Shown here: piece by piece, positions 1 through 64,000 of the stretch
Numbering within the stretch: position 1 is the stretch's first letter
Layout: each line of letters begins with the position of its first letter
Source of the DNA: Halobacillus halophilus DSM 2266
GTDB lineage: Bacteria > Bacillota > Bacilli > Bacillales > Halobacillaceae
NCBI RefSeq assembly: GCF_000284515.1
Contig: NC_017668.1
Coordinates: 1,798,001-1,862,000 of the forward strand
Length of the DNA: 64,000 nt
Direction: 5' to 3'
Position numbers and translations under genes: made by a program
The notes under the pieces: generated by a model
What the model saw: only the letters and a program-made list of their open reading frames with translations
Database searches by the model: none
What the model was told of the DNA's origin: nothing

Positions 1-1248
1 ATAGCAGAATTTATAGGAATTAAAAAGAAAGATCCTCACTATACGCTGCTGGCAAGACGCTGGACAAGAGGATTTACCATTACAGTGGCTGTAGGGGTTG
101 TGACAGGAACCGCGATTGGATTACAGCTCTCCCTGTTATGGCCGAGCTTTATGCAGCTGGCAGGTAAGGTGATCGCCTTACCACTTTTCATGGAAACTTT
201 CGCTTTTTTCTTTGAAGCTATATTTTTAGGAATCTATCTTTATACATGGGACCGATTTAAAAATCCTATGTACCACTGGCTGTTGTCCATTCCTGTTGTG
301 ATTGGGTCTACATTATCAGCATTTTTCATCACATCGGTGAACGGCTTTCTGAATACTCCGCAAGGGTTTGAACTGGAAGGAGATACAGTTACGTCCATTC
401 AACCATTAGCTGCGATGTTTAATCCAGCGACGCCCACGAAGGTTTTTCACGTCGTTTCTACATCTTATTTAACCGCAGCAGCTGTCCTTGCGACCATTGC
501 AGCTATTTATTTATTGAAAAAGAAAAATACTCTTTACCATATGAAGGCCTTAAAGGTTACGGTCGTTTCCGTATTCATTTTTGCCATAGCTACCGCCATT
601 GCAGGTGACTTATCTGCTAAGTTTCTTGCTAAAGAGCAGCCGGAAAAATTGGCTGCCGGAGAATGGCATTTTGAAACGGAAGAAGGAGCAGACCTGGTTG
701 TTTTCGGTACATTAAATGAAAATCAGGAAGTGGAGAATGCGATCCGGATACCAAATGGCTTAAGCTTTTTAGCTTACGGCGACTTTAATGCAGAGGTAAC
801 CGGACTGGATCAAATTCCGGATGATGAAGAGCCTCCGCTTTGGATTCACTATATGTTTGACTTAATGGTGACGATCGGTTTCTTCACACTGGGAGTTTCC
901 CTTATGTACCTGGTGTTCTGGAAGGTGAAGAAGTGGAACGAATATCACCCGCTGCTCTTATGGGGGATTGCTTCTCTCGGACCATTATCCATGGCCGCTG
1001 TCGAATTTGGCTGGGTATTTGCGGAACTTGGACGGCAGCCATGGATTCTAAGAGGATTTATGACTGTCTCTGAAGGGGCAACGACCTCGCCATATGTTGG
1101 ATGGATGCTTATTCTATTCATTGGCTTATACATTGTGCTGTCGATCGGCTGTGTAATCGCGCTCCGTAAGATATTTAAAGGAAACCCGGCTGAACATGAG
1201 CTTGAACATCGTTATCCTGAAGTGGCAGCTACAAAGGAGGGTAACTAA
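1..1248 (+). CDS. cydA: Cytochrome bd ubiquinol/menaquinol oxidase subunit I, 5'-truncated by window edge
   Basis: The reading frame is open from base 1, so the start lies upstream and roughly the first 50 residues are missing. The product is the haem-bearing subunit of cytochrome bd oxidase, which oxidises quinol and reduces O2 at the membrane. Visible family features are the METFAFFFEAIF helix with conserved acidic residues, the haem b558 ligand His in FHVVSTSYLT (codon at 448-450) and the GRQPW motif near the C-terminus. The extracellular Q-loop is short, as in Gram-positive CydA. It is followed after 3 nt by cydB, with a ribosome binding site inside its last codons. No cydCD follows. Confidence 0.95.
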   Translation: MAEFIGIKKKDPHYTLLARRWTRGFTITVAVGVVTGTAIGLQLSLLWPSFMQLAGKVIALPLFMETFAFFFEAIFLGIYLYTWDRFKNPMYHWLLSIPVVIGSTLSAFFITSVNGFLNTPQGFELEGDTVTSIQPLAAMFNPATPTKVFHVVSTSYLTAAAVLATIAAIYLLKKKNTLYHMKALKVTVVSVFIFAIATAIAGDLSAKFLAKEQPEKLAAGEWHFETEEGADLVVFGTLNENQEVENAIRIPNGLSFLAYGDFNAEVTGLDQIPDDEEPPLWIHYMFDLMVTIGFFTLGVSLMYLVFWKVKKWNEYHPLLLWGIASLGPLSMAAVEFGWVFAELGRQPWILRGFMTVSEGATTSPYVGWMLILFIGLYIVLSIGCVIALRKIFKGNPAEHELEHRYPEVAATKEGN

Positions 1249-1251
1249 CTC

Positions 1252-2265
1252 ATGAGTTACGAATTAGTTGGTATTTCTGTACTTTGGCTGTTTCTCTACG
1301 GCTACCTCATTGTGGCATCGATTGACTTCGGTGCCGGGTTCTTTGCTTATTTTGCTAAAGTAACAAAAAAAGATCACATCATTAATAAACTGATCTCTCG
1401 TTATCTCTCTCCCGTCTGGGAGGTAACCAACGTATTTTTCGTATTTTTCTTTGTTGGATTGATTGGGTTTTTCCCGGATATGGCTTATTACTTTGGGCAA
1501 TCCCTATTAATCCCGGGAAGTATTGCAATTGTCCTGCTTGCTATTCGAGGCTCGTTTTACGCCTTTGAAAACTATGGTTCAAAAGAGAATCATTTGTACA
1601 TGTTTTTGTACGGAGCCACAGGCTTGTTGATACCTGCTGCTCTGTCAACGGCCCTCACGATCTCCGAGGGTGGTTATATTAAAGAAACAGAGAACGGGGT
1701 CCAACTGATGTACGGAGAGCTGTTTTCCAGTCCTTATTCCTGGAGTGTGGTTTTTCTAGCTATCGTCTCTGTTCTGTATATCAGCTCCATGTTCCTCGCC
1801 TATTATGCAAAGCGTGCTGGGGACGAACCTGCGCTTGATTTAGTTAGGAAGTACGCATTATTCTGGAGTTCGCCAACCATTATTGCCAGCCTGACCACGT
1901 TTATTGCGCTTAGTCAGCAAAACCCGGAACACTTCCAGCGGGCAATCGATCTGTGGTGGGTTTTTGGAATTTCCGTGGCTTTCTTTATGGCTGCAGTATT
2001 CCTAATCTACCAGGGCAAGTATTATGGATGGGCTTTTATCGCGGTTATGCTCCAATTCTTTGTAGCCTTTTTCGGTTATGGCGCTTCCCATCTACCTTAT
2101 CTGCTATACCCGTATGTAACACTGTCTGGCGGAGTGACAAGTGAATCTATGGCGGTGGCCTTAATTGTCGTGTTTATAGCCGGACTATTTTTACTCATTC
2201 CATCACTTGTGATGCTGATGAGGATGTTCCTGTTTGATGCTGATTATGTCAAAGGTAAAAAATAA
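1252..2265 (+). CDS. cydB: Cytochrome bd oxidase subunit II
   Basis: CydB is the membrane partner of CydA in the cytochrome bd oxidase. The 337-residue length is usual for Bacillus CydB and the protein is hydrophobic throughout, with about 8-9 predicted helices. It opens with a helix followed by the family signature IDFGAGFFAYFAK. The ATG at 1252 has AAGGAGGGT upstream, and the gene is coupled to cydA. It is followed by a strong terminator at 2282-2319, so cydAB end their transcript here. The exporter genes cydCD that follow in B. subtilis are absent from this position. Confidence 0.95.
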   Translation: MSYELVGISVLWLFLYGYLIVASIDFGAGFFAYFAKVTKKDHIINKLISRYLSPVWEVTNVFFVFFFVGLIGFFPDMAYYFGQSLLIPGSIAIVLLAIRGSFYAFENYGSKENHLYMFLYGATGLLIPAALSTALTISEGGYIKETENGVQLMYGELFSSPYSWSVVFLAIVSVLYISSMFLAYYAKRAGDEPALDLVRKYALFWSSPTIIASLTTFIALSQQNPEHFQRAIDLWWVFGISVAFFMAAVFLIYQGKYYGWAFIAVMLQFFVAFFGYGASHLPYLLYPYVTLSGGVTSESMAVALIVVFIAGLFLLIPSLVMLMRMFLFDADYVKGKK

Positions 2266-2281
2266 TACGGTGAAAAAATAG

Positions 2282-2319
2282 CTTGCAGAGAATGATCATA
2301 GTTCTCTGCAAGTTTTTTT
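2282..2319 (+). terminator. Rho-independent terminator of cydAB
   Basis: Perfect 11-bp stem CTTGCAGAGAA/TTCTCTGCAAG followed by seven T residues, 17 nt after the cydB stop. Confidence 0.9.
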
Positions 2320-2452
2320 AATTGCGATCTCCATTAAAGTTTATTGTAGGTTTTTCATAAGAGGCTTATTACGCAATAGGGCCGGATTGTGGTGGACTCA
2401 GTTTCGAGATATTGGGTGGAGAAGTGGCTCCAGGGAACGGCTCGCTTTCCGT

Positions 2453-2512
2453 GGCCCTGCACGACGCAGGGTCGTTCGACGTTGCCACAGGAGGTGGCGG
2501 TCTTAGACGAAC
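2453..2512 (-). repeat. 60-bp hairpin module, copy a
   Basis: Begins GGCCCTGCACGACGCAGGG on the plus strand and ends in ACGAAC. It contains nested short stems (CCCTGC/GCAGGG, GCCAC/GTGGC-like, GTTCGAC/GTCGAAC-like). It sits in domain 2 just after CGCTTTCC, the same site as the copy at 37967-38026. Confidence 0.75.
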
Positions 2513-2581
2513 ATCCCATGTGGTGAGCTTCCTAAGGCTACGCCTTCCGGGATCTCACCGATCATGTTCATTCCATTCCTA

Positions 2582-2966
2582 CACTTTTTTTAGTCTTACT
2601 CGAAAATCAGAACATAAACGACAAGGAGAGCTATCCAGCTCCAGCACCTAGCGGCTAGTGAGACTTCCCTCAGTTCTGTACGATAAGTCAACATCGAATC
2701 GCTACGCTCTTCGTGTTTCCTTTATCTCCGCCAGCTCAAGGCTAGTTTCGGTGCCTAGCCTCTCGAGGTCTTAAGTCCAACCATGATAGGAAGAAGAGCC
2801 CTTCCTTTCATGGTCGTTCTTAAGCTTGGCGAGGCTGAACAAGGCACCTCCACATTTGGCCCTGCATGACGCAGGGTCGTTCGACGTTGCCACACGACGT
2901 GGGGATTTTAGTCGAACTTCCTATGTCCAGTCCATACGCCGCTGACCAAGGTGCTTCCACTTTTAA
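2582..2966. mobile_element. 385-bp insertion nested in composite repeat copy 1
   Basis: It interrupts the domain 2 palindrome: the flanks ATTCCTA (to 2581) and CCTAGGAGTCTTCA (from 2967) rejoin into the uninterrupted sequence of the other copies, leaving a 4-bp direct repeat CCTA (2578-2581 and 2967-2970) that could be a target duplication. Inside is a long imperfect hairpin (CTTAAGTCCAACCATGATAG near 2770 against its complement near 2815), plus one copy of the 60-bp module. No transposase frame and no clear terminal inverted repeats are visible. It resembles short noncoding repeats I believe occur in other Bacillaceae, but I could not verify this. Confidence 0.55.
2858..2917 (-). repeat. 60-bp hairpin module, copy b
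   Basis: Starts GGCCCTGCATGACGCAGGG and ends GTCGAAC. It lies inside the 385-bp nested insertion, so the module occurs in a sequence context unrelated to domains 1 and 2. Confidence 0.7.
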
Positions 2967-3266
2967 CCTAGGAGTCTTCACCGTTCCCTTCCGGCCCTTT
3001 GCGATCATTGAAAGCTCGAAATCCTTTACGTAAATGCCTTCATATGAGAAATAACAACCTATGTGATCAACGCTGAGTACCGAGTATCTACAGGGTATAA
3101 ACTTCGCTATAGAAGCATTTAAGACGATTTAAGGTTCCCACTTTTGGGGCCGTTCGCAACATTATAGTGGAGGTGGTGGGGAAATAGCGAGACTCCCATG
3201 GGAGAAGGGGCTAGGTGAGATCCCGCAGGGAGTGAAACGAGCGAGGAAGCTCTTGGCCAAAAGGAG

Positions 3267-3326
3267 GATCGACTAAAGTCGCCACGTCCTGTGGCAACGT
3301 CGATCGACCCTTCATCCTGCAGGGCC
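3267..3326 (+). repeat. 60-bp hairpin module, copy c
   Basis: Starts GATCGACTAAAGTCGCCACG and ends GCAGGGCC. It lies in domain 1 of composite copy 1, immediately before ATAGGAAAG, the same site as the copy at 18831-18890. Confidence 0.75.
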
Positions 3327-3686
3327 ATAGGAAAGTGTTCAAATGTGGAATCACCCCGAAAGACACGAACAGCATAAGCCGAGTATTAAAAGAATAGTGG
3401 TCTTTCCGTCCGTTGATGCTCGGCTTATGTCTCGAGGGTCTGGATGTTGGAACAAGACGAGTTATTTCCGAACCAACCCTTTTCTATCTAGAGTAACGGG
3501 CCCATTTATCTCGAAACTGAGTCTTCAACAAAAGGGAGCATAACTTTAAAATCACGACGGAAGTTTAACAGAGACAGTCTAATTGTAAGCCATAGGATAT
3601 TATTACATTCATACTTTATGATGTGCAGAAGCGTATAATGTGATAGAATAACGTTAGATTTTTACTGAAAAGATGGAGGACAGATC

Positions 3687-4352
3687 ATGAAAAAAGAATT
3701 TGCCGTGATAGGTCTCGGTCGGTTTGGCGGCAGTATCTGCCGTGAGCTTAGCCGTGAAGGCATGGAAGTATTAGCTTTAGACCTTGATGAAGATAAAGTG
3801 AACGAATATAGAGATATAGCGGCACATGCTGTCATCGCCGATTCTACTGATGAAAACGTATTGCGGGAACTTGGCCTGCGTAATATTGATCACGTCATCG
3901 TAGCAATCGGGGATAACATTCAAGCGAGTATCCTCACCACTTTAATGCTGAAGGAATTGGGCATTAAAACCATTACTGTAAAAGCACAAAATGACTATCA
4001 TGAAAAAGTACTAGCTAAAATTGGGGCTGATCACGTTGTTCACCCTGAGCGTGATATGGGTAAACGAATTGCACATAATATCATCTCCAACAACATTCTC
4101 GACTACATTGAATTATCAGATGACCATAGTGTCGTAGAGGTTAAAGCAGGAAGCAAAATGAGCGGCCGCACTCTGGTGGATCTCGATATCCGTGCTGAGT
4201 ACGGGTGTAACGTCGTGGCTATTAAAAGGAAGAAAGATGTCATTGTCTCTCCAATGGCCACAGAAGAAATCCGCGAAAATGACGTATTGATTGTCATCGG
4301 AGCAGATAAAGACATCAGTCGTTTTGAAAAAAATCTTGTAGTTGAAGATTAA
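3687..4352 (+). CDS. ktrC: Ktr potassium uptake regulatory subunit (RCK protein)
   Basis: This cytoplasmic gating subunit binds nucleotides and cyclic dinucleotides and controls a KtrD/KtrB-type K+ channel. The 221 residues comprise an RCK_N Rossmann domain (GLGRFGGS at residues 9-16, acidic residue after the second strand) and an RCK_C domain from about residue 137. The ATG at 3687 has GGAGGA 8 nt upstream, and a TATAAT box sits at 3634-3639. In B. subtilis ktrC also lies just before rnjA-rpoY-ykrA, which supports KtrC over KtrA. It is monocistronic, bounded by composite repeats on both sides and by its own terminator. K+ uptake is the first response to osmotic upshift, which fits a halophile. 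Confidence 0.88.
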   Translation: MKKEFAVIGLGRFGGSICRELSREGMEVLALDLDEDKVNEYRDIAAHAVIADSTDENVLRELGLRNIDHVIVAIGDNIQASILTTLMLKELGIKTITVKAQNDYHEKVLAKIGADHVVHPERDMGKRIAHNIISNNILDYIELSDDHSVVEVKAGSKMSGRTLVDLDIRAEYGCNVVAIKRKKDVIVSPMATEEIRENDVLIVIGADKDISRFEKNLVVED

Positions 4353-4364
4353 TCATCATTTTAA

Positions 4365-4394
4365 GAAAACCTGCCCGGCCGGCAGGTTTTTTTC
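4365..4394 (+). terminator. Terminator of ktrC
   Basis: Stem AAACCTGCC/GGCAGGTTT with a CGGCC loop and a T-run, 13 nt after the stop. Confidence 0.9.
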
Positions 4395-4576
4395 TTAGCT
4401 TTTAAAGCCAATCATTTCTACGCTTTGTAAACTCTTCGTCGTAATTTTTTAAATTAAGCTCCCGATATTGTAAGAATCGTTTTCCGCAGCAGCCCTTCCT
4501 TCCATTACTATTACGCTTTCTATACTTGAAAAACGAAACTCATATGATAACGAACGGTGAGATATTTAAAAAAAAG

Positions 4577-5163
4577 CTCTGTTAAACTTCCGTGTTGATT
4601 TTAAGGTAAAGCTTCCTTTTCTGTAAGACTCAGTTTCGAGATAAATGGGTCCGTTACTCTATGTGGAGGAGGGCTGGTGGGGAAATAACTCGCTTTCCTA
4701 TGGGGGAACGGTGAGCTTCCTCGCTCGTTTCACTCCCTGCGGGATCTCACCTAGTTCCTTCTCCCATGGGAGTCGCGCCATTTCCCCACCACCCCAACTA
4801 TAATGTTGCGAACGGACCCTTCCAGAAGAGATTGGTTCTCCTCCGTAATCTGTATGAAATGCTTTCATGACGGGCGATGTGTGTCGTTACATCCTAACTA
4901 CATTGGATAATACTTCATTATGCAGGTGATGGTTAAAGTGGTTTCGAGCTTCTAATTTGGCAAGGTCCGGAGGGGGAGGATGAAGACTCCTGCGGGATAA
5001 ACATGATCGGTGAGACCCCGGAAGTCGAAGACTGAGGAGGCTCAGCACATGCCCGCGGAAAGCGAATCATCCCCCGCAGGACCTTTCTTGTCATAAAAGT
5101 ATCTCGAAACTGAGTCTTCAACTAAACCGCCCTATTGCGTAATAAGGCTCTTATGAAAAATCA
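4577..5163 (-). repeat. Composite intergenic repeat, copy 2
   Basis: Left arm (about 4577-4623) contains CTGTTAAACTTCCGTGTTGA and AAGCTTCCTTTTCTG. Cassette inverted repeats lie at 4624-4643 and 5100-5119 (cassette 496 bp). Domain 1 spans 4647-4819, delimited by GGGTCCGTT/AACGGACCC, with inner stem GGTGGGGAAAT/ATTTCCCCACC. Domain 2 spans 4964-5083, delimited by GGTCC/GGACC. The right arm, with CTATTGCGTAATAAGGCTCT, ends near 5163. It is the reverse complement of copy 7, with cassettes of identical length and only scattered differences by eye. The rest of the 4395-5317 gap holds only the promoter of the next gene. Confidence 0.88.
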
Positions 5164-5235
5164 ACATTATACTTTAAGAGAGCATAAAAAAAGATGCTTG
5201 GGATAAACAAATATACAATATTTGGTGGCAGTTTA

Positions 5236-5260
5236 GTTTACTTCTTAAGCAAAAGGGAAA
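5236..5260 (+). promoter_or_regulatory. Candidate sigma-B promoter of the pyruvate oxidase gene
   Basis: GTTTAC at 5236-5241, 13-nt spacer, GGGAAA at 5255-5260, against the sigma-B consensus GTTTAA-N13-15-GGGWAW (11 of 12 positions). It lies about 60 nt before the start codon. From family knowledge, the B. subtilis homologue YdaP belongs to the general stress regulon. Confidence 0.65.
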
Positions 5261-5317
5261 TATAAAGTGCTATAGACAATATTCATTGCACTAGGAAACT
5301 TAGGAAGGATGATACTT

Positions 5318-7036
5318 ATGTTCGATCAACGTACAGGCGAAGTATTAACCCAGCAGTTAATTGATTGGGGAGTCAATCATATATATGGAATGCCAGGAGA
5401 TTCTATTAATGAATTTATTGATGATATAAGGAAAAGAGAAGAGGAACTTTCTTTTTTACAGGTAAGACATGAAGAGACAGGAGCGCTCGCAGCAGCAGCT
5501 TACGCGAAGCTTACCGGAAAGTTAGGCGTCACGCTATCCATCACAGGTCCTGGTGCTATTCATTTATTAAACGGTTTGTATGATGCAAAAGCGGACCAGG
5601 CACCTGTACTCGCCATTGTAGGGCATGTTCAAAGTGATCAGGTGGGCACCGGAGCGTTTCAGGAACAGAATCTTGAGCGCATGTTTGATGATGTAGCGGT
5701 CTTTAATAAACGGGCTGCCTCACAGGAACAGCTGCCGGATCTTCTGGATCAGGCCGTGAGAGAAGCTTACGCTAAAAAAGGTGTATCTGTGCTGATTGTT
5801 CCTGATGATCTTTTTGCCGCAAAGCAAACGGACGATGTACGGTTACGTGCAAGCAACCTATTTCAGCCTGAGATGATGCCTAAACAAAACAACATGATAG
5901 AAGCGAAGAAACGAATTGAGCAGGCAGAAAGGCCAGTGATTTTAGCAGGTAAAGGAGCAGCTGGTGCAAGAGAAGAGCTAATGGCTTTTGCTGAAACCAT
6001 TAAAGCCCCTGTAATCTTAAGTCTTCTAGCGAAAGGGATTTTACCAGATCACCACCCTTACTGCCTCGGGCATACAGGACAAATTGGAACGAAACCGGCT
6101 TATCATGCCATGAAAGAAACGGATCTTCTTATTCTTATAGGCACTCAATTCCCTTACCGGGATTTCCTGCCCGACCATGTAGATGCCATTCAAATCGATA
6201 ACAAACCAGAGCATCTTGGGAAGTATTATCCGATTAAATTAGGTTTAGCCGGGGATGCGAAAGAAACGATGGAAGCTTTGACTCAAGGAATCACAACTAT
6301 AGAAGAGCGTCCATTCCTTGAAAAATACCAGGAAAAAATGAAGAACTGGCATATTGCTCTTCAAGAGGAGAAGCGTTCTGAAGAGAATCCTTTACACGCG
6401 CCTCAAGTCATGTATGAACTGGAAAATCATATGGAATCTGGAGCTGTTATCTCAGGAGATGTTGGGAATGTAACGGTCTGGATTTCGCGTTTTCTGCCAT
6501 TTGTGGACCAGAAGTTTGTTATTTCCGGCTGGCTTGCCACCATGGGCAGTGGTTTACCAGGTGCGATTGCTGCACAGGTTGCCTACCCAGAGAAACAAGT
6601 AATCGGTATTGTTGGTGATGGTGGCTTTTCCATGGTGATGCATGATTTTGTGACCGCGGTTAAATATAATCTTCCAGTCAAAATCATCGTTTTAAATAAT
6701 AGTAAAATTGGTTTAATCAAATATGAACAAGCTCAAATGGGCCATCCTAACCATGCCACCAATTTAGGAGAAATGAACTTTGCAAAATTCGCAGAGTCCT
6801 GTGGAGGGCAAGGTTATCGAATTGAAAGCTATGAGGAGCTGGCACCAAAAATGAAGCAGGCTTTTGTATCCAACCAGCCAGTTATTATCGATGTAGCTAT
6901 TGAAGATATGGCACCACTGCCGGGCCATATCGACTATCAATCAGCCGTTAACTATTCCCAGTATATTGTTAAGAACTTTTTTGAGAATGGATCCCTAGAA
7001 CTGCCTGATTTGAAAAAAGCTTTAAAACGATTATAA
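5318..7036 (+). CDS. ydaP: Pyruvate oxidase-type thiamine diphosphate enzyme (YdaP family)
   Basis: This is a ThDP- and FAD-dependent enzyme of the pyruvate oxidase/acetolactate synthase superfamily, probably oxidising pyruvate to acetate or acetyl phosphate. Its 572 residues show the three-domain layout: an N-terminal PYR domain with the catalytic Glu in RHEETGALAAAAYAK, a central FAD/Rossmann-like domain from about residue 190, and a C-terminal PP domain with the ThDP/Mg2+ motif GDGGF...N near residue 430. An upstream in-frame ATG at 5309 directly abuts AGGAAGG. The ATG at 5318 sits 9 nt from it and is the better start. It is monocistronic, after a sigma-B-like promoter. Acetolactate synthase is excluded by overall likeness to YdaP rather than by one residue. 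Confidence 0.85.
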   Translation: MFDQRTGEVLTQQLIDWGVNHIYGMPGDSINEFIDDIRKREEELSFLQVRHEETGALAAAAYAKLTGKLGVTLSITGPGAIHLLNGLYDAKADQAPVLAIVGHVQSDQVGTGAFQEQNLERMFDDVAVFNKRAASQEQLPDLLDQAVREAYAKKGVSVLIVPDDLFAAKQTDDVRLRASNLFQPEMMPKQNNMIEAKKRIEQAERPVILAGKGAAGAREELMAFAETIKAPVILSLLAKGILPDHHPYCLGHTGQIGTKPAYHAMKETDLLILIGTQFPYRDFLPDHVDAIQIDNKPEHLGKYYPIKLGLAGDAKETMEALTQGITTIEERPFLEKYQEKMKNWHIALQEEKRSEENPLHAPQVMYELENHMESGAVISGDVGNVTVWISRFLPFVDQKFVISGWLATMGSGLPGAIAAQVAYPEKQVIGIVGDGGFSMVMHDFVTAVKYNLPVKIIVLNNSKIGLIKYEQAQMGHPNHATNLGEMNFAKFAESCGGQGYRIESYEELAPKMKQAFVSNQPVIIDVAIEDMAPLPGHIDYQSAVNYSQYIVKNFFENGSLELPDLKKALKRL

Positions 7037-7161
7037 AAAGTTCTATTTTCCAACAAGAGAAACCAGCCCTGTCTTTCTGAGGTTCAAAATCTGTAGAAAA
7101 CGGTGTCGGTGCTAAACGTTATGATCATTTAGCAAGCATATGTTGTAGTCAATAGATCTTT

Positions 7162-7197
7162 AAAAAACCCCCGCTGAATTTAATCAGCGGGGGTTTT
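7162..7197. terminator. Bidirectional terminator between ydaP and rnjA
   Basis: Perfect stem AAAACCCCCGCTGA/TCAGCGGGGGTTTT with A-run and T-run on the two sides, serving the convergent genes. Confidence 0.9.
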
Positions 7198-7205
7198 CGG
7201 TGTCT

Positions 7206-8873
7206 TTATACTTCCATAATGATCGGAAGGATCATTGGACGTCGTTTTGTTTTTTCAAATAAGAATGGTGCAATGGTGTCTGTAATCTCATTCTTAATTT
7301 CAGACCACTGTGTCGTACGGCGTTCCATAACTTTTTCAACATGATTATTTACAAGTTTCTGCGCTTCTTTAATCAAGTCTTCCGATTCTCTCATATAGAC
7401 GAATCCGCGAGAGATGATATCTGGACCTGAAGCGATCTTGAACTCTTTCATGTTTATACTAACCACTACAATTACGAGGCCTTCTTCAGAAAGAATACGT
7501 CTATCTCTCAGTACGATGTTACCAATGTCGCCAATTCCGCTGCCATCTACATATACAGAACCAGATGGAATCTTACCAGCGACCATCGCTTCATCTTTAC
7601 CAAGAGCTAATACATCACCGTTATCCATAACAAAGCAATCTTCAGGGGCTAAATCACAATCATGACTTAACTTCGCATGTTCTTTCAGCATGCGATACTC
7701 ACCGTGGATCGGCATAAAGAAGCGTGGCTGAATCAGACGCAGCATCAGCTTCATTTCTTCACGGCTGCCGTGCCCTGATGTATGAATGTCATTCAATGGG
7801 CCGTGAATAACTTCGGCTCCTGCACGATACAATTTATTGATCGTGCGGCTGACACTGATCGTGTTACCAGGGATTGGGGAAGAGGAGAACACGACGGTGT
7901 CGCCAGGCATAATTTGAATTTGACGGTGGGTACCATTGGCAATACGGGATAGAGCTGCCATTGGCTCACCTTGAGAACCGGTACATAGGATAACCACTTC
8001 GTTGGCCGGAAGACGGTTAATTTGCTGCGCATCTATGAATGTATCTTTTGGTGCGCGGATATAACCGAGCTCCTGTCCGATACGGATGGATGATTCCATA
8101 CTGCGTCCAAAAACGGCAACTTTTCTGCCGTTTTTAACTGCCGATTCCACAACTTGCTGTAACCGGTGGATGTTTGAGGCAAATGTTGCAAATATCAAAC
8201 GTCCGTCTACACGTGTGAATATATCATCAATGCTTTGTCCAACTACACGTTCTGACTTGGTAAAGCCAGGTACTTCACTATTCGTACTATCTGATAACAG
8301 GGCGAGAACCCCTTCTTTTCCAATTTCAGCCATACGAGCTAAATTAGCAGGTTCTCCGACAGGTGTGAAATCAAATTTAAAGTCTCCGGTATGAACAATG
8401 TTACCCGGAGGTGTTTTCACAACGATTCCGTATGAATCTGGAATGCTGTGGGTGGTACGGAAAAAGGATACTGATGTTTTGCGAAATTTAATTACATCAT
8501 CTTCCTGAATCGTATGCATCTTCGTGTTACGAAGCAGGCCGTGCTCATCCAGCTTATTTCGAAGTAAGCCGGCAGCAAGTTTCCCAGCATAGATAGGGAT
8601 GTTAATTTCACGTAGTAAATAAGGGATTCCGCCGATATGGTCTTCGTGACCATGCGTAATAAAGAGCCCTTTAATTTTATCCTGATTTTGAACTAAATAG
8701 GTATAATCAGGAATAACATAATCGATTCCCAGAAGTTCATCTTCAGGGAATTTAATACCTGCATCAATGAGGATGATTTCGTCTTGAAACTGAACGCCGT
8801 ATGTGTTTTTTCCAATTTCGCCGAGACCGCCAAGGGCAAATACGGCTGTTTGGTCATTTTTTACAAATTTCAT
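7206..8873 (-). CDS. rnjA: Ribonuclease J1
   Basis: RNase J1 is the major 5'-to-3' exoribonuclease and endonuclease of Firmicutes, acting in mRNA decay and rRNA maturation. The 555-residue length is standard. The metallo-beta-lactamase motif [10 protein letters not shown] places the zinc ligands at H74, H76, D78 and H79. Beta-CASP motifs (PIHGEYRM) follow, and a C-terminal domain ends in [12 protein letters not shown]. It lies 3 nt downstream of rpoY in an rpoY-rnjA operon, as in B. subtilis. The small RNA peptide SR1P (23119) is known in B. subtilis to promote binding of GapA to this enzyme. Confidence 0.97.
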
Positions 8874-8876
8874 GCG

Positions 8877-9086
8877 TTACAGATTCTCCACTTGATAATC
8901 TTCGGATTGTTGTTCATAAGCCAGATGATCCTCATTAAGCACCTGGATATATTCAATGTTAAATCCTTTATTAGCCAATTTTTCACGAACTCTTCTTTCG
9001 GTTTCCGCTTCTACGTACATGGCTTGAGTACGTTCACGGACAGGAACTTCTTTCGCCAGTTCCTGATATAATACTTTGTATATCAT
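8877..9086 (-). CDS. rpoY: RNA polymerase epsilon subunit
   Basis: RpoY is the small auxiliary subunit of Firmicute RNA polymerase (DUF1447, formerly YkzG). From the ATG at 9086 the product has 69 residues, the family length, beginning MIYKVLYQE and ending in an acidic, Gln-rich tail. AGGAGC lies 9 nt upstream. A longer in-frame extension to 9122 has no matching ribosome binding site and is not used. It is translationally linked to rnjA. Confidence 0.93.
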   Translation of the reverse strand: MIYKVLYQELAKEVPVRERTQAMYVEAETERRVREKLANKGFNIEYIQVLNEDHLAYEQQSEDYQVENL

Positions 9087-9216
9087 TACATTATCGCTCC
9101 TAACTAGATATAATTTCCACATTCTTGTCCTGTCATTAATAATAGCACGTTTAATTATCGTATGGTAATGATAACGGTAGTTGAACTAGCTTTTGGAGCC
9201 ATCCGGCCAGTGGGCT

Positions 9217-9288
9217 CTAAGCATATGTCTTGCGTTCCATCAATTTTTTCCAACGTTTTTTCAGCTTCCTTAACAATCGCTTCATCAT
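9217..9288 (-). CDS. Possible 23-residue basic peptide
   Basis: The frame from ATG 9288 encodes MMKRLLRKLKKRWKKLMERK plus three residues, a strongly basic amphipathic helix. GGAAGGGGA lies about 10 nt upstream on the minus strand, and the peptide ends 130 bp before rpoY. I do not recognise it. It could be a real micropeptide, perhaps membrane- or nucleic-acid-binding by composition, or chance. Confidence 0.3.
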   Translation of the reverse strand: MMKRLLRKLKKRWKKLMERKTYA

Positions 9289-9526
9289 GGTGAATCCATC
9301 CCCTTCCACTGATGAAAAAAGCACTAAAACGTTAACCGCCCAATCCCTGTTACTACTAGTATAATACGGTTTGATTAAGAATGAAACATTTACATAGTAG
9401 AATTTGTTATTATGGTTTGTTTTTCTTCTCAAATTTATCCTCTCGTGCTACAGTATAGCCAAACAATTAACTTAATTATGATGGGATAACCAAATAGTTA
9501 TGGAATACAGAGATGGAGGAACTTTT

Positions 9527-10312
9527 ATGGACAAGAAAATCGCCTTTTTCGATATCGATGGGACATTACTCAATCATCAAAAACAACTGCCAGAAGAAAC
9601 GAAAGAAGCTATAAAGCAGCTGCAAAATTCTGGCGTTTACTGCGCAATTGCTACTGGACGTGCACCATTCATGTACGAAGAAATAAGGGAAGAGCTTGGA
9701 ATCGATTCCTTTGTAAGTTTTAATGGTCAGTACGTCATATTGGAAGGGGAAGTAGTCTACAAAAACCCCCTTTCCGAAAGTTACTTGGAAAAGTTACATG
9801 AACATGCGCAAGAAAACAATCATCCCATGGTTTTTATGAACCATGAAACCATGAGAGCTTCCGAGCAAGAACATTCTCATATTGAAAAAAGCCTGGGTTC
9901 GCTTCATTTCGACTATCCGCAGGTAGATGAGTCTTTTTATAAAGGCCGGGAAATCTTCCAATCCCTTCTGTTCTGTCAGGGAGGGGAAATTGAAGACTAT
10001 AGAAGTGTTCACAAAGCATTTGATTACATCCGCTGGCACCCTTACTCCTGTGATGTTTTACCAGGAGGAGGATCGAAAGCTGAGGGAATCAAAAAAATGA
10101 TTGAAGCAGCTGGTCTTCGAATTGAGGATTCCATTGCATTCGGAGACGGGTTAAATGATATTGAAATGCTGCGGGAAACGGGTACAGGAGTAGCCATGGG
10201 AAACGCTGTTCCCGAAGCTAAACAGGTTAGTGATATGGTAACCACCGATGTAAATGAAGGCGGATTGGTAAAAGCCATCTACGACCTGGGACTATTAAAA
10301 GCACGCTCCTGA
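9527..10312 (+). CDS. ykrA: HAD superfamily (Cof-type, IIB) sugar/nucleotide phosphatase
   Basis: This 261-residue cytoplasmic phosphatase has the HAD nucleophile motif FDIDGTLL at residues 7-14, motif II (TGR), a IIB cap domain in the middle, and the Mg2+-binding motif GDGLNDIEML near residue 207. The true substrate is unknown. The start at 9527 is chosen because GGAGGA lies 6 nt upstream, and it removes nine residues of an in-frame extension. YkrA occupies the same place between rpoY and def in B. subtilis. Confidence 0.85.
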   Translation: MDKKIAFFDIDGTLLNHQKQLPEETKEAIKQLQNSGVYCAIATGRAPFMYEEIREELGIDSFVSFNGQYVILEGEVVYKNPLSESYLEKLHEHAQENNHPMVFMNHETMRASEQEHSHIEKSLGSLHFDYPQVDESFYKGREIFQSLLFCQGGEIEDYRSVHKAFDYIRWHPYSCDVLPGGGSKAEGIKKMIEAAGLRIEDSIAFGDGLNDIEMLRETGTGVAMGNAVPEAKQVSDMVTTDVNEGGLVKAIYDLGLLKARS

Positions 10313-10330
10313 CTAAGGATTATGGACATT

Positions 10331-10765
10331 GCAGTAAGCTCCCTTTTCTGTAAGACTCAGTTCCGAGATATTTAGGCTGAGAGGACAGTCCTTCGGGGGA
10401 TGATTTCGCTTTCCGTGGGCATGCGCGGAGCCCCCTCAGGCCTCAGGCCTTCCGGGGTCTCCCCTGTCATTTTTATCCCACAGGAGTCTACATCATCCCC
10501 CTCCGGACTTTGCCAAATTAGAAGCTCGAAACGGCTTTACCCTTCACCGCTTGAGAAGAAATACTACATGAGCTTTATCCTTTTATCAGGCTGAAACTTT
10601 GGGATAGAGCCTGTTATATAAGCATTCCAGCCAGGTTAAGGAGAACAGAATTCTCTTTTTCCGAAGGGGCCCTTCTCCAAATATCGTAACGGACCCAAAT
10701 TATCTCGAAGTCGAGTCTTACAGTAACCGGTCCTATTGTTGAATAAGCCTCTGAAAATCACTTAT
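10331..10765 (+). repeat. Composite intergenic repeat, copy 3 (domain 1 core deleted)
   Basis: Left arm includes AGTAAGCTCCCTTTTCTG. Cassette inverted repeats lie at 10351-10370 (TAAGACTCAGTTCCGAGATA) and 10701-10720 (TATCTCGAAGTCGAGTCTTA), and the right arm contains CCTATTGTTGAATAAGCCTC. Domain 2 (about 10388-10507) is complete, but domain 1 is reduced to its CGTAACGGACCC edge, giving a 370-bp cassette. Here the AGCTCCC arm adjoins domain 2, opposite to copies 1, 2 and 7. Nothing else is visible in the ykrA-def gap except the def terminator. Confidence 0.82.
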
Positions 10766-10806
10766 AACGATTGGCACATTAGGGTTATGGTCTCTGGATA
10801 AACCCA

Positions 10807-10847
10807 ATAAAAGAAGCCTGCCGGGATTTCGGCAGGCTTCTTTTTAT
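10807..10847 (-). terminator. Terminator of def
   Basis: Stem AGAAGCCTGCC/GGCAGGCTTCT with A/T runs on both sides, starting a few bases beyond the def stop. Confidence 0.85.
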
Positions 10848-10853
10848 AGAGGT

Positions 10854-11408
10854 TTATCGATCAGCGGGAACAGCATTTTCAGGCTCTTTGAATGGATCAT
10901 CAGGGTCAATATGATCATAGAACATAATGCCATGAAGATGATCAATTTCGTGTTGGAAAACAATCGCGGCATAATCCTTCAGGCGAAGTTTAACCTCGCT
11001 GCCTTCAAGATCTGTCGCTTTTACTGTGATGCGGCGATACCTTGGCACATAGCCAGGTACTTCACGGTCAACAGATAAGCATCCCTCACCTGTTGAAAGG
11101 TAAGAGCGTTCCACCGAATGACTTACAATACGAGGATTAAATAATCCGTAGCTGTAAAGTTTATCTTTTAAATCAATAAAATGTACGGCAAGCATTCGTT
11201 TGTTTACATTAATCTGCGGCGCAGCTAGTCCAACCCCAGCACGCAGACCATATCGATCACACACTTGCTCGTCCTGACTGTTCTTTAAATACTGAAGCAT
11301 GGCTTCCAGGGTTTCCTTGTTTTCTTCAGAAGGAGGAAGAGCTACTTCTTCTGTCACCTTCCGTAGGGCCGGGTGCCCTTCCCGAACGATATCTTCCATA
11401 GTTATCAT
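10854..11408 (-). CDS. def: Peptide deformylase
   Basis: Peptide deformylase removes the N-formyl group from nascent proteins. The 184-residue type 2 enzyme has all three motifs: GVGLAAPQ near residue 59, GEGCLS with the metal-ligand Cys at 110, and QHEIDHLHG with His 153 and 157 and catalytic Glu 154. The ATG at 11408, preceded by AAAGGA, matches the [13 protein letters not shown] start of B. subtilis DefB. An upstream in-frame start would add nine unrelated residues. It is convergent with composite repeat copy 3 and divergent from ykyA. Confidence 0.95.
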
Positions 11409-11601
11409 ACTAAACATCCTTTCCCACTTGAACATTATACCATCTTATATAAATAGGGAAGCGGACCTGTGTCTTTGCTCCAAGATTATTGGAAACATTT
11501 GAAAAAAGTCACTTCCAATTTAATTTCATTTATTATACTATTGTACATATCACAAGATTACAATCATGTTTTAGGTGCAGTCTGCATAAAAGGGGGAAAA
11601 A

Positions 11602-12282
11602 GTGATCGTGCGTTTACGTTTGTTCATGGCATTGGCAGCAGTTGTTTTTATTATGGCTGCGTGTACAGGTCCATCTGCTCAGGAAGAGGTGTACAATCAC
11701 CTGGAAGAAGCAGTTGAGAAAGAGGAAGGTTTCCGGGAACAGCAGCAGCCTCTCGTTAAGCTCGAAAATGAAGAACAGGAGCTTTATGAGAAAATAATTG
11801 ATTTGAATATGGATCAATTTGATAAAATTCAGTCGCTTTCTAAAGAGGCCGCTGGAATTGTAGAAGAAAGACAGGAGAAACTTGAAGCGGAAAAAGAAAG
11901 TATTGAAGCCGCCAAAGAAGAGTTCAATGAGATCAAACCGTTGATCGATGAGTTAGATGAAGAGCAGGCAGAAGCGAAAGAAAAGGCCGAGGAACTTGTT
12001 GGAACGATGGACAGCCGTTATCAAGCCTATCAGAAATTATATGATGCTTATAACAAAGCATTAGAACATGATAAAGAATTGTATGATATGCTTCAAAACA
12101 AAGAGTTAGCTGAAGAAGATATGCAGAAGAAAATTGAAAGTATTAATAACAGCTATAATCAGGTCATTGAGGCTAATAAAGAATTCAACGAATATACAGA
12201 TCAGTATAATAATGAAAAGAAAGAACTTTACGAAGCACTTGATCTCAATGTATCCTACGAAGAAACTGAAAAGTCCGAATAA
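11602..12282 (+). CDS. ykyA: YkyA-type coiled-coil lipoprotein
   Basis: This 226-residue exported lipoprotein has an N-terminal hydrophobic signal and lipobox IMAAC (Cys 21). The rest is Glu/Lys/Gln-rich coiled coil. It matches the YkyA putative cell-wall-binding lipoprotein family by composition and by position between def and pdhA. The GTG at 11602 is preceded by AGGGGGAAAA. Its function is not known. It is followed by a terminator. Confidence 0.8.
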   Translation: MIVRLRLFMALAAVVFIMAACTGPSAQEEVYNHLEEAVEKEEGFREQQQPLVKLENEEQELYEKIIDLNMDQFDKIQSLSKEAAGIVEERQEKLEAEKESIEAAKEEFNEIKPLIDELDEEQAEAKEKAEELVGTMDSRYQAYQKLYDAYNKALEHDKELYDMLQNKELAEEDMQKKIESINNSYNQVIEANKEFNEYTDQYNNEKKELYEALDLNVSYEETEKSE

Positions 12283-12318
12283 TTGTCGAAATCGCTTAGC
12301 AAGCTATACATACTTATC

Positions 12319-12344
12319 AACCGTCAGCGTCTGGCGGTTTTTTT
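12319..12344 (+). terminator. Terminator of ykyA
   Basis: Stem AACCGTCAG/CTGGCGGTT with a 3-nt loop and a run of seven T. Confidence 0.85.
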
Positions 12345-13800
<1,456 letters not shown>

Positions 13801-13803
13801 ACC

Positions 13804-14781
13804 ATGGCACAAATGACAATGATCCAAGCTATCACAAACGCGATGCAAACCGAGCTTAAAAACGACGAAAACGTGCTGATTTACGGTGAAGACGTTGGTC
13901 AAAACGGCGGAGTATTCCGTGCGACAGAAGGTCTTCAAGACGAATTCGGTGAAGATCGCGTATTCGATACACCACTAGCTGAGTCTGGAATTGGCGGTAT
14001 GTCCATCGGACTTGCTTTGACTGGCTTCCGTCCAGTACCTGAAATTCAGTTCTTTGGTTTCGTTTATGAAACAATGGACGCAATCAATGGTCAAATGGCT
14101 CGTTACCGTTATCGTACAGGTAACACACGCTCCATGCCGATTACGATTCGTTCTCCTTTCGGCGGCGGTGTTCATACACCTGAACTTCACGCCGACAGTC
14201 TTGAAGGTCTAATCGCTCAGCAGCCAGGTGTGCGTGTCGTTATTCCTTCTACACCTTACGATGCAAAAGGACTATTAATTTCTTCAATCCGCGATAACGA
14301 CCCAGTCGTTTTCCTTGAGCATATGAAACTATACCGTTCTTTCCGCGGCGAAGTTCCAGAAGAGGATTATACAATTGAACTTGATAAAGCAGATATTAAA
14401 CGCGAAGGAACCGATGTTACTCTAGTAGCGTATGGCGCAATGGTTCACTCTTGCCTGAAAGCAGCTGAAGAGCTAGAAGAAAATGGTGTGAGTGCTGAAG
14501 TGATCGACCTTCGCACAGTCAGCCCAGTTGACTATGAAACCATTCTTGAATCTGTTAAGAAAACAAACCGTGCAGTTGTTGTACAGGAAGCACAAAAGCA
14601 GGCAGGTATTGCAGCAAGCGTAGCTGCTGAAATTCAAGAAAAAGCTATTCTGCATCTTGAAGCTCCAGTACTGCGTGTTCATGCACCTGATACTGTTTAT
14701 GCATTCACTCAAGCAGAGGAAGTTTGGCTTCCAAACTACAATTCTGTAGTTGAAAAAGTTAACCAAGTAATGAACTTTTAA
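13804..14781 (+). CDS. pdhB: Pyruvate dehydrogenase E1 component, beta subunit
   Basis: The 325-residue E1 beta subunit contributes to ThDP binding (conserved Glu in [12 protein letters not shown]) and to the E2 contact through its C-terminal transketolase domain. It has the transketolase pyrimidine-binding domain (residues 4-180) and the C-domain (about 195-315). The ATG at 13804 follows the pdhA stop by 3 nt, with AAGGAG in the last pdhA codons. Confidence 0.96.
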
Positions 14782-14808
14782 TCATTTTAATAATGGGAGG
14801 TAGTAAGC

Positions 14809-16125
14809 GTGGCATTTGAATTTAAACTGCCTGATATCGGTGAAGGTATCCACGAAGGTGAAATTGCCAAATGGTTTGTAAAACCAGGTGATGAAATTAA
14901 AGAAGACGACGTCATTTGCGAAGTGCAAAACGACAAAGCAGTTGTTGAAATTCCGTCTCAAGTCGATGGTACAGTAAAAGAAATCCATGTCGAAGAAGGC
15001 GAAACAACTACAGTAGGAACGGTCATTATCACAATCGATGACGGCTCCGAAGACACAGGTTCTGATGAAGGATCTTCTGATGATTCCGCAGAGGAAACTA
15101 AACAAGAGCCGAAAGAAGAAAAACAATCAGAGCAAAAAGAAGAAAAATCTGCTTCTGAACAGCCTGCAGCTGAAGGTGACAGTGATGTAGATGAAGACAA
15201 GCGTGTAGTAGCTATGCCGTCCGTGCGTAAATTTGCCCGCGACAACGATGTAGATATCCGTAAAGTACAAGGCTCTGGTAAAAACGGCCGTATCTTGAAA
15301 GAGGATGTCGAGAGCTTCATGAGCGGCGACCAAACCGAGGCGGCAGCGGATACAGCAAGCGAAGAATCAGAAGAGCAAGAAACAGCAGCCGCGGCTCAGA
15401 CAGCCCCAGCAGCTGGAGAAGCGTATCCTGAAACTCGCGAGAAAATGAGCGGTATGCGTAAAGCCATTGCTAAAGCTATGGTGAATTCTAAGCAGACAGC
15501 TCCTCACGTAACCCTTATGGATGAAGTAGACGTGACAGAACTTGTTGCTCACCGTAAGAAATTCAAAGCAGTAGCTGCTGAACAGGATATTAAGCTTACT
15601 TACTTGCCTTATGTAGTAAAAGCGCTTGTATCAACGCTTAAGAAATATCCAGTATTAAATACGTCACTAGATGACGATAAAGATGAAATTATTCAAAAAC
15701 ACTATTATAATATTGGTATTGCAGCAGACACTGACAAAGGCTTGCTTGTACCAGTGGTGAAAGATTCAGACCGTAAGTCAATCTTCTCCATTTCAAGTGA
15801 AGTCAATGAATTGGCAGTCAAAGCTCGCGATGGTAAACTGACATCCGAAGAAATGAAAGGCGCATCTACAACGATTACAAATATCGGATCTGCCGGCGGA
15901 CAATGGTTTACTCCAGTAATCAACCATCCAGAAGTTGCTATTCTAGGAATTGGACGTATTGCTGAAAAACCAATGGTTCGTGATGGCGAAGTAGTTGTAG
16001 CTCCTGTTCTTGCTATTTCCCTAAGCTTTGACCACCGTATTATCGATGGTGCAACAGCTCAGCATGCAATGAATAACATCAAGCGTTTACTGAACGATCC
16101 ACAACTAATTATGATGGAGGCGTAA
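14809..16125 (+). CDS. pdhC: Dihydrolipoamide acetyltransferase, E2 of pyruvate dehydrogenase
   Basis: The E2 core of the PDH complex transfers the acetyl group to CoA. Domain order in 438 residues: a single lipoyl domain with lipoyl-Lys 43 in QNDKAVVE; an unusually acidic Glu/Asp/Ser-rich linker (about 82-130); the peripheral-subunit-binding domain (about 131-170); an Ala/Glu linker; and the catalytic domain with SFDHRIIDG near residue 405. The start is GTG at 14809 with GGGAGGT upstream. The acidic linkers fit a halophile but are not proof. Confidence 0.95.
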
Positions 16126-16128
16126 AGT

Positions 16129-17538
16129 ATGGTAGTAGGAGATTTTCCAATTGAACTAGATACGTTAGTCATTGGAGCGGGACCTGGCGGCTATGTAGCT
16201 GCTATCCGTGCCGCTCAAACTGGACAAAACGTAACAATCGTAGACAAAGGTAACCTTGGAGGAGTCTGCTTGAACGTAGGCTGTGTTCCTTCCAAAGCGC
16301 TTATTCAGGCGGGTCACCGCTATGAGCACGCCAAAGGTGCCGAGGACATGGGCATTCAGTCTGAAAACACGACGGTAGACTTTTCTAAAGTACAAGAGTG
16401 GAAGAGCGGAGTTGTTCAGAAGCTTACCGGCGGTGTAGAAGGACTTCTTAAAAACAACAAAGTCGATATCGTAAAAGGTGAAGTCTACTTCGTAGATAAA
16501 AATACAGTGCGTATTATGGATGATAAGAACTCCCAGACGTACACGTTTAATAACTGTATTATCGCGACTGGCTCCCGTCCAATTGAACTTCCTAACTTCA
16601 AGTTCTCTGAGCGCGTGATTGACTCTACTGGAGCACTTGCTCTTAATGAGGTACCGAAGAAAATGGTCGTTATCGGCGGCGGTTACATTGGTACAGAGCT
16701 AGGTACGGCTTATGCGAACTTCGATACGGAAGTAACTATCCTTGAAGGCATGAAAGACATCCTTGGCGGCTTTGAGAAGCAAATGTCTTCTCTCGTTAAG
16801 AAACGCTTGAAGAAAAAAGGCGTAGATATTGTTACCAATGCTATGGCACAAGGGGTAGAAGAAACGGAAGATGGCGTAAAAGTAACCTATGAAGTAAAAG
16901 GTGAAGAAAAAACCATCGAAGCTGATTACGTGCTTGTAACCGTAGGACGCCGTCCGAATACAGACGAAATCGGTCTTGAAGAACTTGGTGTTGAAATGAG
17001 CGATAAAGGTGTTATTCAAATCGACAAGCAGTGTCGCACAAACTTTGATAACATTTATGCGATTGGTGACATCGTTGATGGACCTCCGCTCGCTCATAAG
17101 GCTTCTTATGAAGGTAAAATCGCAGCAGAAGTTATTGCCGGTGAAAAATCAGAAATTGATTATCTAGGCATCCCTGCTGTTGTGTTCTCCGATCCAGAAC
17201 TTGCTTCTGTTGGCTATACAGAAGATGAAGCTAAGGAAGCGGGATATGATGTGAAAGCATCTAAGTTCCCATTCGGAGCTAACGGACGCGCGCTTTCTCT
17301 TAATGATAGTGACGGGTTCTTGAAACTGATTACTCGTAAAGATGACAATCTAGTGATTGGTGCTCAAATTGCAGGACCAAATGCAAGTGACATGATCTCT
17401 GAATTAGGACTTGCCATTGAAGCAGGCATGACCGCTGAAGATCTTGCCTTAACTATCCATGCTCACCCAACTCTTGGTGAGATTACAATGGAAGCGGCTG
17501 AAGTAGCCATGGGCAGCCCGATTCACATCACTAAATAA
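16129..17538 (+). CDS. pdhD: Dihydrolipoamide dehydrogenase, E3 of pyruvate dehydrogenase
   Basis: This flavoprotein reoxidises E2 dihydrolipoamide with NAD+. It has 469 residues: FAD-binding GAGPGG near residue 16, the redox disulfide GGVCLNVGC (Cys 47 and 52), NAD-binding [10 protein letters not shown] near residue 185, and the C-terminal interface motif HAHPTLGE with the catalytic His. The gene lies 3 nt after pdhC and the operon ends at a terminator. Confidence 0.96.
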
Positions 17539-17542
17539 TGTT

Positions 17543-17580
17543 AAAAAACTCCTGATCCATGCTGGTTCAGGAGTTTTTTG
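17543..17580 (+). terminator. Terminator of pdhABCD
   Basis: Stem AAAAAACTCCTGA/TCAGGAGTTTTTT shortly after the stop. The following 190 bp hold nothing I can identify. Confidence 0.9.
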
Positions 17581-17770
17581 TCAGTTTATGATGATTCCTA
17601 AGTGGGGGATTAACCTAATAGACCACTATCACTAATTCGCTAATATTTCATTACACTATAGAAATATTCTTAAGTATGATAATCGCTTATGTGCGAAAAG
17701 CTATGAAGAGAAAGATGTTGGTGGGAAATTTTCGGATAGAGATAGGTTTTAATTCTTATACATTCAATTG

Positions 17771-17805
17771 AAAAACTCCTGAACGGAATTCGTTCAGGAG
17801 TTTTT
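17771..17805 (-). terminator. Terminator of the Slp-like lipoprotein gene
   Basis: Stem AAAAACTCCTGAACG/CGTTCAGGAGTTTTT. The stop codon of the minus-strand gene lies inside the stem. Confidence 0.85.
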
Positions 17806-18180
17806 ATTAGTTAAAGATATAGAACTTTCTAATTTATTCATAATATCCTGTGATCCAGAATCTCCAGAAATCAATTCGATGACCTTCCCATCTCTTTTAA
17901 CAACGAGGGTGGGGAGTTGGTCCTCATCGACATCAATCTGTCCTGTATTAGCCTCTGATTGCTCAAACGAAAGGGATTTGTGCTCGTGTTTCATTTTCCA
18001 GTCAAGTAGAGCAGTTAAATAGTTATCGGCTTCTGATGGATGGTCATTATCTATCTCCGTATATAGATAAACACCGTAAGATTCAGAGTGGGCTTGTAAA
18101 ACTTCCACATTGTCAGATTGAGGAATGCAGCCTGCTAATAAAATGATGAGTATTAATGAAATAATTCTACTGTACGTCAT
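17794..18180 (-). CDS. slp: Slp-like small lipoprotein with a thioredoxin-like fold signature
   Basis: From the ATG at 18180 the product has 128 residues, with a signal peptide and lipobox LLAGC. The mature part ends with QLPTLVVKRDGKVIELISG, which looks like the cis-Pro strand and final helix of a thioredoxin-like fold, but there is no CXXC. It lies just after pdhD, where B. subtilis has slp, the basis of the symbol. The longer frame to 18294 adds 38 residues with no lipoprotein logic. AAAGGGGTG is about 10 nt upstream. The function is unknown. Confidence 0.6.
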   Translation of the reverse strand: MTYSRIISLILIILLAGCIPQSDNVEVLQAHSESYGVYLYTEIDNDHPSEADNYLTALLDWKMKHEHKSLSFEQSEANTGQIDVDEDQLPTLVVKRDGKVIELISGDSGSQDIMNKLESSISLTNKNS

Positions 18181-18361
18181 GGCTTGTCTGCACCCCTTTT
18201 CTAATCTGTTGCAGGACAAGTGTAACAAACAAAAAAGGAGAACCTGCCATTGTAATGGATATGTCATTGAAATGATAACCGAGTGTTTTATCATTAATCC
18301 ATATGTTAATAAATAATCAATTTTGTAACAAAAAAGGGGAAGAACATGCAGATGAACGTGC

Positions 18362-19085
18362 TTGTGTTGATTTTAAAGATAAGCTCCCGTTTGTGTAAGA
18401 CTTGATTTCGAGATATTTGTTGAGCGGAAGGTCCTGCGGGGGACGATTTCGCTTTCAGCGGGCATGAGGTGAGCTTCCTCGGGCTTTGCAGCCTGCGGGA
18501 TCTCACCAATCATGTTCATCCCGCAGGAGTCTACATCGTCCCCCTCCGGACCTGGCAAAATCAGATGCTCGAAATTATTTAAGACATCGGAGGGTTGATG
18601 AGAAAAAATCATGTGATCATGAGGCTATTTTTAAGCTATACCGATGTGGAATAGCCCGTCATAAAAGCATTTAGGACCGATTAAGAAGGAGAGCATCCTC
18701 TCTTATAAAAGCGTCCGTTATTCTTACTCGGCTGGGCTGGTGGGGAAATGGCGAGACTCCCATGGGAGAAGGGACTAGGTGAGATCCCGCAGGGAGTGAA
18801 ACGAGCGAGGAAGCTCTTGGCAAAAAGGAGGATCGACTAAAGTCGCCACGTCCTGTGGCAACGTCGATCGACCCCACGTCGTGTAGGGCCATAGGAAAGT
18901 GTCCAAATGTGGAATCACCCCGATAGACACGAACGGCTTATGTCTCGAGTGTCTGGGTGATGGAACAAGACGAGTTATTTCCCCACTAGTCCTTCTCCAA
19001 ATATCGTAACGGACCCGAATTATCTCGAAACTGAGTCTTCAATACTCCGGACCTTTAACGTAATATGCTTTTTATGGAAAATTAG
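18362..19085 (+). repeat. Composite intergenic repeat, copy 4
   Basis: Left arm has TGTGTTGATTTTAAAGATAA and AGCTCCC. Cassette inverted repeats lie at 18396-18415 and 19021-19040, and the right arm, with TTAACGTAATATGC, ends near 19085. Domain 2 (about 18430-18550) is followed by domain 1 (about 18710-19015), which carries a 60-bp module at 18831-18890 and a hairpin ATCACCC...GGGTGAT. The AGCTCCC arm adjoins domain 2, as in copies 3, 5 and 6. No gene is visible in this 18181-19237 gap. Confidence 0.85.
18831..18890 (+). repeat. 60-bp hairpin module, copy d
   Basis: Starts GATCGACTAAAGTCGCCACG and ends GTAGGGCC. It is in domain 1 of composite copy 4, next to ATAGGAAAG, the same place as the module at 3267-3326. 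Confidence 0.75.
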
Positions 19086-19175
19086 CAGTTAGGTTTAATT
19101 AAGTAGTGGAAATAAAAAACGAAGTAAGTGGTTTTTGGGGATTAGCACTCCACCAATCCCATTTATAAATGAAGA

Positions 19176-19208
19176 TAAAAAAGACCGCCGAGAGATTCTC
19201 GACGGTCT
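19176..19208 (-). terminator. Terminator of the betaine transporter gene
   Basis: Stem AGACCGTCGAGA/TCTCGGCGGTCT read on the minus strand, followed by a T-run. Confidence 0.85.
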
Positions 19209-19237
19209 GGTAACACCCCTATAAAGGAGGGGAGAAT

Positions 19238-20785
19238 TTAATGTTGGTTAGCCTTTTTTTTCTTTTTAAGTCCAGCTTCTTTGGCATCTTCATTAAACGT
19301 CTTATATAGCGAGAAGCATATAAGAATCATGATAATGGTGAAAGGGAAAGCTGAAATAATGGCTGCTGTCTGTAAGGCGCCTAATCCGCCCTGCCACAGA
19401 AGCACAGCAGCTGCTCCGGCTTGAATAACACCCCAAGTAAATTTCACTTGATTTTTAGGGTTCAAGCTGCCATTGGTCGTCTGCATTCCAAGAACGAAAG
19501 TAGCTGAGTCAGCTGACGTTATAAAGAATGTACTGATTAATAGAAGACCAATAACGGACATAACTCCACCTAGAGGAATGTGCTCAAGCATGGAGAAGAG
19601 AGCAACCTCGTTACCAAGTTCATTTACATCGGAAATGATGTTAATTCCATCGAAATATTCTAGAGAAATGGCTGTACCGCCAAATACGGAGAACCATAGA
19701 GCACCAAAGACGGTTGGTACTAGAAGTACGCCTAGAATAAATTCACGGATCGTACGGCCTTTAGAAACACGGGCAATGAAGGTTCCTACGAATGGAGCCC
19801 AGGAAAGCCACCAAGCCCAGTAGAAAATGGTCCAGTCTTTCACCCACGTACTATCTTCTGCGAACGGTGTTAGTCGGAAGCTCATATATGGAAGGTCACG
19901 TGCGTACGAACCGAACGTGGTCGTAAAGAGTTCCAAAATAAAGTTCGTAGGTCCAGCGAACAGCGTAAAGATCATAAGTAAAAGAGCCAGAACAATGTTG
20001 GTATTACTCAAGTACTTAATTCCTTTATTTAAACCGGTCATCGCTGAGATCATAAACAGTACGGTTACCGCAAGAATAATCATTAATTGCAGAGTGAAAG
20101 TATCTTCAAGCCCATCAACCGTAAAGGCTAGTCCACTTGATATCTGCAGGGCGCCAAGTCCCAGAGAAGTGGCTACACCAAAGATTGTCGCAAATACGGC
20201 AATAAAGTCAATCAGTGTTCCAAGTGGACCTTTAACTCGTTTCTCCCCTAATAAGGGAACTAAAGTCGCACTGATTACACCTGGCGCATCTTTTCTGAAC
20301 TTGAAATAAGCAAGTGCCAGAGCAATTACAGAGTAAAAAGCCCAAGGGTGTAAGCCCCAGTGGAAGAAACTGTATTTCATAGCTGATTGTGCGGCTTCTT
20401 CCGTTGCAGGCTCTTGTCCTATAACCGGTGGAGTATGGAAGTGGGAAATTGGTTCCGCTGCTCCCCAGAATACAAGTCCAATCCCCATACCTGCACTGAA
20501 TAACATAGCGAACCAAGTGATATATGGGTATTCCGGTACATCATCCGGTTTTCCTAGTTTTAACTTTCCAAATTTAGAAAAGACTAAGAATATAGCGAAG
20601 ATAACGAAACCAGTAGCTGACAATAGATAGAACCAACCAAACTTATCCGTCAAGAAACCTTGAACATTAGATGTTATGTTACTTAAATTCCAAGTAGGCA
20701 GCACGCTTTCAGGGATGACTCCCCAAGCGATAAATAATAGTGCTACAACTACTGAAATGTAGAATACTTTTGAAACCTGTTTCAC
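19238..20785 (-). CDS. opuD: BCCT-family glycine betaine transporter (OpuD/BetL type)
   Basis: This is a sodium-coupled uptake system for the compatible solute glycine betaine. The product has about 515 residues with 12 predicted membrane helices. The glycine-rich signature GMGIGLVFWGAAEP in the substrate/Na+ pathway, the FHWGLHPWA box and the Trp-rich FYWAWWLSWAPFVGTFIARVS segment are all present. I prefer the GTG at 20785, which lies 9 nt after AGAAGG and aligns with the OpuD N-terminus. The ATG at 20794 directly abuts that site, and upstream starts lack one. The Lys-rich C-tail fits an osmosensing cytoplasmic tail. It is 49 nt downstream of a FUSC-type gene, probably co-transcribed. Confidence 0.9.
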   Translation of the reverse strand: MKQVSKVFYISVVVALLFIAWGVIPESVLPTWNLSNITSNVQGFLTDKFGWFYLLSATGFVIFAIFLVFSKFGKLKLGKPDDVPEYPYITWFAMLFSAGMGIGLVFWGAAEPISHFHTPPVIGQEPATEEAAQSAMKYSFFHWGLHPWAFYSVIALALAYFKFRKDAPGVISATLVPLLGEKRVKGPLGTLIDFIAVFATIFGVATSLGLGALQISSGLAFTVDGLEDTFTLQLMIILAVTVLFMISAMTGLNKGIKYLSNTNIVLALLLMIFTLFAGPTNFILELFTTTFGSYARDLPYMSFRLTPFAEDSTWVKDWTIFYWAWWLSWAPFVGTFIARVSKGRTIREFILGVLLVPTVFGALWFSVFGGTAISLEYFDGINIISDVNELGNEVALFSMLEHIPLGGVMSVIGLLLISTFFITSADSATFVLGMQTTNGSLNPKNQVKFTWGVIQAGAAAVLLWQGGLGALQTAAIISAFPFTIIMILICFSLYKTFNEDAKEAGLKKKKKANQH

Positions 20786-20834
20786 TTTGATCATCCCTTC
20801 TAACTTTATTTTTCCAGCGTTCCTGGTAAAAATG

Positions 20835-21902
20835 TTATTGTCCATAGCAGTCATGGACTAACTTTTGCTGCTTATGAGACATGTTTTGCAGTTCTTCCAG
20901 TACATCATGAAAACATAAAAGTTCATAAATGAGAATCGTTTGCTGCGGCAGATGATGCCTGTACTTAGAGTCCCTTTGCACATGCTCTTCTTTCCATTTC
21001 CAAAAGACCTTGTCCAGCCTTTCGACCCTTGTAAACTGATCTTCACTAATCGTATGAGTGGGGTCTTGCAGTACTTTAACATAATCCTCAGTCAGACTCT
21101 CGAGCAAATCGATTTCATCGTCAGTAAAATCAGCAGCCTTCGTATTTACATACTGAAGGTTCCCCAGATGATAAGCGATTTGCTGAAAAGTTCTGAGCTT
21201 CTTCTGAGAAAATTGAAATGCTAACATTTCTTCTTTCGTATGTCTGTGATATTTCCACTCTTCTCTTTGAAATTGAGACAGCTGATATGTTCTTTCCAAA
21301 TGGGCAGTTAACTGACGATAGGATTTTTGAATCCCACGATTTTTCTCTTTAGAATCTGCAGTAATGCTTGAGATTATACGCTGGAGCAGGACACCAGCCT
21401 GATTATACAAATCATTAATATTTTTGTAAATCATGGGGGAATAGTTAGGTGGTAAAAGGAAAAAGTTTACAAGGGTCGAAAGAACGATGCCAATTGAAGT
21501 AGTACCCAATCTACTAAAAAACGAAACAATATGATGGTCTTGAAATTCTGGGATCATAGCCGTAGCTGTAATAGTGGCCACAATAATTCCGTCATCCAGT
21601 TTTAATTTATGGCATACCGCTATTGTCAGCATGGCTACGAGAGCAAAGGTTAAAGCTCCTTTACCAAGAAAACTGTAAAAGACGGTCGCTAACAAAGCCC
21701 CGATAGCAGAGGCTGGAAAGCGTACCAACGCTTTTTTAATCGAATCAGCTGCCGTATGCTCCACTGTAACAATGGCTGTTATAACGGCAAAAACAATAGG
21801 CAAATTAAAAAAACCACAAATTAGTGCGGTTAAAAATACAGAAATCCCCGTTTTTAAAGTACGTCCTCCTAGAATCTTAAAACGCTTCAATTTTTGAAAC
21901 AT
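20835..21902 (-). CDS. FUSC/aromatic acid exporter family membrane protein
   Basis: The 355-residue protein has an N-terminal block of about five membrane helices (residues 15-165) typical of the ArAE_1/FUSC-like family, followed by a charged, helical cytoplasmic half. The ATG at 21902 is preceded by AGGTGG. Its substrate is unknown; the aromatic-acid label comes from distant relatives. It precedes opuD on the same strand with no terminator between, so the two are likely one operon. It is divergent from the deacetylase gene. Confidence 0.72.
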   Translation of the reverse strand: MFQKLKRFKILGGRTLKTGISVFLTALICGFFNLPIVFAVITAIVTVEHTAADSIKKALVRFPASAIGALLATVFYSFLGKGALTFALVAMLTIAVCHKLKLDDGIIVATITATAMIPEFQDHHIVSFFSRLGTTSIGIVLSTLVNFFLLPPNYSPMIYKNINDLYNQAGVLLQRIISSITADSKEKNRGIQKSYRQLTAHLERTYQLSQFQREEWKYHRHTKEEMLAFQFSQKKLRTFQQIAYHLGNLQYVNTKAADFTDDEIDLLESLTEDYVKVLQDPTHTISEDQFTRVERLDKVFWKWKEEHVQRDSKYRHHLPQQTILIYELLCFHDVLEELQNMSHKQQKLVHDCYGQ

Positions 21903-22044
21903 ACATACCACCTAAATTTTTAATAACTGCCCAAAGGTTAACGATTAAATATTATAACCTAAATTTCTATATAACGATAGCCGAAATCCACATTCTTCTT
22001 ATATAATAGTGTAGTTGGAAATACATAACAGTGGAGGGTATTCA

Positions 22045-22917
22045 ATGAAAAGGTTAGGCATATTTTTGTTTTTAATAGTGGTATTAGCGGCTTGTGGCGG
22101 TGCAAATGGTCAAGATGGCGGGGAAGAAGATCAAGAGAAGAATAAAGAGCAGACAACGCAGGAGGCAGATGAGAAAAAAGATTCAGCTAAAGAAGAAAAG
22201 GATGAAAATAATAAAGTCGAGAAGGAAGAGAAGAGCGAGAAATCAGAAGAAGCTGCTGCCGAAGCGTCAGCAGATGAGCCAAAAGAAGCTCAGTATCAGA
22301 TTACGGGTAATTGGTCATTTGAACCGATAAATGATGCCGAGCCCAAGGTAGCTCTTTTAACGATTGATGATGCTCCAGATAAACATGGACTGGAAATGGC
22401 GAAAACGTTAAAAGCAGCGGATGCTCCAGCTATATTCTTTGTAAACGGCCACTTTATTGATTCAGAAGAAGGGAAAGAAGAACTTAGAAAGATTCACGAA
22501 CTAGGATTCCCGATCGGGAACCATACGATGACTCATGCTTCTTTACCTGACTTATCTCAAGAAGAACAAAAAGAAGAGATTGTGGGATTGAATGATAAAA
22601 TTGAAGAAATTACTGGCGAACGGCCTAAATTTTTTCGTGCGCCTTTTGGTCAAAACACGGATTACTCCCAACAGTTAGCAGCTGAAGAGAAGATGCTGCT
22701 TATGAATTGGACCTATGGGTACGATTGGAATGAAGAATACATGGATGCCGATAACCTGGCCGATATTATGGTAAATACAGAATTGCTGGGTAATGGTGCC
22801 AACCTTCTTATGCATGATCGTGAATGGACTAAAGAGGCCCTTGATGACATTGTGACGGGACTCCGCAGTAAAGGTTATGACCTGCTTGATCCAGCTCTCA
22901 TTAAGACGCCAAAATAA
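22045..22917 (+). CDS. Polysaccharide deacetylase (NodB domain) lipoprotein
   Basis: This secreted, membrane-anchored carbohydrate esterase 4 protein probably acts on peptidoglycan or wall polysaccharide. The 290 residues comprise a signal with lipobox VLAAC (Cys 17), a long Glu/Lys-rich spacer (about 20-95) and a NodB domain. Motif 1 is TIDDAPD (both Asp kept, but not the usual TFDDG), motif 2 NHTMTH carries the metal-ligand His pair, motif 3 RAPFG, and motif 5 LLMHD. The ATG at 22045 has GGAGGG 7 nt upstream, and a TATAAT box lies at 22002-22007. Confidence 0.85.
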   Translation: MKRLGIFLFLIVVLAACGGANGQDGGEEDQEKNKEQTTQEADEKKDSAKEEKDENNKVEKEEKSEKSEEAAAEASADEPKEAQYQITGNWSFEPINDAEPKVALLTIDDAPDKHGLEMAKTLKAADAPAIFFVNGHFIDSEEGKEELRKIHELGFPIGNHTMTHASLPDLSQEEQKEEIVGLNDKIEEITGERPKFFRAPFGQNTDYSQQLAAEEKMLLMNWTYGYDWNEEYMDADNLADIMVNTELLGNGANLLMHDREWTKEALDDIVTGLRSKGYDLLDPALIKTPK

Positions 22918-22920
22918 TAA

Positions 22921-22957
22921 AAAAAAAGGGTGATCGACTCGATCATCCTTTTTTTAA
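22921..22957 (+). terminator. Terminator of the deacetylase gene
   Basis: Stem AAAGGGTGATCGA/TCGATCATCCTTT with a T-run. Confidence 0.85.
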
Positions 22958-23026
22958 TGGACTATTATGCAAGTCGAAAACATAATATGAAATGAGTGTA
23001 ACTCATTAGTGTGGCACATTTCAAAA

Positions 23027-23037
23027 AATGTTATACT
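23027..23037 (+). promoter_or_regulatory. Candidate CcpN box I upstream of SR1
   Basis: AATGTTATACT matches the B. subtilis CcpN consensus TRTGHYATAYW at 10 of 11 positions and lies just upstream of the -35 element. Confidence 0.5.
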
Positions 23038-23044
23038 TTTGGGC

Positions 23045-23073
23045 TTGATTTTTCGATTGTGCCATATTAAAAT
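23045..23073 (+). promoter_or_regulatory. Sigma-A promoter of the SR1 small RNA
   Basis: TTGATT at 23045-23050, a 17-nt spacer, and TAAAAT at 23068-23073; transcription should start near 23080. An inverted repeat ATGAGT-GTA-ACTCAT lies further upstream at 22992-23006. Confidence 0.75.
23058..23068 (+). promoter_or_regulatory. Candidate CcpN box II overlapping the SR1 -10 element
   Basis: TGTGCCATATT matches TRTGHYATAYW at all 11 positions. Two CcpN boxes around the core promoter are what is known for sr1, gapB and pckA in B. subtilis. Confidence 0.65.
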
Positions 23074-23083
23074 GAATGTACAT

Positions 23084-23097
23084 TGAAAGCGATTACA
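23084..23097 (+). promoter_or_regulatory. cre box (CcpA operator) at the SR1 start
   Basis: TGAAAGCGATTACA fits the cre consensus TGWAANCGNTNWCA at every position. It lies at about +5 to +18 of the predicted transcript, a place suited to repression. Confidence 0.7.
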
Positions 23098-23118
23098 AAT
23101 TATGAGGAGTGGATGTTA

Positions 23119-23229
23119 ATGGGTACAATCGTTTGTCAGGACTGTCAAAAAGTGATTGAACACTACGAAAATGAAAAGGTATCTACCCTTTACAGCACAT
23201 GCCCTACGTGCCATACAACGGAAAAATAA
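23119..23229 (+). CDS. sr1P: SR1P, GapA-binding small peptide
   Basis: This 36-residue peptide begins MGTIVCQDCQ, nearly identical to the start of B. subtilis SR1P, and has two CXXC pairs (Cys 6/9 and 28/31), suggesting metal binding. In B. subtilis, SR1P binds glyceraldehyde-3-phosphate dehydrogenase GapA, stabilises gapA mRNA and promotes GapA interaction with RNase J1, whose gene lies 14 kb upstream here. GAGGAG precedes the ATG by 9 nt. It is too short for usual gene finders. Confidence 0.88.
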   Translation: MGTIVCQDCQKVIEHYENEKVSTLYSTCPTCHTTEK

Positions 23230-23236
23230 AAGACGC

Positions 23237-23275
23237 AAAAAGCCCGCTGCTGTTTAAAGCAGCGGGCTTTTTTAT
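23237..23275. terminator. Bidirectional terminator shared by SR1 and speA
   Basis: Stem AAAAAGCCCGCTGCT/AGCAGCGGGCTTTTT; the speA stop lies just inside its right edge. Confidence 0.9.
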
Positions 23276-24741
23276 TTGAAGGCTTTCTGTTCGGTAATGA
23301 CGTGAATCGTTTCAAGTGTTGAGTCCTCGGGACCCTGCACAGGCAGGCCTGCTTGAATATTTTCATGTATATAAGCAATATTATCAGAGGTTATGATTTC
23401 CCCGGGTATAAAAATGGGAATACCGGGTGGATAAACCATTACAAATTCCGCACTGATCCGACCAACAGCATCGCGCAGCGGCAATACTTCTGTCGACGCA
23501 TAAAACGCCTCACGGGGAGAGAGTGAAAGTACAGGAATGTCAGGCACCTTGACCACTATTTCCTTTGTTTCGACTGTCCCTGAGGATTGCTCGGAAAGAT
23601 CTGTTAAAGCTTCAATTAGCCGTTCAACATTCTCTTCTCTGTCCCCAGGAGTGATAATACATAAGATATTGTATAAATCTGAAAGCTCGACTTCAATGGA
23701 GTAGTTTTCTCTTAACCATACTTCCACATCATACCCGGAGATGCCTAAATTTTTGACAGAGATGATCAGCTTTGTGGGATCATAGTCATGTGTTGCATCA
23801 CTCGCTAAAATTTCGTCTCCTGGACAATAGATAGATGGAATTTGATTAAGGCTTTTTCGCGCACTATCCGCAAGCCTGATACAGCTCTCCATAAGTTCAT
23901 GACCATTCATGGCCAGGTGGCGCCTTGCTGTGTCAAGTGAAGCTAACAGAATATAAGATGTAGATGTTGTCGTGAGCATCGACATGATCGTTTGCACTCG
24001 TTCATGAGATACGAGACCTTCTCTTAAATTCAGCACCGAACTTTGAGTAAGGGACCCGCCGAGTTTGTGGACACTTGTAGCGGCAAGATCTGCACCTGCC
24101 TGCATAGCAGAAAGCGGAAGCCGCTCGTGAAAATGGATGTGTACACCGTGAGCTTCATCTACGAGTACAGGAATATCAAAGGAATGAGCAATATCTACAA
24201 TATGACTGAGGTCAGCCGTGATTCCAAAATAAGTCGGATTAATGACAAGCACACCTTTAGCATCGGGATGTGCCATACAGGCTCTTTCAACAGCTTCCGG
24301 TGTAATTCCGTGAGAAATACCGAGTCTATTATCAAGTTCTGGGTGAATAAATACAGGTTTAGCACCTGAAAAAATGATGGCTGTGGTGATCGATTTGTGC
24401 ACATTTCGGGGGACAATGATTTTATCTCCTGGTTGACAAACGCTCATAATCATCGTCATGATAGCTCCGGAAGTTCCCTGGACGGAGAAAAATGTATAAT
24501 CGGCACCAAAAGCTTCAGCTGCAAGACTTTGAGCATCTTTAATCATTCCCTGAGGATGATGAAGGTCATCCAAAGGTTCAATGTTAATCAAATCAATGGA
24601 TAGGGCATTATCGCCTAAAAACTGCTGAAATTCTTTATCCATCCCTTTGCCGCCTTTATGGCCGGGTATATGAAATTGAGTTGGTTTTTTATCTGCATGG
24701 TTTTTAACCCCTGTAAATAAAGGAGTTTGGTTTTGGTTCAT
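23272..24741 (-). CDS. speA: Arginine decarboxylase (PLP, Orn/Lys/Arg decarboxylase class I)
   Basis: This enzyme converts arginine to agmatine, the first step of Bacillus polyamine synthesis. It has 489 residues. The large PLP domain has HIPGHKGG near residue 25, DEAHG at 195-199 and the Schiff-base lysine K226 in SVHKLGGS; a C-terminal Orn/Lys/Arg decarboxylase domain ends with the conserved VYPPGIPIFIPGE segment. The adjacency to sr1 and yktA matches B. subtilis. A specificity for lysine or ornithine cannot be excluded from sequence alone. Confidence 0.88.
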   Translation of the reverse strand: MNQNQTPLFTGVKNHADKKPTQFHIPGHKGGKGMDKEFQQFLGDNALSIDLINIEPLDDLHHPQGMIKDAQSLAAEAFGADYTFFSVQGTSGAIMTMIMSVCQPGDKIIVPRNVHKSITTAIIFSGAKPVFIHPELDNRLGISHGITPEAVERACMAHPDAKGVLVINPTYFGITADLSHIVDIAHSFDIPVLVDEAHGVHIHFHERLPLSAMQAGADLAATSVHKLGGSLTQSSVLNLREGLVSHERVQTIMSMLTTTSTSYILLASLDTARRHLAMNGHELMESCIRLADSARKSLNQIPSIYCPGDEILASDATHDYDPTKLIISVKNLGISGYDVEVWLRENYSIEVELSDLYNILCIITPGDREENVERLIEALTDLSEQSSGTVETKEIVVKVPDIPVLSLSPREAFYASTEVLPLRDAVGRISAEFVMVYPPGIPIFIPGEIITSDNIAYIHENIQAGLPVQGPEDSTLETIHVITEQKAFK

Positions 24742-24876
24742 AACGTATAAGCACCTCTTTATAAATAGAAAGCATGTGAATTATAGCAAAGTACCCTTAT
24801 ATTTGCTAGTAAAAAAACCGGGCTTGTGCTTCATATTAGACCTCATGGTAAACTGTTCTTAAAAGGAGGAGAAGCC

Positions 24877-25833
24877 ATGAACTGGAAAACCCAAGTAACA
24901 GAGAAATTAGGGATTACATACCCTGTTATCCAGGGGGGACTGGCCTATCTAGCATACGCGGAGCTGGCCGCTGCCGTTTCCAACGCAGGTGGTCTTGGTC
25001 AGATAACAGCGATGAGCATGAATAGTCCGGATGAACTCCGTGCGGAGATTAAGCGATTACGTACTTTAACTCGGAATCCATTCGGTGTGAATTTTGCCAT
25101 TGGTCAACAACGTAGGCCATTTGAAGATATGGTTGCTGTGGCTGTAGAGGAAAAGGTCCCGGCTATTTCGGTTACAGGAGGCAATCCTAAGCCTGTACTG
25201 GATTTGGTAAAGGGAAAAGGCATTAGGACCCTTGTACTGGTTGCTGCCAGACGACAGGCAGAGAAAGCTGAAGAACTAGGTGCAGACGCAGTTATGGTTG
25301 TTGGTCAGGAAGGAGGCGGCCACATAGGAAGAGATGACGTCGGTACTTTTGTTTTGACGCCGCGTGTAGTAGATGCGGTATCCATTCCTGTGATTGCTTC
25401 CGGCGGGATTGGGGACGGCCGGGGACTTATGGCTGCGCTGGCACTGGGGGCCGAAGGTATCGAAATGGGGACCAGGTTTATAGCCACAAAAGAATGCCAC
25501 CACGCCCATGCCGCATACAAACAAGCATTGATTGAGGCAACGGAGACATCCACTACCGTTATAAAAAGAAGCTTAAAGGCCCCTGCAAGAGCCTTGAAAA
25601 ATCCATGGACGGAGGAAATATTGAAGCTTGAATCCGAGGATCGGGGTTATGAAGGTTTAAAAGATTACATTGGCGGCGAAGCGAATAAGAGATACATTTA
25701 TGAAGGGGAAGTAGAAGAGGGATTTGCATGGGCAGGGCAAGTTGCTTCCAGTATCACAGATGTACCCTCAGTCGCTGAACTGTTCCGGCGAATCATTCAA
25801 GAGGCCGAAGGTATACGCAGTAAATGGAATTAG
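24877..25833 (+). CDS. Nitronate monooxygenase / FMN-dependent enzyme of the NMO-FabK family
   Basis: The 318-residue TIM barrel has an N-terminal PVIQGGLAYLAYAELAAAVS segment, GQEGGGHIG carrying the likely catalytic His, and FMN-phosphate motifs ASGGIGDG and GAEGIEMGTRF. The family includes nitronate monooxygenases, which oxidise propionate-3-nitronate or nitroalkanes, and the enoyl-ACP reductase FabK. The sequence looks closer to nitronate monooxygenases. The ATG at 24877 has AAAAGGAGGAG upstream; the longer frame does not. This gene is an addition between speA and yktA relative to B. subtilis. Confidence 0.78.
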   Translation: MNWKTQVTEKLGITYPVIQGGLAYLAYAELAAAVSNAGGLGQITAMSMNSPDELRAEIKRLRTLTRNPFGVNFAIGQQRRPFEDMVAVAVEEKVPAISVTGGNPKPVLDLVKGKGIRTLVLVAARRQAEKAEELGADAVMVVGQEGGGHIGRDDVGTFVLTPRVVDAVSIPVIASGGIGDGRGLMAALALGAEGIEMGTRFIATKECHHAHAAYKQALIEATETSTTVIKRSLKAPARALKNPWTEEILKLESEDRGYEGLKDYIGGEANKRYIYEGEVEEGFAWAGQVASSITDVPSVAELFRRIIQEAEGIRSKWN

Positions 25834-25852
25834 GTACATAAGGAGGGATAGA

Positions 25853-26131
25853 ATGAGTTATCATTATCCAATTGATGAAATATACTGGACGAAAGAGGAA
25901 ATTATCGATGTTGTAAACTTTTATTCGATGGTCGAGCAAGCGTACGAGAAGCAAGTGAACCGTGACGACCTTCTACTGTCTTACACACGTTTTAAACAAA
26001 TTGTGCCATCTAAGAGTGAAGAAAAGAAGCTTTGCGGCCAGTTTGAGAAAGAATCAGGATATTCCTGCTATCGCACAGTTAAAAAAGCAAAGGAATCAGC
26101 AGCAGGAGACAAAATAAAAATGGAACAATAA
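25853..26131 (+). CDS. yktA: YktA, UPF0223 family protein
   Basis: The protein has 92 residues from the ATG at 25853, with AAGGAGGGA 5 nt upstream. It begins MSYHYPIDEIYWTKEEII, the typical UPF0223 start, and is a small helical cytoplasmic protein of unknown role. It follows the monooxygenase gene by 19 nt, so the two may be co-transcribed. B. subtilis has yktA in the same position before convergent yktB. Confidence 0.85.
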   Translation: MSYHYPIDEIYWTKEEIIDVVNFYSMVEQAYEKQVNRDDLLLSYTRFKQIVPSKSEEKKLCGQFEKESGYSCYRTVKKAKESAAGDKIKMEQ

Positions 26132-26134
26132 TTT

Positions 26135-26168
26135 AAAAGCAGCCGCAATGTAAAGCGGCTGCTTTTTT
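26135..26168. terminator. Bidirectional terminator between yktA and yktB
   Basis: Stem AAAAGCAGCCGC/GCGGCTGCTTTT with T-runs on both strands. Confidence 0.88.
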
Positions 26169-26802
26169 AATCAAGTTTTTTTGTATAGCGGTACAATGGT
26201 TCGAGAGTTTGGAACGTATCTCTACAAAGATTTATGAAACCCTCAGGATCCTTAAGTCTGGAATCATTCCGCTCGATTTGCTGGCCACACAGGATCTCTG
26301 CTTTCTTAACATTCTTGAGTCTGTCGGTCATGGCATCAAATTTATCAGAATCCACTTCACCGTGAGAGATGGCCTCAGGCTTGGTGTGATCCCCAGACCA
26401 GACAAAGTGATCAGGAATATGGTTCATAATTTCTTTCTTATGAGATTGTAGCGTATCCGCATAATTTTCTTTAATAGGACTTTCATATATCACTGCAAAC
26501 CAGATAAATACGTGCGTTTCCCACAAGCCTATTTGGAAGTGGGGAAGTTTTTTATAGCCTCGCTTGTTCGAAGCTAATGCCGCCCATGTATCATTTGGAG
26601 GATTCGTTTTACGCCTCGCGTGGCGTGCAACATGTACAAACATCTCATCCCCGGTCATCGCCGTTGCATCGGGAGCAAGCTCGGAGGCAATTGCTTCTAG
26701 CTTGGGAGAAATATGCTCCTTTAAAGCTTCCATGCGATTTTCAAGTCCCGGAATGGTGAAAACGTCGAAATCTCTTTGGGTAAACCCTTTAAAATTAGTC
26801 AT
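26167..26802 (-). CDS. yktB: YktB, UPF0637 (DUF1054) family protein
   Basis: A 211-residue soluble protein of the UPF0637 family beginning MTNFKGFTQRDFDVFTIPGL. It has a conserved charged HVARHARRKTNPPNDTW stretch and no membrane segments. AGGAG lies 8 nt before the ATG at 26802. The function is unknown. It is convergent with yktA as in B. subtilis. Confidence 0.85.
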   Translation of the reverse strand: MTNFKGFTQRDFDVFTIPGLENRMEALKEHISPKLEAIASELAPDATAMTGDEMFVHVARHARRKTNPPNDTWAALASNKRGYKKLPHFQIGLWETHVFIWFAVIYESPIKENYADTLQSHKKEIMNHIPDHFVWSGDHTKPEAISHGEVDSDKFDAMTDRLKNVKKAEILCGQQIERNDSRLKDPEGFINLCRDTFQTLEPLYRYTKKLD

Positions 26803-26878
26803 TCTATCAACTCCTAGGTAAACAATCGATCTTATTTTACCACACGTAAAAATCTTTACTAAGCAATCTGTTTCAAGG

Positions 26879-26903
26879 GTTTGAATTTTCTAAAAATGGG
26901 TTA
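26879..26903 (+). promoter_or_regulatory. Candidate sigma-B promoter of ykzI
   Basis: GTTTGA at 26879-26884, 13-nt spacer, GGGTTA at 26898-26903. That is one mismatch in each element against GTTTAA-N13-15-GGGWAW, 80 nt before the ykzI start. Confidence 0.45.
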
Positions 26904-26983
26904 CATATAAGTAATCTAATTGAAACTTCTCAAGCAATTGCCACATATATATATAGTAAGGATTTGAAAGGGAGGGATTGGCA

Positions 26984-27175
26984 ATGAAACATGTCATGGA
27001 AGCGCTGCGTAAAAGAGAAGCTGAAGAAAAGCTCCCGGTGATCCGTTTGGAGATTGATTACGAATTAGTTACATTGCATGATGCAATGCTAGCGGAGGAT
27101 GAAGCCCAGATAAAGAAAAGTAAAAACAGGCTCGCCGAACTTCGTAAACAGCTGATTGAATGGTCTATCAATTAA
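26984..27175 (+). CDS. ykzI: YkzI-like small protein
   Basis: The 63-residue charged helical protein beginning MKHVMEALRKREAEEK has no membrane segment or cysteine. The ATG at 26984 has GGGAGGG 7 nt upstream. The symbol rests on position after yktB and on size; the function is unknown. It is followed by a terminator and then composite repeat copy 5. Confidence 0.6.
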   Translation: MKHVMEALRKREAEEKLPVIRLEIDYELVTLHDAMLAEDEAQIKKSKNRLAELRKQLIEWSIN

Positions 27176-27176
27176 C

Positions 27177-27204
27177 GAGCAACATATAGTTGCTTGTTTT
27201 TTTT
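27177..27204 (+). terminator. Terminator of ykzI
   Basis: Stem GAGCAAC/GTTGCTT followed by a run of eight T. Confidence 0.8.
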
Positions 27205-27227
27205 GATTTGATTCTGTTAAACATGTT

Positions 27228-27720
27228 AATTTTTCATAAATGGTTGCTTATGCCACTAAAGGGTCCTATTTTGGAAGACTCGATTTCGAGATAAATCGGG
27301 GTCCGTTATAATATACGGAGGAGGCTAGTGGGGAAATAACTCGCTTTCCTATGGGGAACGGTAAGCTTCCTCGCTCGTTTCACTCCCTGTGGGATCTCAC
27401 CTAGTTCCTTCTCCCATGGGAGTCTCGTCATTTCCCCACTAGTCCAACTTTATTAGGACGAACGGGCGGACCCTTAGGAAAGAGAGTATCCAATCCCTTA
27501 CCCCGCCTGAAATGCTTATATAACAGGCTATCCAGCATAGTTCCAGCCTGAAAAAGTATATACCGATGTGATTATTTATTCTCACGCGGGTGAAGAATGA
27601 ACCCGTTTCGAGTTTCTCATTCGGCAAGGTCCCCGCAGGAGCTTCCGCTCAACAAATATCTCGAAGTCAGTCTTCAAGTAAAGGGAGCTTATCTGTGAAG
27701 ATCAACGTGGATATACTATA
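27228..27720 (-). repeat. Composite intergenic repeat, copy 5 (domain 2 truncated)
   Basis: Left arm is TTTTTCATAAATGGTTGCTT and onward. Cassette inverted repeats lie at 27274-27293 and 27657-27675, and the right arm contains AAGTAAAGGGAGCTTATCTG. Domain 1 (about 27300-27475) is intact with stem GTGGGGAAAT/ATTTCCCCAC, while domain 2 is cut down to about 40 bp around 27628. The GGGAGC arm is next to domain 2, as in copies 3, 4 and 6. No gene is visible between ykzI and suhB. Confidence 0.82.
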
Positions 27721-27799
27721 GCTTTAGAGGTAAATATGTGAAATAAACCATCGTGATTTGATATGATAGAAACCATCTGATGTAAAGGAGTATGAGAAA

Positions 27800-28624
27800 A
27801 TGGATATACAAAGAAAAGAAGAGCTTTTTGAACAAGCTAAGCAATGGATATTGGAAGCAGGCTCCCATATTCGAGACCATATCGATGCTCCAAGGTCGAT
27901 TGAGACGAAATCGAATCCTAATGACTTAGTAACGGAAATGGATCAGCAGACAGAACAGTTTTTCGCCGATAAAATAAGAGCCAACTATCCCGACCATTTG
28001 TTATTAGGAGAAGAAGGTTTTGGGGATTCTCTTGAAGATTTAAAAGGAACCATTTGGATTGTTGATCCAATAGACGGTACGATGAACTTTGTTCATCAAA
28101 AACGAAATTTTGCGATCTCGATTGGTATATATGAAGATGGGGTTGGAGAGATTGGGCTGATTTATAATGTTATGGAGGACGTGCTGTATTCAGTTAAAAG
28201 AGGACAAGGAGTCTTTAAAAACGAAAAACAGCTTCCTGAGCATAACGATTCGAGACCACTCAAGGAATCCATTCTTACATTAAATACCACGTGGTTGATT
28301 CCTGAAAATCCACATGTGGAGCATGATAGCATTCAGGAATTAGTTAAGACCATTCGGAGTACACGCTCTTATGGTTCAGCTGCTCTTGAATTAGCCTTTG
28401 TAGCCGAAGGCATTGTGGATGGGTATTTGACTATGACACTGATGCCGTGGGATTATGCGGCTGGTGCCATCATGGTACAGGAAGTAGGCGGAACCGTTAC
28501 ACGTGCGGACAAGGGTGAGCTTGATCTTTTAAATTCAACTACTGTTTTAGCATGCCGCTCCAATATATATGACGAAATTATCGATGACTATGTACAGCTC
28601 AAAACAAAAGAAAGCGACCGCTAA
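27800..28624 (+). CDS. suhB: Inositol monophosphatase family phosphatase
   Basis: This Mg2+-dependent phosphatase has 274 residues: metal-site Glu in LLGEEGF, the signature DPIDGTMNF, and the second site in MPWDYAAGAIMVQEVGG. The B. subtilis counterpart is YktC/SuhB, which accepts inositol phosphate and possibly other sugar phosphates or NADP. The ATG at 27800 follows AAAGGAG by 10 nt. It is monocistronic, and its terminator overlaps the stop. Confidence 0.88.
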   Translation: MDIQRKEELFEQAKQWILEAGSHIRDHIDAPRSIETKSNPNDLVTEMDQQTEQFFADKIRANYPDHLLLGEEGFGDSLEDLKGTIWIVDPIDGTMNFVHQKRNFAISIGIYEDGVGEIGLIYNVMEDVLYSVKRGQGVFKNEKQLPEHNDSRPLKESILTLNTTWLIPENPHVEHDSIQELVKTIRSTRSYGSAALELAFVAEGIVDGYLTMTLMPWDYAAGAIMVQEVGGTVTRADKGELDLLNSTTVLACRSNIYDEIIDDYVQLKTKESDR

Positions 28625-28641
28625 AAGGGGTCGCTTTTCTT
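28610..28641 (+). terminator. Terminator of suhB
   Basis: Stem AAAGCGACC/GGTCGCTTTT overlapping the suhB stop codon; the A-run lets it also serve the convergent ylaF. Confidence 0.8.
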
Positions 28642-28813
28642 ATGCATTCAGTTTTCTTTTTAATCGTAATCCAAAACTCATAATGATAAAACCGAGTAAA
28701 AAAAAGAAGCCGGCGAGCCAGAAATTTTCCTGGCCAATGGCAAAGCCTACAGAAATAAATGATAGTATGACGAAGAAGGCTAATACACCCATGTTCATTT
28801 GAAAGTTCTTCAA
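28640..28813 (-). CDS. ylaF: YlaF-like small membrane protein
   Basis: About 57 residues forming two hydrophobic helices (VLAFFVILSFISVGFAI and FWLAGFFFLLGFIIMSFGL), with a basic C-terminus. The start is uncertain: I prefer TTG at 28813, 8 nt after AGGGG; a GTG at 28822 overlaps that site. Size and place between suhB and ylaH match YlaF (DUF5325). The function is unknown. The typA (ylaG) gene that follows in B. subtilis is missing here. Confidence 0.65.
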   Translation of the reverse strand: MKNFQMNMGVLAFFVILSFISVGFAIGQENFWLAGFFFLLGFIIMSFGLRLKRKLNA

Positions 28814-28945
28814 CAAGTTCACCCCTATTCAAAAGTTATTATAAAGGATTTGTCCAAAAAATGAAAATTGTTGAATGGGTAGCTTCTTTAGATCGTATCT
28901 AGTATCATAAAACACAGAATAGAGGAGAATACGAGGAGGAACATC

Positions 28946-29314
28946 ATGGCAGATAACACAACATTGACCGTCCCTAGTGATTTATGGCCTATCGCTGATT
29001 TCTTTTTTCAGGGCCTCGGCAATGAAGTCAATATGAATGATGAATCGGAAGTAGGGATGTTATTTCGTTCCTTTTTGCTTTTATACTTAACCACTGTAAT
29101 TCTGGCTATTATTACATTTAAACTGGGTTTTGCAAGGAAACTGCCGCTTATGAAAACGGTAGTTGTTTATGCAGTACTAATTATCGGCACATTTCTGTTG
29201 ACGTTGATTTTAGGTTTGAACCTGCCCCTGCCAGAAAGTTTAATGGTAGCTGCGGTGATCATGGGTGTTTACAGGTTGCGCCTGCACCGGGAACGAAAAG
29301 AGAAACAATCCTAA
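28946..29314 (+). CDS. ylaH: YlaH-like membrane protein
   Basis: The 122-residue protein has three hydrophobic segments (about 43-60, 70-88, 92-108) and a charged tail, matching the YlaH family. The ATG at 28946 is preceded by GAGGAA. Its function is unknown. It is convergent with ylaI, with a shared terminator. Confidence 0.78.
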   Translation: MADNTTLTVPSDLWPIADFFFQGLGNEVNMNDESEVGMLFRSFLLLYLTTVILAIITFKLGFARKLPLMKTVVVYAVLIIGTFLLTLILGLNLPLPESLMVAAVIMGVYRLRLHRERKEKQS

Positions 29315-29315
29315 A

Positions 29316-29350
29316 AAGGAAGGCTCCCCATCTATCGGGAGCCTTCCTTT
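29316..29350. terminator. Bidirectional terminator between ylaH and ylaI
   Basis: Stem AAGGAAGGCTCCC/GGGAGCCTTCCTT with flanking A and T runs. Confidence 0.88.
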
Positions 29351-29368
29351 ATTATTAGTAAATATCAA

Positions 29369-29569
29369 CTATGGAAGATGATGTTCTTTTTTTCTTTCAC
29401 GATTGAAGCGGAATTGACCGGTAGCCAGCCGTTTTTTTGTGTTTTCTTCAATACGGTCGTGGCAGGTCTGGCACATATAAGTGTGAATCCGTCTGTTTCT
29501 CAATCGTTTGGCTTGCAGACAGTAACTGTCAATTTTCTCAATGTTGTCGCAAATAACGCACTGTACACG
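29369..29569 (-). CDS. ylaI: YlaI, small zinc-ribbon protein (DUF2197)
   Basis: The 66-residue protein starts at GTG 29569, 7 nt after GAGGTG. Two CXXC knuckles (CVIC at residues 5-8 and CQTC near 33) indicate a zinc ribbon, and RLRNRRIHTYMC is the conserved family core. The role is unknown. The longer open frame to 29653 has no usable ribosome binding site. Confidence 0.83.
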   Translation of the reverse strand, partial: RVQCVICDNIEKIDSYCLQAKRLRNRRIHTYMCQTCHDRIEENTKKRLATGQFRFNRERKKEHHLP

Positions 29570-29653
29570 CACAATTCTCACCTCAATACTGACTATCTTA
29601 GTGACTATCATAACATATTTGATGGATATAAGTGTAATTTTATCCGTTTTCAT

Positions 29654-29678
29654 GTTTGAGTTTTACATGGAGGGGAAA
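29654..29678 (+). promoter_or_regulatory. Candidate sigma-B promoter of the YtxH-like gene
   Basis: GTTTGA at 29654-29659, 13-nt spacer, GGGAAA at 29673-29678; 11 of 12 consensus positions, 33 nt before the start codon. Confidence 0.6.
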
Positions 29679-29711
29679 GGTTAAATACAAGCAGTAGAAA
29701 GGATGGTTATT

Positions 29712-29999
29712 ATGAAAAAACGTTGGATTTATACCGCAGTAGGAGCCGTTACAGGAGGTGCGATTGCTTACTTTATGAAAGATGAAGAGAATAGGAAGCA
29801 AGTCGTGGACAAGGCTAAATCAGTAAAAAGTAATTTCGGTCAAAAAGATGACCTGCCTGTAGAGGAAGCCGGAAGACCTGAAGAAACAGCAGACCATGAT
29901 AATGCGAAGATGGTGTCTGAAGGTTCTCAGTTTGGTGTTCAATACTACAATGAGCTGACAGAGAAAGAGAGAGAAATCCTAGAAAAAAGTAACAGCTAA
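29712..29999 (+). CDS. Small single-pass membrane protein, YtxH-like
   Basis: The 95-residue protein has one N-terminal glycine-rich membrane helix (about residues 5-22), followed by a charged tail with KDEENRKQVVDKAKSVK, reminiscent of YtxH-like stress proteins. AAAGGATGG lies upstream of the ATG at 29712. I do not recognise an exact family. The sigma-B-like promoter just upstream supports a general-stress role (inference). Confidence 0.65.
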   Translation: MKKRWIYTAVGAVTGGAIAYFMKDEENRKQVVDKAKSVKSNFGQKDDLPVEEAGRPEETADHDNAKMVSEGSQFGVQYYNELTEKEREILEKSNS

Positions 30000-30024
30000 A
30001 TCCTTTAAGGATTTAGCTGTTTTT
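29991..30024. terminator. Bidirectional terminator after the YtxH-like gene
   Basis: Stem AACAGCTAAATCC/GGATTTAGCTGTT followed by T-run; also serves ylaJ on the minus strand. Confidence 0.88.
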
Positions 30025-30027
30025 CTG

Positions 30028-30602
30028 TCACTGTTCCCTGGATTGTTCTTTTTCAATTTGATTCAGTTTCTTATTTTCATTCTTAGGGATTGACTCCTGG
30101 TTAGGATTAGTAGGCGGTGTGTCATTGGCTGGACCTTCCGGCATGTAACGAGCAACGATCTGGCTAAGTTCATCGGTCACCGCTTCCACTGGATGCCCCT
30201 GGGACATTTTCTTGCCAAGGCCGCGCAAGCGTTCTACCCCGTCAGCGTCAGCTATGACAAGCGCTTGTTTTCCGTAAGGGTCGTGCTTAAGAGCTTCTGC
30301 GACAGAGTATTTTATAACACCCACCCTGGAACGATCTAAATCTTTGTCTACGTCCACTCCTACGGCTACATAATTGCCTAATACGATGGCTGTAGCATCA
30401 TGAACATCCGGGACTTCAACGGCGAGGTTCGCCAGACGGCGGGCAATTTGCTGACTGGTCATATTTTTCCGATTAACGGGATCAGAATCGCTGACATATT
30501 GAAATTCAGAATCACCCTGTCTTTCTTGCAAAGAGATTCTTCGTCATTTTGCTGACACGCTGCGAGGAGCAGCAATAGAACTGCAATTAATAATTTTTTC
30601 AA
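30028..30602 (-). pseudogene. ylaJ: YlaJ sporulation lipoprotein with an apparent frameshift
   Basis: The main frame (30028-30531) encodes the YhcN/YlaJ sporulation lipoprotein domain, with NLAVEVPDVHDATAIVLGN and a Pro/Asn-rich tail. It lacks any signal peptide. A perfect lipoprotein leader (MKKLLIAVLLLLLAAC, TTG at 30602 after GTGGTG) lies immediately upstream in another frame. Adding one base to the AAA run at 30530-30532 joins the two. This is therefore either a true 1-bp deletion or a homopolymer sequencing error. If intact, the product would be a forespore or spore-membrane lipoprotein. Confidence 0.75.
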
Positions 30603-30654
30603 TTGGCACACCACTTTTTAGTTCTAGGTTGCGTTTTAACTGAAAAATTATACA

Positions 30655-30682
30655 AAAAAGGACAGCTGAAAAAGCTGCCCCA
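30655..30682 (-). terminator. Terminator of ylaL
   Basis: Minus-strand stem GGCAGCTT/AAGCTGTCC-type hairpin followed by a run of six T, just beyond the ylaL stop. Confidence 0.75.
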
Positions 30683-30686
30683 TTCT

Positions 30687-31181
30687 TTATTTCATTACGA
30701 TTTTTTTAATTCCTTTGATTGGATGGGAACGGTTAGAACCATCGTTAAAATAAAGATGTACCGGTCCATTTTCCTTCAGTGGTTTTCCTTCTTCGGCGAA
30801 TAGAAGGACTGATTCCGCAAGCTGATCAGCGGAGATAGTCTGTTCGCCTTCATCCGTCACAAGGGCCGCTTCCTTCACTTCTGAGTCTGGCTCACTAGTA
30901 TGAAGAAAAGGTTTTAGTGGCATAAGAAATGTACCTTTTAATATTTGTTCTTTTTCCTGACGGCGTATGCTTTTATTGACGGGAGGGTTCAGCTTCTGCT
31001 GGTACACTTCCCTGGTGAATCGTAAAGACTTTCTTTTTATTTCATCTTCTTCTTCCTCTTCGGCTTTTGCTTTCTCAGGGTGAAATACTTGATCGAATGT
31101 CATTTTACGGTCATCAAATATCCAAACTGTAGGATCTAGCGTGATTGGAAATTTAACATTTCCTTGTATTTGAACAATCAT
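30687..31181 (-). CDS. ylaL: YlaL-like protein
   Basis: The 164-residue soluble protein begins MIVQIQGNVKFPITLDPTVWIFDDRK, with an acidic KAEEEEEDE segment and a C-terminal half containing HLYFNDGSNRSHPIKGIKKIV. The ATG at 31181 lies 8 nt after AAAGGTGG. Its place between ylaJ and the glutaminase gene matches ylaL of B. subtilis; the phoH-like ylaK normally between them is missing. The function is unknown. Confidence 0.68.
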   Translation of the reverse strand: MIVQIQGNVKFPITLDPTVWIFDDRKMTFDQVFHPEKAKAEEEEEDEIKRKSLRFTREVYQQKLNPPVNKSIRRQEKEQILKGTFLMPLKPFLHTSEPDSEVKEAALVTDEGEQTISADQLAESVLLFAEEGKPLKENGPVHLYFNDGSNRSHPIKGIKKIVMK

Positions 31182-31267
31182 GGATGCAGCCACCTTTCAT
31201 TTATAAATCATCCATCCAAATCATAGCAAAAAATGAAGTCGATTTCATTAAAAGGAGGTCTTTTACA

Positions 31268-32197
31268 ATGAATAAAGAAATCACCACAGAAATTCTTGAA
31301 GAATGGTTAGAGAACGTCAGGCCGTATGCCTATGATGGGCAGGTGGCTGATTATATTCCTGCATTGTCCAGACAGAATCCAGAAGAACTGGCTGTTGCCA
31401 TTCATTATATAGATGGAAGTTCTATCCATGCTGGGGAGATTGAGGCAACTTTCACCCTGCAAAGTATTACGAAGGTCATCTCACTGGCTTTAGCATTAAT
31501 GGATAATGGCGAAGACTATGTATTTGATCATGTCGGGATGGAGCCGACAGGCGATCCGTTCCATTCGATATATCGATTAGAGCAGCTCCCTTCCAAGCCT
31601 TTAAATCCTATGATCAACGCTGGAGCTCTTTCAGTTACACACATGATTCACGGTGATACTCCGGATGAAAAGGTGGGGCGTCTTCTCAGTTTTGTCCATG
31701 AAATGACGGACGATCATACAATCGGATATAACGAAGAGGTAGCAGCCTCTGAGTTTGAAACAGCCTTCTTAAATCGTTCTCTCCTTTTCTATATGAAGCA
31801 GCATCAGATTGTTACAGGCAGCGTAGAAGAAACGCTCGATGCTTATACAAAACAGTGTGCAATCGAAGTGAATGTTCCTCAGCTTGCAAGGATTGGCGCT
31901 CTATTTGCCAATGAAGGAAGAGATTTAGACTCCGGCCGTCAGATCATTCCTAAACACTTTGCACGGATCTGTAAAACGTTTATGGTTACTTGTGGTATGT
32001 ACGATGCATCTGGATCATTTGCGATTAAAGTGGGGATGCCTGCTAAAAGTGGTGTGTCCGGATCGGTGGTGGCTTCTCTTAACGGATTCGGCGGGATTGC
32101 TGTTTATGGTCCAAGCCTTGACGAGAAGGGGAATAGTGTCGTAGGGCTCAGACTTTTGGAACTATTGTCGAATCGTTATGATCTGTCAATTTTTTAA
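31268..32197 (+). CDS. glsA: Glutaminase
   Basis: This enzyme hydrolyses glutamine to glutamate and ammonia; glutamate is also an osmolyte in halophilic Bacillaceae. The 309 residues are typical of the serine-dependent beta-lactamase-like glutaminase fold, with the catalytic Ser66-X-X-Lys69 pair in TLQSITKV, NPMINAGAL and a C-terminal GIAVYGPSLDEKGNS. AAAAGGAGG precedes the ATG at 31268. It corresponds to YlaM (GlsA2). Confidence 0.93.
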   Translation: MNKEITTEILEEWLENVRPYAYDGQVADYIPALSRQNPEELAVAIHYIDGSSIHAGEIEATFTLQSITKVISLALALMDNGEDYVFDHVGMEPTGDPFHSIYRLEQLPSKPLNPMINAGALSVTHMIHGDTPDEKVGRLLSFVHEMTDDHTIGYNEEVAASEFETAFLNRSLLFYMKQHQIVTGSVEETLDAYTKQCAIEVNVPQLARIGALFANEGRDLDSGRQIIPKHFARICKTFMVTCGMYDASGSFAIKVGMPAKSGVSGSVVASLNGFGGIAVYGPSLDEKGNSVVGLRLLELLSNRYDLSIF

Positions 32198-32278
32198 TTA
32201 GATAAGCTAATTGAATCTTGCAATTTTCCTTCCCAGACGATAATATTATTAAAAGAATGACTGTAATGGGAGGGGATA

Positions 32279-32563
32279 ATGATGTTGTCTGATGTGGCTG
32301 TGGATCATCGTGAGAAAGCCTACGCCCTTCTAAAAGAAGACGCTGATAAGATTTTAAAATTAATAAAAGTACAGATGGACAATTTGACTATGCCTCAGTG
32401 TCCACTTTATGAGGAAGTTTTAGATACACAAATGTTCGGTTTATCACGCGAAATCCATTTCGCTGTCCGGTTGGATTTGATCAGCGAAGAGGAAGGTAAA
32501 CAAATATTAGATAATTTGGAACAACAACTAAACGTCTTACATGAGGCTGCTCAAAGATCATGA
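32279..32563 (+). CDS. ylaN: YlaN, UPF0358 family
   Basis: A 94-residue helical protein of the UPF0358 family, with the conserved core [23 protein letters not shown]. YlaN is reported in B. subtilis to bind iron and act on the Fur repressor. AGGGGA lies just upstream of the ATG at 32279. A terminator follows. Confidence 0.9.
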
Positions 32564-32570
32564 ATGGACA

Positions 32571-32613
32571 AGCTCAAATTGCGACAAGTTCTGTTGTAAT
32601 TTGAGTTTTTTTT
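32571..32613 (+). terminator. Terminator of ylaN
   Basis: Long stem GCTCAAATTGCGACA/TGTTGTAATTTGAGT followed by a run of eight T. Confidence 0.85.
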
Positions 32614-32717
32614 GTAAAAATGAGCGTGAAGCTCATACATATAGAAATGAAATGTCAGAAAAGAAGGATTTTTGCAGTATGAAAGAGAACAAATATATAA
32701 AGTAGGGATAAATAAAC

Positions 32718-33911
32718 ATGATTCGACATTTAAAAACGTATGATTTTAGCTTATTATTTGCCCCTATTGCTTTGGTAGCTTTCGGCACCGTCATGATTTA
32801 CAGTGCAAGTATGGTTTATGGACCGATCCGGTTTGATGTCGCCAGTAACCACTTTCTTATCAAACAGCTGCAATGGTTTGGAATTGGTCTGTTTCTGATG
32901 ATTACCGTTTCTTTAATCCCTTACCGGCACTGGAAGCGCCTGTCGAAGCTCGCAGTACTCCTCATGATTCTATTACTTGGAGGCTTATTTTTCTTTGGGT
33001 CTGAAGTGAATAATGCTGTGTCCTGGTATAACTTAGGGTTTATGAACTTTCAGCCGGCTGAGTTTGTTAAAGTTGGGCTGATTATTTACCTTTCTTCTGT
33101 GTTTGCAAAGAAACAGCGGTACATTACCCATTTTTCAAAAGCCGTCGTTCCCCCGCTTATTTTAACGAGTGTGATCCTCGGGCTGATTATAAGACAGCCG
33201 GATATTGGTTCAGCTGCTGTTATCGGATTAATTGCGAGTCTTATCATTATGAGTTCTGGGATTCGTGGAAAACATATATTGTTTTTAGTTGGTGTAACGG
33301 TCGCCATCCTTGTGGTAGGCGGTTCGCAAATGGTAACAGATGAACGACTGGAGCGCTTCTCAGGAGCTTATCAGCCTTTTGAGTCACCAGATGAGGATGG
33401 CTATCATTTGATACAATCTTACGTAGCTATTGGAACTGGAGGACTACTGGGTGAGGGGATCGGCCAGGGGGTCCAGAAACTGGGCTACTTACCAGAGCCT
33501 CATACTGATTTCATTATGGCTGTGATTGCAGAAGAGCTTGGGTTTATTGGAGTTGCAATTACTGTGGGACTTTTAGGACTGATTGTTTTAAGAGGGCTTT
33601 ACATTTCTTCAAAATGCCGTGATGCATTCGGTGCACTGCTCGCCATTGGCATTTCTTCGATGGTTGCGATACAGACCATGATTAACCTCGGAGCCATGAG
33701 CGGACTATTGCCGATTACAGGAGTTACACTTCCATTTGTAAGCTACGGAGGTTCATCTCTGATCATTCTCATGTTTGCGATCGGGATCTTGAATAATATT
33801 GCCCGGACTGTTAAAGCGAAGGAAGAAGAGGACGAGGAGTACGAAGTGCCTGAGCAGACGAGTACGAATCGATACAGGACTAATGGAGGAGTGAGATCGT
33901 GGCAGAACTAA
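32718..33911 (+). CDS. ftsW: FtsW-type SEDS peptidoglycan glycosyltransferase
   Basis: This is a ten-helix SEDS protein that polymerises lipid II during division. The 397 residues carry the family motif PEPHTDFIMAVIAEELG near residue 259 and VSYGGSSLI near the C-terminus. Its cytoplasmic tail is acidic. Position between ylaN and pycA identifies it as FtsW rather than RodA. The last 13 nt overlap pycA, so translation is probably coupled. Confidence 0.92.
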   Translation: MIRHLKTYDFSLLFAPIALVAFGTVMIYSASMVYGPIRFDVASNHFLIKQLQWFGIGLFLMITVSLIPYRHWKRLSKLAVLLMILLLGGLFFFGSEVNNAVSWYNLGFMNFQPAEFVKVGLIIYLSSVFAKKQRYITHFSKAVVPPLILTSVILGLIIRQPDIGSAAVIGLIASLIIMSSGIRGKHILFLVGVTVAILVVGGSQMVTDERLERFSGAYQPFESPDEDGYHLIQSYVAIGTGGLLGEGIGQGVQKLGYLPEPHTDFIMAVIAEELGFIGVAITVGLLGLIVLRGLYISSKCRDAFGALLAIGISSMVAIQTMINLGAMSGLLPITGVTLPFVSYGGSSLIILMFAIGILNNIARTVKAKEEEDEEYEVPEQTSTNRYRTNGGVRSWQN

Positions 33912-36900
33912 GAAAAATTAATAAAGTATTAGTAGCGAACCGCGGAGAGATTGCTATCCGAGTTTTTCGGGCATGTACCGAATTAAATATACGAACGGTA
34001 GCGGTTTATTCTCAAGAAGACACTGGCTCCTATCACCGCTATAAAGCGGATGAAGCCTATCTGGTCGGAAAAGGAAAAAAACCGATTGATGCCTATCTAG
34101 ATATTGAAAACATTATCGAAGTTGCTAAAAACGTCGGAGTGGATGCGATTCACCCGGGGTATGGTTTTCTATCAGAAAATATTGCTTTCGCTCGCAGATG
34201 TGAGGAAGAAGGACTTATCTTTATCGGGCCGACAAGTGAACATTTAAACATGTTCGGTGACAAAGTAAAAGCAAGAGATCAGGCGGTGCAAGCAGACATA
34301 CCTGTTATTCCTGGAAGCGATGGACCGGTGGAAGACTTGGAGGAAATTCGGGAATTTGGAGATAAAAATGGATACCCACTCATGATCAAAGCTGCTATGG
34401 GCGGCGGTGGACGAGGGATGAGAGTCGTACGAAGTGCTGAAACGTTATCAGAGTCCTATGACCGTGCTCGCTCTGAAGCAAGAGCAGCCTTTGGCAGTGA
34501 TGACGTTTATGTAGAAAAACTAATAGAAGAACCAAAGCACATTGAAGTTCAGATTATCGGAGATCATGAAGGAAATATTGTCCATCTCTATGAAAGAGAC
34601 TGCTCGGTGCAGCGCCGTCACCAGAAAGTGGTCGAAGTGGCACCCAGCGTTTCCTTGGATACACAGGTGCGAGAAAAGATCTGTCATGCTGCCGTTCAGC
34701 TTATGGATAACGTAGGGTACATTAATGCGGGAACCGTTGAATTTCTAGTAACGGGGGACGAATTTTATTTTATAGAAGTCAATCCAAGAGTCCAGGTAGA
34801 GCATACCATTACGGAAATGATTACGGGAGTCGACATCGTTCAGACTCAAATCCTGATAGCTGAGGGTCATGCTTTACATAGCTCAGAAGTAGCCATTCCT
34901 CATCAGGACGAAATCAGAACACATGGATATGCCATTCAGTCACGGGTTACGACCGAGGATCCGCTTAACAATTTCATGCCGGATACCGGGAAGATTATGG
35001 CGTACCGGACCGGAGGAGGCTTTGGTGTACGTCTCGATGCGGGAAATGGGTTTCAGGGTGCTGTCATCTCTCCTTACTACGATTCTCTGCTCGTTAAATT
35101 ATCAACATGGGCACTTAATTTTGACCAGGCTGCACATAAAATGGTCCGTAATTTAAAAGAATTCAGGATTAGGGGCATCAAAACGAATATCCCTTTCCTG
35201 GAAAATGTGATTCAGCACAAGCAATTCTTGAACGGTGAATATAATACGATGTTTATCGACCGTTCTCCTGAATTATTTGTTTTTCCTAAACGAAAAGACC
35301 GCGGGACCAAGATGTTGTCCTATATAGCTGATCGAACCATCAATGGATTTGAGGGCTATGGAAACCGGAAGAAGCCCACCTTTCATAATCCAAGAGTACC
35401 AAATCTCAAATACTCTGAATCTATGCCGATAGGTACAAAGCAGATTCTGGATGAGAGAGGGCCGGAAGGTTTAGCAGAATGGCTGAAGGAACGTCCGGAA
35501 GTATTGTTAACGGATACCACTTTCCGGGATGCTCATCAGTCTCTTCTTGCAACAAGAGTCCGGACGAAAGATTTAGAGAATATCGCAGAACCAACTGCCC
35601 GGCTTCTTCCCCAGTTGTTTTCACTGGAAATGTGGGGCGGAGCTACGTTTGATGTATCCTACCGCTTTTTGAAGGAAGACCCATGGGAGCGATTGCTTAA
35701 ATTAAGAGAACAGGCACCTAATGTCCTTTTCCAAATGCTGCTGCGTTCTTCCAATGCTGTTGGTTACAAAAATTATCCGGATAATCTGATCCGTGAATTT
35801 GTTGAAAAAAGTGCCAATGCAGGTATTGATGTGTTTCGTATATTCGATAGTCTTAACTGGGTGGAAGGCATGAAGCTGACCATTGATGCTGTGCGTCAGA
35901 ACAATAAGGTTGCAGAAGCTGCTGTCTGCTATACCGGGGATATTCTCGATTCCACAAGACCTAAATATGATCTGGAATATTACAAGAAAGTAGCGAAAGA
36001 GTTACAGGATGCGGGCGCGCATATTTTAGGGATCAAAGATATGGCAGGACTTTTAAAACCTGAAGCTGCTTACCAGCTAATCTCCACTCTTAAAGAAACC
36101 ATTGACATCCCGATTCATTTGCATACACACGATACAAGCGGTAACGGAATCTTCACCTATGCTAGAGCCGTAGAAGCAGGAGTAGATGTGGTGGATGTAG
36201 CTGCAGGACCGATGGCAGGTTTAACTTCTCAGCCAAGTGCAAACAGCCTGTACTATGCGCTTGAAGGAAGTGTAAGAAAGCCTGACGTTGATATCCAGTC
36301 TTATGAGAAGCTTGGGCACTTCTGGGAGGATACGAGAAAGTATTATGCTGATTTTGAAAGTGGCATGATGGCCCCTCATACAGAGGTGTATGAACACGAA
36401 ATGCCGGGCGGACAGTATAGTAACCTTCAACAGCAGGCTAAAGCAGTAGGGTTAAGTCCCCGCTGGGATGAAGTGAAAAAAATGTACCGCCGTGTGAATG
36501 ACATGTTCGGTGATATTGTAAAAGTGACGCCTTCTTCAAAAGTCGTGGGAGACATGGCGCTTTACATGGTTCAAAACGGGTTAAATGAAGATGATGTATA
36601 TGAACGTGGTGATTCTCTTGATTTTCCAGATAGTGTAGTGGAATTTTTCCAAGGTTATCTTGGACAGCCTTACGGAGGATTTCCTGCAGAGTTGCAGCGC
36701 ATTGTTCTTAAGGGCAGAGAGCCCCTTCAGGTTCGACCGGGAGAACTCCTGGACCCTGTAGATTTCAATAACCTGAAAGAGACTTTATTTCATTCACTGG
36801 ATCGTCAAGTGACAAGTTTTGATATGATCAGCTATGCCCTTTATCCAAAAGTTTTCATGGATTATCAAAAATTCACAGAGCAGTATGGAGATATGTCCGT

Positions 36901-37342
36901 ATTGGATACGCCGACGTTTTTCTATGGAATGCGCCTCGGTGAAGAAATAGAAGTGGAAATTGAACAAGGAAAAACGCTGATTGTAAAAATGGTTTCAATA
37001 GGTGAAGCGCAAGTAGATGGGACAAGAACCGTTTATTTTGAGTTGAATGGTCAACCGCGTGAAGTAGTGGTGCGTGACGAAAATGTTAAAGCCACTGTTC
37101 AACAGCGTCCTAAAGCAGATAAATCAAATACAAAGCATATCGGCGCCAGTATGCCGGGGACGGTTATTAAAGTAATTTCCGCTCAAGGTGAAAATGTGAA
37201 AAAAGGCGACCACCTGATGATTACGGAAGCCATGAAAATGGAGACGACCGTCCAGGCTCCATTTGATGGTGTAATTAAGGATATTTACGTGGAGAATAAT
37301 GAAGCAATTCATGTTGGAGACCTATTGATCGAATTTGAGTAA
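33899..37342 (+). CDS. pycA: Pyruvate carboxylase
   Basis: Pyruvate carboxylase makes oxaloacetate from pyruvate, bicarbonate and ATP. All three parts are present in the 1147 residues: biotin carboxylase (about 1-455, with GGGGRGM and EVNPRVQVEH), carboxyltransferase (from about 535, DTTFRDAHQSLLATR) and a C-terminal biotinyl domain with biotin-Lys near 1113 in EAMKME. The start is GTG at 33899 within ftsW, after GGAGGAG. A strong terminator follows, and then composite repeat copy 6, where B. subtilis has ctaA. Confidence 0.97.
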   Translation: MAELRKINKVLVANRGEIAIRVFRACTELNIRTVAVYSQEDTGSYHRYKADEAYLVGKGKKPIDAYLDIENIIEVAKNVGVDAIHPGYGFLSENIAFARRCEEEGLIFIGPTSEHLNMFGDKVKARDQAVQADIPVIPGSDGPVEDLEEIREFGDKNGYPLMIKAAMGGGGRGMRVVRSAETLSESYDRARSEARAAFGSDDVYVEKLIEEPKHIEVQIIGDHEGNIVHLYERDCSVQRRHQKVVEVAPSVSLDTQVREKICHAAVQLMDNVGYINAGTVEFLVTGDEFYFIEVNPRVQVEHTITEMITGVDIVQTQILIAEGHALHSSEVAIPHQDEIRTHGYAIQSRVTTEDPLNNFMPDTGKIMAYRTGGGFGVRLDAGNGFQGAVISPYYDSLLVKLSTWALNFDQAAHKMVRNLKEFRIRGIKTNIPFLENVIQHKQFLNGEYNTMFIDRSPELFVFPKRKDRGTKMLSYIADRTINGFEGYGNRKKPTFHNPRVPNLKYSESMPIGTKQILDERGPEGLAEWLKERPEVLLTDTTFRDAHQSLLATRVRTKDLENIAEPTARLLPQLFSLEMWGGATFDVSYRFLKEDPWERLLKLREQAPNVLFQMLLRSSNAVGYKNYPDNLIREFVEKSANAGIDVFRIFDSLNWVEGMKLTIDAVRQNNKVAEAAVCYTGDILDSTRPKYDLEYYKKVAKELQDAGAHILGIKDMAGLLKPEAAYQLISTLKETIDIPIHLHTHDTSGNGIFTYARAVEAGVDVVDVAAGPMAGLTSQPSANSLYYALEGSVRKPDVDIQSYEKLGHFWEDTRKYYADFESGMMAPHTEVYEHEMPGGQYSNLQQQAKAVGLSPRWDEVKKMYRRVNDMFGDIVKVTPSSKVVGDMALYMVQNGLNEDDVYERGDSLDFPDSVVEFFQGYLGQPYGGFPAELQRIVLKGREPLQVRPGELLDPVDFNNLKETLFHSLDRQVTSFDMISYALYPKVFMDYQKFTEQYGDMSVLDTPTFFYGMRLGEEIEVEIEQGKTLIVKMVSIGEAQVDGTRTVYFELNGQPREVVVRDENVKATVQQRPKADKSNTKHIGASMPGTVIKVISAQGENVKKGDHLMITEAMKMETTVQAPFDGVIKDIYVENNEAIHVGDLLIEFE

Positions 37343-37352
37343 AATAGTTTGG

Positions 37353-37388
37353 ACGATCTGCCTGTTCGATAAAGGCAGATCGTTTTTT
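37353..37388 (+). terminator. Terminator of pycA
   Basis: Stem ACGATCTGCC/GGCAGATCGT followed by six T. Confidence 0.9.
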
Positions 37389-37474
37389 GATGTCTAAATA
37401 GGTAACAGAGTAGATACGAAGGAAGGAAGCCTGGACTTATTATTAGTGATCATAAACGAAAGTTTGTACGTTTT

Positions 37475-38135
37475 TGGCATATTAAATATGTAGGCTATTA
37501 AACTAAAGGGCCGTATAGTTGAAGACTCAGTTTCGAGATATCTTAGGTCCGTTACTTAATATAGAGGAGGGATGGCTGCGGAAACAACTCGCTTTCCTGC
37601 GGGGAAACTGGCAAGCCTCCTCGGTCGCTGTCACTCCCTGTGGGGTCTCGCCTAGCTCCTTCTCCCGCGGGAGTCTCGTCGTTTCCTTCGCCACCCAGCC
37701 TGAAACGTAAAACGGCCCCTTTCATAAGAGGGGGAATCATCCTGAAGCAGCCTTAAATGCTTATAAAGCGGGATTTATACACTTAAATAAGCTAGATACT
37801 CTTTCGCTTCTCAGGTTCATTATCTTTGTCGAACAGGCATCTTCGAAGTGCATTTCGAGCTCCCTATTTCGCAAGGTCCAGAGGGGGACAATGAAGACTC
37901 CTGTGGGATGAAAATGACAGGGGAGACCCCGGAAGGCGAAGCCTGAGGAGGTTCCGCGCAGAAGAGGTTCGACTAATAACGCCACGTCGTGTGGCAACGT
38001 CGAACGACCCTGCGTCATGCAGGGCCGGAAAGCGAATCGCCCCCCGCAGGACTTCCCTCACTTCCAATATCTCGAAACTGAGTCTTCAAGTAACGGGAGC
38101 TATACTGTGAAATCACTTTGAAAGATCGTAGCTAT
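37475..38135 (-). repeat. Composite intergenic repeat, copy 6
   Basis: Left arm contains TAGGCTATTAAACTAAAGGG. Cassette inverted repeats lie at 37521-37540 (GAAGACTCAGTTTCGAGATA) and 38068-38087 (its exact complement), and the right arm is AAGTAACGGGAGC. Domain 1 (about 37547-37715) comes first and has changed arms (GGCTGCGGAAAC/GTTTCCTTCGCC). Domain 2 (about 37874-38055) carries a 60-bp module. The GGGAGC arm adjoins domain 2. The element occupies the interval between pycA and ctaB where ctaA lies in B. subtilis. Confidence 0.85.
37967..38026 (+). repeat. 60-bp hairpin module, copy e
   Basis: Starts GTTCGACTAATAACGCCACG and ends GCAGGGCC. It sits in domain 2 immediately before GGAAAGCGA, the same site as the copy at 2453-2512 read on the other strand. 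Confidence 0.75.
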
Positions 38136-38345
38136 AATTTGAACTTATCGACCAGGTAGTTTCTTTAAAAAACTTTTCCGAAAATGTAATATTATTTTTA
38201 CTTTTTATAGACGAAACCTTGCATTCCGGTCTGGAATTTGCTAGAAATAAATAGGTGGATGACAATCGTCAAGAAATAGTCAATAAATGTAAACCTACAA
38301 AGGCTATCTGTACGTTACAATAGGTATAAACGTGGGATTTTGGCC

Positions 38346-38361
38346 TGTGAAAGATGTCACA
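38346..38361 (+). promoter_or_regulatory. CRP/FNR-type operator upstream of ctaB
   Basis: Perfect dyad TGTGA-AAGATG-TCACA, the form recognised by B. subtilis Fnr. A second partial palindrome TTTGTCACAAA follows at about 38364-38374, and a TACAAT box lies at 38421-38426. The site is about 80 nt upstream of the likely transcription start. Confidence 0.45.
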
Positions 38362-38541
38362 GATTTGTCACAAATTAATAAAAATCTATTGTTTAAATAG
38401 ATAGAAGCCTAATTCCATGATACAATTACCTTGATGTTTCTTGACCTCAAAGGATTTTACAGTCAGAAACAGCTCTTAACTTTACGCTCACCAGAAGATG
38501 TAAAGGAAGTGTAAAGAAGGTAGAAGGAGGAGGATATTACG

Positions 38542-39480
38542 ATGGACAACCCTAGAACAGTCGAATCCGCTTCTACAGACATGATTGGGCAGACACCTGT
38601 CCGTGAATCTTCAATGTTAGCTGATATAAAGAGTCTGATTAAAGTAGGTATCATCAATTCCAATTTAATAACAACATTTGCAGGATTCTGGCTTGCTTTG
38701 CATTTTACAGGATCTTCTTTTATAGACCACTGGGTCACTTTCTTGTTGACCATGGCCGGTACCGCTTTAGTGATAGCGGGCGGCTGTATTATTAACAATT
38801 GGTATGATAGAGATATCGATCCGATTATGTCGCGGACAAAGAATCGTCCGACCGTGACCGGAACAATGTCATTATCTCTCATTAAAGGACTCGGAATCAG
38901 CACCTCTCTTCTTGGGGTTGTGGTTCTGTTATTTACCACGGTAGAAGCCGCGATCTTTGGAGCGTTTGGATGGTTTGTTTACGTCGTACTCTATACGATG
39001 TGGTCTAAGAGACGGTACACCATTAATACGGTGATTGGAAGTTTCTCAGGTGCTGTACCTCCATTAATCGGCTGGGCAGCTATCGATCCTGGACTTCAGC
39101 TTGAAGCGATTATCTTGTTCCTAATCATGTTTATATGGCAGACGCCTCATTTCCTGGCATTAGCGATGAAGAAAAAGGAAGACTATAAAGCAGCTGGTAT
39201 TCCTATGCTACCTGTCGTACATGGTTTTGAAATGACGAAGCGTCAAATCGTGATTTATGTAGCGTGTCTACTTCCGCTGCCGATTTATCTGGCTTCTTTA
39301 GGCAGCATCTTTTTAGTTATTGCCTTCACGTTGTCAGCCGGCTGGCTGGTGCTTGGCATCTACGGGTTCTTTATGAAAGATGATTACAAGTGGGCTACAT
39401 GGATGTTTGTTTATTCTTTGAACTATTTGACAATCATGTTCTTAATGATGGTTGTAGTTACACTGCCGTTTCCTTTTTAA
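38542..39480 (+). CDS. ctaB: Protohaem IX farnesyltransferase (haem O synthase)
   Basis: CtaB attaches a farnesyl chain to haem B to make haem O for the terminal oxidase. The 312-residue UbiA-family membrane protein has the polyprenyl-diphosphate motif NNWYDRDIDPIMSRTKNRP and the second conserved segment WQTPHFLALA, with about eight helices. GAAGGAGGAGG precedes the ATG at 38542. It leads the cta cluster. The haem A synthase gene ctaA is not next to it. Confidence 0.95.
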   Translation: MDNPRTVESASTDMIGQTPVRESSMLADIKSLIKVGIINSNLITTFAGFWLALHFTGSSFIDHWVTFLLTMAGTALVIAGGCIINNWYDRDIDPIMSRTKNRPTVTGTMSLSLIKGLGISTSLLGVVVLLFTTVEAAIFGAFGWFVYVVLYTMWSKRRYTINTVIGSFSGAVPPLIGWAAIDPGLQLEAIILFLIMFIWQTPHFLALAMKKKEDYKAAGIPMLPVVHGFEMTKRQIVIYVACLLPLPIYLASLGSIFLVIAFTLSAGWLVLGIYGFFMKDDYKWATWMFVYSLNYLTIMFLMMVVVTLPFPF

Positions 39481-39483
39481 AGT

Positions 39484-39509
39484 ACTGACTCAATTTTTAT
39501 TGAGTCAGT
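39484..39509 (+). terminator. Hairpin between ctaB and ctaC
   Basis: Perfect stem ACTGACTCAAT/ATTGAGTCAGT with a 4-nt loop but only a weak T-tract. It could be a partial terminator or processing hairpin that sets the CtaB:CtaC ratio. Confidence 0.6.
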
Positions 39510-39555
39510 TCCTTAATAAATAAAGTACTATACAAGAGAAAGAGAGGTATCACTT

Positions 39556-40620
39556 ATGAGAGGTTGGATGGGAAAATTCCGTACTCTGGCATTGTTCGGT
39601 GCTCTTACCTTAATCCTGTCGGGTTGTGGTGTAGATAATCTGAGTGCCTTGAAACCTAAGGGTTACGGAGCGGAATTATTATTAGATCTTATGATGATCA
39701 GCATTGCGATCATGATTTTTGTATTCGTTATCGTAATGGCCATTTATGCATTTGTTCTTATTCGTTATCGAGAGAAGAAAGGACAAGAGAACATTATTCC
39801 GAAGCAGACGGAAGGTAATAAAGCACTGGAAGTAATTTGGACAGTGATTCCAATTATTTTACTTCTTGTATTAGCTGTGCCTACCGTGCAAGCTACCTTC
39901 GATTTAGCAGATCAATCATCTCAAGAAGATGAAAGCGCTATGACGATCGAGGTTACAGGAAATCAGTACTGGTGGCACTTCAACTATCCAAAAGAGGAGA
40001 TTGCCATAAGTCAGGAGATGTACATCCCTACAGGGGAACGCGTATACTTAAATCTTAAATCCAGTGACGTTATTCACTCTTTCTGGCTGCCTTCCATTGC
40101 CGGGAAAATGGATACAAACCCTGGTGAGAACATGAACACGATGTACTTAGAAGCATACGAAGAAGGAGTTTATTGGGGGCATTGTGCAGAACTTTGCGGT
40201 CCTTCCCACTCCTTAATGGACTTCCGGGTCGTGGCGGTCAGTCCTGATAAATTCGAACAATGGAAAGAAGACATGCAGAACGTAGATCCTGAAGCAACAC
40301 CGGAGACTACTTCAGCTCAAGAGGGGCAGGAATTGTTCAATAATAACTGTATGAGCTGCCATGCGATTGGAGGATCCTCGGCCGGCGTAGGTCCAAACCT
40401 TACGAACTTTGGAAACCGCGAGAAAATTGCCGGTATATTAGAACCTTCCAAAGAGAATTTGGTGAATTGGATTGTTCACCCTGATGAAGTTAAGCCAGGC
40501 AATAACATGCCGGCAAACCTTGTATCAGAAGAGGAAGCCGGTAAAATTGCCGATTATTTACTTCAGCTTAAACATTCGGACGTAGGAAATGATATCCCTA
40601 CTCGAAATACAGATAAGTAA
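39556..40620 (+). CDS. ctaC: Cytochrome caa3 oxidase subunit II with fused cytochrome c domain
   Basis: This is the electron-entry subunit of caa3 oxidase. In 354 residues: a lipoprotein signal with Cys 24 (LILSGC), two membrane helices (about 43-70 and 92-113), a cupredoxin domain with the CuA ligands His174, Cys210, Cys214, His218 and Met221, and a C-terminal haem c domain with CMSCH at 265-269. The covalent cytochrome c domain defines the caa3 type. Confidence 0.96.
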   Translation: MRGWMGKFRTLALFGALTLILSGCGVDNLSALKPKGYGAELLLDLMMISIAIMIFVFVIVMAIYAFVLIRYREKKGQENIIPKQTEGNKALEVIWTVIPIILLLVLAVPTVQATFDLADQSSQEDESAMTIEVTGNQYWWHFNYPKEEIAISQEMYIPTGERVYLNLKSSDVIHSFWLPSIAGKMDTNPGENMNTMYLEAYEEGVYWGHCAELCGPSHSLMDFRVVAVSPDKFEQWKEDMQNVDPEATPETTSAQEGQELFNNNCMSCHAIGGSSAGVGPNLTNFGNREKIAGILEPSKENLVNWIVHPDEVKPGNNMPANLVSEEEAGKIADYLLQLKHSDVGNDIPTRNTDK

Positions 40621-40668
40621 ATTATTATTCAAAAATCGAGAAAGAGGTTTGAAAAGGGAGGTTAAAGC

Positions 40669-42537
40669 GTGAGTACTACAGCAGCGCAAAATGGTGGGCT
40701 CGGCGCTGCGATTTGGGATTACTTGACTACTGTAGACCATAAGAAGATTGCACATCTTTACTTGGTAGCAGGCGGTCTGTTCTTCTTAATCGGCGGGCTC
40801 GAAGCCATGTTAATACGAATTCAATTGATGAAACCAGATAACAATTTCATCTCTGCCGGGCTTTATAATGAAATGATTACGATGCATGGTACAACCATGA
40901 TTTTCTTAGCAGCCATGCCGCTTATATTCGCTTTAATGAATGCGGTGGTTCCACTGCAGATAGGAGCGCGCGACGTAGCGTTTCCATTCTTGAACTCATT
41001 AGGGTTCTGGCTGTTTCTTTTTGGTGGCCTATTGCTAAACGTTTCCTGGTTTACAGGAGGGGCTCCTGATGCTGGGTGGACGAACTATGCACCGCTATCT
41101 ACCACATCACCGGGCCATGGAGTCGATTATTATGTGATGGGGCTTCAGATTTCAGGGGCTGGTACATTAATTGGTGGTATTAACTTCCTGGTAACCATCG
41201 TTAACATGAGGGCACCAGGTATGACTTACATGCGTATGCCGCTGTTTACTTGGTCTACGTTTGTTACAAGTACACTAATTCTATTCGCATTCCCTGCATT
41301 GACTGTAGGATTGTTCCTTATGATGTTTGACCGTATGTTTGGTGCTGCCTTCTTCGATGTAGCGAAAGGCGGAAACGTCATTATTTGGGAGCACTTATTC
41401 TGGATATTCGGACACCCGGAAGTTTATATCTTAATTCTTCCTCTGTTCGGAGCATTTAGTGATATATTCTCAACTTTTTCTAAAAAGCGATTGTTCGGTT
41501 ACTCAGCGATGGTCTTCGCAACCGTTTTGATTGGTTTCCTTGGTTTCATGGTGTGGGCTCACCATATGTTTACCGTAGGTATGGGACCAATCGCTAACTC
41601 CATCTTTGCTGTAGCAACGATGGCAATTGCTGTTCCGACAGGGATCAAAATATTTAACTGGCTCTTCACGATGTGGGGCGGACAGATAAGAATGACCTCA
41701 GCTATGCTCTGGTCTGTAGCGTTCATTCCTTCCTTTACTATCGGAGGGATGACGGGTGTTATGCTTGCAGCGGCAGCAGCTGACTTTCAGTACCATGATA
41801 CTTATTTCGTAGTTGGTCACTTCCACTACGTTATCGTTGGTGGTGTAGTCTTTGGTATATTTGCAGCATTACATTACTGGTGGCCGAAAATGTTTGGTAA
41901 AGTACTTAATGAAAAGCTTGGTAAATTGGCATTCTGGCCATTTTTCATCGGGTTCCACCTAACGTTCTTTATCCAACACTTCCTTGGTCTAATGGGAATG
42001 CCGCGTCGTTACTGGGTCTTCCTTGAGGGACAAGGACTTGAAGCTGGTAATATGATTAGTACGATTGGCGCTTTCTTAATGGCTATTGGTTCCGTTATCT
42101 TCTTAATCAACATTGTTTACACAGCCGTTAAGGAGAAGAAAGTGAGTGGGGATCCTTGGGATGGTCGTACGCTAGAATGGACGATGCCTTCACCGCCACC
42201 TCACTACAACTTCGTACAAACACCTTTAGTACGTGGTTTAGATCCGCTATGGGTTGAAAAAACAGAAGGTAAAGAAGGAATGACTCCAGCAGAGCCACTT
42301 GGTGACATTCACATGCCTAACGCTTCCATCCTGCCTTTCACCATGTCCTTAGGTCTATTCATCGCCGGTTTTGGATTTATTTATCAAACGGATGATAAAA
42401 CATGGCTCGTGGCAGCCGTGATCGGTATGGGTATTACACTAGGTTCAATGTTGATTCGTTCCTTGAAAGATGATCTTGGACACCATATTCATAAAGAAGA
42501 GCTGGAAGAAGATATTAAGAAGGGGGTTGGCAAATAA
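40669..42537 (+). CDS. ctaD: Cytochrome c oxidase subunit I
   Basis: The catalytic subunit holds haem a and the haem a3-CuB centre. The 622 residues start at GTG 40669 after GGGAGGTT. The low-spin haem His in MHGTTMIF, the CuB region GHPEVYILILP, and the haem a3/a His pair in DTYFVVGHFHYVIVGG are all present. The cta genes overlap or nearly touch downstream (TAATG with ctaE), so translation is coupled. Confidence 0.97.
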   Translation: MSTTAAQNGGLGAAIWDYLTTVDHKKIAHLYLVAGGLFFLIGGLEAMLIRIQLMKPDNNFISAGLYNEMITMHGTTMIFLAAMPLIFALMNAVVPLQIGARDVAFPFLNSLGFWLFLFGGLLLNVSWFTGGAPDAGWTNYAPLSTTSPGHGVDYYVMGLQISGAGTLIGGINFLVTIVNMRAPGMTYMRMPLFTWSTFVTSTLILFAFPALTVGLFLMMFDRMFGAAFFDVAKGGNVIIWEHLFWIFGHPEVYILILPLFGAFSDIFSTFSKKRLFGYSAMVFATVLIGFLGFMVWAHHMFTVGMGPIANSIFAVATMAIAVPTGIKIFNWLFTMWGGQIRMTSAMLWSVAFIPSFTIGGMTGVMLAAAAADFQYHDTYFVVGHFHYVIVGGVVFGIFAALHYWWPKMFGKVLNEKLGKLAFWPFFIGFHLTFFIQHFLGLMGMPRRYWVFLEGQGLEAGNMISTIGAFLMAIGSVIFLINIVYTAVKEKKVSGDPWDGRTLEWTMPSPPPHYNFVQTPLVRGLDPLWVEKTEGKEGMTPAEPLGDIHMPNASILPFTMSLGLFIAGFGFIYQTDDKTWLVAAVIGMGITLGSMLIRSLKDDLGHHIHKEELEEDIKKGVGK

Positions 42538-43160
42538 TGAGTCATGAAGATGTATTGAATCCAAAGCATATGCCGCATGATCCGGAAAAAGCCACCCTTG
42601 AAGGTAAAAATAAATTTCTTGCTTTTTGGTTTTTTCTAGGCGGAGAGACTGTATTGTTCGCCAGTCTATTCGGCACCTACATTGCTTTAAACAGTTCTAC
42701 CGTAGGGGAAAACACCCCTGAACACTTGTTTGGTCTTGAACTCGTCTTTTTAATGACCATGTTACTTTTAACAAGTTCCCTCACAAGTGTGTATGCCATG
42801 TATCATATGAAGAATCACGATTTTCGTAAGATGCAGACATGGTTAGCTATTACCGTTCTTTTAGGTCTGGCTTTCTTAGGTTTTGAGATTTATGAGTTTT
42901 TCCATTATGTTCATGAGTACGAGTTTACCTTTGGGTCCTCGGCCTTCGCTTCGGCCTTTTATACATTGGTTGGATTTCACGGAGGACACGTTTTGTTTGG
43001 ACTTTCCTGGATCGTTACGTTAATGATCCGAAATCAAAAACGCGGCTTGAATTTATATAACGCTCCGAAATTCTATGTAGCAAGCCTTTACTGGCACTTC
43101 ATTGATGTCGTATGGGTGTTTATCTTCACAGTCGTTTACCTTATGGGAAAGGTGGGTTAA
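42537..43160 (+). CDS. ctaE: Cytochrome c oxidase subunit III
   Basis: A 207-residue membrane subunit with five helices and the conserved GFHGGHVLFGLSWI segment. The ATG shares one base with the ctaD stop. It stabilises subunit I. Confidence 0.95.
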   Translation: MSHEDVLNPKHMPHDPEKATLEGKNKFLAFWFFLGGETVLFASLFGTYIALNSSTVGENTPEHLFGLELVFLMTMLLLTSSLTSVYAMYHMKNHDFRKMQTWLAITVLLGLAFLGFEIYEFFHYVHEYEFTFGSSAFASAFYTLVGFHGGHVLFGLSWIVTLMIRNQKRGLNLYNAPKFYVASLYWHFIDVVWVFIFTVVYLMGKVG

Positions 43161-43163
43161 TCA

Positions 43164-43490
43164 ATGGCAAATAGCTCCCATTCGAAGCCAACAAGACAGA
43201 TGGAATATGAAAAGAAGCAGCATAAAGAGGAGATGAAGCAGCAGGTTATCACCTTTGTGCTTATGATTCTGTTTACCTTTGTAGCTTTTGGCATGGTGAT
43301 CATGGAAGTGAATTCCTATTTCGTCATCCCAACGTTAATTATCCTGGCTATTGTACAGGTGGCATTCCAGCTTTATTACTTCATGCACATGAAGAATAAA
43401 GGACATAATATGCCTGCCTTAATGATGTATGGTGGCGCTGCGGTAGCGGGACTTACCATTATCACTTTTTCCTCCATTATTTGGTGGTAA
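43164..43490 (+). CDS. ctaF: Cytochrome c oxidase subunit IV
   Basis: The 108-residue protein has a basic N-terminus, then three hydrophobic helices including VAFQLYYFMHM, typical of the bacterial subunit IVB of caa3 oxidase. It starts 3 nt after ctaE and closes the ctaCDEF transcription unit at a terminator. Confidence 0.93.
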   Translation: MANSSHSKPTRQMEYEKKQHKEEMKQQVITFVLMILFTFVAFGMVIMEVNSYFVIPTLIILAIVQVAFQLYYFMHMKNKGHNMPALMMYGGAAVAGLTIITFSSIIWW

Positions 43491-43521
43491 TCCAATTTAA
43501 AAGATAATAGGTAACTTATTA

Positions 43522-43550
43522 CAAAAAGACCGGGTACCCGGTCTTTTTGT
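43522..43550 (+). terminator. Terminator of ctaCDEF
   Basis: Perfect stem AAAAAGACCGGGT/ACCCGGTCTTTTT. Confidence 0.9.
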
Positions 43551-43671
43551 ATGCCTGCTGAAGTTATGGCTAAATTATGAACAATCCTTGATCTCCCTTT
43601 GCAGGACTCGTTTTTTTATGTAAAGTTAGTTAAAATAGAGAAGAAAGAAATTAAACTGAGGTGAGATGCCA

Positions 43672-44571
43672 ATGTGGTTAGAACTTCAAATATTCGGCTT
43701 CCGAGCATTATGGAGTCCTTTTTATTTACTATTTGTCTGTTTGTTAGCGGCTCTATACTTTTATATAACGGGACCAAAAAGACCGGAAGGGGCTGAACAG
43801 CCTTCTATATCACAACAAGTGATGTTCTATTCAGGTATGGTTCTGCTTTACGTAGTCAAAGGGTCTCCTGTAGATCTATTAGGCCATATTATGTTTACGG
43901 CCCATATGACGCAGATGGCCCTTTATTATCTGTTATTTCCGATACTCGTCATTAAAGGCTTGCCATCCTGGATTTGGAAGAAGCTTTTCCAAGTAAAAGG
44001 ACTGGGAAATATACTACGGTTTTTCACGAAGCCTCTATTGTCGCTTCTATTATTTAACGGTTTATTTTCTCTTTACCACATGCCTGTTATTTTTGACTAT
44101 GCCAAATCTGATGAAGTCGCGCATGCTATTATTACGACGGTCATCCTGTTTACCGCTTTTGTGATGTGGGTATCTGTGTTTCCTCCATTAGAGGAGTTAA
44201 ACAGACTAAGCCCGATCATGAAGATTGGTTTTATCTTTGCCAATGGAGTACTAATAACTCCTGCGTGTGGATTAATCATTTTTGCAGGAACTCCTTTATA
44301 CGACACCTATTCCCAATCCGGGGCATGGATTCAGGCGATGAGTTTATGTGTGCCCGCTAACGTACTAAATGATATTGCAGCAAACTTAAGCGGCCCAAGT
44401 TACTTTACGCCGATGCCCCTAGTTGAAGATCAGCAACTGGGCGGGATCATCATGAAAATTACTCAAGAAATAATTTTCGGAGCGATCATTGCCTATATAT
44501 TCTTCAGCTGGTTTAACCAGGAGAGAAATACAATTGATCCAATGCCTGCTCATATACCAAGCGAATCATAA
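43672..44571 (+). CDS. ctaG: CtaG, cytochrome caa3 oxidase assembly factor
   Basis: The 299-residue protein has seven predicted helices and the family His-rich motif HIMFTAHMTQMALYYL. In B. subtilis CtaG is required for caa3 formation, probably through CuB. The ATG at 43672 is chosen because GAGGTG lies 8 nt upstream; an ATG at 43666 is only 2 nt away from it. It has its own unit between two hairpins. Confidence 0.92.
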   Translation: MWLELQIFGFRALWSPFYLLFVCLLAALYFYITGPKRPEGAEQPSISQQVMFYSGMVLLYVVKGSPVDLLGHIMFTAHMTQMALYYLLFPILVIKGLPSWIWKKLFQVKGLGNILRFFTKPLLSLLLFNGLFSLYHMPVIFDYAKSDEVAHAIITTVILFTAFVMWVSVFPPLEELNRLSPIMKIGFIFANGVLITPACGLIIFAGTPLYDTYSQSGAWIQAMSLCVPANVLNDIAANLSGPSYFTPMPLVEDQQLGGIIMKITQEIIFGAIIAYIFFSWFNQERNTIDPMPAHIPSES

Positions 44572-44572
44572 G

Positions 44573-44611
44573 ATCAGGGAAAGTCTATTACAGTGAATAG
44601 ACTTTCCCTGA
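44573..44611. terminator. Long perfect palindrome after ctaG
   Basis: TCAGGGAAAGTCTATT pairs with AATAGACTTTCCCTGA over 16 bp with a short loop. The T-tract is poor, so it may act as a processing or stabilising hairpin rather than a strong terminator. Confidence 0.65.
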
Positions 44612-44647
44612 CCTATTGTTTTCAGTTGTCCGAAAAGAGGTGGAAAG

Positions 44648-45103
44648 ATGCCATTATTACCGACCCTTAGTACTTTTTTTATTGTGTTAAGTGCTGTACT
44701 TGTAGCCATTGGATGGGTACTCATAGCGAAGAATAAGAGAGCCGGTCATAAAAAAGTGATGGTTGCCGGAGCTATCAGCGCGTTAACGTTTTTTATTATT
44801 TATGTGAGCCGGACCATTTTTATCGGAAATACTAGTTTCGGTGGTCCTGATGAAATTAAAATTTATTATACGGTTTTCCTGATCTTTCATATCCTATTGG
44901 CCACTGTAGGTGCGGTCTTCGGAATAGTTACCTTAACGCTTGCGTTTAAACGTAAAATTCCTAAGCATCGCAAAGTAGGACCGGTAACCAGTATCATCTG
45001 GTTTTCTACTGCTATTACAGGTGTAGCGGTGTACTTACTTCTATACATTATTTACGACGGCGGAACGACAACCAGCATGATAAAAGCTATATTAGGGACG
45101 TAA
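44648..45103 (+). CDS. DUF420 membrane protein (YozB/CtaM-like)
   Basis: The 151-residue protein has four to five membrane helices with the conserved His residues of DUF420 (HKKVMVAG and IFHILLATVG). DUF420 proteins such as CtaM in Staphylococcus assist haem-copper oxidase assembly, and the location next to ctaG fits that. It starts with ATG at 44648, with AGAGGTGG upstream. Confidence 0.85.
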   Translation: MPLLPTLSTFFIVLSAVLVAIGWVLIAKNKRAGHKKVMVAGAISALTFFIIYVSRTIFIGNTSFGGPDEIKIYYTVFLIFHILLATVGAVFGIVTLTLAFKRKIPKHRKVGPVTSIIWFSTAITGVAVYLLLYIIYDGGTTTSMIKAILGT

Positions 45104-45111
45104 ACATTTAC

Positions 45112-45151
45112 AAAAAAGCGGCGGACGTGCTCAAGCATTCGCTGCTTTTTT
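45112..45151 (+). terminator. Terminator of the DUF420 gene
   Basis: Stem AAAAAGCGGCG/CGCTGCTTTTT with a long loop and T-run. Confidence 0.75.
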
Positions 45152-45315
45152 TAGCTTTTAAAGTTTACTACGTCATCAGCTGCTTATATAAAGCTTTAGA
45201 GAAAATATCTTTTTAACAGGCTTTATTGTACGTTTAGGTTGTTTAAGGTAGAGGAAGAACAGGTATATAGAAGACTATAATTACGTGAGGATACATAGGA
45301 AAGGAATGGAACTGA

Positions 45316-45858
45316 ATGAGTATATACACAGAACGCCTGCGGTTGATGCCTGTTTCATTGGAGTTAGCTCAGACGCTAATGAAAAATCCACTGGCTTTTT
45401 ATTATAAGTATCAGCTGCCCTGGAATAAAAATTGGCCACACTATGGTTTAAAGGCTGTTATGCCTATTTACGCAGAAAAACTTGAACAGGACGAAGAAGA
45501 GCTTGGTTTTGGGCCCTGGGTCATAATGGATGCATCAGGAAAACGTGTCGTAGGTGATATTGGATTTAAAGGCAGACCCAATGATAATGGAATAATTGAA
45601 ATTGGATATCACATCGTTCATTCAGAAAGAAATGCAGGCTATGCTTCTGAAGCTGTAGATCATTTGTGTACATGGGCGTTTAGTCATCCTGAAGTAAAGG
45701 GTGTGGAGGCAGAGTGTGATCGAGGAAACATTGCTTCTCAGAAAGTGCTGATCAATAATGGGTTTTCTCATACAGGAAAGAATGGTGACATTTTACGGTT
45801 TAAAAAGGAAAAAAAGGTGCATAACCCAAAGCCTGACTGCTATAAAGAAGGCCTATAA
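45316..45858 (+). CDS. GNAT-family N-acetyltransferase (RimJ/RimL-like)
   Basis: The 180-residue GNAT-fold protein has the acetyl-CoA loop region SERNAGYASEAVDHLC and the C-terminal segment SQKVLINNGFSHTG, as in ribosomal-protein and small-molecule acetyltransferases. The substrate is unknown. GGAATGG precedes the ATG at 45316, with no strong ribosome binding site. It is not in the B. subtilis order here. Confidence 0.78.
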   Translation: MSIYTERLRLMPVSLELAQTLMKNPLAFYYKYQLPWNKNWPHYGLKAVMPIYAEKLEQDEEELGFGPWVIMDASGKRVVGDIGFKGRPNDNGIIEIGYHIVHSERNAGYASEAVDHLCTWAFSHPEVKGVEAECDRGNIASQKVLINNGFSHTGKNGDILRFKKEKKVHNPKPDCYKEGL

Positions 45859-45893
45859 GAAGCCTGAAGCTATTTTAGCTTCAGGCTTTTTTT
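45859..45893. terminator. Bidirectional terminator of the acetyltransferase and AI-2E-family genes
   Basis: Stem AAGCCTGAAGCTA/TAGCTTCAGGCTT with T-runs. Confidence 0.88.
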
Positions 45894-46950
45894 ATAGTTT
45901 AAAGTTCCATTTGATAATTCCGGCTTCTTTGGCGGAATTAAAGGCAATGACCACCAGTGGACCTAAGATAAAACCAACAAGCCCGATAAGCTGAAGACCA
46001 AGATACATGGCTATTAAAGTGGCGAGGGGGGAAAGTCCTATATGGCGCCCCATGACCTTCGGCTCCACCGTTCTGCGAATGGCTAATAAGGTAATTGCCA
46101 ATATACCGAGCTTGGCTCCCATCGAAATGTCCCCAATAATCAGCATATACACCGACCAGGGCCCGAGAATAACGATAGAGCCGATAATAGGAATGAAATC
46201 AATCATCCATATAATCAGTGACATAATCAGAGCCACTTCGGGAGATATCCACAAAAGCCCTGCTAAAGAGACGATAAAAATGATAATACTCACTAAAAAC
46301 TGGGCTTTTAGGAAACCAAAAACTACATACGCTAAACGTGCATTCATAAACTTAACTTTCTCAGAAGTAGCTTCCGTAAAACCAGCATGCATTTTTTCCC
46401 TGAGTCGGGGTAGTTCTAGCATAAATAAAAATAACGCAATTAAATACACAAGAAAACTAACTAAGTATTCAGGTATTTTGGCAGCTACGGACGCGATATT
46501 GGATAACTGCAGCTGCTGCGAGATGGCCGTAGTAGTGCGATCAAAAGCATTCGTCAATTCAGTCGCTACTTTATCAACGAATTCCTGGGGCATATTGCGA
46601 GTGAAACTGTCCATATTGTTCTGCCAATTTAGAAGTACTTGATTCATTTGATTAATATATTCCGGCGCATGATCGGCAAGCTGAACAATTTGAGCCACGG
46701 CCCTGGTAACCGCAAACGTCCCAAGTAAACCAAGAAAGACTAGAAAGAGCAAAAATACAATGGTAACAGCCATTTTTCGGTTCATTCGGAACCTGAATTG
46801 CATCCATCGAATGGATGGGTTAAGGAATAAAGCGGTCACAAGAGCTAAAATTAATGGGATAGAGACTGGCAGTATATAATATCCCGCAATGATAAGTAGT
46901 ATGAAAAGCCCTATGAGGACCCATTGTTTTTTAGTTAGATATCGGAACAA
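45892..46950 (-). CDS. AI-2E/YtvI family transporter
   Basis: The protein of about 352 residues has eight hydrophobic segments and the family features: DFIPIIGSIVILGPW and the C-terminal LGPLVVIAFNSAKEAGII. The family includes sporulation protein YtvI, Na+/H+ antiporters in halophiles and proposed autoinducer exporters. Which applies cannot be told from sequence. The start is uncertain: TTG at 46950 follows AAAGGAGA by 12 nt, while an earlier TTG at 46989 has no such site. Confidence 0.8.
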   Translation of the reverse strand: MFRYLTKKQWVLIGLFILLIIAGYYILPVSIPLILALVTALFLNPSIRWMQFRFRMNRKMAVTIVFLLFLVFLGLLGTFAVTRAVAQIVQLADHAPEYINQMNQVLLNWQNNMDSFTRNMPQEFVDKVATELTNAFDRTTTAISQQLQLSNIASVAAKIPEYLVSFLVYLIALFLFMLELPRLREKMHAGFTEATSEKVKFMNARLAYVVFGFLKAQFLVSIIIFIVSLAGLLWISPEVALIMSLIIWMIDFIPIIGSIVILGPWSVYMLIIGDISMGAKLGILAITLLAIRRTVEPKVMGRHIGLSPLATLIAMYLGLQLIGLVGFILGPLVVIAFNSAKEAGIIKWNFKL

Positions 46951-47005
46951 TTTATGTATGGATCTCCTTTCCCTAAACCAACTCGACAAATCTGGAAGGC
47001 ATTTT

Positions 47006-47045
47006 TAAAAAAAGCCGCTCATCATTTAAGTAATGATGTGCGACT
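47006..47045 (-). terminator. Terminator of the YugN-like gene
   Basis: On the minus strand, stem AGTCGCACATCATT/AATGATGAGCGGCT is followed by a run of seven T. Confidence 0.85.
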
Positions 47046-47094
47046 CCATTGGAACATTCCGAACATCGGATGGGTGACAACCATCGGAAGTCGT

Positions 47095-47574
47095 TTATTT
47101 ACGCTGTTCCGGGTTGTTGGAAAGCTCTTTAACTTTTTGAAGAACTTCCTGATTCTGGTTTTCTTCCGCCCATTTGGTTAGTTTCTCAAGCACGATATGC
47201 TCAGGTACCTGATTGTGGTACTTATTGGCGGGTTCCTGAATTTTCTTAATTAAATTTCTTGCTTTTTCAATAATACCTTCAGAAAAGCCTTCCTGTTCTC
47301 CGTATTCCACGCCGTGCGGATAGTAGTGACGGCCTAGAAGAGGATCCATCAGTCGGATCACCGCGTCACCACGGTCGACATCCCCTTCAATGGCGAAGCC
47401 CTGTACGCGTACATAATAAGTCACGTTTTTCTCCGGGGCATCCAGTTTATAGTCGTAGGTCACACGTTCGTAATCCCAGGATCCACCTAGAATGAAACCG
47501 TTACTTTCCATTAATTCCGTTAAGGGATTGAAATCTACAACCAGTCCATCTAAACCTGTACTTTCAAGTTTCAT
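47095..47574 (-). CDS. YugN-like family protein
   Basis: The 159-residue cytoplasmic protein begins MKLESTGLDGLVVDFNPLTE and has the YugN-like core GGSWDYERVTYDYKLD with DPLLGRHYYPHGVEY. The ATG at 47574 lies 8 nt after GAGGTGG; the extension to 47637 is not supported. Its position suggests the ylbA locus, but I am not certain of that equivalence. The function is unknown. Confidence 0.75.
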   Translation of the reverse strand: MKLESTGLDGLVVDFNPLTELMESNGFILGGSWDYERVTYDYKLDAPEKNVTYYVRVQGFAIEGDVDRGDAVIRLMDPLLGRHYYPHGVEYGEQEGFSEGIIEKARNLIKKIQEPANKYHNQVPEHIVLEKLTKWAEENQNQEVLQKVKELSNNPEQRK

Positions 47575-47784
47575 CTCTTCCACCTCACAAATAGTATGTA
47601 TTTCATTAATTTTAGTACGAAAAAGCTGAACTTGCAATTTCTGTGATTTCTTATACGCCTTTATTCAGCATTATAGACGATATCGATTTAATTATACTAC
47701 ATAAGGATCATGGTTGCATGTAATAATTTTGTTGAAATGGGGACACTAAGCATTGATATTGAATTACTATAAGGAGGATTTCCT

Positions 47785-48213
47785 ATGAAAACAGTGAAAG
47801 ACATAATGACTAGTGATGTATCTGTATGCCGTACGGATGATACGCTTAGTTCCGCTGCTCAAATTATGAAGCAGAAGAACGTAGGGGCTGTTCCTGTATG
47901 CGATAATCAGGGTCAGTTGATGGGGATGGTAACCGATCGTGACTTAGTTCTGCGTGGTTATGCCGATAAGAAACCAGAAACTACTCCAATCCAGCAGGTC
48001 ATGAGCGATCGTTTATACAACTGCAGCCCAGAGACTACGCTTGAAGAAGCGAGCAAAATAATGGCTGAGCATCAAATCCGCAGACTTCCAGTCGTGGAAA
48101 ATGGAAAATTATCAGGGATCATCTCTCTTGGTGATTTATCTGTAGAAGATATGTCAGACCATGCGGCAGGAGTAGCTCTCCAAGACATTTCTGAACGCCC
48201 TGAACTTCATTAA
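47785..48213 (+). CDS. ylbB: Tandem CBS-domain protein YlbB
   Basis: The 142-residue protein is made of two CBS motifs (about 8-63 and 70-125), with the repeated MTSDVSVCRTDDTL / MSDRLYNCSPETTL starts and TDRDLV/SLGDL ends. CBS pairs bind adenosyl ligands. The actual ligand and target are unknown. AAGGAGG precedes the ATG at 47785. Confidence 0.88.
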   Translation: MKTVKDIMTSDVSVCRTDDTLSSAAQIMKQKNVGAVPVCDNQGQLMGMVTDRDLVLRGYADKKPETTPIQQVMSDRLYNCSPETTLEEASKIMAEHQIRRLPVVENGKLSGIISLGDLSVEDMSDHAAGVALQDISERPELH

Positions 48214-48224
48214 GTGATTCAATA

Positions 48225-48256
48225 GGAAGACCTGCTGCTCTCAGCAGGTCTTTTAT
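48225..48256 (+). terminator. Terminator of ylbB
   Basis: Stem AAGACCTGCTG/CAGCAGGTCTT with T-run. From here to 48410 no gene is visible; the ylbC gene found here in B. subtilis is absent. Confidence 0.85.
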
Positions 48257-48512
48257 TTATACAAATCCTGCGAAAGCGTCTTTATTCAGGGCTCGAACTT
48301 TTCGTCAATTAGAAAAGTCAGATGAGCATCAAATAAAATAAGTAGGGAGAACTCTGCCTTTTCTTTTTGTATCCATTTCCTTCCTGTAGGAGCTGGAAAA
48401 AGCGGCAATTTGTATATGAAGAAAACTTAAACCTATGATAAGCTTAGCGCATCAAAGAACGATGGATGGAAACTCAAGACTAGCTTTAGGAAAGGGGAAT
48501 GGTTTAAGATCT

Positions 48513-49118
48513 ATGCGCAAGTTTGCAGATGATACGTTTGCTATGTTGGTCTCCCTGTTTTTATTTTACATATTCGTGTTGAACGTTAATAAATTTACAT
48601 TTTTAGATGGAAACCAGGCCCTGCTTTTATTTGCTTCGATTGGTGTGGTGACGGCTAGTCTTTGGACTGGCGTTCAATTGAGTAAATGGCTGCGTTCTTT
48701 CAGGTACTCTTTCATCGTAAAAACTCTTCTGTCTGGTACCATCCTCTTGTTTTTTAGCTACCAGCTATTTTTTCCTTATTTTTATTCCACAAATCATTTA
48801 GAAAAAGCTGGGGTGGAGCAGGTAGAATCGTACTTCCAGCTGAACGAAGATATACGATCAGCCAAGCAGCGTAAACAAGAGGTTCAAACAATGATGACGG
48901 AAATGCTGGCATTTGCCACTTTACAATCTGAACAAAACCCAAAAGGACAACTAGTCGACATACATACGGTTGAAGTAACTCGGGACTACTATAGGTTTCA
49001 TTTAACTGTAGAAGTTAAGCGCTCCTTTGGAACAGATATAGTCCAGCATCCATACCGATTCTCATTCACGAGAGAAGATGGAAGGTTTAAAATCAACGGA
49101 TTTGAAAGATTAAACTAG
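48513..49118 (+). CDS. Membrane protein of unknown function
   Basis: The protein of about 201 residues has three membrane helices (about 8-25, 35-53, 65-85) followed by a soluble C-terminal domain with alternating strand-like sequence (VDIHTVEVTRDYYRFHLTVEV). I do not recognise a family. The start is uncertain: AAAGGGG lies 15 nt before ATG 48513. An in-frame ATG at 48462 is possible, and one at 48435 overlaps a candidate -10 box (TATGAT, with TTGTAT about 18 nt upstream). Confidence 0.6.
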   Translation: MRKFADDTFAMLVSLFLFYIFVLNVNKFTFLDGNQALLLFASIGVVTASLWTGVQLSKWLRSFRYSFIVKTLLSGTILLFFSYQLFFPYFYSTNHLEKAGVEQVESYFQLNEDIRSAKQRKQEVQTMMTEMLAFATLQSEQNPKGQLVDIHTVEVTRDYYRFHLTVEVKRSFGTDIVQHPYRFSFTREDGRFKINGFERLN

Positions 49119-49215
49119 AATTTGCTGTTTTTCGCAAATTTCCTTCATGGGGTAAGAACGTCCTTATTTTAGGTGCATAGGCTATAGAGTAGATCTAACA
49201 GTGAGGTGTGAACTT

Positions 49216-49581
49216 ATGAGTACAAATGAATTGCACCCGAATGTCCAGCGCTTTAAAGAATTTGTAGATGATCATCCTCGTGTGAAGGAACAAATCCGGA
49301 AAAATCATAAACTGATTCAAAGCTATTATGAGAAGTGGATGATTTTGGGGGCGGAGGATCGTTTCTGGGAATCCCTGCCTGCGGTGAAGAAGAGTACTTC
49401 ATCTAATAAGAAGGATTTGTTTAAGCAGTTAGGAGCATTAATGGAAGAGCTGGACTGGGAAGAGGTATCTCGCCATATGGATGAACTGAATGGGGCATTA
49501 GGACAATTTCAACAATTCTTATCTAAAGCTAAGAAAGATTCCAACAAAGATCGTAGAGAGTTAGAGTACCCTTATTACTAA
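49216..49581 (+). CDS. ylbD: YlbD-like putative spore coat protein
   Basis: The 121-residue helical charged protein begins MSTNELHPNVQRFKEFVDDH, matching the YlbD coat family, with conserved Trp residues in YYEKWMILG and FWESLP. The ATG at 49216 is 8 nt after GAGGTG. YlbD is proposed as a spore coat protein in B. subtilis. The small ylbE gene that normally follows is missing. Confidence 0.78.
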   Translation: MSTNELHPNVQRFKEFVDDHPRVKEQIRKNHKLIQSYYEKWMILGAEDRFWESLPAVKKSTSSNKKDLFKQLGALMEELDWEEVSRHMDELNGALGQFQQFLSKAKKDSNKDRRELEYPYY

Positions 49582-49744
49582 GATCAAGCTTCGAGACTCC
49601 GAAAGTCCACGGCATCTATATAAAAAGTGTTCATCAGATGCAGGCGAAAAAAATTCTTTATAAAATAGGACAGCAGGGAATGACGAAACTCATTTCAATC
49701 TGCTGTCCTATTTGATAAGATAGAAGTGGAGGTGGACATCTAAA

Positions 49745-50185
49745 ATGCTAGCTACAATGGAAATTGTCGATCTGCTTGATAGTTCAGAAACGATTGGCCA
49801 TATGGTCATGAATTCAGATACAATGCATCATTATAATGAAGCGAAGTACGCTCTTGAGAATGATCGCGACGCTCAGGCGCTCATCAAGAGATTTGCTGAT
49901 ATAAAAGAACACTATGAGGATGTTCAGCGTTTCGGGCGCTACCATCCGGATTATAATGATATTATGAAGAAAGTCCGTTCTGTGAAGAGAGAAATGGACA
50001 TGCACGAAACCGTGGCTCATTTCAAAAAAGCGGAGCGGGAAGTGCAAAAGCTGTTGGATGAAATTAGCGAAAACGTGGCTTTTAGTGTAAGTGAACAAAT
50101 AAAAGTTCCAAAAAACGGAATGGCTCTTACCGACTCCGGCTGCAGTGGCGGATGCGGAAGCGGCGGAAGCTGTGGGTGCTCTTAA
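49745..50185 (+). CDS. ylbF: RicF (YlbF), subunit of the RicAFT (Y) complex
   Basis: The 146-residue YlbF/YmcA-family helical protein binds RicA and RicT, carries iron-sulphur clusters and directs RNase Y processing; it affects competence, biofilm formation and sporulation in B. subtilis. The C-terminal tail here is Gly/Ser/Cys-rich (GCSGGCGSGGSCGCS), giving four cysteines that fit cluster binding. GGAGGTGG precedes the ATG at 49745. Confidence 0.9.
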   Translation: MLATMEIVDLLDSSETIGHMVMNSDTMHHYNEAKYALENDRDAQALIKRFADIKEHYEDVQRFGRYHPDYNDIMKKVRSVKREMDMHETVAHFKKAEREVQKLLDEISENVAFSVSEQIKVPKNGMALTDSGCSGGCGSGGSCGCS

Positions 50186-50187
50186 AC

Positions 50188-50511
50188 TTAAGTGAATCGG
50201 ATACAGTCATCACAGAAGTTGCCGCAGCAGAACATTTTCCGTTGAGGCACTAGAAAACGCACACGGTACACATAGAACGTCTGACTTTTGCGTACATAAC
50301 TCATCGCAAGGGTCAGGCGTTTTCCTTTCATAGCTTTAGCAGCGGACCTCTTAAGCTGATCTTCCACTACAGATTGGTCAGCTGTACAATCCGGCCAGAG
50401 ATACACAAAAGGCAGCCCGGTAATTTGTTTAAACTGTACGCTCTTCACAACAGGAGACTGTTGCAAATCTTTTGAAAAAAGTTCAAATGCCCGTTCGTGG
50501 TCCGTCTTCAT
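50188..50511 (-). CDS. Conserved hypothetical protein with C-terminal CCGNFCDDC
   Basis: The 107-residue protein has no membrane segment. The C-terminus has four cysteines in CCGNFCDDC, suggesting metal binding. AAAAGGAG lies upstream of the ATG at 50511. It lies opposite in direction between ricF and ylbG and ends only 3 nt from the ricF stop. I do not recognise its family name or function. Confidence 0.68.
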   Translation of the reverse strand: MKTDHERAFELFSKDLQQSPVVKSVQFKQITGLPFVYLWPDCTADQSVVEDQLKRSAAKAMKGKRLTLAMSYVRKSQTFYVYRVRFLVPQRKMFCCGNFCDDCIRFT

Positions 50512-50611
50512 AAAAAGGACTCCTTTTAGAAAGAATAATCAGAGAATAATTGCCGTTCACTTTATCTTTTGGTACACTGACGGTAAATACTACGTAAAGC
50601 AGGGTGTCGTC

Positions 50612-50890
50612 ATGATTAAAACGAAACGACAAGGTATTATTGTATATTTTCAACATATGAAAAATGTCAGGCAGATAAAAAAACACGGTCATCTCATTCA
50701 TGCCTCTAAAAAGTTAAAATATGCGGTTCTATATGTGAATGAAGAAGATTTAGAATTCAAAATGGAAAAATTAGAGCGGTTACCATTTGTTTCCCGTGTT
50801 ATTCCCTCACATAAACCTGAAATTCAGACGGATTATGAAAACGCAAAACCTGATAAAGCGAAACAATATGACTACAAAATGGGCATATAA
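50612..50890 (+). CDS. ylbG: YlbG, UPF0298 (DUF2129) family
   Basis: A 92-residue protein beginning MIKTKRQGIIVYFQHMKNVRQIKKHG, the standard UPF0298 start. It is cytoplasmic, of unknown function, in its usual place between ylbF and rsmD. The ATG at 50612 is preceded by AGGGTG. Confidence 0.88.
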   Translation: MIKTKRQGIIVYFQHMKNVRQIKKHGHLIHASKKLKYAVLYVNEEDLEFKMEKLERLPFVSRVIPSHKPEIQTDYENAKPDKAKQYDYKMGI

Positions 50891-50922
50891 AAAAGAGGTC
50901 TCCTTCAGGGAGGCCTCTTTTA
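50889..50922. terminator. Bidirectional terminator of ylbG and the convergent gene
   Basis: Stem AAAAGAGGTCTCC/GGAGGCCTCTTTT. Confidence 0.85.
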
Positions 50923-51312
50923 TTATGAGAGTGGAGCGATAAATTTGTTCATTCGTAAAATACCGACTAAATGCTGGTAAAATAATTCAGTTTCCGGAAA
51001 TAAGCTTGATGGTTTGATTGTGAATTCGGCTACCTCTTTTCCGGCACTTTCAGCCATCTCTTTAAACAAATCAAATCGTCTATTCGGCTGCTCATGAGGG
51101 TTTGGTATCCCTTCCCGGCAGATATATATAGGCTGAAACTTATCACCACGGGCCGGCTTCATGACCAGGGATAATGAGGCCAGCGGTTTGCCATTTACTT
51201 CGCTGTAGAAAGCGATCGCGTGCTGAATTCTATCTGGCATAAGTGAACCCAGTTCAATTAGTTCATAAATATCTGCATAACCTTCGCCTAGTTCGATGAA
51301 TTTCTGGATCAT
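50923..51312 (-). CDS. Conserved hypothetical protein (DUF7147-like)
   Basis: The 129-residue soluble protein begins MIQKFIELGEGYADIYELIEL and has an alpha/beta pattern with IAFYSEVNGKPLASLSLVMKPA. I recall similar Bacillaceae proteins annotated as DUF7147 with no known function; this is from memory. It starts with ATG at 51312, with AGGAAG upstream on the minus strand. Confidence 0.65.
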   Translation of the reverse strand: MIQKFIELGEGYADIYELIELGSLMPDRIQHAIAFYSEVNGKPLASLSLVMKPARGDKFQPIYICREGIPNPHEQPNRRFDLFKEMAESAGKEVAEFTIKPSSLFPETELFYQHLVGILRMNKFIAPLS

Positions 51313-51511
51313 ATCATTCTACTTCCTTTCCTAAACGCATTCAAGACTACACTAGCAAAAATCAGCAGGCTTGTGAACACTCCATTTATGAGATGGATTC
51401 ATTTAATAAAAGGAACCTCTTTGAAGGTGGAGAGTTTTTTGGATTGAGAAGAAGTGATAAGTTTCCCTGTCGAATGAAAGCGTAATAAGCAGCCTGATAT
51501 TTTAATGCAAA

Positions 51512-51545
51512 AAAAATAGGGCTGTCCATCATAGACAGCCCTTCT
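51512..51545 (-). terminator. Orphan minus-strand terminator
   Basis: Stem GGGCTGTC/GACAGCCC, followed on the minus strand by a run of eight T. No recognised minus-strand gene lies upstream (51546-51781), so it may end an unannotated small transcript. The rest of the 51313-51781 gap shows only a small hairpin near 51632-51647. Confidence 0.6.
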
Positions 51546-51781
51546 TCCTCGAACCCTGAGATTCAAGAAAGTAAAGGGAGAGGAGAAACCGGAGGAAGTA
51601 CTTATGGGGATGTAAGCCTTCTCCGTTTTCAGAAGCAGTCATCTGCTTCAATTCTAGTATGGACTTGCACTTTTTCTTTTATTCATGAGAAACGGAATTC
51701 TTTATTAAAACCTTCAATTTCCTGCAGCCTTCATTTTGTGGTAGGATTATGGGGAATGATGACAAAAGAGGTGTACAAACG

Positions 51782-52330
51782 ATGCGAGTAATAGCGGGTG
51801 ACTTTAAAGGGCGTCAGTTAAAATCTGTCCCGACTCATCAAACTCGACCAACAACGGATAAAGTAAAGGAAGCGGTTTTTCACAAGATTGGTCCTTTTTT
51901 TGATGGAGGTAAAGCTTTAGATCTTTTTGCAGGAAGCGGAGGCCTGGGCATTGAAGCGTTGAGCAGAGGTGTGTCGTCCTGTATATTTGTAGATCAGCAG
52001 CAAAAAGCGATCCAGACCATATATGAAAATATCCATACATTGGATTTAACGGACCGTACAGAAGTGTTCAGAACGGATGCCAAACGTGCCATGAAAGCAG
52101 CGGGCAAACGAGGGTTAACGTTCGATTACATATTTCTTGACCCTCCCTATAAAAAGTTTTCCTACAAGGAATTAATGGAAGCGCTTTTAGATTATGAATT
52201 GCTGGCAGAGCAGGGAGTTATTATTTGTGAACACGATGCGTCTGAAGAAATCCCTGCATCGATAGGTCGATTGGATCAGATGGATTCAGATGTATATGGA
52301 AGTAATATAGGTGTGACAATATTTAAGTAA
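51782..52330 (+). CDS. rsmD: 16S rRNA (guanine966-N2)-methyltransferase
   Basis: RsmD methylates G966 of 16S rRNA. The 182-residue Rossmann methyltransferase has MRVIAGDFKGRQL, the SAM motif LDLFAGSGGLGIEALSRG and the catalytic DPPY. The ATG at 51782 has GAGGTG 10 nt upstream. It lies 12 nt before coaD, its usual partner. Confidence 0.93.
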   Translation: MRVIAGDFKGRQLKSVPTHQTRPTTDKVKEAVFHKIGPFFDGGKALDLFAGSGGLGIEALSRGVSSCIFVDQQQKAIQTIYENIHTLDLTDRTEVFRTDAKRAMKAAGKRGLTFDYIFLDPPYKKFSYKELMEALLDYELLAEQGVIICEHDASEEIPASIGRLDQMDSDVYGSNIGVTIFK

Positions 52331-52822
<492 letters not shown>

Positions 52823-52823
52823 C

Positions 52824-52862
52824 GAATGACCACTACGAAATATGTTCGTAGTGGTCATTTTC
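52824..52862. terminator. Bidirectional terminator between coaD and ylbJ
   Basis: Stem AATGACCACTACGAA/TTCGTAGTGGTCATT with T-run. Confidence 0.88.
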
Positions 52863-54047
52863 ATCTTCATTTGATTCAGTACGTTTGGACTGCCATTTCA
52901 CAAACATCGTAAACATAATCATGACAATGGTGATCGGCGGCCCGAAATGGTGAAAGAATTCCAAAAGCGGGATGGTAAGCTGTTCGGTCGGGTTCCATAT
53001 CGGAAGACTGTCGGCCGGCTCAGATGGGGAGTAGACATAAAGGTATAAAAAAGCAATCATCAGGGTCGCAATGGCTCCATGAGTCAGTCTGGAAAGGGCA
53101 TATGGCTTAAAGCGGATATCCGTTTCTGCTATAATGCTTGCAATTTGAGCCTGGATAGAGAAGCCGTGAAAGCCTAAGATGAAACTTACAAGCATGAGCT
53201 GGGCTAGTAAGGATTCATGTGTTTGAGTCACCGCCCCGATTCCGGTAGTCATCTCCAGCATCCCGGCCATAAGCGGTATAGGAAAGCTTTCAGGAAGGCC
53301 GATCATATGGAACAAAGGGGATAAGGCGGGCAGGATACCTGTTCGTTTCAGCAGCTCTGTCAGAACGGAAAATAGCATAATAAACCCGCCGACCATCAGA
53401 AGGGTGTCAACAGATCGGGACACGGCATCCCCCATTAATTTCCCTATTGATCTACCATCGTCCAAACGAGACTGATGCATAGTGATGAAAGCTTCTCTGA
53501 AGGTTGGGTAGGTTTGGTCTCGAATGGGAGATTCTTCTTTTCTCTTGTAAAAACGCATAGCTATACCTACGATGAAGTTGCCTCCATAATGAGCGATAGC
53601 AAGAATTACTCCGAGAGAAGCATTATGAAAAAAACCTACAGCTACAGCTCCAAAAAGAAAAAGCGGACTGGATGCATTGGTAAAAGAGATGAGGCGCTCT
53701 GCTTCAATTTGAGAGATTTGGCCTTTTTTTCTAAGGTCAGCTGTCCATTTGGCTCCGCTAGGGTAACCACTTGCCATTCCCATGACCCACACAAAGCCGC
53801 CGGACCCGGGTACATTGAACAAAGGGCGCATAAATCGTTCGCTCAGGGCTCCCAGACCATGAACCACACCAAATCCAATAAGCAATTCGGCCGTAATAAA
53901 GAACGGGAGAAGAGATGGAAAGACCACCTCCCACCACAGATCAAGGCCCCTTAAACTGGCGGTCAAGGCAGCTTTAGGGTATATAATTAAGGACACGGCA
54001 AAACCAAGAGTTAAACAGGTCAGCCACATCGTCTTTATTTTGGAAAT
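52833..54047 (-). CDS. ylbJ: YlbJ sporulation integral membrane protein
   Basis: This nucleoside-recognition-domain membrane protein has about 404 residues, with eight or more helices and the conserved GGFVWVMGMASGYPSGAK and GFHGFSIQAQIASI segments. In B. subtilis it is mother-cell expressed and needed for heat-resistant spores. The start is unusual: the strong GGAGG site at about 54056-54061 is 8-9 nt from an ATT (54047), while the nearest in-frame ATG (54029) is 24 nt away. The open frame extends to 54125 without another good site. Confidence 0.85.
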   Translation of the reverse strand: MSKIKTMWLTCLTLGFAVSLIIYPKAALTASLRGLDLWWEVVFPSLLPFFITAELLIGFGVVHGLGALSERFMRPLFNVPGSGGFVWVMGMASGYPSGAKWTADLRKKGQISQIEAERLISFTNASSPLFLFGAVAVGFFHNASLGVILAIAHYGGNFIVGIAMRFYKRKEESPIRDQTYPTFREAFITMHQSRLDDGRSIGKLMGDAVSRSVDTLLMVGGFIMLFSVLTELLKRTGILPALSPLFHMIGLPESFPIPLMAGMLEMTTGIGAVTQTHESLLAQLMLVSFILGFHGFSIQAQIASIIAETDIRFKPYALSRLTHGAIATLMIAFLYLYVYSPSEPADSLPIWNPTEQLTIPLLEFFHHFGPPITIVMIMFTMFVKWQSKRTESNEDENDHYEHIS

Positions 54048-54219
54048 AAGGAACGCCTCCTCAACGTGCGCGGTTTTCTGTACTTCTAATATCATCCATA
54101 GTAGAATGAGGATATATTTGGACATGTAACAGGAAGGCTAGTCTATATTCCATATGTACGCTCATAAGATAACGATTTATTCCATAAAATATAGCAAAGT
54201 CTTGAAGGGGGAATAGCAG

Positions 54220-55008
54220 GTGGGAGGTCCGAAGATCGGTTTGGCGCTAGGTTCGGGAGGAGCACGTGGTTTTTCTCACCTGGGCGTTCTCAAGGTTCTC
54301 AAAAGTTACGGAATTCCAATCGATATGATAGCGGGGAGCAGCATGGGAGCTTTAGTAGGCTCTTTTTTTGCGGCTGGACAAAAGATTGAGGATATGTACA
54401 AACTCGCTTTTACGTTTAAACGGAAATATTATTTGGATTTCACCGTCCCGAAGATGGGCTTTATTCAGGGACGACGGATTAAAGAGTACATCCGTCTTTT
54501 TACTTTTGGAAAGAACATAGAAGATTTCCCTCTTCCTATGGCGATTATTGCGACAGATCTGTACGCCGGGCAAAAGATGATTTTTACAGATGGTCCTGCC
54601 AGTGAGGCAGTCCGGGCTAGCATCGCCATTCCCGGGATTTTTGTGCCGGAACGAATCAATGAGCGTTTGTATATTGATGGAGGCGTAATGGACCGTGTCC
54701 CCGTTTCTGTTGTGAAACAGATGGGCGCTGACATTGTAATCGCAGTAGATTGCGCTCATTTTGACGCCGATCCCAATATCAATACCATCTATGATGTTAT
54801 TACGCAAAGTATAGACATCATGCAGGATGAATTAGTGAATGCTATGGGAGTATCAACAGATGCTGATGTTATGATTCGTCCAGATGTATCCAAATATAGC
54901 TCCCGCGCTTTTACGAATATTGAAGATATCGTAGCCGCGGGGGAAGCAGCAGCGGAAGACCAGATTAAAAATATCCAAACCAGGCTTGCTGCATGGAAGG
55001 AGCCCTAA
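54220..55008 (+). CDS. ylbK: Patatin-like phospholipase/esterase YlbK
   Basis: The 262-residue patatin-family hydrolase has the oxyanion GSGGARG (near residue 11), the nucleophile motif GSSMG with catalytic Ser near residue 40, and the dyad Asp in YIDGGVMD. The substrate is unknown. It starts with GTG at 54220, 8 nt after AAGGGGG. It overlaps the ribosome binding site of ylbL. Confidence 0.9.
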   Translation: MGGPKIGLALGSGGARGFSHLGVLKVLKSYGIPIDMIAGSSMGALVGSFFAAGQKIEDMYKLAFTFKRKYYLDFTVPKMGFIQGRRIKEYIRLFTFGKNIEDFPLPMAIIATDLYAGQKMIFTDGPASEAVRASIAIPGIFVPERINERLYIDGGVMDRVPVSVVKQMGADIVIAVDCAHFDADPNINTIYDVITQSIDIMQDELVNAMGVSTDADVMIRPDVSKYSSRAFTNIEDIVAAGEAAAEDQIKNIQTRLAAWKEP

Positions 55009-55012
55009 AAGA

Positions 55013-56035
55013 ATGAAAGCCAATAAGCGCGTACTTATTACTGGAATCATAACCGCAGTGATTATTGCATTTTTAGCGGCATATCGATTACCGTTTTATA
55101 TTTACAAACCAGGTTCTGCTGACGCTTTGGACCCGATTGTCGAAGTCGTCGATGGATATGATAGTGAAGGTGATATGCATCTGGTAACCGTAAGAGGCGG
55201 ACAGGCAACACCAATACAGTGGCTGATGGCTAAAATCAGGCCATACAACCAAGTTTATCCGATCGAACAAATCCGTCCAGAGGGTGTATCGGAAGAAGAA
55301 TACTACCATGCTCAGCTGCAAATGATGGAATCTTCTCAGGAAGCGGCTAAAGTGGTCGCTTATCAGGCGGCAGATAGAGACATAGAAATTAATTTCGAAG
55401 GCGTTTTTGTCATGAGTGTTATTCAAGGAATGCCTGCAGAAGAAAAACTGCAATCAGGTGATCAAATTCTGGAAGTTGATGGAAAGAAAATCGAGGAGTC
55501 CAGCGACTTAATTAATTATGTCACGGATATGAAAAAAGGATCAAATGTAACATTAACGATCAAAAGAGATGAAGAGACGCTTCAAAAAGACATCGAGCTT
55601 GCTCCATTTCCTGACAATCCAGATAAAGTAGGGGTAGGAATTTCCCTTGTAACGGATCGATCCGTCAAGGTTGATCCAGAAGTTAAAGTGAAGAGCGGAG
55701 AAATCGGCGGACCCAGCGCTGGCTTAATGTTCTCGCTTGAGATCTATGATCAGTTAACAGAAAACGATGTTACGAAAGGATTTCAAATTGCGGGGACCGG
55801 TGAAATTAACTACGAAGGGCAAGTAGGAAGAATCGGCGGTATAGATAAGAAAGTGGTAGCGGCCTCGAATGATGGGGCGGACATCTTTTTTGCTCCGAAT
55901 GAAGATGGACGTGAAAACTCAAATTATCAAGTAGCCAAACGGACCGCAGAGGACATTGAGACAGAAATGAAGGTAGTTCCCGTGGATACGTTCCAAGAGG
56001 CTCTAACCTATCTAAAGGACCTTGAACCAGCCTGA
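55013..56035 (+). CDS. ylbL: YlbL, membrane-anchored PDZ-Lon-like protease
   Basis: The 340-residue protein has an N-terminal membrane anchor (about 7-28), a PDZ domain (about 125-195) and a Lon-type protease domain with catalytic Ser235 in GGPSAG and Lys279/280 in GGIDKK. In B. subtilis YlbL can degrade the cell-division inhibitor YneA. The ATG at 55013 follows AAGGAG located in the end of ylbK. It ends at a terminator. Confidence 0.92.
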   Translation: MKANKRVLITGIITAVIIAFLAAYRLPFYIYKPGSADALDPIVEVVDGYDSEGDMHLVTVRGGQATPIQWLMAKIRPYNQVYPIEQIRPEGVSEEEYYHAQLQMMESSQEAAKVVAYQAADRDIEINFEGVFVMSVIQGMPAEEKLQSGDQILEVDGKKIEESSDLINYVTDMKKGSNVTLTIKRDEETLQKDIELAPFPDNPDKVGVGISLVTDRSVKVDPEVKVKSGEIGGPSAGLMFSLEIYDQLTENDVTKGFQIAGTGEINYEGQVGRIGGIDKKVVAASNDGADIFFAPNEDGRENSNYQVAKRTAEDIETEMKVVPVDTFQEALTYLKDLEPA

Positions 56036-56038
56036 TAC

Positions 56039-56077
56039 GAAAGAAGCAGCCTCCTGAGAAGGCTGCTTCTTTTTTAA
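56039..56077. terminator. Bidirectional terminator between ylbL and tmcAL
   Basis: Stem AAGAAGCAGCCTCC/GAAGGCTGCTTCTT with T-run. Confidence 0.88.
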
Positions 56078-57279
56078 TGTTGAACGGGGGCACCGTACTC
56101 CGCTTTGATCATAGCGTTTCTTACAGAAGCTTCTAAAACACTGTAGTATGCGATTGCAGCTCTCTCTTCAATATCCAGCATAAGATGATTCATTTGCTGT
56201 GGCTGAGTGAGTAAAGGGATTCTCATCTGTTTCTTAGTCGAACGCAAATAATCTTTCCCGGTGTCACTCATAGCTAATACGCGTACATAAGGTGGAGGCT
56301 GGTTCAGCAGCAATTGAGCATCCTGCTTTTCAGTGCCTGTCAAAATATGCACGAGCGTGCGCTGCAATCTTGTCCACGTATAACGTTTCGTCTTTAATTT
56401 TTCCATAAACTGCTGAAAATTCTCAGATTCTTTAATGATTCGTTGAAGCCGGTGTTCAAGCCCTTCATCGACTCCTTGGATAGAACGAAGATCTTTTGGT
56501 TTCAAAGTTAAGATTTTGTGCTGCAGTAAGGAGAAATATTGATTCCATTCATGCCACATGCCCTTGTTTTCCTTATATAAAAGCAGCTGGTCCCGAGTGG
56601 CTTCTGGTATAGAGTCCTGAACAAGGAGGTTCATGCCGTCAGCTAAGAGTTCTTTTCTTATACTGGTGGCACTTGCAATATTTCCCTCAATCGTTTCGTC
56701 ATGGTAATGATTTTTTTCTCTTTTAATGGTAAGAGGACGAATCTGATTATTGTAGGCGAGGATTTGTTTTACGTAGCTGTAGCCCAGAATATTGTTGGGC
56801 TGAGCCAGATCAATACTATTCGTTGGCAACTCAACAGCCTGGTAACCAAAACGAGAGGCTTCAGGAAAGGAGTACCCCTGATTTAAATGTTTCCTTACGG
56901 TTTCATCATAAAGCCCCGCATGTTGGTCCAAATGATCGTGAGCGCTTAGAAAAGCCTGTATATCACCACTTTCACTGCCGAAACAGATAGATTCCACCCC
57001 AATTTCAGAAAGAGCCTGCACGGCTCCCTGACTGAAATAGTCACTGTGCTCAACAGCATATATGTAGGGAAGCTCCAGTACGAGATCAGCACCAGATTTT
57101 AAGGCTGCTTCAGCCCGGTGCCATTTATCAATGATGGCAGGTTCCCCACGCTGCAGGAAGTTTCCACTCATGATGGCAATCATACAATCAGCTTCTGCAG
57201 TTTCTTTCGAACGTTCCAGGTGATAAAGATGACCATTATGAAAAGGATTGTATTCCACGATAACCCCGCATGCTTTCAA
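56074..57279 (-). CDS. tmcAL: tRNA(Met) cytidine acetate ligase
   Basis: TmcAL (YlbM) forms N4-acetylcytidine in the wobble position of elongator tRNA-Met using acetate and ATP. The 401 residues have the nucleotidyltransferase signature VEYNPFHNGHLYHL (residues 8-21) and the second motif SYVKQIL. It is divergent from ylbN, with about 200 bp between them. Confidence 0.92.
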   Translation of the reverse strand: MKACGVIVEYNPFHNGHLYHLERSKETAEADCMIAIMSGNFLQRGEPAIIDKWHRAEAALKSGADLVLELPYIYAVEHSDYFSQGAVQALSEIGVESICFGSESGDIQAFLSAHDHLDQHAGLYDETVRKHLNQGYSFPEASRFGYQAVELPTNSIDLAQPNNILGYSYVKQILAYNNQIRPLTIKREKNHYHDETIEGNIASATSIRKELLADGMNLLVQDSIPEATRDQLLLYKENKGMWHEWNQYFSLLQHKILTLKPKDLRSIQGVDEGLEHRLQRIIKESENFQQFMEKLKTKRYTWTRLQRTLVHILTGTEKQDAQLLLNQPPPYVRVLAMSDTGKDYLRSTKKQMRIPLLTQPQQMNHLMLDIEERAAIAYYSVLEASVRNAMIKAEYGAPVQH

Positions 57280-57429
57280 ATGAGTTCCTCCTTCAAAATA
57301 AAGTAGATTTAAACATGTATTGAATTTATTTTATCATGAAGAGGAAGAAAATTCGCATACAAAGGGTAAAATATGTTATCTTAATGAAACCATTGAGAAA
57401 TGGGTAGCATTTGCTGTAAAGAAAAAATA

Positions 57430-57458
57430 TTGACAAATGACGTAAATCCTTTTACAAT
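57430..57458 (+). promoter_or_regulatory. Sigma-A promoter of ylbN-rpmF
   Basis: Perfect TTGACA at 57430-57435, 17-nt spacer, TACAAT at 57453-57458; start codon 27 nt further. Confidence 0.85.
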
Positions 57459-57485
57459 AACTCTTGTTGCCATGAGGTGATAACT

Positions 57486-58007
57486 ATGAAATTTCCTCTC
57501 CAGAAACTTAAACAAGCAGGTGACGAACCGTTTGTTTTTGAAGAAGAGGTAGATATTCGCGAATTAGAAGAAATGAAAAATGACATTCGCAGGATTTTCC
57601 CTGTCCATGTCAAAGGTCAAGCCGTCACACACGGAAATGATATTACGGTGACTTTTTCAATTGATGGAGAAATGGTTTTACCTTGTGCCCGGACATTAGT
57701 CGATGTGACTTATCCGTTTAAAATTGATGCACTGGAAGCCTTCAATCTTTCTCCTTATCATGAGGAAGAAGATGATTCCGAAGTTCATCCAGTGCAGGGA
57801 GAAGTGCTTGACTTGACGCCTTATATCAAGGAAAATGTACAGTTGGAGATTCCAACTAGAGTATTTTCCAATGATAATGAGGCTCAGGATGCAGCCCCCC
57901 AGGAAGGGAAAGGCTGGCTAGTAGTTACTGAGGAACCAGAGGAAAACAAAGTGGATCCTCGAATGGCTAAACTGCAATCATTATTAGATGAAAAAGAAGA
58001 CGAATAA
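57486..58007 (+). CDS. ylbN: YceD/DUF177 family protein YlbN
   Basis: The 173-residue acidic protein has the conserved C-terminal DUF177 region DPRMAKLQSLLDEK and central ARTLVDVTYPF. DUF177 proteins are linked to 23S rRNA and ribosome formation and are almost always cotranscribed with rpmF, as here. The ATG at 57486 is 6 nt after GAGGTGA; an upstream in-frame GTG at 57477 overlaps that site. Confidence 0.9.
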   Translation: MKFPLQKLKQAGDEPFVFEEEVDIRELEEMKNDIRRIFPVHVKGQAVTHGNDITVTFSIDGEMVLPCARTLVDVTYPFKIDALEAFNLSPYHEEEDDSEVHPVQGEVLDLTPYIKENVQLEIPTRVFSNDNEAQDAAPQEGKGWLVVTEEPEENKVDPRMAKLQSLLDEKEDE

Positions 58008-58054
58008 GAAAATCGTTTCGGTTTTCTAATCGTAAATAAAAGGAGGTGTAGAAC

Positions 58055-58228
58055 ATGGCAGTACCTAAGCGCAGAACGTCTAAAAAAGTCAAAAATCAAC
58101 GCCGTACTCACAAAAAACTTCACGCACCAAAAATGCACAAGTGTGAAAATTGCGGTGAGTTCACTAAGCCACACCATGTTTGCAAATCTTGTGGACAATA
58201 CAACGGAAAACAAGTAGTTAACAACTAA
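58055..58228 (+). CDS. rpmF: 50S ribosomal protein L32
   Basis: The 57-residue ribosomal protein begins [19 protein letters not shown] and has four zinc-ligand cysteines (30, 33, 43, 46), so it is the C+ zinc-binding form. AAAAGGAGGTG precedes the ATG. It is the second gene of the ylbN-rpmF operon and ends at a terminator. Confidence 0.97.
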
Positions 58229-58240
58229 ATCCTTGTTGGA

Positions 58241-58276
58241 GAAAGAGTCTGAACATAAGTCAGGCTCTTTTTTTTA
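58241..58276 (+). terminator. Terminator of ylbN-rpmF
   Basis: Stem AAAGAGTCTGA/TCAGGCTCTTT with a run of seven T. Confidence 0.88.
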
Positions 58277-58301
58277 TGTTCAGATCTTTTAAACGTTGCA
58301 A

Positions 58302-58885
58302 CTTTTTTCATGATCGGCTTATTACACAATCTGGCCGGATAGTTGAAGACTCAGTTTCGAGATACTTTTATGACAAGAAAGGTCCTGCGGGGGATGATTC
58401 GCTTTCCGCGGGCATGTGCTGAGCCTCTTCAGTCTTCGACTTCCGGGGTCTCACCGATCATGTTTATCCCGCAGGAGTCTTCATCATCCCCCTCCGGACC
58501 TGGCCAAATCAGAAGCTCGAAACCACTTCAACCATCACCTGCATAATGAAGTATTAGACCATGTAGTTAGGATATAACGACCCACACAGCCCGTCATGAA
58601 AGCGTTTCATACAGATTACGGAGGAGAACCAATCTCTTCTGGAAGGGTCCGTTCGCAACATTATAGTTGGGGTGGTGGGGAAATGATGAGACTCCCATGG
58701 GAGAAGGGACTAGGTGAGATCCCGCAGGGAGTGAAACGAGCGAGGAAGCTCACTGTTCCCCCATAGGAAAGCGATTTATTTCCCCACCAGCCCTTGTCCA
58801 TCTAACGTAAAGGACTCATTTATCTCGAAACTGAGTCTTCAAGTAATGGGAGCTTTTCTGGATGATCTTCACTGAGGAGTTTTTG
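58302..58885 (+). repeat. Composite intergenic repeat, copy 7
   Basis: Left arm contains TTTTTTCATGATCGGCTTAT and GGCCGGATAGTT. Cassette inverted repeats are GAAGACTCAGTTTCGAGATA at 58345-58364 and its complement at 58821-58840 (cassette 496 bp). Domain 2 (about 58381-58500) precedes domain 1 (about 58645-58815). The right arm is AAGTAATGGGAGCTTTTCTG. The cassette is the near-identical reverse complement of copy 2, while the outer arms have diverged more. The GGGAGC arm adjoins domain 1. No gene is visible between rpmF and the crotonase gene. Confidence 0.88.
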
Positions 58886-58914
58886 TGTTAAATTAATGAA
58901 TAGAGGTGATGGAG

Positions 58915-59682
58915 ATGGAACAGGTCCGGCTGGACATTAAAGAGGAAAACTATGCAGTACTCACGCTTCAAAGATCTGCAAAAATGAATGCGGTTACTCG
59001 ACAGATGACTAGAGAGCTGAAGGAAGCGTTGAATCAGGTAAGTTCGGAGCATACGCTGAAATTTTTGGTCATTACTGGGGAAGGGGAGCGTGCTTTTTGC
59101 ACAGGGGGCGATTTAAACGAATTTCACGGTGATATGTCAGCAGATGAAGCTTATAATCTGCTACGCCCCATGATGGAGGTACTCCATCAGCTCGCTACAT
59201 TGCCTATACCCGTGATCGCTCTATTGAACGGTCAAGCTAGAGGAGGAGGCTGTGAAATTGCTACGGCCTGTGATTTCCGTTATGGACGTAAAGAATCTAA
59301 GTTCGGCTTCGTTCAGGGCAACCTCGGGATCACTCCTGGATGGGGCGGAGGGGCCCTTCTATACCAGCGTCTAACTTCAGGAAATGCCGCTCACTGGCTG
59401 ATGGATGCGGAAATGTATGAAGCAGAGAGAACGCTTCATATAGGCTGGCTGCATAAAATATCTTCTTTGGAAGATATAAAAGGATTAAAAGATATTCAGC
59501 CTTTTTTAAATAAAACGGCGGCTCAAATGCGTGTATTTAAAAAACAGCTGCTCAAAGAAAGCTTTCCAGAGGATCTTTATGAGCGGATGGAAGAAGAGGT
59601 ACGGCTCTGTTCAGAGTTATGGGAAACAGAGGAACACAAACTAGCGGTGGAAAAGTTTATGAGCACAAGAAAAAATTTATGA
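58915..59682 (+). CDS. Enoyl-CoA hydratase/isomerase family protein
   Basis: The 255-residue crotonase-fold protein has the oxyanion-hole segments CTGGDLNEF and NGQARGGGCEIATACDFRY. The region of the first catalytic Glu reads FGFVQGNLGITPGWGG, so that Glu is apparently replaced, and the second also seems absent. Plain hydratase activity is therefore doubtful. The ATG at 58915 is 6 nt after AGAGGTG; earlier GTG and ATG overlap that site. It is an insertion between rpmF and ylbO relative to B. subtilis. Confidence 0.82.
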   Translation: MEQVRLDIKEENYAVLTLQRSAKMNAVTRQMTRELKEALNQVSSEHTLKFLVITGEGERAFCTGGDLNEFHGDMSADEAYNLLRPMMEVLHQLATLPIPVIALLNGQARGGGCEIATACDFRYGRKESKFGFVQGNLGITPGWGGGALLYQRLTSGNAAHWLMDAEMYEAERTLHIGWLHKISSLEDIKGLKDIQPFLNKTAAQMRVFKKQLLKESFPEDLYERMEEEVRLCSELWETEEHKLAVEKFMSTRKNL

Positions 59683-59743
59683 ATACTATTCTATCAACCA
59701 TCCTTTCTGCATAACTATAAACAAACAATAGAGGAGGGATGGT

Positions 59744-60220
59744 ATGGATGCCCCTAGACAAGACGCCTGGAAGGAAGAAGAAGATGTACTTCTGGCTAAC
59801 ACGGTTCTTAAGTACATCCGGGAAGGAAAAACACAGCTTGAAGCCTTTCAGGAAGTCGCTGAACATTTGAATAGAACGCCCGCAGCCTGTGGGTTTAGAT
59901 GGAATGCGACCGTACGAAAAGATTACTACGAAGAAATTCAAGAGGCGAAACAAAACCGCAAAGAAAAGCGCACGATTTATACAAGTATACCTTCAGCTGA
60001 AGATTCACCACTATCGATTGATGCTGCAATATCCTTCTTAAAAGAAATGAAAGTAAAACAGTATGACGAAAAAGGGAAACAGAAGCTTGAATATGAGTTA
60101 AAACAGCTGAGTGAAGACAATCAGAAGCTCAGACACCAGTTGAAACAGTGGGAAGCGGCTTGGAATGAAATGGATAAACTCGTTCATTGGGTCAAACAAC
60201 ATCAGAAGACTCCTATGTAA
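59744..60220 (+). CDS. ylbO: RsfA-family Myb-like sporulation regulator (YlbO/GerR)
   Basis: The 158-residue DNA-binding protein has an N-terminal SANT/Myb-like domain ([19 protein letters not shown] to [11 protein letters not shown]) and a C-terminal coiled coil. B. subtilis YlbO, renamed GerR, is a sigma-E-dependent regulator of mother-cell genes. GAGGAGGG precedes the ATG at 59744. Confidence 0.88.
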
Positions 60221-60301
60221 ACGAACAAAGCTATTTTATTGTATTCTCATTAACTGATAGGCCCGACTGGCGGGTTTTCCCGCTGTAAAGTCCGGATAAG
60301 G

Positions 60302-60340
60302 AAAAGGCCCCTACACGTCATGTAGCGGCCTTGTTTGTGT
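60302..60340. terminator. Terminator of ylbP, possibly also of ylbO
   Basis: Stem AAGGCCCCTACA/TGTAGCGGCCTT; on the minus strand followed by TTTT. Confidence 0.75.
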
Positions 60341-60348
60341 TTATATTA

Positions 60349-60834
60349 TTAAGCGTTTGCATTTCTTTCCTCGACACCTGTAGGCATCCAGATGAGTGGA
60401 TTTTCACCTAAGTCACGCTCCACATCATAATTCGCCTTTTGAAAGCCCATTTTTTCCCAAAAACCGTGGGAATTAATACGGGGATTCGTTTTTATAGGGA
60501 GCTCGAAGCTTTTCGCAAACTCGACCAGGTCTTTTCCAAAGCCCATGTCCCGGTAGTCAGGAAGGACTTCAAGTTTCCACAGCTCGAGATAGTCCTGAGG
60601 AGGAACGAAATACTTATCGTATTTGGCGCGAACACGGTATAAGCTCATGCGAGCCACTAAAGCGCTTCCATAATAGACGCCAAAAAAAGGCGATTCGCTG
60701 TCATTCTCTACAATGTTGCTCTCCAGATCTTCAAGCATAGCAAGCTCCTGGTTGCCATATTCTTTGAAACGTTTGAATTCTTCTAGTGTTTTATAATTGA
60801 CCAGTAAAGGTTTTACTTTCGTGGAAGTCATCAT
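60349..60834 (-). CDS. ylbP: GNAT-family N-acetyltransferase YlbP
   Basis: The 161-residue protein has the GNAT core (LELWKLEVLPDYRDMGFGKDLVEFAK, the acetyl-CoA binding loop) and a C-terminal INSHGFWEKMGFQKA strand-helix. The substrate is unknown. It occupies the same place between ylbO and panE in B. subtilis. The first ATG of the pair at 60834 is taken; GGGGA lies upstream. Confidence 0.88.
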   Translation of the reverse strand: MMTSTKVKPLLVNYKTLEEFKRFKEYGNQELAMLEDLESNIVENDSESPFFGVYYGSALVARMSLYRVRAKYDKYFVPPQDYLELWKLEVLPDYRDMGFGKDLVEFAKSFELPIKTNPRINSHGFWEKMGFQKANYDVERDLGENPLIWMPTGVEERNANA

Positions 60835-60992
60835 GAAGATTCCCCTTTCAATTTATCTTTATCTTCCTTTATTATAATATAAAAATTTTCAGAATGAAAT
60901 GAACAATTAGTGGACTGACAATTATCGACTGCTATTGTACATAAGAGTCTGCTACAATAATAAAAAATATCGAGCGAAGTGAGGGAAGATCG

Positions 60993-61877
60993 ATGGATAT
61001 AGGAATCATTGGGGGAGGTGCCATAGGGCTGCTAACGGCTGCCTATTTGGGCAGGAACCACGAAGTTCATCTGTATGTAAGGAGAGAAATGCAGAGAAAT
61101 GATATAGAAAGAGAAGGCGTACATTGTGATGGTTTGGGGGAATCTACTCGGGTGCGAGCACATACCATTGAAGAGGGTGTAAAGAATCATAATCTGTTAA
61201 TCATTGCAGTTAAGCAAAAAGATATTGATCCGTTATTAGACATGAACTTGCCTTCAGATGTTCCATGCCTTTTTTTACAAAATGGGATGGGCCACCTGGA
61301 GCGAATAAAAGAACTTCGGAATTTATGCTGGCTTGGGGTGGTTGAACACGGCGCACTGAAAGTAGGGGGCACGCGTGTAAAGCATACGGGAAAAGGAAAA
61401 ATGAATCTGGCCGCCCTGCCTTTTCAGGAAGCTGGTCTTCAACAGATGATAAAAGCGTTGCATACCGAAGAGTTCCCGATTTCTTTTAGAGAAGATTATG
61501 AGGAAATGCTTGCTTCGAAATTGCTGATTAACTCTGTAATCAATCCTCTAACAGGCCTGTTTCAGGTTAGAAATGGAGCTGTTTGTACAAATCATTATAT
61601 TAGATCCCTGGCCTGGCGTTTGTGCCAGGAAGCCTGTATGGTATTAGGGCGCAGCGTGGACCAGGAATGGGAGCGTGTATTATTGATCGCAGAACTCACG
61701 TCTGAAAATAAATCTTCTATGCTCATGGACTTAGAAGACGGGAGAAAAACTGAAATTGAAGCCATAAATGAGTATTTGATAAAACGAAGCGCTCATCCTT
61801 TGCCGAACCACCAATTTGTAGTGGATGCCGTGCACGCCATTGAAGTTCGAAATGAGGGGAGACAAACGAACAGATGA
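60993..61877 (+). CDS. panE: 2-dehydropantoate 2-reductase
   Basis: This NADPH-dependent reductase forms pantoate for coenzyme A synthesis (coaD lies 8 kb upstream). The 294-residue ApbA/PanE fold has nucleotide-binding GIIGGGAIGLLTA at the N-terminus and the conserved Lys/Asn segment ASKLLINSVINPLTGL. GTGAGGGA precedes the ATG. Its stop overlaps the next start by 4 nt (ATGA). Confidence 0.88.
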   Translation: MDIGIIGGGAIGLLTAAYLGRNHEVHLYVRREMQRNDIEREGVHCDGLGESTRVRAHTIEEGVKNHNLLIIAVKQKDIDPLLDMNLPSDVPCLFLQNGMGHLERIKELRNLCWLGVVEHGALKVGGTRVKHTGKGKMNLAALPFQEAGLQQMIKALHTEEFPISFREDYEEMLASKLLINSVINPLTGLFQVRNGAVCTNHYIRSLAWRLCQEACMVLGRSVDQEWERVLLIAELTSENKSSMLMDLEDGRKTEIEAINEYLIKRSAHPLPNHQFVVDAVHAIEVRNEGRQTNR

Positions 61878-62254
61878 TGGAATTCCTGGTTTTCTCATTG
61901 GCTGCGATCCTCACCTTGCCAGTTCCGGTACTGTTGATTTTCTATGTGTTTGCCAGGAAATTCAAGCGTCACAAGTGGAAAGCTATTCATCAGACCGCTA
62001 ATTTCACCGCGCCCATTTTCATCTTATCTGTGCACGTCCTTTTGCTCGTTATATTTGAACAGAATTTTTTTGCTTTTATTATGATTTTTCTACTAATTCT
62101 TTTGGGCCTTTCCCTAATTGTCCAGTATCGAAAGGATCATGATGTTCAGCTCAAACGGGCTTTCAAGGGCTTTTGGAGAGTCAGCTTCTTAGTTTTTACC
62201 CTTTTCTATTTAGGGCTGACTGTTTATGGTCTGGTCGATCGATTATTGGGATAA
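61874..62254 (+). CDS. DUF3397 membrane protein
   Basis: The 126-residue protein has four hydrophobic helices and a basic loop (ARKFKRHKWKAIHQTANFTAP), typical of the DUF3397 family found before bshC in Bacillaceae. It is translationally coupled to panE through an ATGA overlap. The function is unknown. Confidence 0.8.
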   Translation: MMEFLVFSLAAILTLPVPVLLIFYVFARKFKRHKWKAIHQTANFTAPIFILSVHVLLLVIFEQNFFAFIMIFLLILLGLSLIVQYRKDHDVQLKRAFKGFWRVSFLVFTLFYLGLTVYGLVDRLLG

Positions 62255-62350
62255 GAAACAGATTAGATGAACTCCCTGAATCTTTTTTGTACAATACTAA
62301 GAGGATACATACTACAAAGAATATTTGCCCGACAAAGGAGTAGTTCATAA

Positions 62351-63976
62351 ATGCGTATCGATCCTATTCAATTAAAGCCGAAACAGAGACTGTTTCATGA
62401 TTATAAATATAACTTCGAAAACGTAAAAGATAAATTCTCATATGAGCCCGGAGATCCGGAAGCCTGGGAGAAGAGGCTGCAGTTCTTGCAAGGCCAAACC
62501 TACCAGCGCAGCAATCTTTCGGAGGTTTTAAAAGAAATGAATGAGCGGTGGGGGGCACCGGAAAGTACATTGGACAATATTGAAAGGCTGAAAGATGAAA
62601 ACGCAACCGTCGTCATAGCGGGACAACAGGCGGGGCTGCTTACAGGTCCATTGTACACGGTTCATAAAATCATCTCTGTTCTTCAGCTGGCTAAAAAGAA
62701 GGAAGCGGAACTAGGTAAGCCTGTTCTCCCGGTTTTCTGGATTGCCGGAGAGGATCATGATTTTGATGAGATTAACCACATTATGGTTAATAGTCATGGG
62801 AGAATGAAAAAGATGGCGATCTCCCAGGAGCCGGACCGGAAAGCTTCCGTCTCAGATATTAAAATTGACCAGAGAGCTGGAGAAGAATGGCTGAAGCAAA
62901 TATTCAGTGAGATAGATGAGACCGAATACACGGGTGATTTTTATCAACAGACTCTGCGCTTATTGGAGCAGTCGGAGAGCTATAGTGATTTCTTTGCTCA
63001 ACTGGTTTATCTCCTTTTTCCAGATGAAGGTCTGGTAGTGATGGATGCTCATCGTCCGGAAGTACGTAAGCTTGAGTCTGCTTACTTTACTTCAATGATT
63101 AAGCATAATGCCGAAATCGCTCATCGTGTTTTTTCATCCATTCAGTTAAATGCCCAGGAAGGATACGAGACGGTGTTAGAAAGTGAAGCAGAAGATGCTC
63201 ATTTGTTCTACCATCATGAGGGAGAGCGTGTTCTTCTCACTCGTGAGAAAGATGGGAGCTTCAGGGGCAAACAGAATGAATTCCTGTTATCAGAACAGGA
63301 ATTATTAGAGATAGCAGAACACCACCCTGAGTGTTTAAGCAATAATGTAGTGTCAAGACCGCTCATGCAGGATTTCTTATTTCCTGTACTCGCGTTTATA
63401 GGTGGACCAGGCGAGATTAATTACTGGTCTGTACTTAAACCTGGCTTTGAAGCCGTCGGTCTTCAAATGCCTCCGGTACTTCCTCGTTTATCCTTTACAT
63501 TGGTAGACCGTAAGGCCGAGCAGGAGTTGAAACACTTCCACGTAGAACCTCAGGAAGCTGTACAATTTGGCACCGGCGAAAAGAAAATGAGGTGGATTGC
63601 GTCCAAGAGTGCCCCGCCTATTCCTCAGCTTAGTGCTCAGGTGAAAGAGGAAATTGAGCGTATTCATAAGCCTCTTAGAGAAAAATCAGCGGAACTGGGA
63701 CCGGATCTTGAAGGTCTTGCAGATAAAAATCTTCATTACATTTACCAGCATGTTGATTATTTAGAAAAGCGGATGGCTAAAACTTTGGAAGAGAAATACG
63801 AAAAAGAAGTGACCCAGTTTAATGAGTTGGATTTACTTCTCCACCCTGCAGGCGGTCTTCAAGAACGGATGTGGAGTATCCTCCCGTGGGTGAATCAGCA
63901 GGGAACGGACGTTTTCCAGCGACTAAATCAGCATTTGTTAACGTTTGATCAGGATCATTATGTGGTGTACGTGTAA
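62351..63976 (+). CDS. bshC: BshC, putative cysteine-adding enzyme of bacillithiol synthesis
   Basis: BshC catalyses the last step of bacillithiol synthesis, joining cysteine to glucosaminyl-malate. It is complete at 541 residues. Family features are VVIAGQQAGLLTGPLYTVHKI near residue 88, the FWIAGEDHDFDEINH segment, and a long C-terminal coiled coil. CAAAGGAG precedes the ATG at 62351. In B. subtilis yllA/bshC directly precedes mraZ, so the window ends just before the division and cell wall cluster. Confidence 0.93.
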   Translation: MRIDPIQLKPKQRLFHDYKYNFENVKDKFSYEPGDPEAWEKRLQFLQGQTYQRSNLSEVLKEMNERWGAPESTLDNIERLKDENATVVIAGQQAGLLTGPLYTVHKIISVLQLAKKKEAELGKPVLPVFWIAGEDHDFDEINHIMVNSHGRMKKMAISQEPDRKASVSDIKIDQRAGEEWLKQIFSEIDETEYTGDFYQQTLRLLEQSESYSDFFAQLVYLLFPDEGLVVMDAHRPEVRKLESAYFTSMIKHNAEIAHRVFSSIQLNAQEGYETVLESEAEDAHLFYHHEGERVLLTREKDGSFRGKQNEFLLSEQELLEIAEHHPECLSNNVVSRPLMQDFLFPVLAFIGGPGEINYWSVLKPGFEAVGLQMPPVLPRLSFTLVDRKAEQELKHFHVEPQEAVQFGTGEKKMRWIASKSAPPIPQLSAQVKEEIERIHKPLREKSAELGPDLEGLADKNLHYIYQHVDYLEKRMAKTLEEKYEKEVTQFNELDLLLHPAGGLQERMWSILPWVNQQGTDVFQRLNQHLLTFDQDHYVVYV

Positions 63977-63978
63977 AA

Positions 63979-64000
63979 ACCCTCCACCTTTCTCCACCTC
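63979..64000 (+). promoter_or_regulatory. Possible MraZ-type operator repeats at the window edge
   Basis: CTCCAC-CTTT-CTCCAC is a 10-bp-periodic direct repeat whose complement reads GTGGAG twice, similar to repeats bound by MraZ upstream of its own gene. The region is cut by the window end. Confidence 0.3.

Follow-up and report, generated by a model that had tools for sequence, protein, structure and literature searches.

A composite IS1595-type MITE family of Halobacillus halophilus with probable exchange of cassettes between sites

Results

Seven noncoding copies in a 64-kb window

The window is a 64,000-nt stretch of the Halobacillus halophilus DSM 2266 genome (NC_017668.1, positions 1,798,001 to 1,862,000). 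It holds seven copies of a large element, and no open reading frame (ORF) of at least 100 aa was found inside them. That the seven intervals share related sequence had been proposed in a sequence-only reading; comparison of all intervals bore this out for 7/7. The features are listed below in window positions.

2327..3575, + strand: copy 1, arm order A-B; ends worn, limits approximate; long composite cassette of modules B1, M1, X1, B1, X2, M2, B1, X3, M2
2456..2522, - strand: Bacillaceae-1 RNA (RF01690) match in copy 1
2861..2927, - strand: RF01690 match in copy 1
3257..3323, + strand: RF01690 match in copy 1
4575..5184, - strand: copy 2, 610 bp with the basic cassette; arm order B-A on the + strand
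10302..10785, - strand: copy 3, arm order B-A; part of the cassette deleted; the left end, worn and abutting an ORF end, placed from arm length
18347..19105, - strand: copy 4, arm order B-A
18821..18887, + strand: RF01690 match in copy 4
27209..27725, + strand: copy 5, arm order A-B; truncated cassette
37456..38136, + strand: copy 6, arm order A-B
37957..38023, + strand: RF01690 match in copy 6
58280..58889, + strand: copy 7, arm order A-B; worn ends; cassette of the basic form M1-SP-M2
58345..58364, + strand: left inner 20-bp inverted repeat of copy 7, GAAGACTCAGTTTCGAGATA; partner at 58821-58840
58365..58500, + strand: module M1 of copy 7, hairpin-forming
58641..58820, + strand: module M2 of copy 7, second hairpin

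Inner repeats and two arms are present as first described, but the limits were drawn too short. Because terminal repeats and target duplications sit outside the arms recognised at first, the elements are longer, from 610 bp in the basic form up to ~1250 bp. The "two palindromic domains" hold for the basic form; additional modules are found in copy 1, and parts of copies 3 and 5 are deleted. The 20-bp inverted repeat is present but not uniform, since its sequence varies between copies, and the right inner repeat of copy 5 is more diverged than the others. With ≤3 mismatches, the inner-repeat core used for counts (GACTCAGTTTCGAGATA) gave seven forward and six reverse matches in the window.

The family in the genome and the genus

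A genome-wide pattern search found ~180 family members in the 4.17-Mb genome, so the seven window copies are related but do not make up the family. At ≤2 mismatches the core occurs 362 times (185 forward, 177 reverse), compared with 1 + 0 for the reversed control pattern. The element is estimated to make up ~2.6% of the genome (181 copies of ~0.6 kb). All 22 Halobacillus genomes searched, H. halophilus included, contain matches. Among the 20 annotated units of a 162-kb stretch there is no clear gene-orientation rule, which leaves the chromosome-organising role once suggested without support. Element density seems thinner in one part of the chromosome.

Ends, target duplications and empty sites

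The terminal repeat, GGCTCTGTTAAA(C/G)TTnnnTGTTGATTTT, lies 52 or 68 nt outward of the inner repeat on each arm. The outer arms, earlier taken as one left and one right sequence, are of two different types, A and B, and 62/70 pairs consist of one of each; two of the 70 are copies counted in the window too (L001, L005), and one is a spurious pair (L004 at 1091), which sits in the module and duplication (71) counts as well. Being window copies listed a second time, L001 and L005 were removed from the duplication and arm-score tests. L012 was labelled as carrying two A arms.

Terminal inverted repeats were found at both ends and are worn in most copies; both are within 3 mismatches in 18 of the 71 copies (the spurious pair being among the 71). 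An 8-bp target duplication with at least 6/8 bases matching flanks 14 of these 18, whereas the shuffled control gave a mean of 1.67 and a maximum of 7. At copy 2 the duplication TAAAAAAA is present on both sides (4567-4574 and 5185-5192).

When occupied sites were compared with empty ones, two orthologous sites proved to be empty in congener G005. One is the copy 2 site (window 4575-5184); this element is also missing in G002, whose flank at this site carries additional deletions. The other corresponds approximately to G000:C1:1759899-1760583, which has its own duplication, TAAATAAT.

MITEs are usually smaller than ~600 bp. The present element is borderline and exceeds that size, so we use the name "composite MITE"; the case for MITE-like behaviour does not hinge on size.

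IS1595-type relatives

The same terminal repeats bound MITEs in many Bacillales. They also bound three IS1595-type insertion sequences in other Bacillales (L096, L109 and L186), all of them flanked by perfect 8-bp duplications. All three transposases match Pfam DDE_Tnp_IS1595, and the two tested against NCBIfam IS1595 gave matches of 1.5e-63 and 6.1e-61. The transposase gene of L186 looks interrupted. The 89 pairs from other genera include four of >1.2 kb (L122, L148, L155 and L196) that are likely chance pairs. At ≥7/8 duplication bases 61/84 pairs match, a count that is not an independent test because pairs were partly picked for matching duplications.

No IS1595 transposase was found in the H. 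halophilus genome at the cut-offs used. Relics, eight fragments in total, occur in 7/22 Halobacillus genomes, none of them H. halophilus. A terminal repeat (≤5 mismatches/25) lies 4-728 bp from 8/8 fragments; as a control, 6-15% of equally long segments in three reference stretches hold one. Since the transposase is absent here and fragmentary in congeners, most copies are therefore likely to be old. The terminal repeat has 18 plasmid matches; in the annotation around 8 of them and the sequence of two, no transposase lay between two terminal repeats. As exact patterns, the terminal repeat and the inner repeat were not found in viral contigs. Transposases do occur near terminal-repeat matches of Priestia flexa and Nostoc plasmids.

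The ends, the 8-bp duplications, the empty sites and the same-ended IS1595 relatives identify a large IS1595-type MITE. They also support the earlier suggestion of a nonautonomous mobile element. From two features only, the shared ends and the duplication length, we infer that an IS1595 transposase moved it.

Cassettes and arms have separate histories

The arms and the cassette, which is the segment enclosed by the two 20-bp inverted repeats, have had separate histories. Two loci ~1.2 Mb apart share 461/461 identical cassette bases between unrelated outer arms. Likewise, the copy 6 cassette and that at G000:C1:1775702-1776234 are alike at 498/499 aligned positions, with one 28-nt gap, and their outer arms are unrelated. 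Outer arm scores (A/B) were 10.6/12.0 in 18 pairs with cassettes at least 95% alike and 10.5/10.2 in 544 pairs below 85%, where pairs share members. The copy sample is biased towards copies like copy 7 or with perfect inner repeats.

Orthologous sites gave the same result across species. In 7/7 comparisons, the relative's M1 was closer to another H. halophilus locus than to its ortholog, which ranked 16, 65, 58, 43, 13, 3 and 6 of 69. For M2 the ortholog ranked 2, 43, 63, 22, 8 and 4 of 68; the rank for site S8 is void, the H. halophilus copy having no M2. The ortholog of copy 7 in G002 has a cassette that matches other H. halophilus loci better.

Cassette orientation changed while arm order was kept at 5/10 orthologous sites tabulated, one of the five (C1:1780644) resting on weak module matches. 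Sites of the 162-kb stretch outside the ten comprise two that are empty, two largely lost in G005 and one at a contig edge, as well as C1:1764552, 1775655 and 1800329, where the comparison was poor or ran counter to the rule. At 1775655 a 97-bp remnant in G005 has the B arm where H. halophilus has A. The copy 4 cassette is reversed in G005, and at copy 5 G002 carries a different, oppositely oriented cassette; arm order is unchanged at both. At the copy 1 site G005 has the entire element in reverse orientation. Both cassette orientations between fixed flanks were seen between species, not within one strain. Within the genome, the nearest cassette relative is oppositely oriented in 5/68 cases (shuffled mean 30.9, minimum 17). 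Simple in-place inversion is not favoured as sole source of the flips, because orthologous cassettes are usually not mutual closest relatives and orientation tracks sequence relatedness. An element lost and later re-inserted at the same place could look like exchange in some cases.

Could whole elements simply have transposed, the arms then decaying fast and the interior being kept by selection? Near-identical cassettes with related arms kept (L008/L011 and L010/L011) fit whole-element movement, hairpin cores recur across genera, and over 630 basic pairs mean identity is higher in the hairpin modules (M1 0.88, M2 0.86) than in the spacer SP (0.78). Against this, the identical and near-identical cassettes above include the spacer and lie in arms as unlike as those of unlike pairs. 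Decay would hardly leave the spacer intact yet ruin the arms. Arms also stay constant at orthologous sites across species where the cassette has changed, and we regard this explanation as highly unlikely.

The cassette modules and Bacillaceae-1 RNA

The five RF01690 matches in the window, all in copies 1, 4 and 6, score 57.7-67.8 bits against a gathering threshold of 35. Bacillaceae-1 RNA is a single module, inserted at set positions within M1 and M2, and not the whole element. In an order-wide sample 1/30 Bacillaceae-1 loci (one of the 30 off-register) lies inside a matching terminal-repeat pair, so the idea that all Bacillaceae-1 RNA is MITE-borne was rejected. Bacillaceae-1 loops as CsrA-like GGA sites were also considered; this was dropped on reading the sequences, since the loops are variable and the motif lies on the other strand from the one Rfam gives.

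We also considered that these are primarily host-useful RNA or DNA structures (putative terminators, attenuators or sRNA genes) spread by transposition. The cassette is predicted to fold very stably (z -5.9 as RNA, -5.2 as DNA), it contains Bacillaceae-1 RNA modules, 18/20 annotated units of the 162-kb stretch overlap no ORF of at least 90 aa, and short relatives (n=23) show compensatory changes in 5/18 pairs. However, the covariation term of these relatives is ~0 (0.09 kcal/mol), which makes them weak candidates for covarying RNA. Gene orientation is inconsistent over the 20 units, and whole cassettes are replaced at orthologous sites. A primary host role is thus very improbable.

By eye, M1 resembles the conserved core of ~183-bp MITEs of other Bacillales. 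In other genera, MITEs of 83-145 bp were considered as empty docking elements and rejected; by eye, L113 has a stretch like half of the inner repeat, and none was seen in the others.

Discussion

Relation to known systems

Like IS1595-mobilised MITEs, the element has terminal repeats, an 8-bp duplication, no gene, a high copy number and same-ended IS1595-type relatives. It differs in its length and in the inner repeats that bound an exchanged modular cassette. In invertible segments and shufflons, too, DNA flanked by inverted repeats occurs in either orientation; here, in contrast, there are ~180 dispersed copies, exchange is between loci, and inversion is rare and between species only. REP/BIME-type repeats are also high-copy intergenic palindromic DNA, but the present element is much longer and has terminal repeats and target duplications.

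Bacterial MITEs are usually seen as inert relics and, if mobile, move whole. Here the ends and the interior of a noncoding element have separate histories, and the interior includes hairpins listed by Rfam as an RNA gene, a caution against taking Bacillaceae-1 RNA for a host sRNA. The family is a natural experiment on exchange among dispersed bacterial repeats. No earlier description was found among open-licence papers, and the part consulted of a stem-loop survey (PMC1590033) has nothing on this repeat.

Agent of exchange and the solo 60-bp unit

The putative agent would be cassette-wise gene conversion or recombination. We consider it probable that the element is a composite IS1595-type MITE moved in trans and that homologous gene conversion copies its cassettes from site to site. 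An IS1595-type transposase, since lost from H. halophilus, would have moved the copies. The 20-bp repeat plus ~25 nt of arm core may serve as the shared edge for conversion, and breakage at the strong hairpins (for example by SbcCD) may start the exchange. Because the two 20-bp repeats are inverted, a cassette could occasionally be installed backwards. Ordinary homologous exchange usually needs a longer identical stretch than the 20 bp and the variable 25 nt available here, which counts against gene conversion and especially against backwards installation. The rarity of flips within the genome and the two within-cassette mosaics among the 630 basic pairs also count against it.

The same repeats also form a solo 60-bp unit, two outward repeats around a conserved 20-nt centre, which occurs in 18/22 Halobacillus genomes. 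This bears on a second agent, a putative dedicated site-specific recombinase that acts on the 20-bp repeats (or repeat plus arm core) and inverts or exchanges cassettes among ~180 docking sites. Besides the solo unit, the sharp shift in relatedness at or near the inner repeats, the opposite cassettes between unchanged arms and the conservation of the inner repeat in hundreds of copies are in its favour. Yet inversions are rare within the genome, some exchange boundaries reach 16-27 nt past the inner repeat, and two cassettes look like mosaics; such a recombinase is unlikely. A broader view, possible though doubtful, is a genome-wide cassette-exchange system, in which a decayed IS1595-type transposase left ~180 fixed docking sites, interchangeable hairpin cassettes, some of them bearing Bacillaceae-1 RNA, are swapped and occasionally inverted via the 20-bp inverted repeats, and the solo unit is a recombination site or a remnant.

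The 60-bp unit had no credible match among Rfam families (5 loci). By eye, its halves resemble the arm cores. The Halobacillus litoralis plasmid NZ_CP026119.1 also carries this unit.

Family size and distribution

The sequence-only reading had grouped seven intergenic intervals under one architecture, and sequence comparison confirmed that all seven are copies of a single family. The inner repeat has a 17-bp core with 185 forward and 177 reverse matches in the 4.17-Mb genome (≤2 mismatches), compared with 1 forward and 0 reverse matches for the reversed control pattern. Thus the genome search for further copies, set beforehand as the refuting test, revealed about 180 elements, not seven. Matches to copy 2 were found in 22 of the 22 genus genomes searched, source genome included (E ≤ 1e-5).

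Elements look thinner at 1.94–2.86 Mb of the chromosome (C1), about 22% of its length, an interval picked post hoc. It holds 0 of the best-scored 40 element places and, among the matches listed, 9 of 97 to the Bacillaceae-1 RNA (RF01690). This interval is possibly the chromosome terminus.

Arms, terminal repeats and target duplications

Aligning the copies on the inner repeat revealed two arm types. In arm A, GGGCCGGATTGTG or similar adjoins the inner repeat and the end usually lies 68 nt from the core; in arm B, AGCTCCCATTACTT or similar adjoins it and the end usually lies 52 nt from the core. Both arms are closed by the terminal repeat GGCTCTGTTAAA(C/G)TTnnnTGTTGATTTT. Both 12-bp tips have at most 3 mismatches in 18 of 71 copies (one of the 71 is spurious). 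Of these 18 copies with good ends, 14 have a target duplication with at least 6 of 8 bases alike, perfect in six; shuffled partners gave a mean of 1.67 and a maximum of 7.

Two copies were followed into the congener genome G005, and the first of them also into the congener genome G002:

Window 4575-5184: copy 2, flanked on both sides by TAAAAAAA
Chromosome, about C1:1759899-1760583: a second copy, with the duplication TAAATAAT

A strain lacking an element at a conserved site had been proposed as a check of mobility, and copy 2 is indeed absent at the orthologous place in G005. It is absent from G002 too, where the flank has further deletions. The second copy is absent from G005.

IS1595-type relatives

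A pattern scan of genome contigs found the terminal repeat in at least 120 stretches; the 80 titles seen were all of Bacillales-type bacteria. With a loose filter, 89 of the 120 listed stretches have an inverted partner, and 81 of the 89 pairs are under 1 kb. At L096, L109 and L186, three loci so identified, a transposase lies inside a terminal-repeat pair with perfect 8-bp duplications; the L186 gene is apparently interrupted. All three transposases match Pfam DDE_Tnp_IS1595, and two were also tested with the NCBIfam IS1595 model, matching it at 1.5e-63 and 6.1e-61.

The source genome gave no match to DDE_Tnp_IS1595 at E ≤ 0.001 and none to the L096 protein at E ≤ 1e-5. Fragments of the L096 protein were found in 7 of 22 genomes, with at most 88 residues matched in each. 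Beside all eight fragment loci lies a terminal repeat (3–5 mismatches of 25, 4–728 bp away); on the opposite strand, even the closest sequence has 8–11 mismatches. Since a terminal repeat that good occurs in 14.5%, 6.8% and 6.2% of equal-length segments from reference stretches of the source genome, G005 and G002, respectively, the eight of eight are not due to chance. These remains suggest that the mover transposase formerly lived in the genus and has since decayed.

At L165:3946-6255, a terminal-repeat pair spans 2310 bp and has a perfect 8-bp duplication. Inside it is an open frame of 448 residues that, by eye, resembles a transposase of another, IS110-like kind and may be a nested insertion.

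Cassette structure

The cassette sits between the inner repeats and has the basic form M1-spacer-M2, about 450–470 bp. M1 and M2 are predicted to fold into hairpins, and by eye they resemble the hairpin core of ~183-bp MITEs (gene-less transposable elements with terminal repeats) in other genera. The whole-element fold of copy 7 beats shuffles with z of -5.9 as RNA and -5.2 as DNA.

Extra modules occupy fixed points: RF01690, within M1 and M2, and X1–X3. All five RF01690 matches in the window lie inside copies 1, 4 and 6. In other genera RF01690 sometimes lies inside terminal-repeat pairs, as at L081, L146, L108, L088 and L130. In samples of the order, it is present in 78 of 150 genomes and lies within a terminal-repeat pair at 1 of 30 loci (one locus off-register), which argues that RF01690 is an independent module acquired by the elements. 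Bacillaceae-1 is tabulated by Weinberg et al. 2010 (PMC2864571).

This RNA is multicopy, with at least 20 matches in many genomes of the order and up to at least 31, and in the 30-locus sample (L215-L243) it is mostly outside terminal-repeat MITEs. In other genera, short MITEs with the same ends (L131 vs L161, L093 vs L091, L108) appear by eye to differ from one another by entire hairpins placed within hairpins. Modular growth may thus be general.

Other RNA families matched in the window were:

23071-23273: SR1 antisense sRNA (RF02376)
51510-51628: ylbH leader (RF00516)

Cassettes have a history of their own

Two cassettes some 1.2 Mb from each other, C1:1928420 and C1:719198, are alike at 461 of 461 bases, whereas their outer arms match at 20 of 55 positions on each side (ungapped). 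The cassette of copy 6 agrees with that at C1:1775702 in 498 of 499 aligned positions, one 28-nt gap aside, and the arms of the two copies are unrelated. To compare arms generally, we scored them on a scale where, by arithmetic, near-identical arms would exceed 40. The 18 pairs with cassettes at least 95% alike (the pairs share members) scored 10.6 for A and 12.0 for B, compared with 10.5 and 10.2 for the 544 pairs with cassettes less than 85% alike. Related arms were retained in some alike-cassette pairs (L008/L011 and L010/L011, scores 16.5–25), as expected if whole elements moved too. The cassettes therefore have a history of their own.

We tabulated ten orthologous sites with comparable arms, drawn from 162 kb that holds 20 annotated units and was compared with G005 and, in part, with G002. 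Arm order was unchanged wherever both arms were seen; at C1:1785164, G005 showed just one arm. The cassette was reversed at five of the ten: C1:1744743, C1:1755406, C1:1780644 (where the matches are weak), copy 4 and, against G002, copy 5. At C1:1744743, flanks and arms align directly at ~80%, and the cassette aligns well only in reverse, with M2 nearly identical and the spacer unrelated. There are counterexamples: in G005, copy 1 is inverted as a whole element and C1:1775655 is a 97-bp remnant with the other arm type.

In seven of seven comparisons, the relative's M1 was nearer to another source-genome locus than to its ortholog, which ranked 3–65 of 69. At the copy 7 site, M1 in G002 equals M1 at C1:1703931 (score 1.0), while arms and flanks are 80–83% identical between the two genomes.

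Proposed mechanism

On the simplest reading, an IS1595 transposase would have inserted the elements. Cassettes would then have been copied repeatedly from site to site, with a shared edge made up of the inner repeat plus about 25 nt of arm core. Homologous gene conversion would fit as the agent of exchange, perhaps triggered by breaks at the hairpins. SbcCD breaks DNA hairpins. The main rival is a site-specific recombinase that would exchange the cassettes. The nearest cassette relative is in opposite orientation in 5 of 68 cases (shuffled mean 30.9, minimum 17); orientation thus tracks sequence relatedness, and backwards installation must be rare.

A solo 60-bp unit

Two outward-facing inner repeats round a conserved 20-nt centre, about AAnTAnAGGGCAGGTTnGTT, also form a solo 60-bp unit, with 47 copies in 18 of 22 genomes (control 0). 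Examples are:

L040:981-1040: solo unit
L065:1074-1133: solo unit

Further loci are L255-L272. In an alignment of 19 loci the unit has sharp boundaries, and a few of these loci have some downstream sequence in common. As we read the sequences, its centre splits into the arm A and arm B cores. With one locus per genome and a simple ORF reading, a same-strand ORF of at least 60 aa begins 66–205 nt beyond the unit end in 10 of 18 loci. Matches also occur on plasmids of Salimicrobium and Pseudalkalibacillus and on plasmid NZ_CP026119.1 of Halobacillus litoralis. On the latter the unit has identical coordinates to those in congener genome G009, which identifies the genus as Halobacillus.

Relatives in other genera

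A term search of the text of a review on MITEs in prokaryotes, published in 2024 (PMC10969869), gave zero occurrences of Bacillus, Bacillaceae, IS1595 or Halobacillus. Three sequence strings retrieved no paper from the open-licence literature; the element may have been described elsewhere.

The composite form occurs in Thalassobacillus devorans (L117, L119), where it has inner repeats, its ends are intact and its duplications perfect. Pontibacillus L143 shares these ends and seems by eye to contain two hairpin cores, without the inner repeat. Together these suggest that the composite element grew by steps out of a short hairpin MITE. In Gottfriedia endophytica, a 95-bp MITE (L113:3377-3471) has the same ends and a stretch that by eye is like half of the inner repeat.
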